From Hericium rajendrae (lineage: Eukaryota > Basidiomycota > Agaricomycetes > Russulales > Hericiaceae), in assembly GCA_033439255.1 (NCBI GenBank), contig CM065884.1, positions 620,001 through 684,000 of the forward strand: 64,000 nucleotides of DNA, given 5' to 3'. The notes beneath the pieces are model-generated. The model searched no databases. It worked only from the letters and a program-made list of their open reading frames with translations, and was not told the origin of the DNA. How positions within the stretch are numbered: position 1 is the first letter of the stretch; the number at the start of each line of letters is the position of its first letter. Below are positions 1 to 64,000 of this stretch, piece after piece. A program made the translations under genes and the position numbers.

Positions 1-540
1 CGTGGCATATGCCCCTCAGCACGCGTGCTCGAGCCCCATCTCCTGCGTGCTACATCCAGCGCCCACGTGGAACACCCCAACAACAGCGTGCAGCAACGGT
101 GCACAGTCCGAGCGGCGGCAGGCAGCATGCAGTGCTACATATCGCGATAGAGCTCGCCAGCAATGCGGCAGCGGCAGCAGCGGCGGTGGCGCTGTTGATG
201 TGCATCACGGCAACAGTACCGGAACTGAGTCACAGCAGGAATAGGCAGGCGCAGGTGTGGTCGAGAGCGGGACATGCGAGCGAGCGAGCGCGTAGCCAAG
301 TGCTCACATAGTCAAGATTGGGCAGGACGGGCAGCACGCATATAGCCGAGGCGAGAGGCGCGCAGGGCGGTGGATGGTGCCGAGTAGGCGCGCTAAGCGC
401 ACGGTAGTGAGTAGCATACAGGCCAGAATGTATTACATTTATAATGATTGTTTTGGATTTATAATGAGCAATTTGAATGGTTCAGATTGGGTCCTGAACC
501 CTCCCTTATTACTGGTACAGTTTGCAACCCTCCCTCCTGT
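1..540. repeat. GC-rich degenerate DNA, no gene
   Basis: Up to about 430 this is GC-rich, compositionally simple sequence in which several frames stay open without any recognisable domain, which is what high GC alone produces. From about 430 it turns AT-rich. A short imperfect tandem duplication built on a TTATTACTGGTACAG unit lies at about 507-556. I see no gene here. Confidence 0.4.
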
Positions 541-547
541 TATTACT

Positions 548-850
548 GGTACAGGTTTAAAATGGGTTACAAGGATGCCTCAGAAATCAGCTGCAGCGAT
601 GGGATCCTTTGCCAACCTCCACGCTCTTTCGGCCCCGGGGACAAGGTTTGGGAACCTTTCATCCAAATTCATGCTGACATCACCATACATGACCTGGAAA
701 ACAGGGCTGTGATGAGGATTTGGGTTAATTGTGAGGAAAAGGTGAGGCATTCCCATCAATCCCATATAACTTCTTATTTCGTGTCTCAAAAATGTCTTCG
801 ATGCTGCAGAACCGGCACCAGTACCAGCCCTTGAATAATTTTATGGACCA
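548..850 (-). pseudogene. Helitron Rep-domain relic (Helitron_like_N)
   Basis: Minus-strand reading gives a fragment of the Helitron helicase-like N-terminal (Rep) domain. Visible hallmarks in order are a G-x-G-S-x-A-S stretch, the R-x-E-I-R-S segment, 'GMPHLFLTINPNP' and a C-terminal 'RLAKDPIAAADF'. Only about 90 codons survive, with stops on both sides, so it is a truncated relic of a DNA transposon. It has the same orientation as the Helitron-like relic at 5.45-7.56 kb and corresponds to the domain that normally follows the part preserved there. The two may therefore be pieces of one element split by the GC-rich insert between them; that link is inference. Confidence 0.65.
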
Positions 851-930
851 GCAAATTGCCGGGAGTGCATTCCAATACACTCCGCAACTTGCTGGCCAGC
901 AACTTACCACACTCATTATTATGCACTCGT
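839..930 (+). repeat. Inverted repeat arm, left copy
   Basis: About 90 bp containing CCAGCAAATTGCCGG, then CAACTTGCTGG and an ATTATTATGCAC-like tail. The reverse complement of about 4062-4152 follows the same order of motifs with moderate divergence. The pair brackets a 3.1-kb block of GC-rich arms around an AT-rich core. It could be the ends of an old non-autonomous element or two inverted copies of one repeat. Confidence 0.45.
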
Positions 931-949
931 ACTATAATACAGCTCGGGG

Positions 950-2005
950 CCGCTTACCGGGCCGTACACTAATGCTAACCGCACGCTTACTACATCGGCT
1001 CGGCTAGGCTCCGTGCCTGCCCCACCTCGGCACCGTTCCGCCCCACCTCGGCACCGTTCTGCCCCTGCTCGGCACCACCTCCCGCCTCGGCTACGCGCAG
1101 CGCCCCTGACTTCGGCTACGCGAATCTGTGCGCCGCGCGCTGCGCGCCTCCCGCCTCGGCTACACACGTGCCCGCCTCTCGCCGCCGCTCCTCGCCCCCA
1201 CCGTTTGATCCCGCGCGCGCGTTGCTGCGACACGCGTCGTCAGCGCCGTTGGCGTTGCCGACGTCGTCGCTGCTGCAACGTGAGGGTAAACTGCGGGGCG
1301 CGGGGGGTGCGCGGGTGCACGCGCGCTGTTGCTGGGCACACGCGCCGTTGTTGGGGCATTGCGCGTGGGTGCTGGGCATTCGGCGCGGGTGCTGGCGTGC
1401 GGCGTGGGTGCTCCGCATGCAGCGCGGTGCTGGGGGCCACGCGCCGTTGCTGGGGCATGTGGGCCGTTGCTGGGGCATCGCACATATGTGTCGGGGTCGG
1501 TATGGGTGCTACCGTCGAGCGCGCGTGTTGAGGCTCCGGCGCCGGCATCGAGCGACGCGAGGGGGTGCTGGATGGCCCGGGCGAGCGCTGGGCTTGCTGT
1601 GCCTTGCGCGCCTGCCCGCCGCGCGGCGCGCATCTGTGCGCGTCTGGTACGTGTCCGTGCGTGTGTGGAGGTCCGCATATGCGCGCGGACGGCCGCCGGG
1701 GGCTGCTGGGGGGCCGAGAGGGTCGTGGTCGAGGGGCGTGTGGAGGCCAGCGGATGCGTGGCAGGGATGGGGAAAGGAGTGCGGAGAGGGAGACGCGACG
1801 CGCGAAAAGCGGGGAGGAGCGCGTGTGCGCGAGGAGGAGGGCGAGCAGGCAGGACAGGGTACCCAAGGTGTAGGGAGAGGCAGGGAGAGGCAACGGGAGA
1901 CGAGCCGCGTGCGTGCTGTGGCGCGGCTCGGACATTGCCGAGACAGGGCCGAAATGCCCGATGTTCGAAGAGAGGAACGCGTGGACACACATTCCGCGGA
2001 ACTTT
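950..2005. repeat. GC-rich low-complexity block (left)
   Basis: Strongly GC-rich sequence with imperfect short tandem units: a roughly 19-bp CACCTCGGCACCGTT-type unit at about 1020-1075, and CGTTGCTGGGGCAT / GTGCTGGGCATTCG-type units at about 1320-1480. All six frames stay open for long stretches, but the translations are A/R/P/G-rich with no domain. Motifs such as GCGTGGGTGCTG recur in reverse complement at about 3400-3500. I regard this as degenerate repeat DNA, not a gene. Confidence 0.5.
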
Positions 2006-2875
2006 GAACTGGAATTAAGTCTTGAACACGTAGATATAGAATAATGAAACATGTCTGTGAAAAATCTAGAGAATAGAACAAAATTCCGAGCCAGAACTAG
2101 CAAATTAATGTAACCCTACAGTAACCCTAGGCCCGACTTTGCACAGTAAAAGCTTGAGTACCTGACTTTCTACATATCGGCTTCAGCGAGACGTTTTTAA
2201 GGATGATCCTTTATGTATATACAAAGTATCAATTTTATTTCATGTGATTCCAGAGCTTGAGACCAGAAATACATTCGAAAACATAGTCAATACTTCCCAA
2301 AAAAAAGTATCTAGTGAGATCCTATCGATTTTGGTCCGTATAAAATACAGTAAATTTAGTGTACACTAAGAACATATACCCAAATGTAAGACCGTATGCC
2401 GATAGAGGGGTGAGAGAAGATGCGCTACAAAAACGCGACTCGAATCTGATGTCCGGCGTGCCCGAGACGTCGATTCGAGCTCGACGTGTTTGGCACATTG
2501 ACAAGCACCGTCCATTTTAGACGTGCTTATCAGTGCTTCGCACACAGAACACTTCCAGTTAATTCTATTCGTACAGAACTTTGTATATACATCATTTAAT
2601 TGTATCTACAGCTACTCTATTATTTGTAGAATAAACTCGAATTTATTTGCCTTGAAACTCGTGTTCGAATTTTGGCCAGCCTCGTTCGGTGCCCTGTTCG
2701 GCAATTGCCGAATCGGTGCCACAGTGCTCGTGGCTGAGCCATACCTTTTCCTCCTCCTCCCATGATCAAACGGGGACGAGCTAGGGCTCAATAGCCCTCA
2801 AATCTGTAAGTCTTTCGTTTCTACGTATGTCTCTACGTGTTATACTGACTATCTCTTCTTTTCTCAGGCCTCGAA
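2006..2875. other. AT-rich core, no gene
   Basis: AT-rich interval between two GC-rich blocks. No ORF with recognisable content and no promoter or RNA gene that I can support. The sharp base-composition change at both edges marks it as a separate unit. Confidence 0.4.
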
Positions 2876-3975
2876 CATGCTGACGTGGCATGAATGGCCA
2901 CACGACGACGCCTACCCCCACTTCACTATCTCCCACCTCCCGCGCTCACAAACGCGCGCCCGACCTCGCCAGCACGCGCGCAAGTGCTGCTGCGACCGCC
3001 CTCCGCGTTCGTGCGCGTCCAGGCCAGCAGATCACACGCACGCATCAGCAATTCGCGTGCGTCTCAACGCCTGGACCGCGCACCAGTGCCCCTGCCCGCG
3101 CAGCCCCGTCTTCTCTCGCGCGTGCGCAATGACAATGACCGCGTGTCGTTGAGGCCCCGTGCCGCGTGCGTGCATGCGTGCCCGTTTCCAGCCCGCGCGC
3201 CACGTCCGAGTCCACGCGCATGTGCCAGTACCGCACCCCAGCACCCGGGTGTGCGCAGCAGCTCGCCGCCCGCCCGCTCAGCATGCGAATTCCCGCCAGC
3301 CCGCCCGCCTGCGCTCACGCCACAAGACCGCCCGCGCACTTGCGCATAAGCAAGCCCCCCCCTGCGCGCGCCAGCCCCCCCGCAGCACACATCCCAGGCG
3401 CCCGCATCCCAGCACCCCGCCCACGCGTTCAGCACCCCGCCCGCGCATTCAGCACCCCACCCGCGTGCCCCAATGCCGTCCCCGCGCGTCCAGCACTGTG
3501 CCCCGCGTGTCGCCGCGGGGTTCCTGCGCCGTGCGCCGTGCATCCCAGCATCGCGCCTGCCGTGCCAGCGCGTCCCAGCCCCGTGGCCCGCGTGCTAGCA
3601 CCCCCACGCGTACGCCGACCCCCGCGCGGGAGCCATCGTCGGCGCGCGGCAGATGCGCGGCCAGCGCAGTGGATGGCGCGGGCCCTAGCGGCAAGCTGGC
3701 GCATAACGCTGCGCCGACTGGACCGTGGCGCGTACGCTCTGCAGCGGGCGTGCGGCGAATAGTGCGCGCAACGAGCATGCAGCGCGTGTGCAGCTGTGGG
3801 GCAGGAGCAGGAATAGTAGGCGGAAGCGGCGACAGGGCGGACCCATAGGCGCCGGCGAGCGCGAGAGGAAGCGCCGATGAGCGCGAAGGGAAGCACCGGC
3901 GAGCGCGAAGGGAAGCGCCGGCGAGCGCGTAGCCGAGAGCGACGAGCGCATAGCCGAGAGCGACGAGCAGTAGCG
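2876..3975. repeat. GC-rich low-complexity block (right)
   Basis: GC-rich degenerate sequence. TTCAGCACCCCGCCC-like units recur at about 3415-3470 (reverse complement of units in the left block), and GGAAGCGCCGGCGAGCGCGA-like units at about 3850-3965. Open frames in several phases encode only P/A/R-rich low-complexity peptides. No gene. Confidence 0.5.
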
Positions 3976-3980
3976 ACGAC

Positions 3981-4005
3981 GGCCGAGATCCTTACGATCT
4001 CGGCC
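3981..4005. other. Perfect 10-bp stem hairpin
   Basis: GGCCGAGATC, a 5-base loop CTTAC, then GATCTCGGCC. The stem is perfect and is followed by a T-run and CTGG. It lies at the sharp boundary between GC-rich DNA and AT-rich flank, so it may mark the end of a repeat unit. Confidence 0.55.
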
Positions 4006-4061
4006 GATATGTTTTTTTCTGGAATATCATATGTTTTTGCGGCACCTCCCGGTGCTGCTTC

Positions 4062-4152
4062 GTGAGTGTGAATTATAATATGTTCAGCAACTGGCTAGTT
4101 GGCCAGTTGCTGGAGTTATTGCAATGTGCCTCCGGCAATTTGCTGGACAGAA
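4062..4152 (-). repeat. Inverted repeat arm, right copy
   Basis: Reverse complement resembles 839-930: CCAGCAAATTGCCGG-like start, CCAGCAACTGGCCA middle and an ATTATAATTCACACTC tail. It carries more divergence than a recent duplication would. Confidence 0.45.
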
Positions 4153-4159
4153 TGTTTTT

Positions 4160-5130
4160 TCGTGACTGGGACGCCTCTCACGTCGTTCATCCAGCATCCC
4201 GCGACCTCAACGATCCCGCACACCCTCAACAGGTCCGTGCGGGTCCACTACCCTACCAGGTCTGCGCCATAGAACCCCCGCGCCATCGATAACACACTCG
4301 TGGCCACGACACGTGGCTGTGTGCGTACGGCCATGCACATCGCTGATGGCCTCGCCAGCGCACGCACAGCCACGCACAGTTGCAAGCCCACGCGAGGTCT
4401 GAGCTGCGTGAGCAAGGCGACGCATGACCATGCCAGCTCGCGATGCGGACACACACGATCCGCGACACTCCGCCCTGCCCCCTCTCGCCCCGCGCGAGGA
4501 AGGCCACGCACAGTCTGCGACACCCGCTCTGCCTTGCGCATGACCTGTGCACTGACACCATGCCCAGCACATGGCCACCTCTTCCCATGCATGCGCGTAC
4601 AGCTAGGCATGGCTGCACCAGCGCACGTGGCCAGGCACGACCCGCGCACGCCGCCCGCCCCAGCATGGTCCGTGCACCGATGCCCCGCCTCGCACATGGC
4701 CCCTGCACGATCACCTCGCCCTGCGTGTGAGCAAGGTCACGCACGACCGTGCAAACTTGCGCGCGGCTACGCACAGTCTGCGACACCCCGTCCCGTCCCG
4801 CGCATGACCTGTGCACCGACTCATGCCCCGCACACGGCCGCCTTGCCCTATGCACATGCGTATGGCCACGCACGGCCGCGTCAGCTCATGCGCGGCCATG
4901 CACGACCCGCACACCCCGCTTGGTCGTGCTGCCCATCCACCTCATCATCTGCCCGACAGCATGCACCGGCTGGGCGAGAGCATGCCTGTGCACTCTCTCG
5001 TATGCCCCGGACTGCGCGCCCATGCTCCCGACTGTCTGCGACAGCTGTCCGCGCTGTGCATATCCCGACGTGGCATCCGTGCCGGTGCGAGGCCCGTTTG
5101 GGGCCGTTTTTACTTGTCAATCAGTGTTAT
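4160..5130. repeat. Second GC-rich degenerate block, no gene
   Basis: GC-rich sequence in which CACGCACAGTCTGCGACACC-type segments recur (about 4510, 4770 and 5030), as do GCGCATGACCTGTGCACCGA-type segments (about 4540, 4800). This implies an old tandem array of about 260-bp units. Long open frames here are low-complexity and in several phases at once. Confidence 0.45.
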
Positions 5131-5149
5131 ATTTTGTAGTTGCCTTGCC

Positions 5150-5455
5150 TGTAGTAGTTTACACATGAATATAAGAAATTTTTGACTTAATGTCTTGACT
5201 ACCTATCTGACTTATGATAGTGGTTGTAGCCACCATAGTACCTATAGTTTCCTTAAGTAAGTATGATAGTCCTATGTATGTGACATCTCTAGCTATGGAG
5301 GCTATGAGACACTATCTATTTGACACCCCTGGCTATAGAGGGCTATTATAGCTCACATAGCTCTCCATAGCTGTGCTATTCAACCTCATAGCACCTATAG
5401 CTCCCTCATAGCACACATAATAGGACTTGCTGCTATATAAATTTCCATTTTCTCA
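5150..5455. repeat. AT-rich tract with CATAGCT motifs
   Basis: AT-rich stretch with many repeats of CTATAG / CATAGCTC / ATAGCACC words, ending in a TATATAAA box and a CT-rich TTTCTCAG. It abuts the point where the minus-strand Helitron relic stops being readable (about 5456) and looks like the edge of a further insertion. No gene. Confidence 0.35.
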
Positions 5456-7559
5456 GATGATTCGCTAATGCGAACCTGGGCATTTTGGTGTTCTTCAAAG
5501 AGCCCAAACAGTCTTCACATGCAGTCACCTCCACCCTGTCAAGACTGGGTTCAGGGGAACAGTGAAGCCATCCAAGTCACCCCAAGGGATCAAGGATCAA
5601 AGAGCAGAGGATGTCATAGAGAGTAGAGACAGGCTGAGAATGTCTAGGGTACAATGGGACTGGAGAGTCAAGTGGACAAACTGAGGATGCCAGTCAGAAA
5701 GGTAGCCCTATATATACTGGAAGGATAGCCTAAAGGGGAACAAGGGATATCCTGAAAGGAGAACAAGGGGAAGGGGAACAAGGGATGTCCCAAAGGGGAA
5801 CAAGGGATATCCTAAAGGGGAACAAGGGATATCCTAACAGGGAACAAGGGGACATAACAAGGGAGTGTCCATATAGGGAACAAAGGGAATGAAGAAGACC
5901 AATGGGTGATTCATGACACACCCAACAGACTTTTTCGCCTTTGACATCTTTCCGTAATCCTCTGATGTCTAGGACGATGCCAGAAAGCTTGCCCCATTCA
6001 GATCCCAAATAATCTCCAGAGACCTTCATAGCGCGTTCAATCTCACCTCCGTTGTTCTTCAAAATTTTCCATTCAACAGATGAAAAAGGCTTCAAATCCA
6101 AGTCATATATGTCATACTTTAACTCGGATGAAGACCGGGAACAAACAGCGCAAACTGGTTGCGACTTCCACTTCATTGCCCTCTTATATTCCCCAAGACA
6201 GTCCAGCACAGTACCGCGACTAACAACCTCTGGCCATCGTCGACACAATTCTTTGTATTCCTCTTCAACAAGCTCATAAGATGATTCCACTTCACCCTTC
6301 TTCGAGATCCTCTCCCTCTCTTTCTTTCCCGCAATCATTCTATCAAGACTAAACGTCACATTTTGAACAGCTTCTCTGAACTCCACGCGTATCAACCATC
6401 CAATTATGTTTCTTCGGTCTCCAAAGTCCCTTCTGCCTGCACTCAAAGGTTCCCAAGACTCTAACATCCACAGTAGCTCATCAGTCTCCATACGATCATA
6501 CTTGTGGAACCGATCGCAAACACTCTCAGCTATATCTCTGGCCATTTTCTCGACATTCGTAAACGAGGAAACACTCACACGATAAGGATGCAGATTCCTT
6601 ACACATTCGACAAGCTTATCTTTTCCTACAGACCTGAGGCATTTGATGTGCCTTGTCAGTGAAACTGACCCCAGTATCTCTTGATATAGTTCGGACACAC
6701 TAGATCCGCTTCCATCCACGCATCGCTGAGGAATGCGAAACCTTTTCATAATTGAAGCACCAAACAGCTTGTCAAACATGAGAACCAAAATTTGCTTCCG
6801 ACCCATCCACTCGCTATCTCTAAACTCCTCAGCCAACAAATACATGCATTTCAATAGGTTTGTTTCAAGATTTCATACCTCCTTGATCGCTCTCATAATA
6901 TAATCACACAAAACTTCACTCAACCTCATTTTACATCGACCCAGGGTATCCAAGGACAATATCTCGCACCTTTCCTGCAATTCCTCAATCCTCAAGCAAG
7001 CTAGAGATTCGACGATGTGTTTCTTATCAAGGTCCATCCATTTCGGATTGGAAGCCAATATCCCCTTTCGAAGAACTTTATTTTCCATCTCCTTCGAGAT
7101 TACACAGGTCGGATCGAACCACATAGATTCCACTTCCTCGAATCTCATCTCAAAGGGGTCGCAGCATTCACTATAGTTTTGAATTATGAACCTGTCTCTA
7201 TCGGCAAATATCCACCACCTTCCATTGACGACATGCTCAAGCTCAGTCTCTAACCATCGGCAGACTGCATATACATCTTCAAACAGCTGCGGAAATAACT
7301 CGGGATAATACAAAGGGGTATAATACAGCGGATAGTCTTCGACACGATGCCAGTCTCCTAGAGGTGGGATATCTCTTTCATCATGAACGCGGCTAACGCG
7401 AGAAGGCTGCTTGCAGAACGAACCCAAAGTAGGACATCCCGAATGTGACATCGAAGAGATTAGTTCACTTTCAACAATCTGAGATGGATAAGCTGCTCTG
7501 CGCGTAGATACGTCGTTCCGACACGAGTCCTGTAAGTATAGGTGTCCGTGCGTGCGCAC
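5456..7559 (-). pseudogene. Helitron-like gene, N-terminal part with SAP-like repeats
   Basis: Two exons are readable: 7559-6879, then a phase-0 51-bp intron (6828-6878, GTATGA...GAG), then 6827-5919. The protein begins with a region containing short helical SAP-like units (for example 'LRIEELQERCEILSL') and ends in a DUF6570-like zinc segment: 'CAVC' at about 6150, then 'VCW' next to the solo LTR. Beyond the LTR the same frame resumes with C-E-D-C and 'RFALANHL', which matches the C-x2-C...LAN pattern in the intact Helitron at 36 kb; reading is then lost in AT-rich repeat. It is a DNA-transposon-derived gene broken by an LTR insertion and truncation. The N-terminal start at 7559 is uncertain. 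Confidence 0.6.
5537..5918 (-). mobile_element. Solo LTR with CACCC duplication
   Basis: Reverse-complement copy of the LTR found at 16489-16847 and 17130-17490. It starts TGTCAAGACTGGG and ends GATTCATGACA on the plus strand. Exact CACCC target duplications flank it at 5532-5536 and 5919-5923. It is about 20 bp longer than its relatives, consistent with an additional short internal repeat unit. It is a fossil: a lone LTR left by recombination between the two ends of an element. It lies within the minus-strand Helitron-like relic and supplies the hydrophobic nonsense tail that follows that gene's cysteine motif. Confidence 0.9.
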
Positions 7560-9002
7560 GGGAGAGGCAGATATATTTTTATCCCTTATATATAAGGAGT
7601 ATATCCTCGAACGCTAACAAAGCAATCGGTATATTCAGGGACAAATATTTCTCGGACAAATATTTCCCCGGACGGAGGAGGCTTCCCAACCAAACCAGAG
7701 GAATCAGCCACTTCTAACCAAAGAGCCAGTTCACCACAACTCACTTTGAAAGTGCAAACGATGATGGCAAGTAGAAACAGAACCGCAGAATCACCGCTCA
7801 TCCATCAAAGATACGTATATATATACGAACCAGACAATCACACTCATGAGGATGCAACCTATACAGATGTCAACAGTACTCAAGCTATGCAAACAAGCAT
7901 GTGATAAAGGCATACCAGCACGCGCACCAACCAGCAGCATTCCATCGAAGATGCGGAGAAGATAATCCACCCCTAACTCCTCTACTAATGTTGTAAGCCA
8001 CCAAACTCATCCCCATCCATACTCGAATGGACCCGATGACCCTGGCAATTCCAACGGGTACTCAAACTACATCTGCTCGTATCCCCATACAGCACATAAT
8101 TCCCATCTCACCGAGCCTGCTGACCTTCTGTCTCATTTCCGTCATACAGTCCAAAGATATCAACACTGAAGTTAACGAAAATTCAAAAGTTCCGATGCTG
8201 TCCAAAGCAACTCTGTTCTCGAGCCGCAGCAAATTCACCGCTGCCTACTCTGCCCACGCTTAACAAAGAACGAAAACCTTCATACCCCATTGAATCTCCA
8301 CCCTCTCCTTGTTCCGATGAACTTCCTATCCATCGCCATAGATCTCAGTCGCATATCCCTCATTCTACTCGTACGTTCTATATACATATATATATATATA
8401 TATGTACATATGTTTCCCATTCAAAAACCAATCACCACGCTGTGCACAATTCCGACAAACATTATCTACCTGCATTCCGCCTAACAGGAAGAGTCCAATC
8501 TAATGACGCAATCCAACTCAGTGGGTAAACTCACAATCGTCCAAAGCAGACCTATGCTCAGTTGCTAACTAATTACCTGCCGTGCTCGACAATAAGCCAC
8601 TAAAACCAACGGAAACAAGTATACAATTTTGACCAGCCAGTTCACCAATACCGCCAACACGAGTCAGCGAAATTGAATCGAGGCACCTTTCAGCCCAACA
8701 GGACATCGCATCGTTCGCAACAACATCGACCTAGTCATAAAAATATAGAACGACCTCCGCGTACATTCAACCAAATAACGCGCGTCAATCATATGACACA
8801 TCACATGACGTCAACAGCAGAACGACAGCAAGAAATTTTCGACACAAACCCTTCTCTCTCCCTTCGGAGAGAGCCGGGAATTCTTGAAACCAACACTACT
8901 GTAGTACCAGTGTTGCAACCGTGACGTCGACTGTAACTTGCTCGTGAAGGTTGAATCTGTGGCATACCTACCCTACCTCATCACAAGCCTTTGTTGACTT
9001 CA
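7560..9002. other. Gene-poor stretch
   Basis: A short minus-strand frame at 7586-7801 encodes 71 residues with a hydrophobic N-terminus that could be a signal peptide, but nothing else supports it. A (TA)n microsatellite lies at about 8384-8402. No conserved protein seen. The end of this stretch is the upstream region of the gene starting at 9003. Confidence 0.35.
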
Positions 9003-9730
9003 ATGTCTTCCCGCTCGTCTCGTTCTTCCTCTCGTTCTTCCTTCGCAACTCCACCTCCTTCTTCGATATCGGAGTCTGAGCAGTATGAGCTCGATTCTGG
9101 CGGGAATCCTATCCGAACATCCTATGGTTACAAACCGACAGCTTGTATCGTTGCTGTACATTATATGGTAAGTCAAAGTCATTCTGTATTGTTCGTCCAT
9201 GACATTGCTCTCAACTGTAGAGACGCGGCATCAAACTTGACAAACTCGACCCGAGAGCCTTCGACACGCTTCCTCCCGAGTTATTGGTCTACCCGAAGAA
9301 ACCACATAACAATCGAAAGCACTTCCATTTCGGTGTCGGTGTCTCATATGATTGTCTGTGGGAGTATTGCATCGCTCGCGACCTAGTACCAAGGCACTAT
9401 CACACAGACCCATATTGCAGTGGTGCAATGGTTGACGCAGCGGTGAAGGAGATTAATCGTCTCTGCGGCGCAGAGCTGCAATTGTCCAATATCGCTAACG
9501 TGGAGCACGAATACGTTCTCTCGCGTTTCAGCAACTACACGTGGTTCAGCAAAAAACTGAGCGATCGCGATGAGCGGAAGGTCGTAGATATCATTCACAA
9601 AGAGCTTGGTATCTGCGACCGGCCAAGATGGTACCATAAGCTTGTTCGATGCCGTAAGTCGCTTTGCCTCCTTTCTCTGTCTGCGCTCTGACATCTTGAT
9701 ACCATAGCGTCTGGTCGCGGTTGGTTCTGA
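9003..9730 (+). CDS. Orphan small-protein family, copy A (type 1)
   Basis: Predicted 206 residues in three exons: 9003-9167, 9221-9653, 9708-9730, with introns GTAAGT...GTAG and GTAAGT...ATAG. The first exon is 55 codons, serine-rich, ending in a 'YELDSGGNPI...GYK' segment. Exon 2 carries the family core: 'LPPELLVYPKKP', then H-F-G-V-G, 'YC...LVP', 'RFSNYTW' and a C-terminal 'RPRWYHKL'. There is no signal peptide, membrane segment or known domain that I recognise. It is the most divergent plus-strand copy and shares its first-exon type only with copy F at 43.5-44.1 kb. It converges on the PD-(D/E)XK-like gene at 11.1-13.0 kb. Function unknown. Confidence 0.7.
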
Positions 9731-11065
9731 TGAATCCAGGGGCAGCAAGCACTCCATATCCCGCGACGTTACTCTCGCAGCTCTGCGTCGACGTCGCTCA
9801 CCTCGACACCCGTGTTCGCCTTCAATTCACCCGTACCTCGCTTTGACGGACGCCGACTCCGCTATTCCGCTATTCCAGTGAGATTCTGTAGGCGCGATAA
9901 GACATCAGCCTTAAGGTGCTCATGTGGAACACGCCCTTCAACACCAGCTGGAACACGCTGAGCTTCTCTCTGGGTGATCGCTCTTCTGACGCTCGCCAGA
10001 CTTCGCCGTAGTCAGATGCCTGTCCACGGCCGCGGCATGCTCGACCTCAGCGGCTTCTTCCGTCCTCACACGCAGACTATTCATTCCCCCCTCGACTTCT
10101 ATGCCGCAGCACAGTCGCGGAGATCTTATCGTGCTCAGTGTATGGTCATTGTACACCCGACATCCTCAATCTGCTCCGAGATGGCTATTTCCCGCATTGT
10201 AGGCGCAGAGATGGCCACCAGCGCGGATGGGACCCTTGCCAGTTGATCATGAAGACACGCGTAGTCGCAATGCCACGCTGATATCGCGCTCAATGCATTT
10301 AAGGTCGAAGCAGCCTGCTGCTGACGCATTTCGCATTCCTGATCTCGCGAGGAGTGGGCCGCCGTGCGCTTTGCGACAGATTGTTGGCGTACAGTCCCGC
10401 CGTCTGATTTCGCATTTTCTTAACCGACGTCAGCGCTGTTGGCTCCCCCGTGCATCCGGCGCTGCAGCGACATCATTCAACGAGCATGCTTGCAGAGAGA
10501 AATCTGCCCTCGTACGCCAAAATAATCGCTAGCGGGGCACTTACGCGTAGGCTTCAGATGTACTGCGGTTAGATAGAGCACGAGCCGCTGCGCTTCTACC
10601 TTGATCAGCAAAATAGCAGATGGGCGAGGATGAGGGAGTTACATCGTTGGGATCTGTGTATGGGGAATAGCTAGTTCTCATGAGAAATAACGATGGGTGG
10701 GCGTGCAACGACGGCTGTAAAATACTATCCCATGAGATGGACATCTGACTGGGATCAGTGGACACGGACCATTCACCGAGATACGTTCGCGCTGTCTGAT
10801 AACAAACATTAGTTAAATTATATAGCTTCAATATATTGGGTTACACGTCCTGCGACGTGCGTACAAATGAGTGTGGTTATACTAGGCGAAGCTACAAGGA
10901 GCGTGGGGATGCAAGGATCAGTAACGATACAGAAGAACATCATAATCGTTAAATAAAGAGAGTGTGTTGAGGCTGTTGAAGCCAATAAAGTTACGAAACA
11001 TGACCGAGCGAGGAGTACAGCACGTGTAAGGCAGCCTTGGGTCTTCTTGGAAGAGACATGTCAGT
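9731..11065. other. Intergenic, no supported gene
   Basis: Frames of 60-100 codons occur on both strands (for example 10541-10831 minus), but none shows a domain, codon-use contrast or convincing splice structure. This is the shared 3' region between convergent genes. Confidence 0.35.
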
Positions 11066-13029
11066 TTAGTGAGCGCGTTCTTTGCCTTTGCGTGAAGCCT
11101 GTCCTGGCTTCTTCGCGATGCCAGTAGAAGCCTCGGCCGGGCGATGAGCGGCCTTTTCATTCGACGGATCCGCGACAGCTTCATCAACAGGAGCACCAGC
11201 TTCCGGCGAGTCTCCAGAGGATTCGAGCTTGTGTTCCTTGGAAAACCTCGCACCCTGGGCTGCAGACTGAACAGGACGACCGCGAGGCCCAGCGCCTTGT
11301 TTCTTGGATGGACCAGCTACTTCGTCGGGAACCACCGGCTCATCTTGAACCTGATCGAACACGCATTTCTTGAATGGACCTGTGCCCTGGGTCCCGGAAC
11401 CGGCAGGAAGACGCAGAGGTGCGACTCGCTTGTTTGACGGTCCAGCGATGGCGTTGACGTGAGCATGAGCTGTTGGTGCATCTTGAGACTGACCGAGCCT
11501 AGTCTCCTCCGAAGACTGAGCGCGCTCAGGTCCAGACGTCTCAGCGACCAGATCACAGAGAATGTCCCTATTGGCAATCTTGCGCAGCGGTTTCGGAGAT
11601 GTATAGGTTACTTGGCGGTCGCGAAGGTTCCAGAGCTTGCCGTCTTCTGGACGCACGATGGCGGTTCTACGATTCTTGTACTCTGACTGCACAGATACTG
11701 AAGAATCCGTGGACATCGATTGATCCGGGAGCTTGCTCGCATCTTGCTCGGCCTTGAATGCGTCGATTGCCGCCTGCGCAACAACCTGGCAGACCAAAAT
11801 TGTTAGTAGAGGGCATCACGCATGAAGCACAAAAGCATACCAACGATTGCGTTAAGGTAATGGCGGCAAGTTCCTGGTCATCTGGAAGACAAAAGATGCG
11901 GTCCGACGATTTGAGCGTCACGCCGCGCAGAACCATCGAAACGTGCACGGCCTGGCGAAACTGCAGAGTGAATTCCGAACCATCGGGACGTAGTATATAT
12001 TCGCATGACGAGAATAGCCGAGGGATAGGATAATCGCCCTCTTCGAACAAGGGCTCTGTTGATGCTGTAGACGCAGCCGAAACGCTGGTGGACGTGTTCT
12101 TGGCATTCTCCGTCATTGCTTCCTCTGGTAGGTTTGTCAGTCCTTGCCCGTCGATAGTGGGGCCGCTGTTGTCTGCAGACATTCTCGCAGGCTGATTAGC
12201 TGCAGGTTCCGCCCTATCAGACACATGTTCTTGAACCGCTCGTGCTTCCTGTTGGCCTGAGGGAGTCTCCTGTTCCTGTAAGGGCGAGTAAGATTCCTGT
12301 TCCTGCGGCGTAGCTGGACGCGAGCTTCCCGGCTCAGGCGACTCTTTCCCAGTTGATGGGCGAGGTCCCATCTTCAGCGTCTCGGCATATTGGACCGCAA
12401 ACGTGTCCCAATTGGACGGCCGATCGTATACCAGGAGTGTAAAGCAATTTCCCTGGCTAAGAAAGACAGGCAGGGTGTCGCCTTCGTACTGATAGAAAGC
12501 GAACAAAGCTTGCCCGCTGAGCTGGCGGAGATACGTCTTCAGGCTCTTCTGCGCTCGAGTCGACGCGACATCCCTTTTGTCTGCATCAATATTGAGCCAA
12601 TTGCCCACGGAGAGCGCTTTGACTTCCCAGATCCAGACCAAAGAATCCTTCGGAGCGGGGTCGCAGTGACCCTGCGTAGAGACCCGCCTGGAAGCCCGCC
12701 TCGGTATGAGCACAACTGCATAGTCTGGGCTGCATTCGGCATCATCTGGACCTTTCAACGAGGGCTGAACATCTGTGGACACGATCAAATTTCTGTCCAA
12801 AGACTTGGAAGCAGCGGAAAATGCTTGAAGTATCTTGGCAATCGCATTGTAAGAGGCGGACTCCCTGTTGAGGTTTCTCTCCGCCCGCTCGAACGAGGCC
12901 GTGAGATCATCAAAAAATTCAATGCGCTAGAGACAGGTCAGAACAACGGCGGCGGGGAGTTGTAGCATATAATCTCACCGGATCAATGTCTTCGTCAGAA
13001 AGGGTGGGGTCAAGTGCGCCTGCGCTCAT
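11066..13029 (-). CDS. PD-(D/E)XK-like three-exon gene, copy 1
   Basis: Exons 13029-12979, 12926-11841 and 11785-11066 give 618 residues; both introns (52 and 55 bp) are phase 0. The start is ATG at 13029 (MSAGA...). Residues about 18-190 form a globular region with 'SPDYAVVL' followed by 'WIWEVKAL', the D...E-x-K pattern of PD-(D/E)XK nuclease-like folds, then 'QALFAFYQYEGD' and 'PSNWDTF'. A P/Q/S/T-rich linker, a second ordered block ('YILRPDGSEFTLQFRQAV') and a disordered basic tail ending in K-G-K-E-R-A-H follow. The tail and linker suggest a nuclear protein, which is inference. The homologue at 45.5-48.0 kb starts with the same five residues, has the same three-exon phase-0 layout and an exon 2 of equal length (1086 nt). 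Nuclease activity is unproven. Confidence 0.7.
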
Positions 13030-13551
13030 GATACACAATCTGAAGAAGAGAAAGAAGCAAGTCTGGCAGAACCTCCGATTCTGCGGAGGAAGAAGGAAAT
13101 CGGAATAGATGAGATGCACCAGAGGCGGCCATCGAGTCGTCTTATATATCTTCAATTACTGTGGCCACCTGTGGGCAAGTCCACACTGCACATGATGTGA
13201 CCGGTACGCTCCATTGTTCATTGGGTTCGTACAACCGGAAAACGTGGCTTGGGCATTATTGTGTTCATGACACACGAGGGAAGACAGCCTCTTTGTTGCA
13301 TGATGCATATTGCTGGCATACTTCATTGTCTCAAAGCGCCCGCCTCAAAGCTCGGAGCAGATACCACTACATATTACCAAGAGTCTGGACATGCCACAGT
13401 CAGACATGCCTCGGGAAGCGGCGGTAGCATGCAGCATCTGACACCACTCACCGTCGCGGGATGCCTTGGATGCTTGCATAGAACATGGATAGGGTGAAGG
13501 CTTTCAATACGTAGTTGAAGTCGCAAGTGTGAGCATTGAATTGGCGCGTCC
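13030..13551. other. Upstream region of the 13029 gene
   Basis: No ORF with recognisable content. It holds the promoter of the minus-strand gene starting at 13029 and runs to the LINE target site. Confidence 0.35.
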
Positions 13552-13565
13552 AATACTGCTCGCGG
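13552..13565. repeat. LINE target-site duplication, left
   Basis: AATACTGCTCGCGG, identical over 14 bp to the copy at 24733-24746 directly after the LINE poly-A. An exact 14-mer at both edges of one element is strong evidence for target-primed insertion. Confidence 0.9.
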
Positions 13566-15790
13566 GGGGCTCCTTGATCTCGTACCACCACCATGGTCGA
13601 GTTTTCCCACGCTTCGAGCTGGGCAAGGATGAGGAAGAAACGACTGTCCAGGACGCTTAGGCGTTGACTGACGGCGTTTGTGACCTCTCAGACTACCAAC
13701 TGGCCTCCCAAACGCTACTAGCGCATACCAGCGCCGTTCCCCAGACTGCCGTACAACCCCCTAGCCGCCGTACTACGGACAACGGCACACTGCCCTTCCA
13801 TCCCGCGACGACCCTGTACCGCGCATGCAACCATATTGCTACCATAGAATCGACGAATAGTACGCTACTACTAGAACATGTCTCCCTCACTGATAATGCT
13901 AGCGATCGTGCACTTCCTGAGTAACTCCGCAGACCTAACTGACTGCCCACACCGTCCTCTGAGAGGATGCACCTGCCGAAAGCAGGAGGTGACCCGCCGA
14001 CCATGCAACCTCACGCCTTCACCTGCCTGACACCCGCACTCTGTATAGGGCATGGGCCTGACCCCACCGACGAAGACAACCATGACGCCGACGCTCGTCG
14101 TCGTCGAAAAAACCCTCTCGCCCGGTACGTCCCGGCCCGTCCCTATCGAGCCGGATCGCACCGCAAGGCGGTCCGGCCTCCAGGTGCCTCATGGCCGCCG
14201 GACTGACGCGCCTGGACTAGACCCACATGCTATACGCTGCGCCAAGACGACAGCGTAAGGCCATCATCGCCAAAACATCCCCGACTCAGGACTAACGTAG
14301 GACTCCGCGTACAGTACGAACACATACACCGAAAGCCCAGGATACTATACCCGCTGCGTCTTGAATAGTAAGCCCGACGTTGCGCACTTTTCCGACCGTC
14401 TCATAACCACCTCCCCTCCCCTCACCCGCTCCCGCGCCTGCCCCTCGGACGGTATCCTCTGACCACCTGGACACCCACCCTCCCCCGATCTCCTCCCACC
14501 CCACCTCCATAAATGACCGCGATGGCGTGGGTGGAAACGCAACGTATGCCCAGAGCGTCGGGCACCACATGAAGACGTGTTGCGTGCCTCCACCCTCCCT
14601 CCTGCCTACCTCTATCTCGAACCTCGCGTACGACCCAACCTTTGGTATAACCACCATGTCCACCTCCTCGATGACCTTCCCCCTGATGAGCTCTCCGTCC
14701 CCCAGCCTCCCCAAACCCTCCTGCTCACCCTCCTCCCAGCAAACCCTGATCCCCACACTCACCCGCTCGCTACCAGGCCCGAGCACTACAAGATCCTCCC
14801 CCTGCCCGGGGAGCACCTCCCGATACTCAGCCTCCACCCACGTCTCTGCTATGCTTCGACGCCCCTCCCGCCAGGCCACCTGTCCACAGGCGAGGGCGGT
14901 ATAATACTCGTGTGACCGTGAAGGAAAGTAAATGGTCGCCTCCTCAAGGAGTATGACCGGCAGATTGTACTGCATGTGTGTGTCTGTCTTGTCTGTTGCC
15001 AGCAGAAGTTTGGTGTATATAGACGCCCACGTCCTTGTGGCCTTATATATGTTCTGATCATCCTCTGAAACTCCGCCCGCTCAATGCCGATGACCGGCTG
15101 GTTCTGTTAGCTGATAAGAAGACTCTGCTGCATCCTCCTCCAGCCCACTACTGCCCTCCAAATGTTTCCCCTGCCCGAAAACCAAGCCTAGCCGGCAACC
15201 CGGCCTCCCCCTCGGTCCCCGGAATTGCCGGGCCGACGGGCCGGTGTCACGCAACCACTAGCCCTAACCCTGATTCTGTCCTACGCGCGCCAAATGCAAC
15301 GCTGCCGCTGTCCTCAACGCAGCGACCTGCCGGCAACCGTCATCACCTTCCTCCCCCCCGACGGCAACAAATCCGCCCCACCGCGCACGACGCCTTCGGC
15401 CGACACTACACCCAACCAAACGGCGCATCTTCGGGTGCCCACGGACCACCAACGCTCACACCTCAACCCATCGCACGATCGCCCGCCATCGATCTGTGCG
15501 ACCAACGGCGCTGACGCGCCCCCTCCCGAAAACAAGCCCCATCAGCTGGGGAACTGGGCTTCCACAACCACCCACACACCCTATGCCGCTACCCCAACCG
15601 AAAATTGTCGCGAAAACACAACGATACCACCCGCCCGGAACCTTTCTGGCCAATGAACCGCCCCCCGACCTGCGTGATCCACGACCACCACACCCTAGTA
15701 CGCCCGACTGATTCTGGTATAAAAACCCCTCCGTCTCATCTAAACCCGACCCAGCCACGCCCTGCTAACCACATATTGTCGCTATTCCCT
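13566..15790 (+). other. LINE 5' region
   Basis: About 2.2 kb of C-rich sequence before ORF1. No sense ORF with known content. It includes an antisense frame (14292-14975) described separately. The length is large for a LINE 5' UTR and may include promoter sequence. Confidence 0.5.
14292..14975 (-). other. Antisense open frame in LINE 5' region
   Basis: A 227-codon minus-strand frame starting with ATG at 14975. The translation is not low-complexity through its first 170 residues (for example 'YREVLPGQGEDLVVLGPG' and 'VFMWCPTLWAYVAFPP'), then becomes G/A-rich. No family recognised. The strongly C-rich sense strand favours accidental antisense frames, so it may be spurious; a captured gene fragment or an antisense product of the LINE are alternatives. 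Confidence 0.25.
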
Positions 15791-18746
15791 ATGCAACCCT
15801 CCGCTGAGACCCTCATGCCGTCCACTCCGGCCGTGCAGACCGCGCACACGGCTTCCCACGCCTCAGTCCTCAAGGAACCCCCTCCCAAACTTACGGGGAC
15901 TTTCCGCCGCACTGTGGCAGCCGGTCCCGCCGTTAGCAGCGCCGCAGCGCGCCTCGCCTCAAAGTCCTCTAAGGAGAACTGTAAGCACCAGCCTCCATAC
16001 ACCACTACACCCGCCTCATACCTCCCTGTCTGCTAGCGGCTACCCCTCCCTCGGGCCGTAAGAGCAAACGCCTCGAGGAACAGCGCGCCGCCGAGATTGA
16101 GCCGCTTCCCGACGCGCCGCCTGAGGTGAACCGCGCACCGGTGGCCACGGATCCGCCGCCCCCCGAACCTGACCAGGACACTCTTATGTCTGATGCTGCT
16201 GAGCAGCCCGCTGCATTGGCGGATGGCCCCGACGTGCAGCCCACCCTTGCCATTGCAACTGCGAACCCTTTCGCCCTGCTCGAAGGCCATGCCCAAAGCC
16301 CTGCGCCTACGCCCGTCCAGAAGCCTACCCCGACTGCCGCAGCTGCGCCGATACCTGCGCGTAACACCTTCGATGACCACGACACGTCCCAATACGCGGA
16401 GGGTGCCAAGGAGTTCTTCTCCGCTGAGCGTGAGCGCTATCCCCAGCAGCCAACCCGCTCCACTGTTTGCCTCGACAATGCACCCCGTTGTCATGAATCG
16501 CCCATTGGTCTTCTTCATTCCCTTTGTTCCCTATATGGACACTCCCTTGTTATGTTCCCTTGTTCCCTGTTAGGATATCCCTTGTTCCCCTTTGGGACAT
16601 CCCTTGTTCCCCTTCCCCTTGTTCCCCTTTCAGGATATCCCTTGTTCCCCTTTGGACTATCCTTCTAGTATATATAGGGCTACCTTCCTGACTGGCTTCC
16701 TCAGTTTGTCCACTTGACTCTCCAGTCCCATTGTACCCTAGACATTCTCAGCCTGTCTCTACTCTCATGACATCCTCTGCTCTTTGATCCTTGATCCCTT
16801 GGGGTGACTTGGATGGCTTCACTGTTCCCCTGAACCCAGTCTTGACATTTGGACAAACTCTCATACATCCACCTCACCCACCCCTGTCCATTGGATTCTT
16901 ACCCTCCCACCTAGTCCTTGAACCCACTGCCCACTGCCCAGCCATGACCCCATGATCACCAGATGAGTTGACACCATTGCTTGCAAAAACCCACAGAACC
17001 ACAGACCACAGAACACAGAACACAGATCCACTTGCAAGGTGGTTGTCAGTCTCAGACTCAAGATTCCATGTAGATGTTGGATAGGTGTTGGTGTGCTCCA
17101 GGTGCAAGCACACCTTAAAGAGGGGGTAATGTCATGAATCGCCCATTGGTCTTCTTCATTCCCTTTGTTCCCTATATGGACACTCCCTTGTTATGTTCCC
17201 TTGTTCCCTGTTAGGATATCCCTTGTTCCCCTTTGGGACATCCCTTGTTCCCCTTCCCCTTGTTCCCCCTTTCAGGATATCCCTTGTTCCCCTTTGGACT
17301 ATCCTTCTAGTATATATAGGGCTACCTTCCTGACTGGCTTCCTCAGTTTGTCCACTTGACTCTCCAGTCCCATTGTACCCTAGACATTCTCAGCCTGTCT
17401 CTACTCTCTATGACATCCTCTGCTCTTTGATCCTTGATCCCTTGGGGTGACTTGGATGGCTTCACTGTTCCCCTGAACCCAGTCTTGACACCCGTCTCGG
17501 CTTGATCGCGCCTGGCCGCACGGCGTGGGTTGCCCCCCATCCCGATGACCCGGACGAAAATCCCTTCTTCGAGCCCGCGCCGAAGACACCCGTCTCCGCC
17601 GCCCCTAGTGAACCGCCGCCGACCGACCCCGCCGCCGGTACCCCGTTATCGCGCTACGCTGAACGCACTACGCCGGCCCTCAGCGCCCGCGCTACCGAAA
17701 AGCAGCCCGCACTCACCATCCGACAGTCTAAGGACCTGGCGGCGCGCTGGGCCCTGGCGGCCGAACACGCCCCCTCCCCGCAAGGAGGTCACCATGCCTC
17801 GAAGACCGCGTCCAAATTTACCATGGGACCGTTCCCGGAAATCCATGACTTCAACCCCCTCGGAGCGCTCTCCCTCCTCGCCAAGGCCCAGGTCCTTGAG
17901 TGGGCGAAGATCCAAGGAGAGAAGGTCATCGCGCGTCCATTTGATACGCCCAAGCCTCCTCATCTCCACGCCACCACCGCGTCCATCCTCCAACGTGCTG
18001 TAGAGGAGGCTACGAACTTTGCGAATGCGCAGATCGCTGCGCCAATCCCCGCCACGCCGGTCACGCAGGAGACCCCGTCTCACAACATCCCGAACGCCTT
18101 CCTCATCTTCAACATCCCGGAAGCGACGGCCAAGCTCCTCCTATCCCGGTCCGTCTGGTCCTCCCAGGAGATTACCTTCCAAATCATCCCCATCGATTGC
18201 GGCATTCCACGTTACCTGTTCACTGTCGGCGGCTTCAGCACGCCGACCGACGAAGCTGTCCGTGAGGCCATCTATGAGCACTGGACGAGCCAAGATAGCG
18301 GCGACCGGATCATGGACGAAGTCGAGTACTTCATGGAAGAACAGTACCGCCTCACCCCGGGCGACTCCCAAAACTTCATCGATACGCTCCATGTTGAGCG
18401 CGTCCCCACCCTCGGGCGCGACAACCTCCCTCTCCCTCGATTCAATGTCTTCGCGGACCCGGACATGCTCGCCGACGAAAAACACTGGTACAAGCTCCGC
18501 GACATCTTTCGGTCGCTCCAGTACACCTCCAATTTCTGCGGCACGGGGACCGTCCAGCGCACGACGATGTGCTCGCTCTGCCACGGCGCCACCCACCCTC
18601 GTGGCCTTTGCCCTTTCCCCGAGCTCCCGGGCTGGAATGGCCCCCAGCGTGACCTGCCTGCCGACACCATGCGCGGCGGCCGCACCCGTGGCAACTCGTC
18701 CCACAGCGGCCCCAGCTACAATCGCGGCCGGGGACGCGCCTTCTAA
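15791..18746 (+). CDS. LINE ORF1 (CCHC knuckle), interrupted by LTR mini-element
   Basis: Starts at ATG 15791. The frame reaches a stop at 16036 unless a 56-bp GT-AG segment (15981-16036, GTAAGC...TGCTAG) is removed, after which it continues through 'KSKRLEEQRAAEIE' to 16488. An LTR mini-element then interrupts it; coding resumes just after the CCCGT duplication with 'LGLIAPGRTAWVAPHPD' and ends at 18746. Counting one copy of the duplicated site, the ORF1 frame is about 630 residues: a P/A-rich disordered N-terminus, a conserved middle ('FLIFNIPEATAKLLLS') and a C-terminal knuckle C-x2-C-x4-H-x4-C ('CSLCHGATHPRGLC') before an R/G-rich tail. Such proteins bind the element RNA in the ribonucleoprotein particle. 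An intron in a retroposed ORF is odd and may instead be an indel that resembles one. Confidence 0.75.
16484..16488. repeat. Target duplication CCCGT, left
   Basis: CCCGT directly before the left LTR; an identical copy lies at 17491-17495. Five-base duplications are the usual integrase footprint of LTR elements. Confidence 0.9.
16489..17490 (+). mobile_element. LTR mini-element (TRIM-like), whole
   Basis: A 1002-bp element: left LTR 16489-16847 (359 bp), internal region 16848-17129 (282 bp), right LTR 17130-17490 (361 bp). LTRs begin TGTCATGAATC and end CTTGACA, with a TATATATA box inside and repeated TTGTTCCCCTTT-type words. A purine tract AAAGAGGGGGTAA lies at 17117-17129, directly before the right LTR. 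The internal region has no coding capacity, so the element is non-autonomous, of the terminal-repeat-in-miniature type. The two LTRs are almost identical, which implies a recent insertion, younger than the LINE it sits in. A solo LTR of the same family lies at 5537-5918. No clear primer-binding site recognised. Confidence 0.92.
17491..17495. repeat. Target duplication CCCGT, right
   Basis: Identical to 16484-16488; LINE ORF1 coding continues from here. Confidence 0.9.
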
Positions 18747-19256
18747 CCAGGAGGTCGCTATTCTGCGACGTGCGCATCGACGCACGCCGAGTGGTACGTC
18801 TACCCGCACGATAAAATAGTCTGCTCGCTTGTTATGCCCCGTCGAAACTTTCTCACCCGTATCTGTGCCCTGATTGCTGTATAGACCCTGTGTCCCCCCA
18901 AAAGTTGCCGCTCCTGTCCGTAGCTAGACTCCCAGCCAAGTGTGCCCCTGCCGTAATGTGATTCTTGTTCCCAGCCCTCCTGTGAGAGCCTCCTTGTCAC
19001 CGAGCGCGGCTCGGGCCGCGCCTGACGCCCTGCTGTCCCTGCACGCTGCGGAACGTGTAGATATGACCATTGTGCCCCCCGGGAGCCCACATTTACTGCC
19101 CATCCGTGGGACAGGAAAGCTCCCGGTCCCCGCTGCCTGGCAAAAGAGCCAACGGAGACCTATTTAGGTCTAGGACTAGCCGTGCCGAGAGGCTGAAGTC
19201 ATGACATGACGTGAGCGGCACGCCCGAAGCGGGCCGCCCACGCCAAACTTTGACAT
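18747..19256 (+). other. LINE inter-ORF spacer
   Basis: About 510 bp between the ORF1 stop and the first plausible ORF2 start. No domain-bearing frame in it. Confidence 0.5.
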
Positions 19257-22200
19257 ATGTCCAACCGTGGTAGCCGGGTCAAATGCTACCTCTACCTGCC
19301 TATAGTCGTATGCAGGACTAGAACTATCGACCGCTGCCAATACATCTTATCACCCCCCCAACCCGGTCGCTTCATCGTCTTCCGGTTCGCGCCTCCCCGT
19401 CCCCAGAAGAGCCTCCCTTCCTACCGCCGGAGGGTCTCTAAATGACGGGAACGGAGAGTACGGTGGCGGAGCTGCATCGCCAGCGCACACACAACACGCT
19501 GCATCGCCAGCGCCCATACAACCTGCCCCATCGCGGGCTGCCCCACCAAGGCAAAACAGAAACACCCAGCTACATACTCGCGCTGCCATCCGCATCGCGA
19601 CACACAATGTCAACGGACTCAAGAACACATCCGACAGAGGCGGCCCCTCCGTCTCCAAATGGACCGCTATCCACCGCACCATACGCCAACAACGGACGGC
19701 CATATCTGCCCTACAAGAAACGCACCTCACGCCAGAAAATCTATCCTCCCTTGACCGCCTTTTCGGCCGGCGCCTCTTAATTCTCAACTCCAGTGACCCC
19801 GAACGTCCGGGCGCATCAGCGGGAGTGGCTTTTGCACTCAATAAAGACCTACTCCCCGATATCACCCACACGCTCTACGAACTCGTCCCTGGTCGCGCCA
19901 TCGCCCTCAAAATACGCTGGCGCGACACCGATGACCTCCTCCTCCTTAACATATATGCTCCACACACCCAATCCGACCAACCCGCCTTCTGGGCAAGCCT
20001 CCAGGCGGCATGGGATGCCACAGACCTCCCGGTATGCCCTGACTTTATGCTCGGTGATTTTAATGTCGTTGAAGACTCCATTGATCGCGCACCTCCCCGC
20101 CGCGATCGAACCAGCTCCGTTGATGCCCTCACGACTTTCCGTACGACCCACGACCTTCTGGACACCTGGCGCCATACCTTCCCTGATAAAAAGATCTTTA
20201 CGTACCGAGCCCACAACGGCGAGCTTTACTCCATGTCCCGTATTGATCGGATATACACAGCACCCCGTCATACTAATAATGTTTTTGAATGGACTCATGA
20301 GGCCGTCTCCCACTACTCGGACCACTCCATGGTAAGCGTCCGTTTCGCCCCTCACGATGCGCCGCTCGTTGGGAAAGGGCGCTGGACCCTCCCGCTTTAT
20401 CTTGTTGACGACCGACGCCTACTGCCCTCGATCATCAACCTGGGTGTGAAACTCAATGCCTCCCTCGAGGCCATGCCGGCTGACCGTACCGCTGCACGCA
20501 ACCCCCAAACTGAATGGATGGCTTTCAAATCCACCCTCTCCACCACACTCCGTGAGTACGCCCGCACCGCGACGGGCAAAATAGACACCAAAATTGCACA
20601 ACTAAGTAAGGACGCTGACCGACTACGGGAAGAGGATGATTTCTCCACCGACAACTCCCTCCGCCGCAATGAAGCCCTCCTCACTAACGAAATAGAACAC
20701 CTACAAAAGAAACGCTACAAGTCGGCACGCATGGTCGCCAAGGCGCGCTGGAGTGTGAAAAGTGAACGCGTAAATAAGTTCTGGTTCAAACTGAACAGCG
20801 AAACTAAGCATCGTGACTGCATTAAGCGTCTACGAACTAACACCACCGAACCCCCCGAATACGAGTCGCACTCAGGCCGCATGGCAAAGATGGCGGGCTC
20901 CTACCATGACCACCTCCAATCCAAAGATCGCGACGACACACGCACGCCGGCCCAGTCACTAACGAACACCCGCGCCGTCCTGGACTCCATCCCCGATGCC
21001 CAAAAACTCCCGCAAGGCCACTGCACGCCGTTATCCGACGTTATCACCAAACGCGATGTCGCCCAAGCCCTGAAATCATCGCGAAATGGCACGGCAACCG
21101 GCCTGGACGGCCTGCCGTACGAACTCTGGAAACGCCTAGAGGAACACCACCACACCACTAAGAAGACACAACTAAAGCGCCCCTCATTCGATGTCACAAC
21201 CGCCCTCACTGCCGTCTTCCAAGACATCCAGACCCATGGCCTGCTCCCTGGCTCCTCCTTCAGCCACGGCTGGATGTGTCCGATCTACAAGAAAAATGAC
21301 AAATCAGATATTGCCAATTACCGACCCATCACCCTCCTCAATACCGACTATAAACTGTTCACAAAGGCCCTCGCGACTCAGCTTGCCAGCTCCATCCATG
21401 TCATGGTACATGATGACCAGGCGGGTTTCATCCCGGGCCGGTCCATTTTTGACCAAACCCGACTTGCGCAGACGATGATCTCGTTCTCCGAAGCCATGGA
21501 AGTCGATGGCGTCATCATCGCCTTGGACCAAGAAAAAGCCTACGATAAGGTTGAACACGAATATCTCTGGAAGACTCTCGCTACCTACAACCTCCCAGAC
21601 CGGTTCATCGCGACAGTCCGCTCCCTTTATGAACACGCTGAGACGAAAGTCGCTGTGAACGGCCATTTCAGTAGCCTCTACCGCGTTACACGCGGCGTCC
21701 GCCAAGGAGACCCGCTCTCTTGCCTCCTCTTCGATCTCGCCATCGAACCCCTAGCCTGCATGCTCCGGGCGTCCCCACATTTGACAGGTTTCCATATACC
21801 TGGCACCACGAAGAAGGTCCTCGTCCGCCTCTTCGCGGACGACACGGCGTTATACCTCAGCGCCGGCGATAGATACGACCACGTCCTCACCCTCCTGAAC
21901 TCCTGGTGCGCCGCCTCCGGTGCCAAATTCAATATTCACAAAACTGAAGTCATCCCAATCGGCTCCGAGGAGCACCGCGACCGCGTCCGCACGACACGAA
22001 AGATCCATCCTGACGATGTGAACACCCTCCGACACGGTGAGAGGATCGCAGGTGACCGCGACCTAGTAAGATACCTTGGTGCCTATATTGGTATTGATAC
22101 TGACGGCGACGCGCCCTGGTCGCCGATCCTGGATAAACTCCGTGCGACCCTCAAACGCTGGCAAGCCAGCCACCCAACACTCTTCGGCCGCAGCCTCGTC

Positions 22201-24496
22201 GTCCAGTTACTTGTCGGCGGGATGACACACTACCTTGCCCGCGTGCAAGGCATGCCAAAACGTATTGAGACAGCCATCACTAAGATCATACGCGATTTCC
22301 TATGGGACGGCGCTGCCCACCCCCCCATTGCCCTTGCACATCTGCAAAAACCATATAGTGAGGGCGGCATCAAGCTCCTAGACATAAAATCCCGCAACGA
22401 GGCCATTCAACTCATGTGGCTAAAATCTTACCTCGACCTTGGCCCCTCTCGCCCGACATGGGCTTTTGTCACCGATGTACTTATCAACCGGATCGCCCCC
22501 ACCCGTATCAACGACCTTACTAAAATGAACACGTTCCTCCAAACGTGGAATATCCCGCTGCAAGGTAAACGTAGCATTGGCCTCCCGCGGGCTGCAAGCG
22601 TCATGCTCCGCACGGCGAAGAAACACCATGCTACATTTGCTGCCTTAAAACTAACAAGGCACCTAAAAAGCCAACTGCCAGCATGGCATCACCTAGGAGC
22701 AGCCCCCCACAGGCTCACTGCGCGTGCTAAGTGCCTCCGCGACACCCACGAGGTCCATACTGTCGCTGACCTCATGTCTGTTAGCTCCCGACTCACCGAC
22801 ACCACCTCTCAACCGTCTCACAAAAACACCAGCAGATGCCGGTGCGCCGTATGTAAAACCGACCGCGCGCGCGGGCTGCGCGAACCCCAACAAATGCGCA
22901 AAAGAGGCCAGGAAAATCCTGCTGAAGCTGCATCCGAAATTCCGCCCAATCCTGGACTCCCCGCCCGATGGCCTCAGTCTCACCCACAGGCGCAAGGCCA
23001 AAAATGCCCAAGCTCGCCTGGGCATTGATATGGTAATTTTTGACCCCACCGTCTCTTGTAAAACATCTCTTGCTGAATGCTTCCGGGTTTTCGCCGATCC
23101 CTCCATTAACCTACGACCTCCCGCCACACGCCTGACGGCACCCCAGGGCGGCATAGAAGTAGAAGACGAGCTCCTCACGTTCTACACGGACGGCTCGTGT
23201 ACCAACAACGGCAAAGCTAACGCACGCTGTGGCGCGGGCGTCTGGGTGGCAGAAGGCCACCACCTTAACAGAAGCGTCAGAATTGCAGGCCCCCACCACT
23301 CCAACCAAGTGGGCGAGCTCATGGCGGTCCTCGTTGCACTACAAATCGCCCCAAATTTCGCTCCAGTCCTAATCAAGTCTGACTCACGCTATGTGATCGA
23401 CGGCCTCACCAAGCGTCTGTCCTCCTGGGAGGACCGAGGCTGGATTGGCGTCGCAAACGACGCCCTTTTCCGCGCGGTCGCCTACCACCTCCGGCGACGC
23501 TCGGTGTCAACAGCTTTCCAATGGGTCAAAGGCCACTCAGGCGATGTAGGCAACGAATCGGCGGACGCCCTGGCTAAACTCGGTGTCGAGAAACCTGAAG
23601 TTGACATTGTCGACGTCTCTATCCCGCATGACTTCCATCTGCAGGGTGCGCGACTCTCTGCCCTCACGCTGTCCACTGCCTATGGCGGCATCCGCGAACT
23701 CCTCACACTGACCCCACGTCACGGCACGACAACCCACCTCGACATAGCGCGAGCATCCCTTGAGGACTACTCAGGTCACCTGGAAACGGACGAAGCCCTC
23801 TGGCGAGCATGCCAACACCCGGACCTTCGCAGGGAGGTCCGCCAGTTTATTTACCGCCTTCTCCACAACCTCTACAAGGTCGGCCCCTTCTGGGAAAAGA
23901 TTCCGGCCTACGAAGTACGCGCCCGCTGCCCACTGTGTGAAGGTGAAATTGAATCTATGTCCCACATTCTTACTGAATGCTCCGCACCCGCTGTCGCCCT
24001 CGTCTGGGGCCTGGCTAGATCCCTCTGGCCCCACGGCGGTGCACAATGGCCGGCAACTACCCTGGGTAATATCATGTCTGTCGGACAGCTCACCGTCACC
24101 AGTGGCCCTGCTCCGGATGAAATCGACTGGCCCGCCACGCCTCCCCCAGGCCAGCCGGACCCCGCACCGCGACCGCCACCGAAACCCGACCGAGGAGCCA
24201 CCCGCCTTCTACGCATCCTCTTCTCCGAAGCTGCTTACCTGATCTGGGCGCTGCGCTGCGCCCGCGTTATCGAGAAAGAAACCCACTCCCCAGCCTCCAT
24301 CACGCGCCGCTGGACGCGAGCCATAGAAGACCGCCTCAATACGGACAGGATGATCGCCTGCAAAGTCAAACGTTCCACCAAACACATCCGCCTTGTCCGC
24401 GCGACATGGTCAGCGGTCCTTGATGATCCGCCTGATGACTGGTATAAGTCACCTGAGGTTTTAGTGGGTGTCAGACGCACCAGCGCTCCCGGTTGA
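19257..24496 (+). CDS. LINE ORF2: endonuclease, RT, RNase H, one frameshift
   Basis: The endonuclease frame is open from 19306 but has no ATG until 19825, which is inside the domain. A small 5' exon at ATG 19257 joined over a possible 46-bp intron (19270-19315, GTAGCC...ATGCAG) would supply a start; this is tentative. Domains in order: APE endonuclease ('THNVNGL', 'LQETHL', 'LGDFNV', 'SDHSMV'); reverse transcriptase ('NYRPITLLN', 'IALDQEKAYDKVEH', 'GVRQGDPLSCLLF', 'LFADDTALYLS'); a cysteine segment ('CRCAVC'); RNase H ('YTDGSC', 'VGELMAVL', 'KSDSRYV', 'GNESADALAKLG'); and a zf-RVT knuckle ('CPLCEGEIESMSHILTEC'). The frame changes once, near 22876 in a CG-rich run between 'CRCAVCKTDRARG' and 'CANPNKC', so this copy needs one base fewer to read through. 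That change may be a mutation or a sequencing artefact. Catalytic residues of all three enzymes appear present. Confidence 0.88.
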
Positions 24497-24732
24497 CCGT
24501 GGGCGCTGCCCGGCGTACTGCAGCCCCACACTACCCAGCATTGTCTGGGTGTGCGGTTGCGCATTTTCCCTCGGATCCTAACCGTCCTCTCTTGCTTGCA
24601 AGTAGGGATGCTTGAAGCTGTTTAGGTAGGGCTCGAGTCACCGTGGGGTCGTGGGTATCTTCGTATCTACGGTCTCAGATGTATGACATAGTGGCTATCT
24701 AAACATACAGCTTGTCCAAAAAAAAAAAAAAA
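24497..24732 (+). other. LINE 3' UTR and poly-A
   Basis: About 220 bp of 3' UTR followed by a pure A-run beginning at 24718. The A-run joins directly to the right target duplication, as expected for target-primed reverse transcription. Confidence 0.85.
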
Positions 24733-24746
24733 AATACTGCTCGCGG
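24733..24746. repeat. LINE target-site duplication, right
   Basis: AATACTGCTCGCGG, identical to 13552-13565. Its first two A residues could also be counted in the poly-A. Confidence 0.9.
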
Positions 24747-24875
24747 AGAACGGTAATTTGAAAGCGCGCATACACGTGACCGTGGTATGAGATCAACTTG
24801 AACTAGCGCTCGTCACAAGTTGAAGTTACACAACGTCTACTCCTTCATCCGTGCTTCATCGCTCTCGTCCTCGTC

Positions 24876-25476
24876 ATGCCCAGACACCATACTTCTCTAC
24901 TATCATATCTCATTGAGGCTCGTAAAGAGTCCGGCAGCAACCATGTTCCCAGGCCTTTGATTGAGTCTACACCGAAGGCTCGAGCGGAGCGGTATCAGGT
25001 GGGTTTTATGTCTTCTTGCGTATTATATTTGCTCGCTGAACTCTGAATCGCAGCTTTACGCTTCACGGCGGGACGAGCATGAGCCCATGGACCAGCTTCC
25101 TCCTAGTTATCTCGTCTATCCCCAAAAGCCACGCGGCAACGTTCCCCTCTTCCACTTCGGAATCGGCGCGACTATGAAACAACTGCACGATTATGCAGTC
25201 CAACATCGCTTAGTCCCAGAGAAGTATTATAATGACGCTTTCTATGCCGGCGAAATCATCGAGGCCGCCGTCAAACATCTCGATCGCATATCTGGTGTCA
25301 ACTTATACCTCGAGGGCGTCCAGCATCCGAAGTATAGTTGGGTTGTGGCACGCTATTCCAATTACACCTGGTACCATGAAGAAGTCAACGCGTGGGAGGA
25401 AAATAAAGTTATCGACCTCATTAGGCGGGAGCTTAAGATAGAGGACATGCCGCAATGGCATTTTAGCGTGGTGTAA
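24876..25476 (+). CDS. Orphan small-protein family, copy B (type 2)
   Basis: Exons 24876-24998 (41 codons) and 25054-25476 give 181 residues; the intron GTGGGT...CGCAG is phase 0. The first exon is basic and begins 'MPRHHTSLLSYLIEARKESG'. Exon 2 has the full core: 'MDQLPPSYLVYPQKPR', 'FHFGIG', 'YAVQHRLVP', 'KHLDRISGVNLYLE', 'VVARYSNYTWYHEE', 'VIDLIRRELKI' and 'MPQWH'. The stop TAA overlaps a perfect GTAAGT donor, with an acceptor TTAG near 25531; splicing there would also end the protein at once, so a 3'-UTR intron is likely. It is the first of four tandem copies and starts about 130 bp after the LINE target site. No signal peptide or known domain. Confidence 0.75.
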
Positions 25477-26495
25477 GTCTTCGTATACCGGTTTACCGTT
25501 CCTGTACTGACGCACTTGCCGTGCTCCTTAGCTGAAACTCATAGTCGATTTCCTCCCGTTCCAGACGCAGATAAAGGTGGTCCCTTTGTGACTCGTTCGG
25601 CGATCTACCACTTGCCATCCTTCGCGCCATCGCCGCCAAGTCCCGACTTCAACCCATCGCCCTCGCCCTTTCACCTTGGACGCAGTCTCAACGGTGCACA
25701 TGCTATCATGCTCCGCCACCACAGTCTCACCGCAAGATCACGCGGTTCTAGCATTCTCTGATCAAACCTCCTTCGAGTCGGCACTGTGACCCATTATCGT
25801 GTTCGCCCCCAAGCTGTCGTTGCGGTCACATGTCGTCACCTTCCTCACCACCAGCACGCGCGTCATGGTCCTGATGCATGGGTTCCCGCGCCGAGAGCGT
25901 TGTCAAAACCAACTTGACGTTCGTCGAGCTTACCTGTCCGCACGACGGTGGTAGGTTGCATCGCTGGCCCGACTGCAGCCGTCTGGGGTTTGGTCGACAA
26001 GGAGGAATGACGTCGCCGGCATCACCGTGACATGCATGGCCCCGCACCGTGCCAATTTATGGGAGACGCCGTGTTGAGCTCAGCTGAGGATGTGGGACTT
26101 CGATTGATTGGCTGCATGGGATTGGCTGGAACATGGTCTAATGGAGGGATGATAGCATCGCGATGTCATGGAGATCGTTCTCGGCACGATATAATTGTAC
26201 ACATGTCCTTTGGATGTGGCGCGGAGTATCATTAGTTAGAACCAAACAACAATGCCCGTCTCTTTATATTTGATATAAGCTATGATTGTGGGGGCTCCAG
26301 AGCTGAAAATGTCGAAGAAGTCGAATTCTGGATTTCAACGGGAAGTCAACAGGCGCTTGTCGGTCTTTCGTTTCCTTCAACTTGTCAAGTTCGTGCGTAA
26401 GACATTTACCTCCGTCACGCGTATCATCATCGATTGAACCTGTACGCATCATCTCCATCTCATCCTGCATCCGTGCTCCATTATTCTCGTCTATC
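25477..26495. other. Spacer with conserved 3' flank of the tandem unit
   Basis: No gene seen. The part at about 26095-26235 (GATTGATTGGCTGCATGGGA ... GATGATAGCATCGCGA ... GGATGTGGCGCGG) resembles the flanks of copies C and E, so the duplication unit extends beyond the gene. A CT-rich tract precedes the next start, as in the other type 2 copies. Confidence 0.45.
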
Positions 26496-27106
26496 ATGCC
26501 GAAATACCATACCCCGAAATCATTCCTCATTCAGGCTCGACAGAAGTCTGGAGAGGATCGTATCCGCAAGCCCGTATACGAAAAATCTGCACCTAAGTTT
26601 CGAGCAAAATATTATCGCGTGCGTCTTGTATTACTTCCTATTGGTCTTCGATTTCCATGCTGACCCAAATTCAGTCTTGCGCTTGGCGGCAGAAGGAGCA
26701 GCAGCCTTTGGACCAACTCCCGCCTCAATATCTTGTGTATCCCGGAAAGCCACGCTCTGACGTGCCCCGATTTCACTTCGGTCTCGGCGTTACTCATCAA
26801 CAACTACACGAATACGCAGTCCAACATGACCTGGTTTCGCCCGAATACTACAACAATCCCCGTTTAGGCCTCGAAACCATCCAGGCCACAGTCAAGCATC
26901 TGGATCGCCTATCCGGTGTCAACTTATACCTCGAGCCAGCTTTGCACCCTAAGTATAGTTGGGTCGTGGCACGCTATTCCAATCACACTTGGTACCATGA
27001 AGAAGTTCACGAGCGGGAAGAGAATAGAGTCGTTGACCTCATTAGACGAGAGCTCAACGTAGAGGGCATGCCGCAATGGCATCACAATATGTCTCCCTAC
27101 TGGTAA
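26496..27106 (+). CDS. Orphan small-protein family, copy C (type 2)
   Basis: Exons 26496-26618 (41 codons) and 26675-27106 give 184 residues; the intron GTGCGT...TTCAG is phase 0. The first exon begins 'MPKYHTPKSFLIQARQKSG'. Exon 2 holds 'LDQLPPQYLVYPGKPR', 'FHFGLG', 'YAVQHDLV', 'KHLDRLSGVNLYLEP', 'VVARYSNHTWYHEEV', 'VVDLIRRELNV' and 'MPQWHHN'. As in copy B, the stop codon (TGG TAA) forms part of a GTAAGT donor. It is very close to copies B, D and E, with identical spacing of motifs. Unknown function. Confidence 0.75.
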
Positions 27107-28251
27107 GTGTTCGGATGTTTTTTTGTGTTCTTGTGTACTCACGCACTCGCGTTCTCACAATTATATTCGGCCCAATCACACGAGCGCAGATCAAGCCGTC
27201 TTAATACTCGTTTGACGGCCTACCTACCTATCTGAGTCTCCCTTCCATTGTTCTGGACTCTGGCCTCGCCACCAGGCCTCCCCCGCGAACCATTTCATTC
27301 GCTCTTCGGATCCTCGCAGTAACTATGGCGCGCACGTCTAGCAAGTCCCGATTGCTGTAGTTTCAGCATCTGACTCTACAAACACCGGACTTCGCGCGTT
27401 TCTACCACCGGTTTTTGTCGGAGACTTGCGCTTTCTCGTACTCCTTATTGCTGGCACGATCGACAAGCTTTGTCATGCAGATCCCTGTGCACTCCCGCGC
27501 CTTGAACTCGACGCCTGCACTTGCTACGCAAAGCGGGTTGCGGCGCATCGCCGGCGCTCCTATACCTCCCTAATATCTGGTCGACGACGACGCGATCGGT
27601 ATCATCCGCTTCCACGCGCATCCCAACCTTATGGACGCATCATATCGAGCGCGACCGAGGCATGAGGGTAAATTGTTGGATGGGATTGACTCGGACGAAG
27701 TCTGGTGGGCGAATGATAGCATTGCGACGTGGAGATCTTTGTCGTCACAATATTTGGGGTTTTTTTGGGTATCTACATGTTATTGTCGCTTTCTGAGACT
27801 GATGAAGTCAAAGAAGGCTTTGATATATCGTCAGCCTGATTTTCACGGGGAATGCGAGGCTGCATATGTGATACTGCGGATAGCCAGCTCTCTTCGACAA
27901 CGATAATAGAGGTGTTTGCGTCGACTCGACGCGTCGTAAATCATTGCATGTTCCTTGCTTTCGATGAGCAGACCTGCGGTCCTTCGCTCACGCAGCAGCA
28001 TGATTTGGTGATTACTTGCATGGAAAGTTAAGTCCTACTAAGCTCTGTAGAGAGACTCACAAGGATTTGTTCTAACTTCTAAGCCGAGACCCATTACTAA
28101 ATTAATGCCATTAGCGCCCGTTCACTCGACGCGGTCACGTGGACCTCCCTCTACTCACGCTTTCTTCAATCCGCCGTTCGTCGTCTTCAATTTGCCTTCA
28201 TCCGCAAATTGTTTACTCCTTCACTTGTACTTCGACACTCTCATCTTCATC
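27107..28251. other. Spacer with conserved 3' flank of the tandem unit
   Basis: No gene supported. About 27665-27790 carries GGGATTGACTCGGACGAAGT, then GCGAATGATAGCATTGCGAC and ATTTGGGGTTTTTTTGG. The same order appears after copies B and E. Confidence 0.45.
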
Positions 28252-28852
28252 ATGCCTACACATCGTACCTCACACTCGTTTCTTGTTCTGTCTCATCAAG
28301 AATCCAGAGACGATCGCGTCCACAAACCTCTAGTCAAGGAGGCTACATCGCAGTCTCGAGCAGAACATCAGCATGTTAGTCGTGTACCGCATATCTCCTA
28401 GTTCTCTGTACTGAACTCTATCACAGAACTACTCATGGCGTTTGAAGCCTAATGAACCTCTACATCAGCTTCCTGCGCAGTACCTTGTTAATCCAACAAA
28501 GCCACGTTGCAATCCCCCCCGATTTCATTTCGGAGTCGGCGCCCCCATGACAAAACTTCTAGACTATGCGATCCAACATCGTTTGGTCCCAGATGCACAT
28601 CGTTACAACGGACTTCTGCATCTTAACACAATGGAGGCTGTTGTCAAGCATCTCGACCGCATATCCGGTGTCAATCTATATCTCGAGCCAGTCTCGCACC
28701 CGGATTATGGGTTCATCGTGGCACGCTACTCGAACTATAGTTGGTATCACGAGGAACTTGCGGAGCGGCCAGAACAAATGGTCGTTGACCTAATTAGAAA
28801 GGAGCTCAACGTCGATGACATACCGCAATGGCACCATAACGTGTCTCCTTGA
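28252..28852 (+). CDS. Orphan small-protein family, copy D (type 2)
   Basis: Exons 28252-28374 (41 codons) and 28427-28852 give 182 residues; the intron GTTAGT...TCACAG is phase 0. The first exon begins 'MPTHRTSHSFLVLSHQESR'. The core reads 'LHQLPAQYLVNPTKPR', 'FHFGVGAPM', 'YAIQHRLVP', 'KHLDRISGVNLYLEP', 'IVARYSNYSWYHEE', 'VVDLIRKELNV' and 'IPQWHHN'. Here the TGA stop comes just before the conserved TTGTAAGTCTTCG donor sequence, so the donor motif survives outside the coding region. That supports a 3'-UTR intron across the subfamily. Confidence 0.75.
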
Positions 28853-29268
28853 CTTGTAAGTCTTCGAATATCAGTTTGCATTTTTGCCCTACTGATGCAC
28901 ACACTGTTCTCGACAGCTCAACTGAGTCGCTCCTGCCCCTGCATGAGTAGCGCGAACAAAGCCCGACCCGTTTGTTACCGCTTTGGCAAGCCTCCCTCCC
29001 TCCCTTCGCGCGACAATCTAGCGTCACCGGCGAGCCTCCGTCTCCTCCATCTCCCTCACTCCTCCGCCTTCAACGCCTTGAAATTTAGAAATGACTGGTG
29101 AATACACGTAATACCTAAACGTGATCGTGTTCCAAAGGCGGAGTGCCTGTGGCACTCGTCCTTTTCGACCGTGACGCCTCTCTCGGCTCGCGCCTTGAAG
29201 TCGCGTTCATCCTCGCAACATCAAGCACTTTACTCCTTCATCTGTGCTTCATCCCTCTCACCCTCATC
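28853..29268. other. Spacer between copies D and E
   Basis: About 415 bp, much shorter than the other spacers. The conserved distal flank seen after B, C and E was not recognised, so part of the unit seems to be missing. It ends in a CT-rich tract before the copy E start. Confidence 0.4.
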
Positions 29269-29872
29269 ATGCGCAAACACCGTGTCTCGACATCATACCT
29301 CATCGAGGCTCATAAAGGCTCCGCAGACAATCATGAACGTGAATCCTCGATCAAACATGAGTCTACACCCAAGGTTCGAGCAGCATGGTATAAAGTAGGT
29401 CTCATGTCTTCCAACGTCCCAAAGTTCGGTGCTGAATACTGGATCTTAGCATTGCGCTTCGCGACAGAAGAACCGCGAGCCTATGGACCAGCTTCCTTCT
29501 CAGTATCTTGTCTTTCCCAATAAGCCACGCTGCAACGTCCCCTTGTTCCACTTCGGAGTCGGTGCCACCATGCAACAACTGCAGGACTATGCGGTCGAGC
29601 ATGGCTTGGTCCCTGCAGAGTATCGCAACAACCCTTTCTATACCATCCGGACGGTCGAGGCCACCGTCAGGCATCTGGATCGCATATCTGGCGTCAACTT
29701 ATACATCGAGCCCATCCGCCATCCTAAGTGTACTTGGGTCGTGGCACGTTATTCCAACCACACCTGGTACCATGAAGAACTCGCGGAGCGACAGGAACAT
29801 ACAGTCCTTGATTTCATTAGAAGGGAACTTGACATCGTGGATATGCCGCAATGGCACCCTACGACCTTGTAA
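29269..29872 (+). CDS. Orphan small-protein family, copy E (type 2)
   Basis: Exons 29269-29394 (42 codons) and 29450-29872 give 182 residues; the intron GTAGGT...CTTAG is phase 0. The first exon begins 'MRKHRVSTSYLIEAHKGSA'. The core reads 'MDQLPSQYLVFPNKPR', 'FHFGVGATM', 'YAVEHGLVP', 'RHLDRISGVNLYIEP', 'VVARYSNHTWYHEELAERQ', 'VLDFIRRELDI' and 'MPQWH'. The stop TAA overlaps the GTAAGTCTTCG donor, with an acceptor TTTCAG at about 29919. The upstream TTTACTCCTTCATCTGTGCT is shared with copies B and D. Last member of the tandem array. Confidence 0.75.
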
Positions 29873-30844
29873 GTCTTCGTATATCAGCTGGATTTACATC
29901 GTCCTGACGTACTTTCAGTCCTTACTAAATGACGGTTCTACTCTCGCCCATCGCGAATACCAATGAAGCCGCCGCCTACACCACTCGTCCAATGAGCTAC
30001 TACGAGTGGCAGCCGCCATCGTCGCCAACCCTCGACCTCAAACCGTCTCCTCTGTCCCTCCACCTTCGACACAGTCCCCACGCACGCTCTATCACGTCCC
30101 CGTCACCACAACATCAACGCTCGACGGCGCGCATTTTCATCTCCGGTTATTGCTGGCGAGTCGCGCACCGTCACATCCACTGCCGGGACAGTCGTCTGCC
30201 CACGATCTGCATATCCATGCCCTGCCTTCACGCCGAGAAAGTCGTCGACAGTACCTTCGCCCGTCTCGAGCATGACTTTCAGTGCACCTGCTCGCGTGAC
30301 GTTATGCTGTATCGTCAGTCCGACTTCAGCTCTCTGGTGTTTGCGCAATAGCGAAGAAAGACGTCGCAGGCACTATCCGCATTCTGCGCGCATCCTCATC
30401 CTCATGAAGAGGTCGCATCGAGTGTAACTGAGCATACGGGCTTTTGGGTCCTTGGTTGGGATAGGGTCAGCTCGGATGAGGCCGGGGTCTGGTAGACGGT
30501 TGATAACGTTGCGACATAGAGGGGTTTATTCGCACTTCAGTTTTTGGAATACTACATCTCATCGCCGTTTTCTGAGGCCGATAGGGTTAACAATGAAGGC
30601 TTTCTGTCGATATATGTTAGGTCTCGAGTTGATGGAGAATACGGTGTGGACTTAGAGCTTGCAGCGACTTGATTCTAGAATCTAACAGACCCAAACGAAA
30701 GAGGAAGATGATTCGCACGCCAATGAGAGGAGCGCATTTGCCGTTTCCTCCCTTTACGCTCTTGACCGCACACCATCTCCTGCTTCCTGCTTCTTGTTTG
30801 TCCATGCTACTCTAGCCCACGTCTTACTCTGTATTTTATTCGCA
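29873..30844. other. Spacer with 3' flank of copy E and PRS promoter
   Basis: No gene supported. About 30435-30560 repeats the distal flank of the tandem unit. A CT-rich stretch at about 30737-30790 probably belongs to the promoter of the PRPP synthetase gene. Confidence 0.4.
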
Positions 30845-32166
30845 ATGCTTCACGGAAACTCAATCAGGATCTTGGCCGGTGAGAAAAGCTCGTTTAAAAC
30901 GCCCAAAACTTTCTGACGATCGAGTGAAGGCAATAGTCATTCTGAGCTCGCCGGTTTAGTGGCCGAGCGGTGAGCTGCAGCTTCCCATGATGCAGCTAAC
31001 GGTCCACGGACTGTGATTCACCCTACCCAGGCTCAATGTTTCTCTAATGCCGTGCACCGTGAAGAAATTCTCCAACGGGGAGATAAACGTCAAAATCTCC
31101 GAGTCCGTGCGAGACGAGGATGTCTTCATCATCCAGTCCGCATGCGGCGATGTGAACGACCATCTGATGGAGCTTCTCATCCTCATCTCGGCGTGCAAGG
31201 GGGCGTCGGCTCGCAGGATCACGGCTGTGATCCCCTGCTATCCATATGCGCGGATGGACAAGAAGGAGCAGTCGCGTGCCCCGATCACGGCAAAGCTGGT
31301 CGCGAGCATGCTTACTGTCGCAGGTTGCGACCATGTCATTACCATGGACCTGCATGCCAGCCAGATCCAAGGCTTCTTCGACTTCCCTGTCGACAACCTG
31401 TACTCGGAGCCCTTGATGCTGTCATACATCAGACGTAACATCGAGGGGTGGAAGGATGCGATCATCGTCAGTCCAGATGCTGGCGGTGCAAAACGGTGCG
31501 TCTCTGGCCAGTCTTCACAAACCGTCCATGGCTGAATCTCCATGTTAGTGTCACCGCGCTTGCGGATAAGCTGGGCCTCGACTTCGCAATCTTCCACCGA
31601 AAACGTGACGGCAAGTCGCACGACGCCCCTGAAAAAATGGAATTGCTCGTCGGCGATGTAAAAGACAAGGTAAGCCGCCCATGCTCATCATATCTGTTCA
31701 TCTCGCCTGTACAGGTTTATATCTAGGTGGCTATCCTGGTTGATGACATGATCGATACCGGGAAGACCCTCACCTTGGCAGCCCGCTCTTTGAAAGAGAA
31801 CGGTGCTGCGAAAATCCATGCTTTGGTGTCTCACGGTGGGTTTGGTATTCTTCATGGCGTCTAAGCGAAGGTTTGACAATCTGCCAGGCTTATTATCGGA
31901 GGCCAGGATGAGCGTCATCAACGACCTGCCCCTTGAGACATTAGTGGTAAGTTCCATGATGATTGATACTCTACGACCTTTCACCATGCGATCGCTAGGT
32001 TACGAACACAATCCCACAACGCGAGCACCAGTTGAACTGTCCCAAACTAACCATCATCGACATCAGCCATACCATCGCAGAGAGCATTCGGCGCACCCAT
32101 AACGGCGAGTCCATCAGCCTGCTCTTCGGCGAGTGGTCTGAGCACATGGGTATCAATGGGTTCTAA
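30845..32166 (+). CDS. PRS: Ribose-phosphate pyrophosphokinase (PRPP synthetase)
   Basis: Seven exons (30845-30878, 30930-30969, 31031-31495, 31549-31669, 31727-31835, 31888-31946, 31999-32166) give 331 residues, the usual family length. The enzyme transfers pyrophosphate from ATP to ribose 5-phosphate, making PRPP for nucleotide, histidine and tryptophan synthesis in the cytosol. Motifs: N-terminal '[15 protein letters not shown]', '[12 protein letters not shown]', the flexible loop 'KKEQSRAPI', '[13 protein letters not shown]', '[10 protein letters not shown]', the PRPP-binding loop '[10 protein letters not shown]' and C-terminal 'TNTIPQ'. All introns are GT-AG and 51-61 bp and leave the conserved protein unbroken, which fixes the tiny first two exons. 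Active-site residues look intact. Which yeast PRS paralogue it matches cannot be said from sequence alone. Confidence 0.95.
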
Positions 32167-32826
32167 ATCAAAGTCGAGCGGAGGTCTTGTTTCACTGATC
32201 GGATTGCTAGCATATGCATTCGCACACATTGTATCGTTATCTAGAATGGGGTTATAGAGATGAATCTATGGCGATAACCGATTGTCTCATCTGGGGATTT
32301 GGGATCCCGGTGGGCGTCAAGATTTGGTTGCGACATGCTTCTTCATCTTCGTCGTTGTGTGCTTCTGACGCACAGGCTCCGGCAGGAAAGCAAGCCTATC
32401 CAGTCCGGAGGGCCCAGTCATTCTTCCTATCTATCAAGTCAAAAGTGAAACCTACCATAGGTTCGTAGCGCGTTTCATCCTTCCTGTCTTTCTCACACCT
32501 CTAGACCCCATGCAACGGCCTCCCAATGTTTTGGCACATGCAGACTGTCCTAGACGGCTCGAGCCTGCTCCATCCTGTCCAAGATCACTGGGAAGCTTAT
32601 ACTTGCACCGAAGCCATGGGCTGCGGCAGCCGCGAGCTTCGCGCTGTGGGTACCGCTCGTGACCGGCAGTCGCCCTCATTGCCGAACATTTCCTGTTGTT
32701 CCCAAGGTGCGCTCTAGTGAGGCGGGGTGCTTATACTGCGCTGCACGTATAAAACCCATTACGCAGCCCATGCCGATGCATTACTCATCGCCCGCTCACG
32801 CCCGCCCACATTGACCTGAGCCGAGT
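32167..32826. other. Intergenic with DUF6593 gene promoter
   Basis: No gene. The last 130 bp hold the promoter of the next gene. Confidence 0.5.
32748..32754 (+). promoter_or_regulatory. TATA box of the DUF6593 gene
   Basis: TATAAAA, 73 bp before the ATG at 32827, within a compact pyrimidine-rich leader. Confidence 0.6.
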
Positions 32827-33538
32827 ATGGCGACGCAGAAGCTCGTGCTGACGACGACCAGCCTGCACAACGTCGTGATCGCGAACAGCTCGGACGTGAT
32901 CTACTACGAGGTCGTCACGCCCAAGTGGGAGCGCGGCGTCACGCGCGTCAACAAGTATAATCCGAACGCGCACGCGTTCGACCTCGTTGCGGAGCTGAAG
33001 AATGAGGACGACCGGCCTGTCGCGGTGAGGATTCACGGCGGCGAGTTCAGGCCTGTCGAGGAGTTTTTGAGAAGGCAGGAGGGAGAGGCGATCACGTTCG
33101 TGCTTTGGCCAACTCCCGTATTGTTTCTCTAGTCTCGTCCTGAAGATCGTTTGTAGGAATGGCCGGTTTCGTGGAAAGGATGGGCGGAGTTATCTCTGGA
33201 GGCTTAATCACAGACATTTAGAGGTGGGCATCCTGAGCTGCGGGCTCGTCCCATTCTCTGCTCGTTATGAATGACGATTCCGCCGACAGCTCGTACACGA
33301 GGATGCGCCGGAAGGAAAGCCGCTCGCTGTGTTCCACCGGCAAAAGCGGTATTTTCTCGTCCTGAGGATGTCGCGTCAGCCGTTCATCGAGATCGACATG
33401 AGCGTGCTTGATACGCTGGATTCGCTCATCAGTACGTTGCTGTCATTCATGCGGCTCGTGCGTTACTCTTCTTGACCTGGTTATGCTACAGTATCGTTCC
33501 TTCTCATCGAGAGGAGGCGCAGACATGGGACGAAATAA
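32827..33538 (+). CDS. DUF6593 family protein
   Basis: Four exons (32827-33095, 33157-33223, 33290-33431, 33492-33538) give 174 residues. It resembles the basidiomycete DUF6593 family: an N-terminal beta-rich block ('NSSDVIYYEVVTP'), then 'NGRFRGKDGRSYLWRL', 'LAVFHRQKRYFL' and a C-terminal helix 'SFLLIERRRRHGTK'. Introns of 60-66 bp are GT-AG and each junction restores the family pattern. The role of the family is not known; copies are often numerous in mushroom genomes. No signal peptide or transmembrane segment, so an intracellular location is likely. A TATA box lies just upstream. Confidence 0.8.
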
Positions 33539-34073
33539 CCACGTCCTCATACATAGGGGCGCCTCAAGAAGCGGGTGATTAGAGAAGTCATATCCGCTGA
33601 TTTGGGTGCCAATCTGGGACTTCATACTTTGTAAGCGTCAATGAACACCACGATGCTTATATCTGTATGTAGATATATGTATACAATACCTTGCAGAGGG
33701 TGAGGCAGTCCGTTGTCGATGGGAGCTACACCCTTTGGTCCCCCTCAGACATGAAGTTCTCTAAGAGACACTATCACCCCTCGATATATCTTCCCTCATT
33801 CTCCTTCAAGAGCTTCGTCCTTTTTGTCTATGACCTCTATCTTGCTTCTTGCCGATCATCGCCGTGTTCCTTCGTCAAGGTTACAACCCAACAATAGCCA
33901 CATTCGCCTCCTAATATATGCAGATTCACCGCCAATGAAGCAGGCCCCCTGTTTCGAGCTTACATTTCTTTAAGGAGTGAATGTCAGATCGTCGCTTTCC
34001 TCCGTCATGCCAGGTCTAACGACTTCGGGCAAATCGTCTACGCCGATGAATAACACGTACATAATGAATAGGA
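33539..34073. other. Intergenic, no gene
   Basis: No supported ORF. It lies between the DUF6593 gene and a dispersed repeat. Confidence 0.4.
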
Positions 34074-34360
34074 AGTTTGTGTGTGGTTTGACAATGAGCG
34101 GCCCTAGATAGGCTACGAAAAGAGGTGATGGATTAGCTACAGGAGTATTGCGGTGTATACGATTGCAGACTGAAGTATATGGGAAGGAATTGATGCTACG
34201 AGGTCAGATACGACGATCCTGAGGCACGATGGTTGAGTCCAGTATCTACTCTGCCCCCGGGAGACTAGCTACGAGACAACATGTGGCCGAAGGGAAAACG
34301 AGAAGATCTATTGCAGCAATGCAAGCCGTCAGAGAAGGGAAAGACGGTATGATACTCGAA
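34074..34360 (+). repeat. Dispersed repeat, copy 1 (orphan-family 3' flank)
   Basis: Matches 49341-49545 in the same orientation: shared GCGGCCCTAGATAGGCT, AGGTGATGGATTAGCTACAG, ATCTATTGCAGCAATGCAAG and CCGTCAGAGAAGGGAAAGA. At 49 kb the repeat directly follows the stop of an orphan-family fragment, and a weaker version follows copy G. This copy has no coding part next to it, so it looks like a flank left behind. Confidence 0.7.
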
Positions 34361-34474
34361 TAGCGCCGGGCCTGGCGGCTTTCCGGCGCGTCACCTCGCT
34401 CGAGTCCATTGGGTTTCGGTCATTTCAATTCCTGAGTACATCGTTTATTCAGGATCCTTTTTTTTTATGTACAG

Positions 34475-34596
34475 AAGTGGCCGTGTTTCGAGACGTTAAG
34501 TAAGAAGTAATGTGAACGTGAGTTATAATGTTTTACTTTCTTTTTTTTTTTGAGGGATTTAGAGGCCATGTTTGGAGACGTACGGAATAAGTGAAA
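34475..34596. repeat. Imperfect direct repeat with T-runs
   Basis: AGTGGCCGTGTTTCGAGACG at 34476 and AGAGGCCATGTTTGGAGACG at 34561, each followed by a related AATAAGTGAA-like tail, with runs of 9-11 T just before each. Candidate terminal region of the Helitron. Confidence 0.45.
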
Positions 34597-34621
34597 AGAA
34601 GAGAAGGAAGTAGTAATTGGT

Positions 34622-35995
34622 TTAGTAATACGATGAACGAGCCTTTTTCGCAGGCTTGTTGCTTGCTTGCGCTCGCCGCTTCATGGTGGTCGAAGCAGGT
34701 TTGTCTTCGTATCCCGATGGAAGAAGGCGTGTGATCTTTACGACGTCGAGGAAAATGTTGAGCGAATTCTGGCTGAAGGTTTGGCGACTGAGATTGAAGG
34801 TGACTTTGACCAGGGATCCTTTCAACATTCTCTCACAGTCGTTAGGATGGATGGGGCTGTTTCGTCGGAGATCGAAGGCCGGGAGTGGTACACCTTCGAG
34901 TTCATCTTCACCAAGAATTCGAGTGATGTGATTTGTGGCCCAGAATGAGTTCTGGTGTAAGTTCCATGTCGAGAGGTGGAATTGCGCTTGATATGGTATT
35001 AGATAAGACTGGAAAGAGAAGGGAAGGTACCAACGATCATCGAATGGGTCGTTCTCATCTGTATCAGATAGCTCGCGCATTTCACAGTCAGCATTTTCAA
35101 TCGGAGATGACGTGTCTTTCTCTTTTCCTTTTCCCTTGTCTGCATATGGTGCTTGAGACGAGGAGCGAGAACTTTTGTCTGAAAGGGTTTCCAGTCAGAA
35201 TGTGCGAAGATAGAAGCATAGTGTCTGACCATTCGCAAGAAGTTGTTGAGATTCGTCTTCTGAGTCGACAAAATCGAATTCGGGAATGTCTTTCGGCTGT
35301 GATTTGTGCGTTAATGATGTATATGAATCAATATCTGGACTGACCTTGAACCAATCATGCCTGATACGAAGCATATGGGCGTAGTTATCATCAAAGATGT
35401 CAGTTTTTGTGGTTTTTTTAGATCCCTCTCGTCGAAGATTTGCCAGGTTCTTCGTCGTCTCAATCCACCATTTGTCAAGATGCGGTTTTCGAGGTTGAAC
35501 TAGCCGTGCGCTGCCTTTAGAACGATGAAAGGGCACGGGCTTGAAATTATTGGATCCTTCGTCGCCATCTACATTCGCTGCCGTGCAATAACCGCCAGGA
35601 TACATCCAGTATTTTACGGAGGACATCTCTGCGATACAAGTTAGATCAGCGACAGTTTTCGGGTCATTTTTGTCGACAACAATGTCGTTGGATTCGTCGA
35701 CTCTCGCCCATTCGACGTGATCTCGATACGAAGTGCTTCCCATCCAGAACGGATCTTGAGTGATGTCATGTTGGACCTGGGCGAGAAGTTGGTCGAAGGA
35801 TGAGCCGAAATTAAGTTGGGTCGATGTCGGGGATGGCATGGACGTTGCAGTGGTGAGAGGTGGATTGGATGGATTCGTGCTGATTGAGAAAAGCGGTTGA
35901 GATCCTGAGCTCGGGATCGTCGAGGATGAAGATGCAGCAGATGGGGTTGGAATGGGTTTTTTCTTCGCGCGTTCTGATCGTGAGGAATCAGCCAT
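34622..35995 (-). CDS. Helitron accessory protein, divergent to RepHel
   Basis: Exons 35995-35345, 35296-35230 and 35178-34622 give about 424 residues; introns are 48 and 51 bp. A further in-frame 48-bp intron near 34960-35010 is possible. The N-terminus is S/T/P-rich and followed by an ordered block ('DPFWMGSTSYRDHVEW', 'DLTCIAEMSSVKYWMYPGG'), then an acidic linker, and a C-terminal block 'LKGSLVKVTFNLSRQTF' with beta pattern before a basic tail ('KPAKKARSSYY') that could be a nuclear signal. The C-terminal block could be an OB-like nucleic-acid-binding fold, which is inference. The start lies about 155 bp from the divergent helicase ATG, so the two may share a promoter. I do not recognise the family by name. 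Confidence 0.55.
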
Positions 35996-36150
35996 GATGA
36001 TAGAGAAAGATGGGGTGGAGAATAGTTAGGGGTATGACAGCGTCTTGTGTGTGGTGGTTGATGGTCGGTGTTTGAATTCGGAAGCTAACTTGGGTGGCTG
36101 ATATTTTGGGCCACATTTCATTGAACCATCATCGTCGCAGTCATATAACA

Positions 36151-39100
36151 ATGGAATCTCTCACCATGAACGATATTGTCGAAGGTCTTCATGATTCCTG
36201 GCGGTTTTCCCGTTCGGCACGTCGGAGTCGAGTTCTGTTATTGGAGGAGGTTCGCCATCTTCCTAGAGAATTGCAGGACAAGCTTCAAGATCTCATCGAG
36301 GAGAAGCGTGGACGACGTCTTCTTCGGCCAAGTGTACCGGCGTATGTCGATGTAACAAGAGATAGGCGTGAAGAAACTTCGGAGTATTTTATGAAAGCAA
36401 TATCAGAAGAACAAAGACGAGATATTCTCTCAAGATTTCGGGATGCGACTTCAAACGAAGGACTGGCTCACTATATCTGTGGTGCTTGTGGGCGAAAGAT
36501 GCTAGCGTGCGAGGTTCATTTTCAGCTTATGAAGTGGAGCGCTGTGCCTAATCGACAGCGACTGGTTCCGGAGGTGTCAAATCCAAGGCATGATCTTGTC
36601 GACGGATGTCTGGTTGAACGGGAAGGGATGGTTGTCGATGAACATGGAACACAAATTCGCATTTGCGAAGAATGCTTACAAGGCCTTAGCGATGATAGTG
36701 ATCTCCCTCCGAAATTTTCCCTGGCTAATGATTTGTGGCTAGGACGAGTTCCGTTCGAGATGAGAGTCTTAACCATCCCTGAACGTTATCTCATTGCGAG
36801 GGGCTACAATCGAGTTTCTGTGGTCAAGTTATTTCCAAAGGATAGAAGAGGTGCTTACGATCCAAATTCATTGCAAGTTGGATTGAAAGGCAATGTGACC
36901 ACGTTCGACATGAATCTCCCTAAAGTGGCCGAAATGCTCGAAGGCAGGTTGTTGCCACACCCGGTCGATATCCTTGCGTCAACAATATCTGTAACTTATG
37001 TCGGCCTTGGAGACTTAAAGAAAGACTGGCTGAAGAATACTTTTCGCGTTCGACGCTATTGCGTGGCCCGCGCTTTAGCTTGGTTACATGAAAACAATCC
37101 AAAATACTATGAAGACATTGAAATTAGTGATGAACGACTTCGAGTTTTGCCTGAAGATGACATACCGGATGCAATAATGGCATTAGTTCATCAAGACGAA
37201 GATCCAGACGTTGCAGATAGGGAGAGAGAAGGATATATTGAAGCCGAGCAAGCATATGATGATGATGATCGAATGGAGGTGGATGAGGAAGATAATCCAG
37301 GTAGTTTTTTCTCATATGATACATGCGTTGTCGGTTGAAAACTCTGTCAGATGTCATCCCTTTGCAATATTTGGGAATGCATGATACGAACCTTGCCGAT
37401 CTCTCTGCATCTGAGCTCCAGTCATGGGGACTTGCCAATTTGTGGTCGGAAGGTGCTGAAGGCGGTTATGCAGTCCAACATAGTCGTCAACCGTTACCTG
37501 ACTTGCGCAGTTTGAACACGCAATCAGGCTCGAATATTTGGGAAAAGACGTACCCAGGTCTATTTCCATATGGATGCGGAGGACTCGACATCAGTCGGCG
37601 GCGGTCGTTGTCCTTCATGGAACACGTTCGATGGTGTTTGAACTACCACGATCGTCGGTTTCGATTGCGGTCGATGTTTTCGCTCCACGTCTTCAGTGTT
37701 GAACAGAAGCGGCAAGCGCTGGCATCATCAAAGATTCAACTCCGACGCGGCGACTTCGATCGGGATGCTGCAATTCTGTCGACGATTACTGTCCAAGCTT
37801 TGAAGGAAGCTGAAGTTGAAGAAAAAGAAGGTCGACCAATATCTAATGCTGCTGTTCGTCTGTTGCGGAAACATATGTTTTCAGCTTCTGCTCGCATAAT
37901 GGGATCTAACGCCTCTCGACGGAGTCTTCGCAGTGAGATTTGGGGCACTGCGATTATGCTCAATCCATCAAATTTGTGGGTTACTATTAGTCCTGACGAC
38001 TTGCATAGTCCCATCGTCCAAATCTTTTGCGGAGAAGAAATTAATATGGATATGTTTTCGAACTTGTTAGGTCCGTCGCGCGATATACGAGCTGTCAATG
38101 TTGCAAGTGATGCTTGGGCCGCAGCAAAATACTTCAATTTCATCATCAGCCATGTCCTCAGTATTCTGTTCGGCCTGTCACTCCGTCGCGGAGGCAAAGT
38201 ACAGTCACGGCCAGGCATCTTTGGCGAACTATCAGCTTATTTTGGCGTAGTCGAATGTCAAGGTCGAGGAACACTTCATCTACATATGTTGCTTTGGATT
38301 CGAGGAGCCCCATCATCAAAGACTATGCAAGACCTACTACGTCAGGCTAATTTCCGTCAACAAGTAGAAGAATATAGTGATTCCTTTTGTGCTGCGACGA
38401 TTGATGGTGTTTCTTGCGATCAGGATGTTCGCGCCTTTCCTGCGGAGTCTGAGATCGCATACAACAGGCAGCTCGATCCGACTTCGGTGAACTACGAAGA
38501 AGACAGAGAAGATTTCATTGCTCGTGCAGGTCGAACAAAGCAACTACATACTTGTTCAATGGCGAGCTGCTTGCGTAGGGACAAGCACGGTGTTCTTGCT
38601 TGCAAGCGCAGAGCGCCCTGGCCCGTTTCGGACAGTACAACTGTCTATGAGACTGGAGAATGGCGGCCGCGAAGAACATATGGAAATGTGAACAGCCACG
38701 TTCCTGCGCTGTTGGAGACACTAGCGTGTAACAATCATTTGGATTTACTTCTTCAAGGAGAAGAAACATTACGTTACTCACTGTATTCGACGAACTATCA
38801 AACGAAAGATCAAGGATCATCGTACAATTGTTCCGCCGTCCTAGCCAAGAAGCTAGCATTTCATATCGAGGGCTCGGATCACATCAACAATCTTCGAGAA
38901 CGTCAACGCCTGTTAATTTTTCGAGCCGTCAACTGTCTCAATCGCCAACAGGAGCTCGCTGAAACTATTGTGTATTGTTATCTAATGGGATGGGATCATT
39001 CTTTCAAGACGCACCATTATGTTCCAATATTTTGGACGTCGTTCATGACATATCTGCATAAAGAAGAACAATCGTCTGTATCAATTGTTGATCTCTCAGT

Positions 39101-41724
39101 TGGTCATTTTCAAATTGAGCTGTCGTATGTACTGACCGTTCTCATTTTTTATAGGATTCAACAGAGTATGTGACCTTGGAAAATACTGACTCGAATGTCA
39201 TTGCTCCGAAATCGCAAGTCAACGATTATCGTCTTCGAGGTCATGATCTAGATGACTTCAATGTCTTGTCATTTCTTTTGGACACGTATGAAGTATACAA
39301 AAACGCACATCAAGGAACGCATCGCAGTGTGCGAATCAATTATCTTGAGACTCATCCGAAGTCACAGAACGCATGTCGAATCCTTCGGAACGAGAATCAC
39401 AACATGCTTCCAAAATTCGTTGGGAAATATTTTCCAAGAAGTGATGACCCTGAATGTGCGGAAGACTATGCGGCAGCTGCAGTTATGCTATTGAAGCCTT
39501 GGCGGGACATTCGGAGCCTTAAGGGCCGGCACACGACTTGGACAAATTGTCTCGATGAATTTCTTAGAGAATGTTCGAGTCGAGTTCCTGAAATCCTCGA
39601 CGGAATTCAGCATTTCCATCGATGCAAATCGGCAGCGGATCAAGTAGCAGTAGAAGAGACTGACCGTACTGAGCAAGGACAACTTTCCATGGATGTGGCC
39701 GATGACGATGAAGACATTCATGTTGCTGAGGACACGTCTTCGCCGAATATAACGGAAGAAATGCTTCATCAAGTAGAACAGCAACGCGAAACTGGACGGG
39801 ATTTCGCATATGCACATAGTGCTCTTCGTATTGGGGAAGCCGCCGGGATATTTCCTGAAGAGAATCAGAATGCGAATGAACCATGCCGAAAGCCAATTAT
39901 TCTCCCCGCTCCAAATTACTTGATTCAATTATCGTCGTGGAAAGCATCAATGGAATCTATCGTGTCTAATCAAGGAGCACTTACCGAAGAAAATACTGAT
40001 CCTCCAAATATATTTCAACGAGAAGGTTCTCCGCCTTCTGCAGATGTTTCTCGGCAACCAGTCGAAATGGCTGAAGCCGCATTATCTCCCGTCGACCGAT
40101 CCTCTCTGCTTCCAGATCAGCGCGTAGTCTTCGATATTGTCGAAAAGCACTTACTCGAAACTCTTACCGAACAAGAACCATCACAATTGCTACTGCAAAT
40201 CCATGGCGAAGGTGGAACTGGTAAATCAAAGGTTATTCAATGTATAACCGAGCTATTCAAGTCACGCGGAGCAGAACACATACTGGCAAAAATGGCGTAT
40301 ACGGGCATCGCCGCGTCATTAATCCAAGGTAGTACATGCCATCGAGCAGCATCAATTCCCATTGGAGAGTCCCTATCGACGTCAGTTTCGGGAGAAAAGC
40401 GCAAAATATTATCTGAGCGATGGGGAACAAAGAAATATGTTATCATTGACGAAATCTCCATGATCAGCAAGCGCTTCCTGACTCTCCTGTCACGAAATAT
40501 TGCTCACGGCAAAGGAGTTGTCGAAGAATCAAATACTCCCTTTGGTGGAATAAACGTGATTATCTGTGGCGATTTCCATCAATTTCCACCAGTTATGTGC
40601 AAGGCAAATGAACCATTGTACCATCCTATAAATCATGAAGTCGATACGGTCCATGACAAGCTAGGTCGAGCAATTTATGAACAATTCGAACGAGTTATCA
40701 TACTCACACAGCAAGTTCGAGTTCAAGATGAATTATGGTTGGCGTTTTTGCGTCGACTGCGCCATGGCTTGACAGAAGAAGCAGATATTAATATGCTCCG
40801 GTCTCTGATCATCACTGATGAGCGTTGTCCTAAAACTTGTTTCGACAACGAACCTTGGATATTTGCTCCACTCGTGACTCCTCGGCATTCTGTTCGCTAC
40901 CTGTGGAATGCCGCTATGGTCATTAAGCATTGCAAAATTACAGGTCAGCCTTTTGAATGTTCACAGAAGTAAAAATATTAATGTACCTCACAGGTAACCA
41001 AATCCTTACTTGTCATGCCATCGACACGATAGGCCGCGCAAGGAGATCTCTTTCTGTTGAAGAACGCTATCACGTAGCCACGAAAAAATCAAAATCAACT
41101 CGTGATAGACATGAAAGAGCCGGATTGCCAAATGAAGTAGAACTTGCCGTCGGACTTAAAGTCATGGTCACAATAAATGTCGAGACCGAACTTGACATCG
41201 CCAACGGGAGTCGAGCAGAGATCGTGGATATTGTTCTTCACGCCGATCAAGAAATCTCTAAACATGACCAAAACGTCCATATCTATCGTCATCCTGCATA
41301 TGTTCTCGTCAAATTAGAGCATTCTCGAGGAATCCAACTACCAGGCTTACCAGAAGGCATCCTCCCTATAGAACCGATCCTCCGAAAGTTTCAAATCAAG
41401 ATGCTGACTGGGAAGACGCAAACAGTCTGGCGTGAACAATTTCCGATGACTCCCGCATACGCGTTCACTGATTATCGATCGCAAGGACAATCCTTAAGTC
41501 ATTGCGTCGTTGATATCACGCAGCCACCGACAGGAAAGAGACTCACTCCTTTCAATGTGTACGTGGCATTATCGCGTAGCAAAGGACGGGACACGATTCG
41601 ATTGCTAAGAGACTTCGATTGCGATGTACTCTTCGAACCCGCAGACGACTTTCTCGAGATGGAAGACCAAAGACTAAAGCAATTGGACAAGAGAACTCGA
41701 CTCGAGTGGCTCAACAGACATTGA
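36151..41724 (+). CDS. Helitron Rep/PIF1-like helicase
   Basis: Four exons (36151-37300, 37351-39098, 39155-40943, 40994-41724) give about 1805 residues. Introns are 50, 56 and 50 bp. The start is ATG 36151; the open frame reaches 36094 only by a GTG. Domains: DUF6570-like zinc segment ('CGACGRKM', 'RICEECLQGL', 'FSLANDLWLGRVP', 'IPERYLI'), Helitron_like_N Rep domain ('TYPGLFPYG', 'LWVTISPDDLHSP') with the H-x-H motif 'LHLHMLLW', then a PIF1-type SF1 helicase: Walker A 'GEGGTGKS', Walker B 'VIIDEISM', 'GDFHQFPPV', 'AYAFTDYRSQGQSL' and 'YVALSRSKG'. It nicks and unwinds element DNA in rolling-circle transposition. Introns 1 and 3 are certain from frame and family pattern; intron 2 (GTTGGT...ATAG) is the best of several donors. 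No breaks seen after splicing. Confidence 0.88.
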
Positions 41725-41758
41725 GTAGAATCTCTTATCTATTTCCAAAGTCAACAGG

Positions 41759-42278
41759 TTAGTAGAATTTTGACAAAGCTACCCACTTTATGAACCAATG
41801 AATATGATAGAATCCGCGCTTCTGCACTTCAACTGAAACTTGAACGGGATAATTAGCGACATTTGTCTGCGAGAATAATTGGTTATTGAATTGATAGAGC
41901 CTATCGGAAAAAAAATCTTACTTGAAATACATATTGCCCGCTCTCCACCGCTTGTACTGTCATAGGATCCTCAAGAAAAGTGACGATCTCGGAAGGTGTA
42001 TTTTCAGGGAAATGATAAGGAATCATGTCGACTATGATGACGGTTTGCTGGAACACTCACTAAAGAAGTAGCTCGTTAGACCCTGTTTTTGAGGAAGATG
42101 TCTCCGCTATGACGACAATGACGCATTTGATCATCGAGAAAGCGAGAAGGAATTGATGCAAAGAAGAATTTAAGTCGATAGGTATAGAGGAAGTGAGATA
42201 GCTGAGAGATAAAACGAAGCGATGAAGGTCTACGTTGCATGCCGCAACATAGAAAGTCAACGAGGACGGAGAGAACAT
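41759..42278 (-). CDS. Unrecognised small gene or relic in Helitron tail
   Basis: The two 3' exons are clear: 42026-41922 (from an ATG: 'MIPYHFPENTPSEIVTFLED') and 41866-41759 ('VSVEVQKRGFYHIHWFIKW'), joined over a 55-bp phase-0 intron GTAAGA...TCGCAG. Upstream, the frame 42278-42060 ('MFSPSSLTFYVAACNVDLHR', 'KCVIVVIAETSSSKTG') probably belongs to the same gene, but I found no clean splice between them, so it may be broken. No known domain. It runs towards the end of the helicase gene, 35 bp from its stop. It could be a second Helitron passenger gene or an older host gene. Confidence 0.4.
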
Positions 42279-42374
42279 GCGTCGAAGACTGATGTTATCG
42301 TCTTAGTAAGAGCAAATGACACATTGTTTACCATGGACAGTCCACTGTCCACGTAGACGTCCTCGCAAACAATG

Positions 42375-43028
42375 TCAGAATTGCGGGAGTGGAGTATACC
42401 TCGCTGTCGCTCGGTGAAATTGCACCCACAAATAAGTAACAATTTGATACCATTTCGGTGTGGAGGTTATCATGGCCAGCTCTCGGCGGATGATATCGAA
42501 AACTTCTTCGTCTGGGGGCCCATGAATTCATCAGATTCATGTGATAGAACCAATCGTGGTTATATGGCGTGCCATTAGCTATGGTCGTCGGCTTTCCAGC
42601 GCGGCTCTCCAAGAGAGAGTATGGCTCCTGATAATGGATAGCCCTCAACATGTCGGAGAACCGACGCGCATCGTCGCTGGCGAATCCAATAGTCGAGGGT
42701 ATGAGACTGTGCTTGACAGCATAGTCATACAGCGTGTCTCCACCGACGCCGATGCAATAGCGTAGTTCCGGGATACGACAGCTTTGCTTCTGGGGTGAAA
42801 TGATGTACTCGGCCGAAAGCTGCTCCATTGGTTGCAACTGCTTCTGGCGTAAGGCAAAGAGCTATCCAGTGGTGAACATGATGGACACAGAGAAAAAAAT
42901 GACATACGAACCTCGCAACGTCTTGTTCTGCGACGGGGACCCAGCTTTCGTAGCACCCTACGATGGATTTTGTCACAACCAGGCGACCCATTGGGAAGAC
43001 ATATTTTGCGTTCTGGGATGCAGGTCAT
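42375..43028 (-). pseudogene. Orphan small-protein family, copy H (type 3), frameshifted
   Basis: Exon 1 is 43028-42912 (39 codons, 'MTCIPERKICLPNGS'), then a 50-bp phase-0 intron GTTCGT...GATAG. Exon 2 starts at 42861 with 'LFALRQKQLQPMEQL' and shows the type 3 core 'YIISPQKQS', 'YDYAVKHSLIPSTIGF' and 'NHDWFYHMN'. Compared with copy I it lacks several residues after 'MLRAIH', and near 42525 the frame changes: the expected 'GPPDEEVFDIIRREL' continues in another frame. It is therefore a recent pseudogene. The nearest relative is copy I at 50.9-51.5 kb, almost identical in exon 1. Confidence 0.7.
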
Positions 43029-43459
43029 CTTGAGTATAGTCAGAGATTGACGATGGTGTTCTATGAGGAGAGATGATACGAATACTGAAGGCACGAGTCC
43101 TGAGAGTAACGACAATGTTAAATAAGGCCTAGTAGACTGCCGTATGTGTAGCGCACAAGTTGAGCGTACGACATAGTGAGACGCGGTCAAGACGGTCTAC
43201 GACGGAGGCAAAAGGAAGCTTGGCGATACAGAGGAGCAGGCTCGCTGAGAGTAACAAATGGAAGATTGATTCGGCAGTGGATGGTGTTATACAAATTGCG
43301 ATGAAAAGACTATAAAGTGACCAATATTTAACAGAACATGCGATAGCAAGATAGAGGGTATAATAAGATATGATGAGCTGAACATCGATCCAGAACCTGT
43401 GGCATTTATGGACTATGAGAAAGCGTACGAGCAGACTCCCACTGAATACGCACCAATAG

Positions 43460-44111
43460 TCATGTAAGAATGTCAGACAGATCGTGGTACCACCGCGGAC
43501 TCTCAAAGACGTTCAACTCTCGTTGAATAACCTGCATCGCGAACTCTTCATCTTCCTCCATCAGCACGTCGTCGTACCACGTGTAATTCGAATATCGCAA
43601 TACGGTCCACTCGTGTTCGCATTGAAGAGGATAGCCAAGATATAGGTCTGCGCCGCAGGCGCGGTCTAGTGCTTCCACCGCCCTGTCCAGTGTTCGCATC
43701 AGAAACCTCGGATCATCGAGTTCCTCCTGCGGAGCGAGATGACTCTTGGTGGCATAATTATGCAGTTGCTGCGTTGTGACACCAAGGCCATAGTGGACCG
43801 GAGGTGGGTTGTTGTGTGGCTTGTTGGGGTAGACGAGATAGTCCGATGGCAGCTGGTCGAAAGGCTCGCAGCCCTTATACCGCGTCGCACGCGACTAGGG
43901 AAAAAGTGAGCAGATGACCAAGTTGGACAGTGGCAAGAGCGCGTACCTGATGCTGCTTCAGATCGCAATGGGCTGTCAGCTTATATCCTTCACATGTCTC
44001 AATGAAGTTTCCCTCCGCGTCGAGTTCGTACTCGTCGATGTAAGGTCTGATAGAAGGGTGGACAGACATCGTTGGCGAGTCGAACTCGGATGGTGGAATG
44101 ACTGGAGACAA
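43460..44111 (-). CDS. Orphan small-protein family, copy F (type 1)
   Basis: Exons 44111-43947 (55 codons) and 43894-43460 give 199 residues; the 52-bp intron GTACGC...CCTAG is phase 0. The first exon has the same length as in copy A and the same 'DEYELDAEGNFIET...GYKLTA' pattern. Exon 2 contains 'FDQLPSDYLVYPNKP', 'VHYGLGVTTQQLHNYA', 'DRACGADLYLGYP', 'VLRYSNYTWYDDV', 'MQVIQRELNV' and 'SPRWYHDL'. No signal peptide or known domain. It sits 333 bp beyond copy G on the same strand, and copies F, G and H form a minus-strand group of mixed subfamilies. Function unknown. Confidence 0.72.
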
Positions 44112-44444
44112 GGGAAGGAAAGAGCAGAATCCCGAGTCCTAGACAATGGACAATCGCGTATTGTTCTCCTCTACGTTCCAGCCGTTGTGGTCATAAGGCA
44201 TTTGTGTTGCTCGTAAGGTACGCCGTTGGTCACTGCGCTATTGGTTGGGGGAGAGGGGATGGGATCGCGAGTTGACGGACACGGACATAGGATGTGCCAG
44301 CGGATGATGTGTAGACTCGAAAGCGAGGGGATATTGATGATACATGGCGGTGCAGCACCGGAGAAAGGAAAAAATCTATTTCAGAAAGCGTCAGTTTTCA
44401 AAACTCGATAGGGGAGAGTCGGAGGGGTCAATCGGACTCACAAA
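44112..44444. other. Spacer between copies F and G
   Basis: No gene. The part next to copy G (AAATCTATTTCAGAAAGCGTCAG at about 44372-44394) weakly matches the dispersed 3'-flank repeat. Confidence 0.35.
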
Positions 44445-45049
44445 TCAGATAAGACTGTGGTACCATTTTGGCGTGGAGGTTATGGCCAACTCTCGGCGGA
44501 CAATGTCAAACACATGCTCATCAGGTGGTCCCTTCGCTACGTTCACGTGGTGCCAGTGACTATGGTTGCTGTAGTAAGCCACCAGGGAGTAGGATTCTTC
44601 GGCAGTCCAGCGTGGCCATTGAAGAGACAAATCCCCGCCGGATAACTCCTTCAACTGGTGAACAGCCCGTAGCATGCCACAGTATCGACGCGCAGCGGCG
44701 TTGACAAAGCCAAGATTGGGTATGAGATCGTGCTTGATGGCATAGTTGTACAACGTATCATCGCTGACAGCGATGGAATAGTACAGTTCTGGGGTACGAC
44801 GGGCTTGCTTCTTGGTCGAAACAATGTACGCTGGTGGAAGCTGTTCCATTGGTGCCAGACGCTTCTGTCGTGATACTCGGATCTAAGAGGAACAGTAAAT
44901 ACGATAGAAGAGATCTTCCAACAATGCGTACGGACCTCGCAACGTCTGGTTATGCGACGAGGACCTCGCTTCCGCGTTGGCTTGCACTGAACTTTGGCAC
45001 AAGCATCAGACCCATTGGGATGATGTTTGCGTTCTGGAATGCAGGTCAT
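44445..45049 (-). CDS. Orphan small-protein family, copy G (type 3)
   Basis: Exons 45049-44936 (38 codons) and 44882-44445 give 183 residues; the 53-bp intron GTCCGT...TCTTAG is phase 0. The first exon begins 'MTCIPERKHHPNGSDACAKV' and ends in a basic 'RKRGPRRITRRCE'. Exon 2: 'MEQLPPAYIVSTKKQARR', 'LYNYAIKHDLIP', 'LVAYYSNHSHWHHVNV', 'VFDIVRRELAI' and 'TPKWYHSL'. The R/K-rich exon 1 end could act in nucleic-acid binding or nuclear import, which is speculation. It is divergent from the PD-(D/E)XK-like gene at 45529, with 480 bp between the start codons. Confidence 0.72.
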
Positions 45050-45528
45050 TTCGAGTAGAGAGAAGTTACTGAAGAAGAGACGTGATCTCGGGATGATCGA
45101 TGAAGAGAAAGTTACGAGAGTAACTATCCGTTCGGAGGTTCACAATGAAGAGGTCGACTCGATGGTTGAGCCACACTTAGACGCTTGGATGTTGATTACG
45201 CGATCACGTGGAAGGAAGCCGCGTGCTTTGCGTCCATCTGTCGACTCACTCCGTACTTACCCACTCTTCATCTCGGCCACGGCGTACAATAGCTTTGATC
45301 AAATGGCCACTCGATGTGCGACGTCCACGACGCGAACAATACAAGGCCATTCAGTTGGATCCGTAATTTCACCGTGATTCCCAGAGGACAATGCGACTGC
45401 ACAGTGTCGTCCCCGCTATGAGATCTAAGGTACGGGTGCATTGTAGCCACGAATGAAAAGTATAAATTATACAGGGACCCGCTGTCCCAAGATTTTCCTC
45501 TCACTTGTTCCTCCATCACAGATCAGCC

Positions 45529-48017
45529 ATGAGCGCAGGCGCTCCGCAACCAGCTATCGACGCTCTTCGTAGAGATAAGCATGTGCGTAATTACTCTCTC
45601 GCTAGATTAGTGTGAGCTCACGGTGCTACTCAGGTGATTGTGATCGAAGAAGAAGCCTGGTTCCAGAATCTTCACCGCACAATTCACCATGCAGCGACGC
45701 GCAAGAATTTTGAAGTCTACCTCTACGATCCACTCATGCAAATTTTCGGGACGTATGCGAAGACATGCAGCCATGAGGACTACAAGGTCGCAGTCATTCC
45801 GCAGGGATGCTTCGAGCTCAGGACGGATTCTTCCACGAGGGTCACCCGTACACTCTCGGATGCTCTTTTTGCAATTCATTCTAACCCCACCGGTGATCCC
45901 GGCGACCCACAGTATGGCAAGTCTCGGCTAGGCGGTTGGGTGGAGGGAAAACCATGGGTTCAGCTCCCGAAGAAAGCGAAAAAGAAAGGAGCGGCCAACA
46001 CAGTTAAGAAGGTGGACGCCGGCAAGGACAACGTCGAAGGGCAGGACAATGGAAGCGAAGTCATCGCAGAGGAGGTCAGTGTGGACAGGAAGTGTAGTGC
46101 CAAGGAGGGAATCGATACAGGCCAAAAGGATATCACTGCAGACGAACAGGGTACCAATGCAGAGGAAGAGGATGCCGCCTCAGACGACGAGGATGCCGCT
46201 GCGGACGATGAGGATGTCGCGTCAGATGAAGAGGACATTACTTCGGATGAAGAGGGCACAGACGTGGATGAGGAGGATGGGGATGAACAGGAGTTCGATA
46301 CAGGTGAGGTACCTGCGATGTCAGTTGACGGCCCCTCTGTCGAAGATGCCTCTGCTTTGGTTCTTGATCCTAAGGAGGTGACTCAAAGGCTGGTTAAGGA
46401 CCTCCGTCAGCTGTGTAAGCAGGCATATTTTGCCTTCGATCATTTTGACGACGACGAAATCCTCTCCTTCATCACATACGGGATGACGTTCTCTTGTTTC
46501 AAGTTCATAAGGCCTGCTAATTGGGACAGCATCCGAGGAGACAAAAATGGAATTGTCGACGCACCCATCCCGATCTACTCGAACGAGCGCATGGTCTTCG
46601 ATCATTGGATCAATCCTTACCTTAAGAAAGCTCTTCGTTTGATGACAGCATCACTGGATCTGACGTATCAACCATCCTGGTTTGACCCCCCCACTCATGA
46701 CATTCCGGAACCAGATCTGGTATGTCTCATCGTTTGTGAATCCGTAGCCATGATTTTCTGAACGATATTTATCAGAGTATTGCCCAGAAGGCCATTGACC
46801 GTTATAACAAGAAAATAAAGGGCACCGTACTAGGAAGCTCGCCTGAGAGAGGACCAACGAAACCAGTGAAAGGCGACTCCCCTTACGTTGATTTGACCAA
46901 GGAAGCCACCGCTCCAGCGATACAATTGAGGCCCAAACTTCGCTCAGGCATAGGCGGCGCTGAGACATCCGGAACCGATCTGGAGTCTGCTGAGAATGAG
47001 GGAATCGAGACACCCGAACCTGCTCCCGAACAGCATGACGGTACCGACCCAACAAGTTCAGATATTGAAGATTCTCCTCTGGCTCAACATCTGCCACCAC
47101 AGTCGGCGCAATCTGGACATGCTTCTCAGGGAAATGATGCTTCTGCGACCTCAGGCATCCCTGGAACTGCTGGCTCGTCAACGGAAGGCACACGCAACCT
47201 GGCTGACAATGCTCGCACTTCCGCCTTAGCCCTTACATCTGGTGTCAACCTGAACGACAAGTTGCTCACGCCGAAGAATCGTGGCAAGCAGATTCCTAAA
47301 GTACCTCGCGGCAAGGCTCGCCAAAAGAATATCGACTTTCGCACCAATGCAAATGGCTCTGCACTGCCCGCGCTGCTATCGCCACCTATCAATGACGCCC
47401 CGACCGGCGACGGACTTGGTGGTTCTGGATCTCATGCGTTTGGACACCTGCCGATATCTCAAGAAGCTAATGGCGATGATTCTCGGACTGGCGTGCGTTC
47501 GAAAGCCAAATCGCGCAAGCGGAAAGGCCGGCCGTCTAGCCCGTTGAGATTTGACAGTCCGGATCCTGACCCAGCTGGAAACAGCGCGCCAACGCTGGCT
47601 GGCCCTTCCAAGAAACGACGGCTGGTCCCTCAAGCAGATGAACAACCTGTTGACAACAGCGCCGGTGGTCCCTCAAGCACATCACGCATGGCGGCCCAAG
47701 TGTCCGCTGGTGCAACTAGCGCCAGGGACGACGCAGCAGCTGAACGTGTCTATGATCCCTTGACGGCGCCAGAGCGTGCTCGCCTCCCTAACACTCGTGT
47801 TTACCAGTCCCGCGCCGCTGCTGACAGACGCGCTCGATCTAAAACCAAGCCCGCTGTTGGGACAGCAGAGACTGCCGCTGCGGTCGCCGAACCCGCAGCC
47901 CCTGGTCGCTCTGGGATCCAGGCTCGTTCTATCGCTGGATCTTCTCGAGCTCGAGTTCGCGACACTCCGCCACCCCAACGGAAAGACAAGACGAAGAGCA
48001 AGAGGTTTCGTAAATGA
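45529..48017 (+). CDS. PD-(D/E)XK-like family gene, copy 2, with acidic insert
   Basis: Exons 45529-45582, 45634-46719 and 46776-48017 give 793 residues; introns of 51 and 56 bp are phase 0. The start MSAGA is the same as in the gene at 11.1-13.0 kb, and exon 2 has the same length (1086 nt). The N-terminal globular part has 'HEDYKVAVIPQG' where copy 1 has the nuclease-like D, but the E-x-K position seems replaced by 'WVQLPKKAKKK', so activity may be lost. An acidic D/E repeat at about residues 195-235 follows, then 'QAYFAFDHFDDDEILSF' and 'PANWDSIRG', both matching copy 1, and a 400-residue disordered, basic C-terminus ('KAKSRKRKGRPSSP', 'KDKTKSKRFRK'). A nuclear role is likely but inferred. 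Confidence 0.65.
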
Positions 48018-49340
48018 CCGCATCACTATCATCCTGCGTAGTGTAAGGCTGGTCCGAAGACGCGCATAGCTCGAATATCTGTTGTTACTGCTTATCATAG
48101 GGTCCTTGATCCACCATCCACTCTTTCAAACTAAATCACATCAAAACAATCAAGAAGACAGGCTTCTGAAGCCTCGAAATCCACTCCTTCAAGTTATGCA
48201 CGTCATGTTTCCCGTCTCCGAGTCATGCCCGTTACGACTATCATGCTTATGACTATCACGCTCGATATGAGTCTCTGGAAGGCTCATTTCTGCCGCTCGT
48301 TCTACCACGCTCTCTCAGGTTGTTGGCTTCGAAGCCTTGTTAGCAATATGAAGGTGATTTCGTATTGCTGGTGTCGATACATGCAGCATTGATTGCTATC
48401 CACTCCTTAGCTCTGTAGTATAACTATATTCCGTCCGCTCCTTTGTATCGCCGGGTTAATTTATATAAAAGTTGGTGCTGGCTGCCATTTGACTTGTGTG
48501 CTGATCGACTGAAACCTACTACGCATTAAGTACGGCGCAGCTGCTATCGCGCTGACAGTACGACGCTCGCCCCACGTCTTGGCACCACCATGTCGACTTG
48601 AAATGCAACGCCATGCTTACAATTTCCTACTGAAGACACAATTTACGCCGCGCGGTAGTTGATCTCCAGTTTGTGGATATCGACAAGGCTACGCGACGAC
48701 GAATGGGCAGCGAATCGAGTCCTGCACCGACTTTGAGCATGACATGTGTGCCCATGCATGGCCGCCTTCGACCGCTAGCGGATTCGATGGCACGGAGAAC
48801 ACGATCTCGGGGGATAGAGAGGCGTGAATAGCCATCTAGCGGAAGAGTGAAATAGCGATCAGCGCGCCCGAGCGAGTGCATACGGAGGCAGCGGTACTTT
48901 GGTGTTATGCCGTAGATGAGGAAGTATTTGGTTGGTACAAAGCACAGGAAACGTATAAAGATTAAGCACATCGAACCTAGGCTCAGCAACACCGATATAT
49001 ACAGGCCCAAATGTCACAAATTACTTACGGAATATCCGGGTCGCAAAAGTCGCGATGATCATGGATCGGTCAGATCTGGTTACATCCTATCCCAGGATAG
49101 AACGGGGAGCACGCAATGCGTTCCGGACCAGGCTGGTGCACCGCGATCCCGCTCCGGAGGCTTTGCTCGTTTCTCTATTGTCTCTTGATGAAAATGTGTC
49201 TGTGAGATGGTCCGCCGTTGCCGATAAAAGGAATATTTGCCTGCGAATTGGACGGTGGAATATGGAAGAAGAAACCTAACCTTTACCTACAGAGCACAGC
49301 ACTTTGTCCAGGTTGCCGCACCATCATATCGTACAGATAG
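48018..49340. other. Intergenic; unrecognised minus-strand frame
   Basis: A 127-codon minus-strand frame at 48627-49010 begins with a hydrophobic segment ('MGLYISVLLSLGSMCLIFI') and continues 'YRCLRMHSLGRADRYFTLPL'. It could be one exon of a membrane protein gene or chance. Nothing else recognised. Confidence 0.3.
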
Positions 49341-49545
49341 GAGGTTTGCCTATGGTTTGGCAATAAGCGGCCCTAGATAGGCTGCAAGAAGAGGTGATGG
49401 ATTAGCTACAGGGGTACCGCAGTGAATACGAATTGAGACAGAAATATACGGGAAGGGATTGATGTTACAAGGCAAGGCGTGGCCGAAGGGAAACAAGGAA
49501 ATCTATTGCAGCAATGCAAGCCGTCAGAGAAGGGAAAGATAGTAG
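49341..49545 (+). repeat. Dispersed repeat, copy 2 (orphan-family 3' flank)
   Basis: Counterpart of 34074-34360 in direct orientation, without the middle part of that copy. It lies immediately downstream of the minus-strand fragment J. Confidence 0.7.
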
Positions 49546-49563
49546 AAGAAAGTGCACTCACAA

Positions 49564-49685
49564 TTAAGTAGATACCTTGTACCATTTTGGCATGGAAGTT
49601 ATGTCCAATTCTCGGCGGACGAGGTCGAAAACAACTTCGTCCGGTGGTCCATTCAACACGTTCATGTGGTAAGACCAGCTGTGAT
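49564..49685 (-). pseudogene. Orphan small-protein family, fragment J (type 3)
   Basis: Only the last 40 codons remain: 'WSYHMNVLNGPPDEVVFDLV', then 'RRELDITSMPKWYKV' and a stop at 49564. The rest of exon 2 and exon 1 are missing. The cut end joins unrelated sequence at about 49690, 250 bp before the NUF2-like relic. Confidence 0.7.
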
Positions 49686-49929
49686 TCCTAATTCCCGGCT
49701 CTAGCGGAGCTAGAAAGAGGGTTTTGGCGGGACTTTTTTGAAACGTCTTGAAACTCGGATCATGTGATGTAATGTTAATGTTGACGCGTTATTTGGTTCT
49801 TTCTACGCCCTCTCGCGTCTGCTGCTTGATAGTCTAGATGGCGGGCAACGATGCGTTGTTTCTCTTATCTCTGGCACCTTATACTGCGGCACACACTCGC
49901 GCATACCACTCGTGATGGAGAAAAAGTGA

Positions 49930-50170
49930 GACTGGTTCCCTTCCATGGATCCCGGAGAGATCGTGCTCTCTCTACAGGCATGGGCGCTGCGAGTCAATGC
50001 CCAGCGGCTCGTCAAGCCCACGTCTGACTTTGTCACATGCGTATACACTGCTTGTCTCGAACAAGTGAGCGGATCAACGAGAAGACGCTTGAGGGCCCTC
50101 TGGAAGCTGCGGTGGCATCGCTCGATGAGCCGAATACGGTGTGTAGTCTATAGCTCTGAGAGCGTGTTGG
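49930..50170 (+). pseudogene. NUF2-like kinetochore gene relic (N-terminus)
   Basis: Reads 'DWFPSMDPGEIVLSLQAWAL' then 'RLVKPTSDFVTCVYTACLEQ', which matches the N-terminal calponin-homology region of fungal Nuf2 (W-F-P...E-I...L...W-L-V...L-x-K-P-T-x-D-F-V...Y). The next piece 'TLEGPLEAAVASLDEPNT' continues the pattern in another frame. Nuf2 is a core part of the Ndc80 complex that links kinetochores to microtubules. The coiled-coil part is absent and later frames are broken, so this is a duplicated fragment, not the functional gene. Confidence 0.55.
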
Positions 50171-50940
50171 GAGGACTGACTCAGTGAGGACGCGCAGCTG
50201 CAGGACAATATGCCACGCTCCCGCACGCGCTGAGCGATCTTGTCGTTAGTTCACTTGCACTGCTCTTGCATTGCGCTTTAGCTTGCCTTCGTCAATGTGT
50301 CAGCCCCATCGATACGGTGCTATTTGCCGTGGCTGCTCACATTGTCTGATGTGGCCCCAATGTGTAGCCGAACAGCTTTTCCACAATCTTATCCGCGAGG
50401 AGCATGGGATCCCCCTGCAGCAGTGACGGCTTTGCAAAGACTGAAGGCATGGTCTGGACCTGCGCCATGGTGTGGACGAGGTGCTCGACTGCGATACCCA
50501 GAACTGCCGTTACACCGCCAACGTGTTGGCTGCGAGGTTCAAGCTGCAGAAGGCTGCATTTGCAATGGTTGACTAGGTTGGGTGGACACCCCGCGTACTC
50601 AATGCATTTATTTTATGGCATGAATCTACAAAGTGGCTGAGAAAGAGATACATTGTGGAAAAGTAATAGGATGATCCCACCCTTCGTATGGCTTAAGTGC
50701 ATGTTGTTACACCCAAGATCTAAGAATTTTGGACAAAGTTGCGAAGGTGGGCCTCTCTGAGCCGGGAACCGGTGCGCGCACCGCTACGATGTTTCAGTGC
50801 TTCGGCTCGGGACGTATATTGCTAAACGCGGTCACGTGCCTCTGAGTATGATCCCGATAACGTCGTTACTCTCAGAACTTGGTCTTCGTCCTACCTCTCT
50901 CCTCATAGAACACTATTCTCAACCTCTGGCTCTACTTAAG
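50171..50940. other. Relic-bearing spacer
   Basis: Broken frames, possibly more of the NUF2-like duplicate, up to the start of copy I. No intact gene. Confidence 0.35.
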
Positions 50941-51545
50941 ATGACCTGCATTCCAGTACGCAAAATTCTTCTTCCCAATGGGTCGCTTGGTTGTGCCAAA
51001 GTTCATCGTAGGGTGCTACGCAAGCTGGGTCCCCGTCGTAGAACAAGACGTTGTGAGGTTCGTATGTCATTCTTTTCTCTGCGTCCGTCATGCTCACCAC
51101 TGGGCGACTCTTTGCTTCACGCGAGAAGCGGCTGCAACCAATGGAGCAGCTTCCCCCCGAGTACATCATTTCATCCAAGAAGCAACGCTGTCATATTCCG
51201 GAACTACACTATTGCATCGACGTCGGTGGAGACATGCTGTATGACTATGCTATCAAGCACAGTCTCATACCCTCGACTATTGGATTCACCAGCGACGATA
51301 CGCGTCGTTTTCCCGGCATGTTGAGGGCTATCCACGCGTTAGAACTGTTATCAGGAGCCATACTTTCTCTCGCAGAGCCGCGCTGGAAAGCCGACGGCCC
51401 ATGGCCAGTGGCGCGCCATTGTAACCACGATTGGTTCTATCACATGAAGGTGATGAATGGACCGCCAGACCAAGAAGTCTTCGATATCATTCGCCGAGAA
51501 CTGGCTATAACCTCCACGCCGAAATGGTATCACTTCGTTATTTGA
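50941..51545 (+). CDS. Orphan small-protein family, copy I (type 3)
   Basis: Exon 1 is 50941-51057 (39 codons, 'MTCIPVRKILLPNGS...RRRTRRCE'). Exon 2 ends at 51545 and carries 'MEQLPPEYIISSKKQR', 'YDYAIKHSLIPSTIGF', 'NHDWFYHMKVMNGPPDQEVF', 'DIIRRELAI' and 'TPKWYHFVI'. The acceptor used by copy H (GATAG before CTCTTTGC) is GGCGA here, so I propose the next AG at 51124-51125, giving 178 residues and a 68-bp intron; the frame is phase 0 either way. Very close to copy H but on the opposite strand and without its frameshift, so H and I are a recent inverted duplication about 8 kb apart. Confidence 0.65.
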
Positions 51546-52503
51546 TCATGAGTGTAGAGAGCTTTATCGGCTTTCATTTTTTTGATGACTTTTATTGCTG
51601 CAGGATATGATCTATTTTCCCTCCTCTCCAGCCATGCGCCTGTAGCATCAACCTCTTGTCTTGTCGACCTCCGATTCTACATACCTAGATATGTCTTAGC
51701 CAGCCAGCTCATAATATTCGTGTCTACGTGTATAGGTGCTTCTGTCTGCTCAAGCGACCACGTTATTCATTCACGACTTTCTTTACTGATCTATTTGTTC
51801 TGAGCCTACAGGTTCAACAGGAATAGAGGCCGTGCTTCGACTTCTGCCAGCGCGTCCAAAACTGCATCGCGTCCGGGGCCTCCGCAATCGCCATTCCACT
51901 CGCGCTGACTCCGCTGTTCTCTGCGGCTTTCTTCCTCGTTCTTCCAAGCGACCTGCAGCCCATGCGTAGTCTTCTCACTTGCCCTTGCAGGCTTCGCCTT
52001 CTTTGACCTGCAATGTTATTGTTTACACCTCGTGGTTCCCGCTCATCATCTTATTGTTGATGCCGCTTGTTCTGATCTTCCTGGAATGACGAGGGGCCTC
52101 ATTTCAAAGTGTCTAGCGAATTGGTACGCCTCTGTTCCGCGCTTTGACATGCTCGATATTGATGCTGACGTTGTCGTAATGATGCGCTTGCGCATGACTT
52201 ATCAGAAAACCATGGAGTCTATCCCACCAAGCTGTGTCGTCGCGAGCTTCCTCGTGTTTGACCAGGCCATAATCTGACCTCTCGACCGTCCATCCCGGTG
52301 CCGGCAGGTCAAGAAGCTAGCGATCATGCTCGCAAATATGGCCTCATGAGAGCACGGGCAATGCGATGGCTGGACTCGATCGATTATGTGATGTGCCATG
52401 TCTAGAGCTGACTCGCGGCACAGACGACCAGTGGACCTTCGTCCTTTCCATGTCTCTCATGCGATCGTAAGCGGATTCTCCGAGAATACAACTCAAGAGA
52501 AAC
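51546..52503. other. Intergenic, no gene seen
   Basis: Contains short frames only. No recognised flank repeat. Confidence 0.35.
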
Positions 52504-52785
52504 ATGGCTGATCCTTTTTTTCACTCGCGCGATCTGGTACTGAAACGCTCCGACAAGATTTTCCAACGAGGAAGATGCGCCTGTGAAGGCGCACCTGGTA
52601 CGCAATTGCTTTTAGAACTTGATGATGGACAATACACTTACTATAACAGATCGCTGACAGAAACCGCCATTGACAAAGTCGTAGCTAAGCAGAAGGCCAG
52701 GGCTGGCAAGTCTAACAATATCACGCCAGCGCTTTCTCCTACCGTCTGCCAGACGTTTGGGCGCAGGATCGAAGCAAGTTTCTAA
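52504..52785 (+). CDS. Small hypothetical protein
   Basis: A 93-codon frame from ATG 52504, preceded by an A-rich CAAGAGAAAC context. It contains a two-strand-like 'LLLELDDGQYTYYNRSL' and a basic helix 'KVVAKQKARAGKS'. No family recognised, no signal peptide, no splice sites needed. It is 183 bp from the 3' end of the convergent PFS2 gene. It may be real or chance. Confidence 0.3.
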   Translation: MADPFFHSRDLVLKRSDKIFQRGRCACEGAPGTQLLLELDDGQYTYYNRSLTETAIDKVVAKQKARAGKSNNITPALSPTVCQTFGRRIEASF

Positions 52786-52967
52786 TTCATAAGTAATCGC
52801 ATCGTCCTGCCTCGCAGTTGAACAAGACATATGTGTCTTCGTTCGCTTTGCAGAGATCTAAAGCCGAAAATTGCCTTGCCCATGTATGCCGGACTGATGG
52901 AGCGTTCAACGACTGTTTAATATCACAATTAAACTATAGCCTATGAAATATCCTACATTGGTCAGTC

Positions 52968-55168
52968 CTAGTATCTACCCCGCCTTTGACCCCATCTTCC
53001 TCCTCGCCCTCCTCGTCGCGGTCCGTGCGACTGCCAATCGTCATCGCCTCCGCCTCCGCCTCTACCAGGACCTCCGGCATAACCATCGGCACTGCCGCCG
53101 CCGTATCCGCCACCAGCACCGTATCCACCTCTCCCCTCATGCCCGCCGTATCCACCGCGGCCCTCATGTGCACCGTAGCCGCCCCTGCCCTCACTGCCAC
53201 CATAACCACCGCCTCCACCAAATCCGCCTCCATCTGCACCTCTCCCATATCCTGGCGGAGGGCCCTGCCCCGGCCCGCCAGCACCATGACTCTGGAACCC
53301 ATTGGGCTGATACATGTCCTCCGCCTGGCGCTGCCCCGCAGGCGGCGCATCCGCCGACCCAAAGCCGGGTATAAACTCCTCCGCCGCCTCGCCCGTACCA
53401 CCGAACCCATTCCGCAGCCCGAACCCCGCGCCCTCCGCCGCCTCCTCCTCCTTTGCCCACGCGCCGCCAAACCCCCCGCCAATGCCCGGCAGATCCTCCT
53501 CGTCCTCCTGCCCCGCCAAGTCGACGATCACGGGCGGCTTCTCGCCGCCGCCCGAGAAGACGGACGACGCATCGCCCGGGCGCTCGCGGCACCAGAAGCG
53601 CGTCGTGTGGTCGTTCGACGCGCTCGCGAGCAGGTGGCCGAGCGGGTGGAACGCGAGCGACCAGACGTTCGAGTCGTGTGCCTGCGAGAGCGTCGCGCGC
53701 GGCTGGCTGATCGTGCGCGGGACGGCGGACTCCGGGAGCGAGACATCCCAGTGCAGGACGGCGCCTTCGGAGCCGCCGGACACGAGGATGGGGTGCGTGG
53801 GGTGCCATGCGACCGCTGGAGGGAACGTCAGATGGTGGAGATACGCTGGGAGGAGGATACGCACAGCAGACTTCTTTCTTGTGGCCGCGGAGGTCGCAGA
53901 ATTCCTTCATGGCGCGGATGTCGAATACCCGGACGGTCTGGTCTCGCGACGCACTGGCGAGAAAGTTGCCGTTTGGCGACCATGAGAGTGCTTGGATCGT
54001 ATTCTTATGGATATGTCTGCGGCTAATGAGCAAAATCCGGTCGAAGGGCGAGGAAAGAGGACGTACAGCGTTGTGAGAGCAGTGCCGGTGCGAGGATCCC
54101 AGAACTTGATTTGGTTGTCTTTACTACCGGACACCAGCAGACCCTTCGTCGGATGCCATTCCACACACTTCACATCCCATCCATGCCCTATGTGCTATGT
54201 CAGTATAACAGCGGCATGCCAAAGATGACAGCTTACCAGTTAGAACACTCTCTTTCCTGCTTTCCTCGAACGACCATATGCAGATGGTGGAATCATCACT
54301 AGCAGTCGCAAATCGACTATCATCCGGGCTGAAGCTGAGACCGCGAATGGCTTCGCGGTGGCCCTGCCATGCCGTCAGGTTGTTCATGTTCGGCTGGAAA
54401 TATTTGATGATGCCGCTCTGGTCGGCAGAGGCAAGATACGCGCCCGAATGCGTGAAGGTCATGGCGCGGATGGCATTGTCGTGTGCTTGCAGAATGGTCT
54501 CAAAGTTGAATGTGAGGCCATTCCAGAGCGTGAACTCGCCACTGGTTGAGCCCGTCAGAACTCGTCTGCCCTCAGGTGTCCACTGAGATGTGGTAGTCAT
54601 CAGTCATTTGTGGAGTATTTCTCCAAGGATTAGCAGTACGAACCACAACTACGTTCACAGGGCACCGAATCTTGTTCGTAGAAGTATGCACAAACTTGGT
54701 GCAGAGGGAAGTTGAGGCATTATCTGGATAGGCTTTCGGGGGAAGTAGCTATGGATGTAAGATGAGTTCCAAATGTCACTTTTATTGCAAAGCTGGATGT
54801 ACATACGTCAATGATGTAAGGAGGACTCGGTCTGAGGTACGGAGTATATCTCGGATTCGGCCTTAGCTTTCGCAACTGCGAGTATACCAAGGATCCATCT
54901 CAGCATCTCAGCGCAAATCAATGAGCAGACAACGACGCACCAGATCCCAGCGCCCCATTCCCCCACTATAATCCACAGTTCTCCGCGGCCTCGTCTTCTT
55001 CAGTGCCTTCCCGTCCAACAGCTGCCTCGCCGCCGCGAGCTCCAAGTCCCTGGCTTCGTCTACCGGCGCGCTTGGTGGTTCAAGATACTGTTTCGGTGTC
55101 CATTCTTGAAATGTAGATGTCGACACGAGTTTATTTTGCGGACGGAGAATGGGTAATGATGCAGACAT
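52968..55168 (-). CDS. PFS2: Polyadenylation factor Pfs2 (WD40, WDR33-like)
   Basis: Seven exons (55168-54941, 54875-54807, 54748-54644, 54582-54237, 54187-54067, 54016-53865, 53815-52968) give 622 residues. Pfs2/WDR33 is a WD40 scaffold of the nuclear cleavage-and-polyadenylation complex and helps to recognise the poly(A) signal. The N-terminus has the family signature '[15 protein letters not shown]', '[10 protein letters not shown]' and '[17 protein letters not shown]'; seven WD repeats follow, from '[20 protein letters not shown]' to '[14 protein letters not shown]'. The C-terminus is a 200-residue G/Y-rich tail (GYGG repeats) ending R-G-R-Y. Every intron (49-65 bp) falls where the family would otherwise be interrupted, so the model is firm. 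The low-complexity tail is longer than in yeast. Confidence 0.93.
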
Positions 55169-56522
55169 CGTGAGGTGGTCTGTGCGGTCTTTCAGACGTT
55201 TAGCTAGGCTCTGACAACCTGCGCCTGGACAAATGGACCTCTTGCGTCTTTCTTGGCCTCAAGCAATGCACCTTTAAGAGGTTGAAGACAACGCGCAAGA
55301 CTAGATGTTTCTGTTGCTGCTACGACTCCGAGTGAGAAAGCCAGTGCGCGAAAGCGGAGGACGCGGGTTACGCGATAGTCACGTCGTGATCCGTGACATC
55401 GTGCGAATTCTAGGTGGCTGGGGTCCTCTCGCCTCTGGATCTCCGATTTACGCAGTAGTAGTACGTTTGAACAAGTTCTCCTCCCAACAGCAGACCTAAA
55501 CGTAGGCTCATCTAGTGGTATGTTCTTGATATGCTGAATACTCTGTCAAACGTGATAGGATCCTATCCAGGGCTGCATCTGTAAGTCATCATGCCAAAGG
55601 TGAGGCGGTCGCCTTTATGACCCTCCAATATCAAGCAATCCTTTAATACACTTGCTTTCATGCCGTCATGGTGATTTCAATTCTTTCTTCGCCAAAAGCT
55701 GACAGGACAACCCGCCTTGCTTGGCACCGTAAACATCTTTACCTCCTCATCGCAAAGATATGTCATTCCAAATCGTCTCCGCCCGGGATCACCCCGATCT
55801 CTCAACCCGCAAGGGCCCGTGCTAGGCAACTCATCTACCAGATCCATCCGGTTTCCAAACCTATAGTATACCGGTCCCGAATCGCCAACATCTCTCTTCC
55901 GAATCTACTTGAACCCGATCCCCCCCTCGCGGTACAATATTGCCGCACTGACTCCCCTGTGTCGTGCAGCTCCTGAGACCTGAGATCTGAGGCACGTAAC
56001 CACGTCCGAGCTGCGTCATCTCAGCGGTTTGCGCAGCTCGTCCGGCGACGGCAGCAACCATAGTCCCGACAAATTTCTCGTCCGACGCGGAGAGCCGCAA
56101 GAGACTCAAATTCTGTATGACACGAAATCGCATGGATACGCCCCTGCCCCACTTGGCAGAGACGTCTTTCCCCAACATGAGCAGCCCACTCCAAGCACCC
56201 AATAAATACTGCAGTTCAACATAGGTATATTACATCAAAATTGAGCATAAACTATACAGGAATAACCCGAGAATAACCATGATTTTTACTATTGCTACAG
56301 CAGAATAACCAAAAGGATAGGCGACGAATAGATCCAATATAAAGTGGGGTAAGAACCTGAGTGGAGTCGTCATCGGCATGCGAACGGGCGCGTGGACATA
56401 TAGACATGAGCGTGAAGCGTGAAGTGAAGCAACGGAAAGCAAAGCAAAGAAACAGGCGTCCGTGAAACTCATGTCATCGTAAGTACTCGTTCTGTTCTGT
56501 TCGTTTTGGAGGCAGGGGCTGG
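55169..56522. other. Intergenic, PFS2 promoter side
   Basis: No gene supported. The part next to 55168 must hold the PFS2 promoter; the part next to 56522 is the 3' end of the HMG-box gene. Confidence 0.4.
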
Positions 56523-59098
56523 CTAGGAAAAGTCCTCGAGCCCCGCGACGTCACCCGCGGAGCTGTACCCCGAGGCCGGGTCGGGCACCTGCATCTGCAG
56601 CGGGTTCTGCGGCATGGCGCGCTGCTGCAAAGCCGGGTCCTGCGCGTGCATCTGCATCTGGGCGTGCAGGTGCGCCTGCATCTGCATCGGGTCGTGGCCA
56701 TACATCGGGTCCTGCGCGTGCATCTGGCCCTGCGCCTCCAAGTGCATCTGCATCTGCCCGGGATCATGCGCATGCATCTGGATCTGCGCCTGCATAGACT
56801 CCCGCTGCGTCAGATTCTGCTGGCCATATCCCTGCTGCATGGGCTCCTGCTGCACATACTCCTGCGCCCCGAACTCCGGCGTGGCCTGCTGCTCCGGCAT
56901 AAACTCCTGCACTCCAAACTCCGCCTGGCCCTGCTGCCCGGGCGCATCTTGGAACCCCCCAAACGCCTCCGCGTCCCAAAACACGCGCCGCGCAACGTCC
57001 GCATCCATCGCCGACGACGCACTCTGGGGCGCGGGCGCGGGCGCCGCGCCGAACGCATCCACGTCGTCCCACATCGGCGGCGGCGGCGGGAGCCCGCCGG
57101 ACGGCAGCGACGTGCTGGGATTGCTCCCGTCGAATGAGCCTGCATCCCAGGGCTGTGGGTCCAGACCGCCGCCCGCCGCGAACGAGTCGGAGCCCCACGA
57201 GGACGTGTGCGGCTGGCTCAGACCACCCGGCGCGCCAGAGCTGGGAATGGGGACGGGGAGGGTCGTCGCGTGCTGCAGCGGTCGCGAGGGCAGAGGCTGT
57301 AGGTCGAACGTATCGGAGTTCCATGAGCCCGCGTGCGGCTGACCCAGGCCGCCCGACGCGTCCGACGCCATCGAGGGAATGGGAACGGGGTGGCTCGCTG
57401 CGTGCGGGATCGGCGGCGGCGGCGGTGGCGGCTGGGGCGGCGGCTGGGACTGTGGTTGCGGTTGCGGGAAGCGCGGGCGCGGTCTGGGGATGGGCAGTCC
57501 TGGCATCGGCATTGGCATCGCCATGTGCTGCGGGCGGCCCTCCGTTTCAGAATCAGACGAGTACGGTGTGTGCGGATTGGACGCGTCGGAGGGCGTCGCG
57601 GACGCAGGCGCAGGCGGAGCGTTTGCGTCGTAGGAAAAGTCGGCGAGCGCGGTGCTGAGGCTCGATAGGGACGAGAGCTGGTGTGGCTTTGGGTTCTGAA
57701 AAACGGGGATCTGGGGCGGTGCGGGGACGGGTCTTTGTCGAGGAGGGGCCGGCTTCAAGCCGATGAGGGATACTTGTGAAGGGTGGCGGGGTCGAATGGT
57801 GAGCAGCGAAGATTGGGATGCGCCGGGGAAGTGTCGATTCGGTCGGACAGTGAGAAGGGAGGCCTGCGACGCGGTAGGAAAATGCCGCGGTCTGACGGTG
57901 GCCAGCGAGCTTTGAGATTGAGCAGGAAGAGACTGCGACGGATACAGCCCCGGACGGCCACCGAGAGATGCCTGCGACGAGAATTACAGATGCAGATGAG
58001 CGATATCGTATAATAAATTTGGAAGCTTCTACTTACATAGCTGGTGCTGCTTGGAAAATTGAAATTCTTGAACAGGGCGTCATCAACGGCCCCTCCAAAG
58101 GCATCTAACGGCGAGAGCTCGTCGTCACCTTGTCCTTCCCCGCTGTCGCTTGACCCCTGCGTCTGATCGTACCAGGGACCAGGGCTCGAAGAGCAAGATG
58201 GTGGCGCAAGGGCGGGCGGCCAAGCATCAAGATCCTGTTCCCATACCATTGATTCCGGCATCGACGACGAGCGGCGACGTCCTTCCGGCGGGGGAGAGCG
58301 ACCTCTACGATGCAAGCCCGATTCCTCCACGGATGTCGACAAATCACCGTCCCAGCCGAAGGCCTCATTTGCATAATTGGACCCCCTTCGCCTGCGCGAG
58401 GCACCATGAGAAGCCCGCTCTCCCCGCCCGCGCGACACGCTACCGCCTCGACTCGACTGGCGCGATCCGCCGCGGCTGGAATGGCGCGACGTGCTCCCGC
58501 CCCGACTCGTCGAACCCTGCTGGCCTGGCCGCCGCATTGGCTTGAATCGGTAGTGCGGGTTCTGCCGCGCGTGCTCGTCCTTCTCCGCCTCTGCCCGGGC
58601 TTGAAATATCGCCTTTTCCTTCTCGGTCATTTTCTTCCACGCTTCCGCCGCCCGTTTCGAGAGCGTTTTGTCGCTCGGTATGGCAGGCATGGTCTGGCCC
58701 TGCGTGTCGCGCGCGTGCTCGCGTACGTAGTCGCAGCGAAATATGATGAAGGCGTTGCGCGGGCGCGGGACCCAGGTCGGGTCGCGCAGCTTGTTCCGGA
58801 TCGCACGTCTGTCGGATGAGGATATCGCAAACGCGGAGGATGAGGCCTTGTCCGCGGAAGTGATTCCACCACGGTTGAAGGCAGGGATATAATCTGGTGA
58901 GGTGAGCACATTTTCGCGGGTGTAGGCAGAACGACTGGAGCCCAGGGCATAGGTATTTTGCGATGCCGAGGGCGACATTCCCTGCACATTTCCAAGGTCT
59001 ACATCGACGATATCGTTGTCGAAGACAGACGGTGTCCAGCCGGAGACGGCGCCCTCGGACCGCGGCAACGACATGCTGGGCGAGGTGGTAGCGTGCAA
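56523..59098 (-). CDS. HMG-box transcription factor, Q/M-rich C-terminus
   Basis: Exons 59098-58037 and 57971-56523 give 836 residues; the 65-bp intron GTAAGT...CGCAG is phase 0. An HMG box of the MAT/SOX type lies at about residues 110-185: 'VPRPRNAFIIFRCDYVREHA', 'LSKRAAEAWKKMTEKEKAIF' and 'HARQNPHYRFKPMRR'. It is followed by an S/R/G-rich tract. The second half is disordered with a P-rich part and, near the end, Q/M/H-rich repeats ('QMQMHLEAQGQMHAQDPM') typical of activation regions. It should bind DNA in the nucleus by bending the minor groove; the target genes are not known. It resembles fungal sexual or stress HMG regulators, but no specific orthologue can be claimed. An internal ATG at 59074 is an alternative start. 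Confidence 0.88.
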
Positions 59099-61363
59099 CT
59101 ATGTCGTGAAGGGGCGGGAAGGAGGGCGGGGAGCGGCGGGTCGAGGGATGTTAAATAGAAAGGAGACGGAATAGCTCATGATGGTGCACCGAATGGCGTC
59201 CCCGCCCAGGAGACTGAGACTGACCTCTTCCTCGAATTCGCGCTCCGCAACTGAACATTGTACCCGGCCAATCTACGATCTACCGGCTCTACAGGCACGT
59301 GTAATCTAATCAGAATTAAATTCGAGAGCTCGATCGTGCCCCACACTCCTTCCCGTTGGTGTGTTGGCAAACATCTCTGCCATGGCGTCTCGCATACAAA
59401 TTCTGCTCAACAGGATGCAGCACGAATGAGACGCAGGGAATGTCTGCGTTGGCTGACAGGATCCCTAGGAATACAGCTGATCATACTTCTTTCCCTCATT
59501 GAGTCAGAAGGTTCCCCTAGCATGGCGAAACATAGTTGATTTTCAGTGAGTTCTCGAAGGTCGATCATCGCCATTCTGCCCTTCCGGAACTGCTGCATAC
59601 GGTTTTCTCGGGTGTTTCCGGTCTGCCAGGTCTTCCTATCGTAGGCCCCGCGGTCTCCCCCTCTCCGTGGCCTGACGCTGCTACCAGTTAACGTGTATCT
59701 GGCTTCGAATCTAGCGGCCCCTCTTACGCAACCACCACCCAGAAGCTGCATAGGTATGACGGTAGGATTCCGACATACCATTGGCTCCGTTCGGACCATC
59801 CAGCAGCCGATCGTCACCAGAATTCCACCAGGAATATCTCCGGCAAACCCTTGCAACATGTCATGCGTGCAAGCAGGTGCAAGCTACTGCTGTTTATCTG
59901 AATTCCTACCCTTGATATGCTTTCGTCTCCCCTGATCTCATGTGCCGGATGGCCGCCTTAGGTTCGGCCGCAGTCTACACTCCTCAGGTGCATTGTGTCA
60001 TCCACATGCCGTTTGCAGTATCTTGCACCTTTTCCTTCCGGTTCGCCCTGCCATGCATGGACTGGTGAGCCACCTTATTCCGTCGGCATCATGCAGTCGC
60101 CACGCTTGGTCAGACTCGGCCCACGGTCAACAAGTTGTTTAACTCAGATGCCAATAGAGTCCGTGAATTTGTTTTTCGGAAGTATGGCAAAGTGATTCAC
60201 CCAATGGAGGATCCCTTGAAATACGTGCCATGCAGTACATGTGGATTGCAATATACGCAACTTGATTTTGCGATGCGAACCCACATCGCTTCGGACCCGA
60301 ATAATGCGGAAGATGCCTTCCGCCGTCGCAGATATCGCCATTGTTCGATGTTTCGGGCATGCCGTGGCCTTGGAACATTGACATCTCGACAAGGATGCAG
60401 GACATGCCAATGTCGTCCGCTCCAACGTAGCGGTCCTAGTCATGATCAGTCCGCTACGTCCATTGAGATCTCAATAGACAGAACCATTGTCTTCTGTCTG
60501 AGGTCAGCTACGGAGACTACATTGAAATCGCAATCGTCCGGACGATATGATCAAGTGAACGCAATATCGTCTCGGAAAACCTCGGATACGTCGATGTCGC
60601 CCCGTGAGGTCCACCTGCACCCCTCCGAGACGCGGACGCCCGCGCCTGGCCCCGCCCATAGTGACCGCTCGACAAGCGGGAGATCAGACTGCGATAAGTG
60701 CGTCGCTTGACACTCGCTTGACTGTCGCTTGCCGCATCAGCGGTCCCATTAACCATCTATATATATTAACCCCGAGCACGAAGGGAGTCCCGGCTCCCCG
60801 CGTCTAGGGTGGTTTGGGAAGGAAGTTACCATCGCGGGGGAGTAAGCATGTCCAGAAGCGGCAGAATGAGATCATCAGAAGCCAGTAGGCGCAGCAGGAT
60901 TTTGAGGGCCACCACGCGGGCGGAAGATCGTAGAGGCGGGGATTTGAAGAGAGGGGACGGTGCCACATCTAGCATGCTGTTCTCCCTGGATTCAGTCTGT
61001 AAATCGACGGGGAGAAGAGTCAGCCGAGATCCGAGTGTACAATGCCCGAGTTGCTCTACAGTTTATACCAAGGTCCCCGAGGTATTTTGCTCGTCAGCAG
61101 CTGATCTCAGAAATGCAGTCCACGGAGAATATCTAGGACACAGAAAACAGAAAGATAGCATAGAAACAGCGAGAGAAACGGGACAGCAATACAATGTGCA
61201 TTCATATACATCGAACTAAAGAAACACGGAAACGATCCACAGATACAATTCATAGTCCATCACGCACACTTCCATCCATCCAGCGTTCACCCATGCACTC
61301 TCGGCCACGGACATTCCGGCATCATCGCCTCCTTACCAGCACACGACTTCGCCCTGCCCGCCT
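59099..61363. other. Long intergenic region
   Basis: About 2.3 kb without a supported gene. Frames such as 60135-60710 plus and 59407-59859 minus have no domain or splice support. A TATATATATTA stretch lies at about 60758-60768. The left part probably contains the regulatory region of the HMG-box gene. Confidence 0.4.
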
Positions 61364-63110
61364 TCACCACCCCGACTGCCTGGCATACGAGTCCCGCCCA
61401 TGCGCCGACGGCGAGAAGATCGGAATCGCGCTCCCAGACGCCGCCGCCCAGTGCTCGCTCGTGATCTTCGCGGTTTCGTACACAATATTCTTCTGACCGT
61501 TACGCCGCGGCCCCGGCCGCCCACCGACGGTCGTCGCGTAGCGGCGCTGGTTGTACACGGGCCCGTGCGGCCGGAGCGGGGCCGGAGCGGGCGCAGGCGC
61601 GGAAGGCGCGGGCGCAGCGTTCGTGCTGGTGTTGGCGACGTGCAAGGCTGGGACGCTGAGGGGCGACAGCTCGCACACGGGCGTGGATGCGGGCGCAGGC
61701 GGCACGAAGCTGTCGTGCGCAGGCTGGACGTGGGACTGCATGGCGTCCGAGCCGGGGTTGTACAGCTGCCCGATCGCTGGACGGGGTGCGGGCACATGAC
61801 GCTGGAACGGCGGCGGTCGCGCCAGGCCAGACCGCTCCGACTGCATCAGGCTCGGCAGCGGCGGCTGTAGACACTGGAGCACTGAGCACGGCACGCGGCG
61901 GCGGCTGCGCGCGAAGTCCTCATCGACGGCGTTGAACTGCAGCGTTCCCGGATCCGCGCCGGACGCGCGGCTCACGATGGCGTTGCGGGTCTGTGAAGAA
62001 GGGATCATGGTCAGCGGTATGGACATGCCGAGACGGAGGGAAAGCAAGAAGAGTACGCACTTCTTCGGGTAGCTTGAGAAACTCGGGCCCGGTCATCGCT
62101 TTGCTCGGCCAGCTCAAGACGGTGTACACCCCATAATAGACGGAGTGGCCCATATGGTTGATGATGTACAGCCTGAAGCCGGTTTTGGTGACCTTATGTT
62201 CGAGCATGATATCTTCTAGCGGACGGCCGCAGGAAAAGATAAAGCTGTGGTCTCCAGGCGTGAGGGAGCTTTCTGTCCAGATGTAATCCTTATCCCTGAG
62301 GACGATCTCTGGGTAATTTGGCGACTGTACAAGGAGGATGGTCAGTTTAAGAGTCGACGAGCTTGATTCGAGATCAATTCACATAATCCATTCCACCATA
62401 CGCAGGGCGGCCTAGCTGACTTTTCTGCTCGTCCATACTCATCCGACGCATCAGCGACGACCAGGAGGCCACACCTTCTATGATCTCTTCCGCTTGTGTG
62501 AGCTGGGCCAAGATGAATATAAACGAAAGTCATGCCGATCTCAACGAAAACGAACCTTCGTCATCGCCGTCTCAAACTGCGTCTTGTACATCTCGGCACG
62601 CGCCTCATATCTCCTCGCTTTCTCCTCGCTGTCCCTGTTCTCCTTACCTTGCGTCTGGCATATCGCGTTTGCCTTCTTTTCTTGCTCTAACTCGAGCCGT
62701 AGAGCGCGATTCTCGTCCGCGAGGGCCGCGCTCTTCTTCTGCTCCAACTCGAGCTGCAAAGCACGAAGGACCGCACTCTCCCGGTTCTCGTCCGCGAGGG
62801 TCGTACTCTGCAGAAGGCTTTCTTTCTGCTGCTCGAGAACCGAAGCAGCGAATTTAACGCGTCTGCAGAAGCGTGAGCTTTGATCGAGTAAATATGAGTA
62901 CTCAACTAAGACCTGCTCCATTGTGGCTTTATTTGGCTGCTGAAGTGGGTGAGCCCGCGGACCGCGTGCAATAGAAGTGAAACGCACCCATCTGAACGTA
63001 TCCCGCTTAATGTACGCCTGCCATTCGTCCCTGAGTCCGTTGAGCTCGTCGATGGCCTTGAGCAACGTCGTCGGGGGTTTGATGGCAAGATCGGAAGCGG
63101 AAGCGGACAT
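61364..63110 (-). CDS. Coiled-coil protein with DUF6697-like domain
   Basis: Exons 63110-62988, 62939-62556, 62502-62383, 62324-62061 and 61990-61364 give 505 residues with introns of 48-70 bp. The N-terminus is helical; residues about 65-165 form a charged coiled coil with an internal repeat ('LQLELEQKKSAALADENRAL'). A globular part follows ('PEIVLRDKDYIWTESSL', 'GFRLYIINHMGHSVYYGVYT', 'WPSKAMTGPEFLKLPEETRN') that resembles the DUF6697 domain of basidiomycetes. The C-terminus is P/A-rich and disordered with a basic 'GGRPGPRRNGQKN'. The role is unknown. Exon junctions are well defined by frame; the domain name is tentative. Confidence 0.7.
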
Positions 63111-64000
63111 GATGGGAAAGCGAAGGAGATAGCGGACGTACCTCCCAAGTGAGAGACCGCCGTTTTATGCACATGGCTAGAAACAGGCTACGTTGATTGT
63201 GGACTTTCTGCCACGATAAGCACAGCGTGTAGCTATTGTGCGTCGAAAGCGCGCAAAGACCGTTGCGAAGGGACTCGCTGAAACTCTGCCACGCACCAGC
63301 ATAGCGTATTGGTCGAAAATCAAGATCAGTATTGTTTTGGAGTCGACGAAAGAGCGAATAAAGAGAATGCACTGGATTATGTGTCCCAGAATGGGACCGA
63401 ACGCGCAGGAGAACTGGGTACCGCCATTGTCGAGATCAGGTTGAAAGAGAGAGGGGGACTCGTTGCACAATGCAAATATCTCCAACGGGGCTAGCGCCGA
63501 TAACTCCGACGCGTGCGCGTTCGCGTGACCGCGTTCAATATCAACGCGATTGGCGCGGACGCGTCGCGACTCGCGAGTCGGGTGCCCATCCACTTGGCAG
63601 TCAGGGGTGCGCCCCAACCGATCTACTTTACTGTATCTTAGTTGCGACACGAGGCCATTAGTGGCGCATTTTGACTTTCCATTCATTCCTGATGATCAAT
63701 CGGGCATTATTGGAACAGCAGGGCCGCGCCATTCAGATGTCAGTTGCGCGCATAACATGAATACGTTGCACTTAGGCCTTACAAAATTGCGATCAATTGT
63801 GCACATGAAGAACTACACAATATTGGTACCCGAAAGTCCGCATCATAGCTATCCGTACACGAAGAGTCCAACAAGTCCTCGAAGTTACACATAATGGTAC
63901 CAATTTTCAACAATTCCGTTCTGTGCAGATCTGTCATGGTGCTAATGTCCTGAAACAAGAAAACGATAAGAAACCATAGCCAGTGAACTGGATGTACAGT
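63111..64000. other. Upstream region, no gene seen
   Basis: No ORF with recognisable content. The first part is the promoter region of the minus-strand gene starting at 63110. Confidence 0.4.

What the first reader, a model, noticed from the sequence alone, without database searches (positions are those of the whole stretch)
9003..51545. Orphan small-protein family with ten copies in 42 kb
Copies A-J share an unrecognised core of about 130 residues: Q-L-P-x2-Y-L/I-V, a [FH]-x-[FY]-G-[LV]-G or Y-x-I-x-V segment, Y-A-x2-H-x-L-[VI]-P, [RYF]-[SH]-N-[YH]-x-W-[YF], [IV]-x-R-E-L and P-[QKR]-W-[YH]. None shows a signal peptide or known domain. Dense lineage-specific expansion with pseudogenes inside a transposon-rich island is typical of rapidly evolving genes such as self/non-self or conflict systems, but the role is unknown. 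This is my best candidate for an undescribed system.
Basis: partly seen in the sequence, partly recalled or inferred. Interest (0 to 1): 0.75.

Follow-up and report, generated by a model that had tools for sequence, protein, structure and literature searches.

The report
Mushroom nuclease-like and small-protein gene pairs

Summary
Ten copies of the small-protein family ("S") lie at window 9003-51545: eight with an open core, two decayed. The genome holds at least 48 S loci, 34 of them in 360 kb around the window. S has no Pfam match above cut-off and no NCBIfam, PHROG or PDB match of note. It is under purifying selection (dN/dS 0.16-0.48 in 26 of 27 close pairs); no stretch exceeds 1, so "rapidly evolving" is not supported.

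A second unannotated family ("P", 793 aa for the window model) has 15 detected loci; 14 lie head-to-head with an S gene, including the most divergent pair, and P and S distances agree (Mantel r 0.82, 0 of 20,000 permutations). P's invariant residues are E...Y...Q...ExK...Q...QA with a D before ExK: the order of a PD-(D/E)XK nuclease site. A CACGTGACC-like element lies between the two in 9 of 12 pairs examined. Most S loci have no detected P; no detected P lies far from an S.

Best reading: a two-gene nuclease/antidote-like module, like fungal Spok in logic but split and without a kinase. The pairing is shown; nuclease activity, toxicity and the role of S are inferred.

The parts
9003..9691 (+). 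S gene 'A': exon 1 9003-9167, exon 2 from 9221, stop at 9689-9691
24876..25476 (+). S gene: exon 1 24876-24998, exon 2 core to 25473
26496..27106 (+). S gene: exon 1 26496-26618, exon 2 core to 27103
28252..28852 (+). S gene: exon 1 28252-28374 (the automatic model began at an earlier ATG; this start is chosen by comparison), exon 2 core to 28849
29269..29872 (+). S gene: exon 1 29269-29394, exon 2 29450-29869
42331..43028 (-). decayed S copy: exon 1 42912-43028 recognisable, core frame lost partway, 3' piece at 42378-42527
43460..44069 (-). S gene: exon 1 43947-44069 (with a DxxGN motif), exon 2 43463-43894
44445..45049 (-). S gene of the head-to-head pair with P at 45529-48017: exon 1 44936-45049, exon 2 44448-44882
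45199..45210 (.). promoter element between the pair: CGCGATCACGTG, one mismatch from CGCGGTCACGTG
45529..48017 (+). P gene (nuclease-like partner), predicted exons 45529-45582, 45634-46719, 46776-48017 (793 aa, no internal stop); starts MSAGA; acidic first half, basic C-terminal part
49567..49788 (-). open stretch holding a 3' fragment of a decayed S copy
50827..50838 (.). exact promoter element CGCGGTCACGTG upstream of S at 50941
50941..51545 (+). S gene: exon 1 50941-51057, exon 2 core from about 51126 to 51542 (weak predicted acceptor); no P beside it
28130..28141 (.). exact promoter element CGCGGTCACGTG upstream of S at 28252
11069..13029 (-). second P gene in the window: exon 1 12979-13029 (MSAGA...), exon 2 from 12926, exon 3 about 11785-11069; the one P of 15 without a head-to-head S (convergent with S 'A', about 1.4 kb away)

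Best explanation
The small proteins (S) and the large proteins (P) are two halves of a co-inherited, divergently transcribed gene pair. Shown: the pairing, its conservation across strongly diverged copies, purifying selection on both genes, and a shared promoter element. Inferred from conserved residues: P is a metal-dependent nuclease of PD-(D/E)XK type, probably nuclear because its C-terminal part is very basic. Inferred from the pattern of copies: S controls or neutralises P. Extra S copies without P would then be orphan antidotes that protect against P proteins carried elsewhere, for example in other nuclei of a dikaryon or in other spores. The logic would be that of a killer/antidote or self/non-self module; whether it acts in meiosis or in cell fusion cannot be told here.
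For: Pairing: a search with the window P gives 15 matches in 13 places, 12 of them just upstream of and opposite to an S gene; three further P queries bring P to 15 loci, 14 of 15 head-to-head with S. The five P loci outside contig C7 (C1, C4, C6, C9, C13) are all paired, although only 14 of 48 S loci lie outside C7. Co-inheritance: Mantel r 0.82 over 12 pairs, 0 of 20,000 permutations as high. Spacing: P and S start codons 441-551 bp apart in 8 of 12 pairs examined, 959 bp in C4, 3 not settled. Nuclease site: over nine aligned P cores (24-44% identity to the first) the invariant columns are E24, Y28, Q56, E91, K93, Q127, Q131, A132, with PD aligned before ExK in 8 of 9 and a D close by in the ninth. 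Selection: S pairs 0.16-0.48 in 26 of 27, P pairs 0.14-0.39 in the six of 13 with a defined dS, two of these near saturation. Asymmetry: 14 of 48 S loci have a head-to-head P, while 15 of 15 P loci lie within about 3 kb of an S. S shows no invariant acidic, basic or Cys residue that would suggest an enzyme. Precedent: in Spok a predicted PD-(D/E)XK domain is needed for killing and a second domain for resistance (PMC6660238, passages), and evidence from E. coli and yeast points to DNA damage (PMC9972908, passages).
Against: No profile or structure supports the nuclease fold: no PDB chain at E 10 or better, no Pfam better than E 0.099, structure prediction switched off. A profile comparison of P with the motif-matching N-terminal part of FunK1-type kinase genes gave no support. 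Nothing shows that P is toxic or that S binds it. S may outnumber P simply because S is small and duplicates in tandem (four copies at 24876-29872) and because diverged P is harder to detect (four P queries only). No diversifying selection was seen. The alignment left out four P copies then known: two close relatives of a row (C6, 697k; both keep D and EGK) and two broken ones (C13, with N for the D; 796k). One P (window 11069-13029) lacks a head-to-head S.
Confidence: 0.42

Rival explanations
1. A defence module: P is a nuclease aimed at mycovirus, plasmid or transposon nucleic acid, and S is its sensor or brake. Selection keeps many diverged pairs because the targets differ.
For: Same anatomy; the cluster holds a LINE-like element and Helitron segments; shared promoter element in many copies.
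Against: Nothing ties P or S to a target; no domain was found with Pfam, and the PADLOC library was not searched. The excess of S over P fits an antidote better than a sensor.
Confidence: 0.25
2. A regulated gene pair with an ordinary cellular role (DNA repair, chromatin or fruiting-body biology), expanded by birth and death; P's ExK site may or may not be active.
For: Purifying selection without any diversifying signal; a promoter element that also lies near FunK1-type kinase genes and other genes.
Against: At least 48 S loci, several decayed, in a stretch with transposons is unusual for a housekeeping role (general knowledge, not tested).
Confidence: 0.2
3. The pair is the gene content of an old mobile element: P the endonuclease of the element, S an accessory protein.
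For: A nuclease-like gene in dispersed copies (C1, C4, C6, C9, C13 and C7) with homologous blocks of up to 3 kb.
Against: Copies are old and diverged yet selected. Ends of whole units were not searched for terminal repeats or target-site duplications, so this is not excluded.
Confidence: 0.08
4. S and P are functionally unrelated neighbours that share a bidirectional promoter and were copied together.
For: Head-to-head spacing near 480 bp and a shared element.
Against: The arrangement is kept in the C4 pair, whose P and S are only about 26-27% identical to their nearest relatives among the 12 pairs; no detected P lies away from S.
Confidence: 0.05

Closest known systems
Spok spore-killer proteins of Podospora (PMC6660238 and PMC9972908, passages seen)
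   Same: A predicted PD-(D/E)XK nuclease site, with a Q-x3-Y motif comparable to P's Q-x3-Q, is the part needed for killing; a separate part protects; the family is dispersed and duplicated.
   Different: Spok is one protein with a kinase domain needed for resistance; here there are two genes, no kinase match in P or S, and no killing has been shown.
FunK1-type fungal kinases (PF17667; the name FunK1 is recalled)
   Same: N-terminal pieces upstream of PF17667 exons in this genome show the same order of motifs (E-x3-PMP, D, E-x-K-P, Q-x3-Y in 4 of 4 rows; PD in 3 of 4), and five promoter-element sites lie 0.8-1 kb upstream of such exons.
   Different: P has no kinase domain, and a profile comparison with these pieces gave no statistical support.
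Bacterial toxin-antitoxin and nuclease-immunity pairs (recalled)
   Same: Adjacent, co-inherited pair of a nuclease-like and a small protein, with extra lone small genes.
Two-gene allorecognition in fungi, such as het-B of Podospora (PMC10890737, search listing only)
   Same: By its title, two unlike proteins interact to decide compatibility between strains.
   Different: That system has a HET domain; no HET match in P or S.

Membership tests
PD-(D/E)XK nuclease superfamily (P) | Ordered catalytic residues E ... D ... E-x-K ... Q (order recalled; Spok passages name the PD-(D/E)XK and QxxxY motifs) | tested here: met
   E, ExK and Q invariant in 9 of 9 aligned P; PD aligned in 8 of 9 with a D close by in the ninth; E, D, ExK and Q kept in 2 of 2 later copies; the broken C13 copy, left out, has N for D
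PD-(D/E)XK nuclease superfamily (P) | Detectable profile similarity to a known member | tested here: not met
   Pfam best E 0.099 over 7 proteins; PDB none at E 10; hhalign against FunK1-type N-terminal pieces: probability under 1%
PD-(D/E)XK nuclease superfamily (P) | Restriction-endonuclease-like fold and nuclease activity | not testable with these tools
   structure prediction switched off
Spok | Nuclease and kinase domains in one protein | tested here: not met
   no kinase match in P or S
Spok | Killing of spores without the gene, and resistance | not testable with these tools
   -
FunK1 / Pkinase_fungal PF17667 | PF17667 kinase domain | tested here: not met
   no PF17667 match in P or S
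Two-gene toxin-antidote module | Two genes kept together across diverged copies | tested here: met
   14 of 15 P head-to-head with S; Mantel r 0.82
Two-gene toxin-antidote module | Putative antidote found alone, putative toxin not | tested here: inconclusive
   15 of 15 P within about 3 kb of an S; 14 of 48 S with a head-to-head P; weaker detection of P and tandem duplication of S are confounders
Two-gene toxin-antidote module | Toxicity of P, relief by S | not testable with these tools
   -
HET / NLR incompatibility proteins | HET, NACHT or NB-ARC domain | tested here: not met
   no such Pfam match in the S or P proteins scanned
Small secreted effectors | N-terminal signal peptide | not tested
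   no signal-peptide program used; exon-1 sequences look polar by eye

The most novel reading that the evidence does not exclude
A split, kinase-free killer system in a mushroom-type fungus: a nuclear PD-(D/E)XK toxin (P) and a dedicated small antidote (S) expressed from a common bidirectional promoter, amplified into some 15 specificities, with about 30 orphan antidotes forming a genome-wide immunity repertoire that decides which nuclei or spores survive.
Probability: 0.25. Interest if true: 0.88.

Novelty: new variant of a known kind. Interest (0 to 1): 0.68.

Why it matters
Spok, the fungal killer with a nuclease part that I could read about, carries poison and resistance in one ascomycete protein, and the listings showed no such system described for mushroom-forming fungi. 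A natural two-gene version with many diverged pairs and many lone small genes in one genome would make the matching of poison to antidote directly testable by mixing pairs. Even if the function turns out different, two unannotated families with a conserved divergent arrangement and an invariant nuclease-like site are a concrete target for annotation.

Tried and rejected
Known domains for S: Pfam, NCBIfam, PHROGs, PDB by sequence (9, 13, 49). In the scan of 18 members each of nine families was matched by one member; the best two, DUF1959 (E 6.4e-4, 20.4 bits against a cut-off of 24.3) and STAR_dimer (16.4 against 26.3), are below cut-off. Rejected.

S in prokaryotes or viruses: one pattern scan each, 21 and 57 candidates, none confirmed. 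Fungal genomes other than the window's own could not be searched, so spread across fungi is untested.

S as a degenerate relative of P: profile comparison gives nothing. P as a FunK1-type N-terminal domain: same motif order by eye but no profile support. S against those pieces: nothing.

Promoter element as a marker for hidden S copies: of the 54 exact sites not at an S gene, 31 were fetched with about 1 kb on each side and none held an S match (best E 4.4). The element therefore also lies near other genes. In one search the 14-mer came from the same stretches it was counted in, so that count describes and does not test.

The P at window 11069-13029: no S found head-to-head. Diversifying selection: windows of eight codons over 11 pairs give ratios of 0.12-0.70.

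Organism: not named by the tools. A text search for an assembly size of 46.77 Mb gave one listing, a Hericium paper (PMC10608310), which I did not open and do not claim as the source. "Mushroom-type fungus" rests on recall of FunK1-type kinase abundance and intron size.

Literature: searches were seen as listings with abstract starts; one search returned none. Passages were seen only in PMC6660238 and PMC9972908. Absence from print is claimed only for these searches.

Full report
OBSERVATION. A profile built from eight seed copies finds ten members in the window, all at E 1.8e-11 or better, plus one piece of a broken copy at 1.8e-7; the rest is E 1.9 or worse. Eight have an open core; two are decayed (42331-42861, 49567-49788). 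Each intact gene has a short exon 1, one short intron (47-76 nt over 41 automatic models) and exon 2 with the core.

SIZE OF THE FAMILY. Searches of the window's own genome (46.8 Mb, 19 contigs) with three members give 47, 44 and 38 matches. From the 54 domain rows, with pieces of one copy merged, I count 48 loci: 34 on contig C7 between 460 and 820 kb, which surrounds the window, and 14 on C1, C3, C4, C6, C9, C11 and C13. The tool states that such counts are lower bounds, and only fetched stretches were scanned with the profile. A tree of 40 cores has 19 of 37 inner branches well supported.

SELECTION. Over 37 members (666 pairs), the 27 pairs with dS below 1.2 have dN/dS 0.16-0.48 in 26 cases and 0.73 in one distant pair; the pairs overlap and are not independent. 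In 11 sister-type pairs exon 2 gives 0.07-0.41 and exon 1 gives 0.16-0.82 in nine, undefined in two. The tightest stretches are around SNYTW, RREL, DQLP and FHFG; the loosest are between them. No window exceeds 0.70. These are genes kept by purifying selection, with turnover.

NO KNOWN DOMAIN. Pfam, NCBIfam, PHROGs and PDB by sequence give nothing above cut-off or consistent between members. Over 18 members only a W, an N and an L of the core are nearly invariant, which suggests a binding or structural protein rather than an enzyme; that is inference.

THE PARTNER. Duplicated blocks run about 1 kb beyond some S genes, and translated comparison shows a second, opposite gene there. In the window it is 45529-48017 (+), facing the S gene at 44445-45049. 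Searching the genome with the 381-aa open frame of this gene and with three diverged relatives gives 15 P loci. Fourteen are head-to-head with an S gene: C7 at 547k, 552k, 665k, 697k, 703k, 725k, 796k, 807k and 811k, and C1, C4, C6, C9 and C13. The fifteenth, window 11069-13029 (-), is convergent with S 'A' about 1.4 kb away. A scan of the fetched DNA with P profiles agrees (C4 was in the training set of one of the three profiles and was also found by another that had not seen it); the loci at 807k and 811k were not in that scan and rest. In eight of twelve pairs examined the P start (MSAG) and the S start lie 441-551 bp apart; C4 has 959 bp; three P starts (C1, C9, 703k) were not settled. Pairwise distances of P and S agree over 12 pairs (Mantel r 0.82, 0 of 20,000 permutations). 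The pairs therefore diverged together. P is also under purifying selection: 0.14-0.39 in six of 13 pairs, two of them with dS above 2; in seven dS was undefined.

WHAT P LOOKS LIKE. No Pfam or PDB match. Among nine aligned cores, eight columns are invariant: E24, Y28, Q56, E91, K93, Q127, Q131, A132; PD is aligned before ExK in eight, and the ninth has a D close by. Four copies then known were left out: C6 and 697k, close to a row that was in, and the broken C13 and 796k. This is the order of the PD-(D/E)XK nuclease site. The C13 copy, broken by stops, has N for D. The window P is 793 aa without internal stops; its first 380 residues have pI 4.4, the last 150 pI 11.3, with KKRR and RKRK runs. 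Nuclear location is inference.

PROMOTER ELEMENT. CGCGGTCACGTG occurs 63 times in the genome against 17 for the reversed control; nine of the 63 lie within 600 bp upstream of an S core. A full or nearly full 9-base part of it lies between P and S in 9 of the 12 pairs. Of 40 upstream stretches, 17 hold at least 12 of 14 matching bases against 0.1 in shuffles, but that 14-mer was derived from the same stretches. In the window as a whole, matches with up to two mismatches are not in excess (11 against 7.5 expected). Around 31 of the 54 other exact sites no S was found. Five sites lie about 0.8-1 kb upstream of FunK1-type kinase exons, three of them near-identical duplicates, so the element is shared with a wider gene set.

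MECHANISM. The most likely reading is a two-gene module in which P is a harmful or potentially harmful nuclease and S its dedicated control protein or antidote. Steps shown: pairing, co-inheritance, selection, motif. Steps inferred: nuclease activity, nuclear action, toxicity, inhibition by S. The excess of S over P (14 of 48 S loci paired head-to-head; 15 of 15 P near an S) fits orphan antidotes, but tandem duplication of a small gene and weaker detection of P could give the same picture.

COMPARISON. In Spok proteins a predicted PD-(D/E)XK domain is needed for killing and a kinase domain for resistance, in one protein (PMC6660238, passages), and evidence from E. coli and yeast points to DNA damage by Spok1 (PMC9972908, passages). 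P and S would work like a split version, but they are not members of Spok: no kinase was found. N-terminal pieces of FunK1-type kinase genes in the same genome show the same motif order, but a profile comparison gave no support. The listings of searches for a described two-gene nuclease/antidote system in mushrooms showed nothing that matched.

LIMITS. No other fungal genome could be searched. No expression data.

Noticed in passing
C2:125577, C2:186562, C2:229296, C2:245225, C3:2659438 (loci L078-L081, L083): The promoter element of the S/P genes also lies 0.8-1 kb upstream of FunK1-type kinase exons (PF17667, 127 exon matches in this genome); their N-terminal pieces show a D ... E-x-K-P ... 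Q-x3-Y order.
   Followed up: partly
C3:3591375-3592545, C7:707389-708551, C7:718188-719342: Three loci have two S-type cores in direct succession, the second with an insertion in the middle of the core: doublets that look copied as a unit.
   Followed up: no
window 19306-24496: LINE-like element with endonuclease, reverse transcriptase and RNase H segments, just upstream of the first of four tandem S genes.
   Followed up: no
window 36076-40969: Helitron segments (DUF6570, Helitron_like_N, PIF1 helicase) in successive open frames; a further open frame to 41724 has no Pfam match.
   Followed up: no
window 5537-5918, 16489-16847, 17130-17490: A repeat of about 360-380 bp: two direct copies 641-643 bp apart and one inverted copy about 11 kb away, 95-100% alike.
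   Followed up: no
window 5730-7613 (-): AT-rich stretch upstream of S 'A' with two long open frames without a Pfam match, in the place where a P gene would be expected.
   Followed up: partly
window 57755-59095 (-): HMG-box open frame downstream of the last S gene of the window.
   Followed up: no
C7:371463 and C7:375238 (L088, L089): Two promoter-element sites with similar downstream frames, apparently another small paralogous family that shares the element.
   Followed up: no
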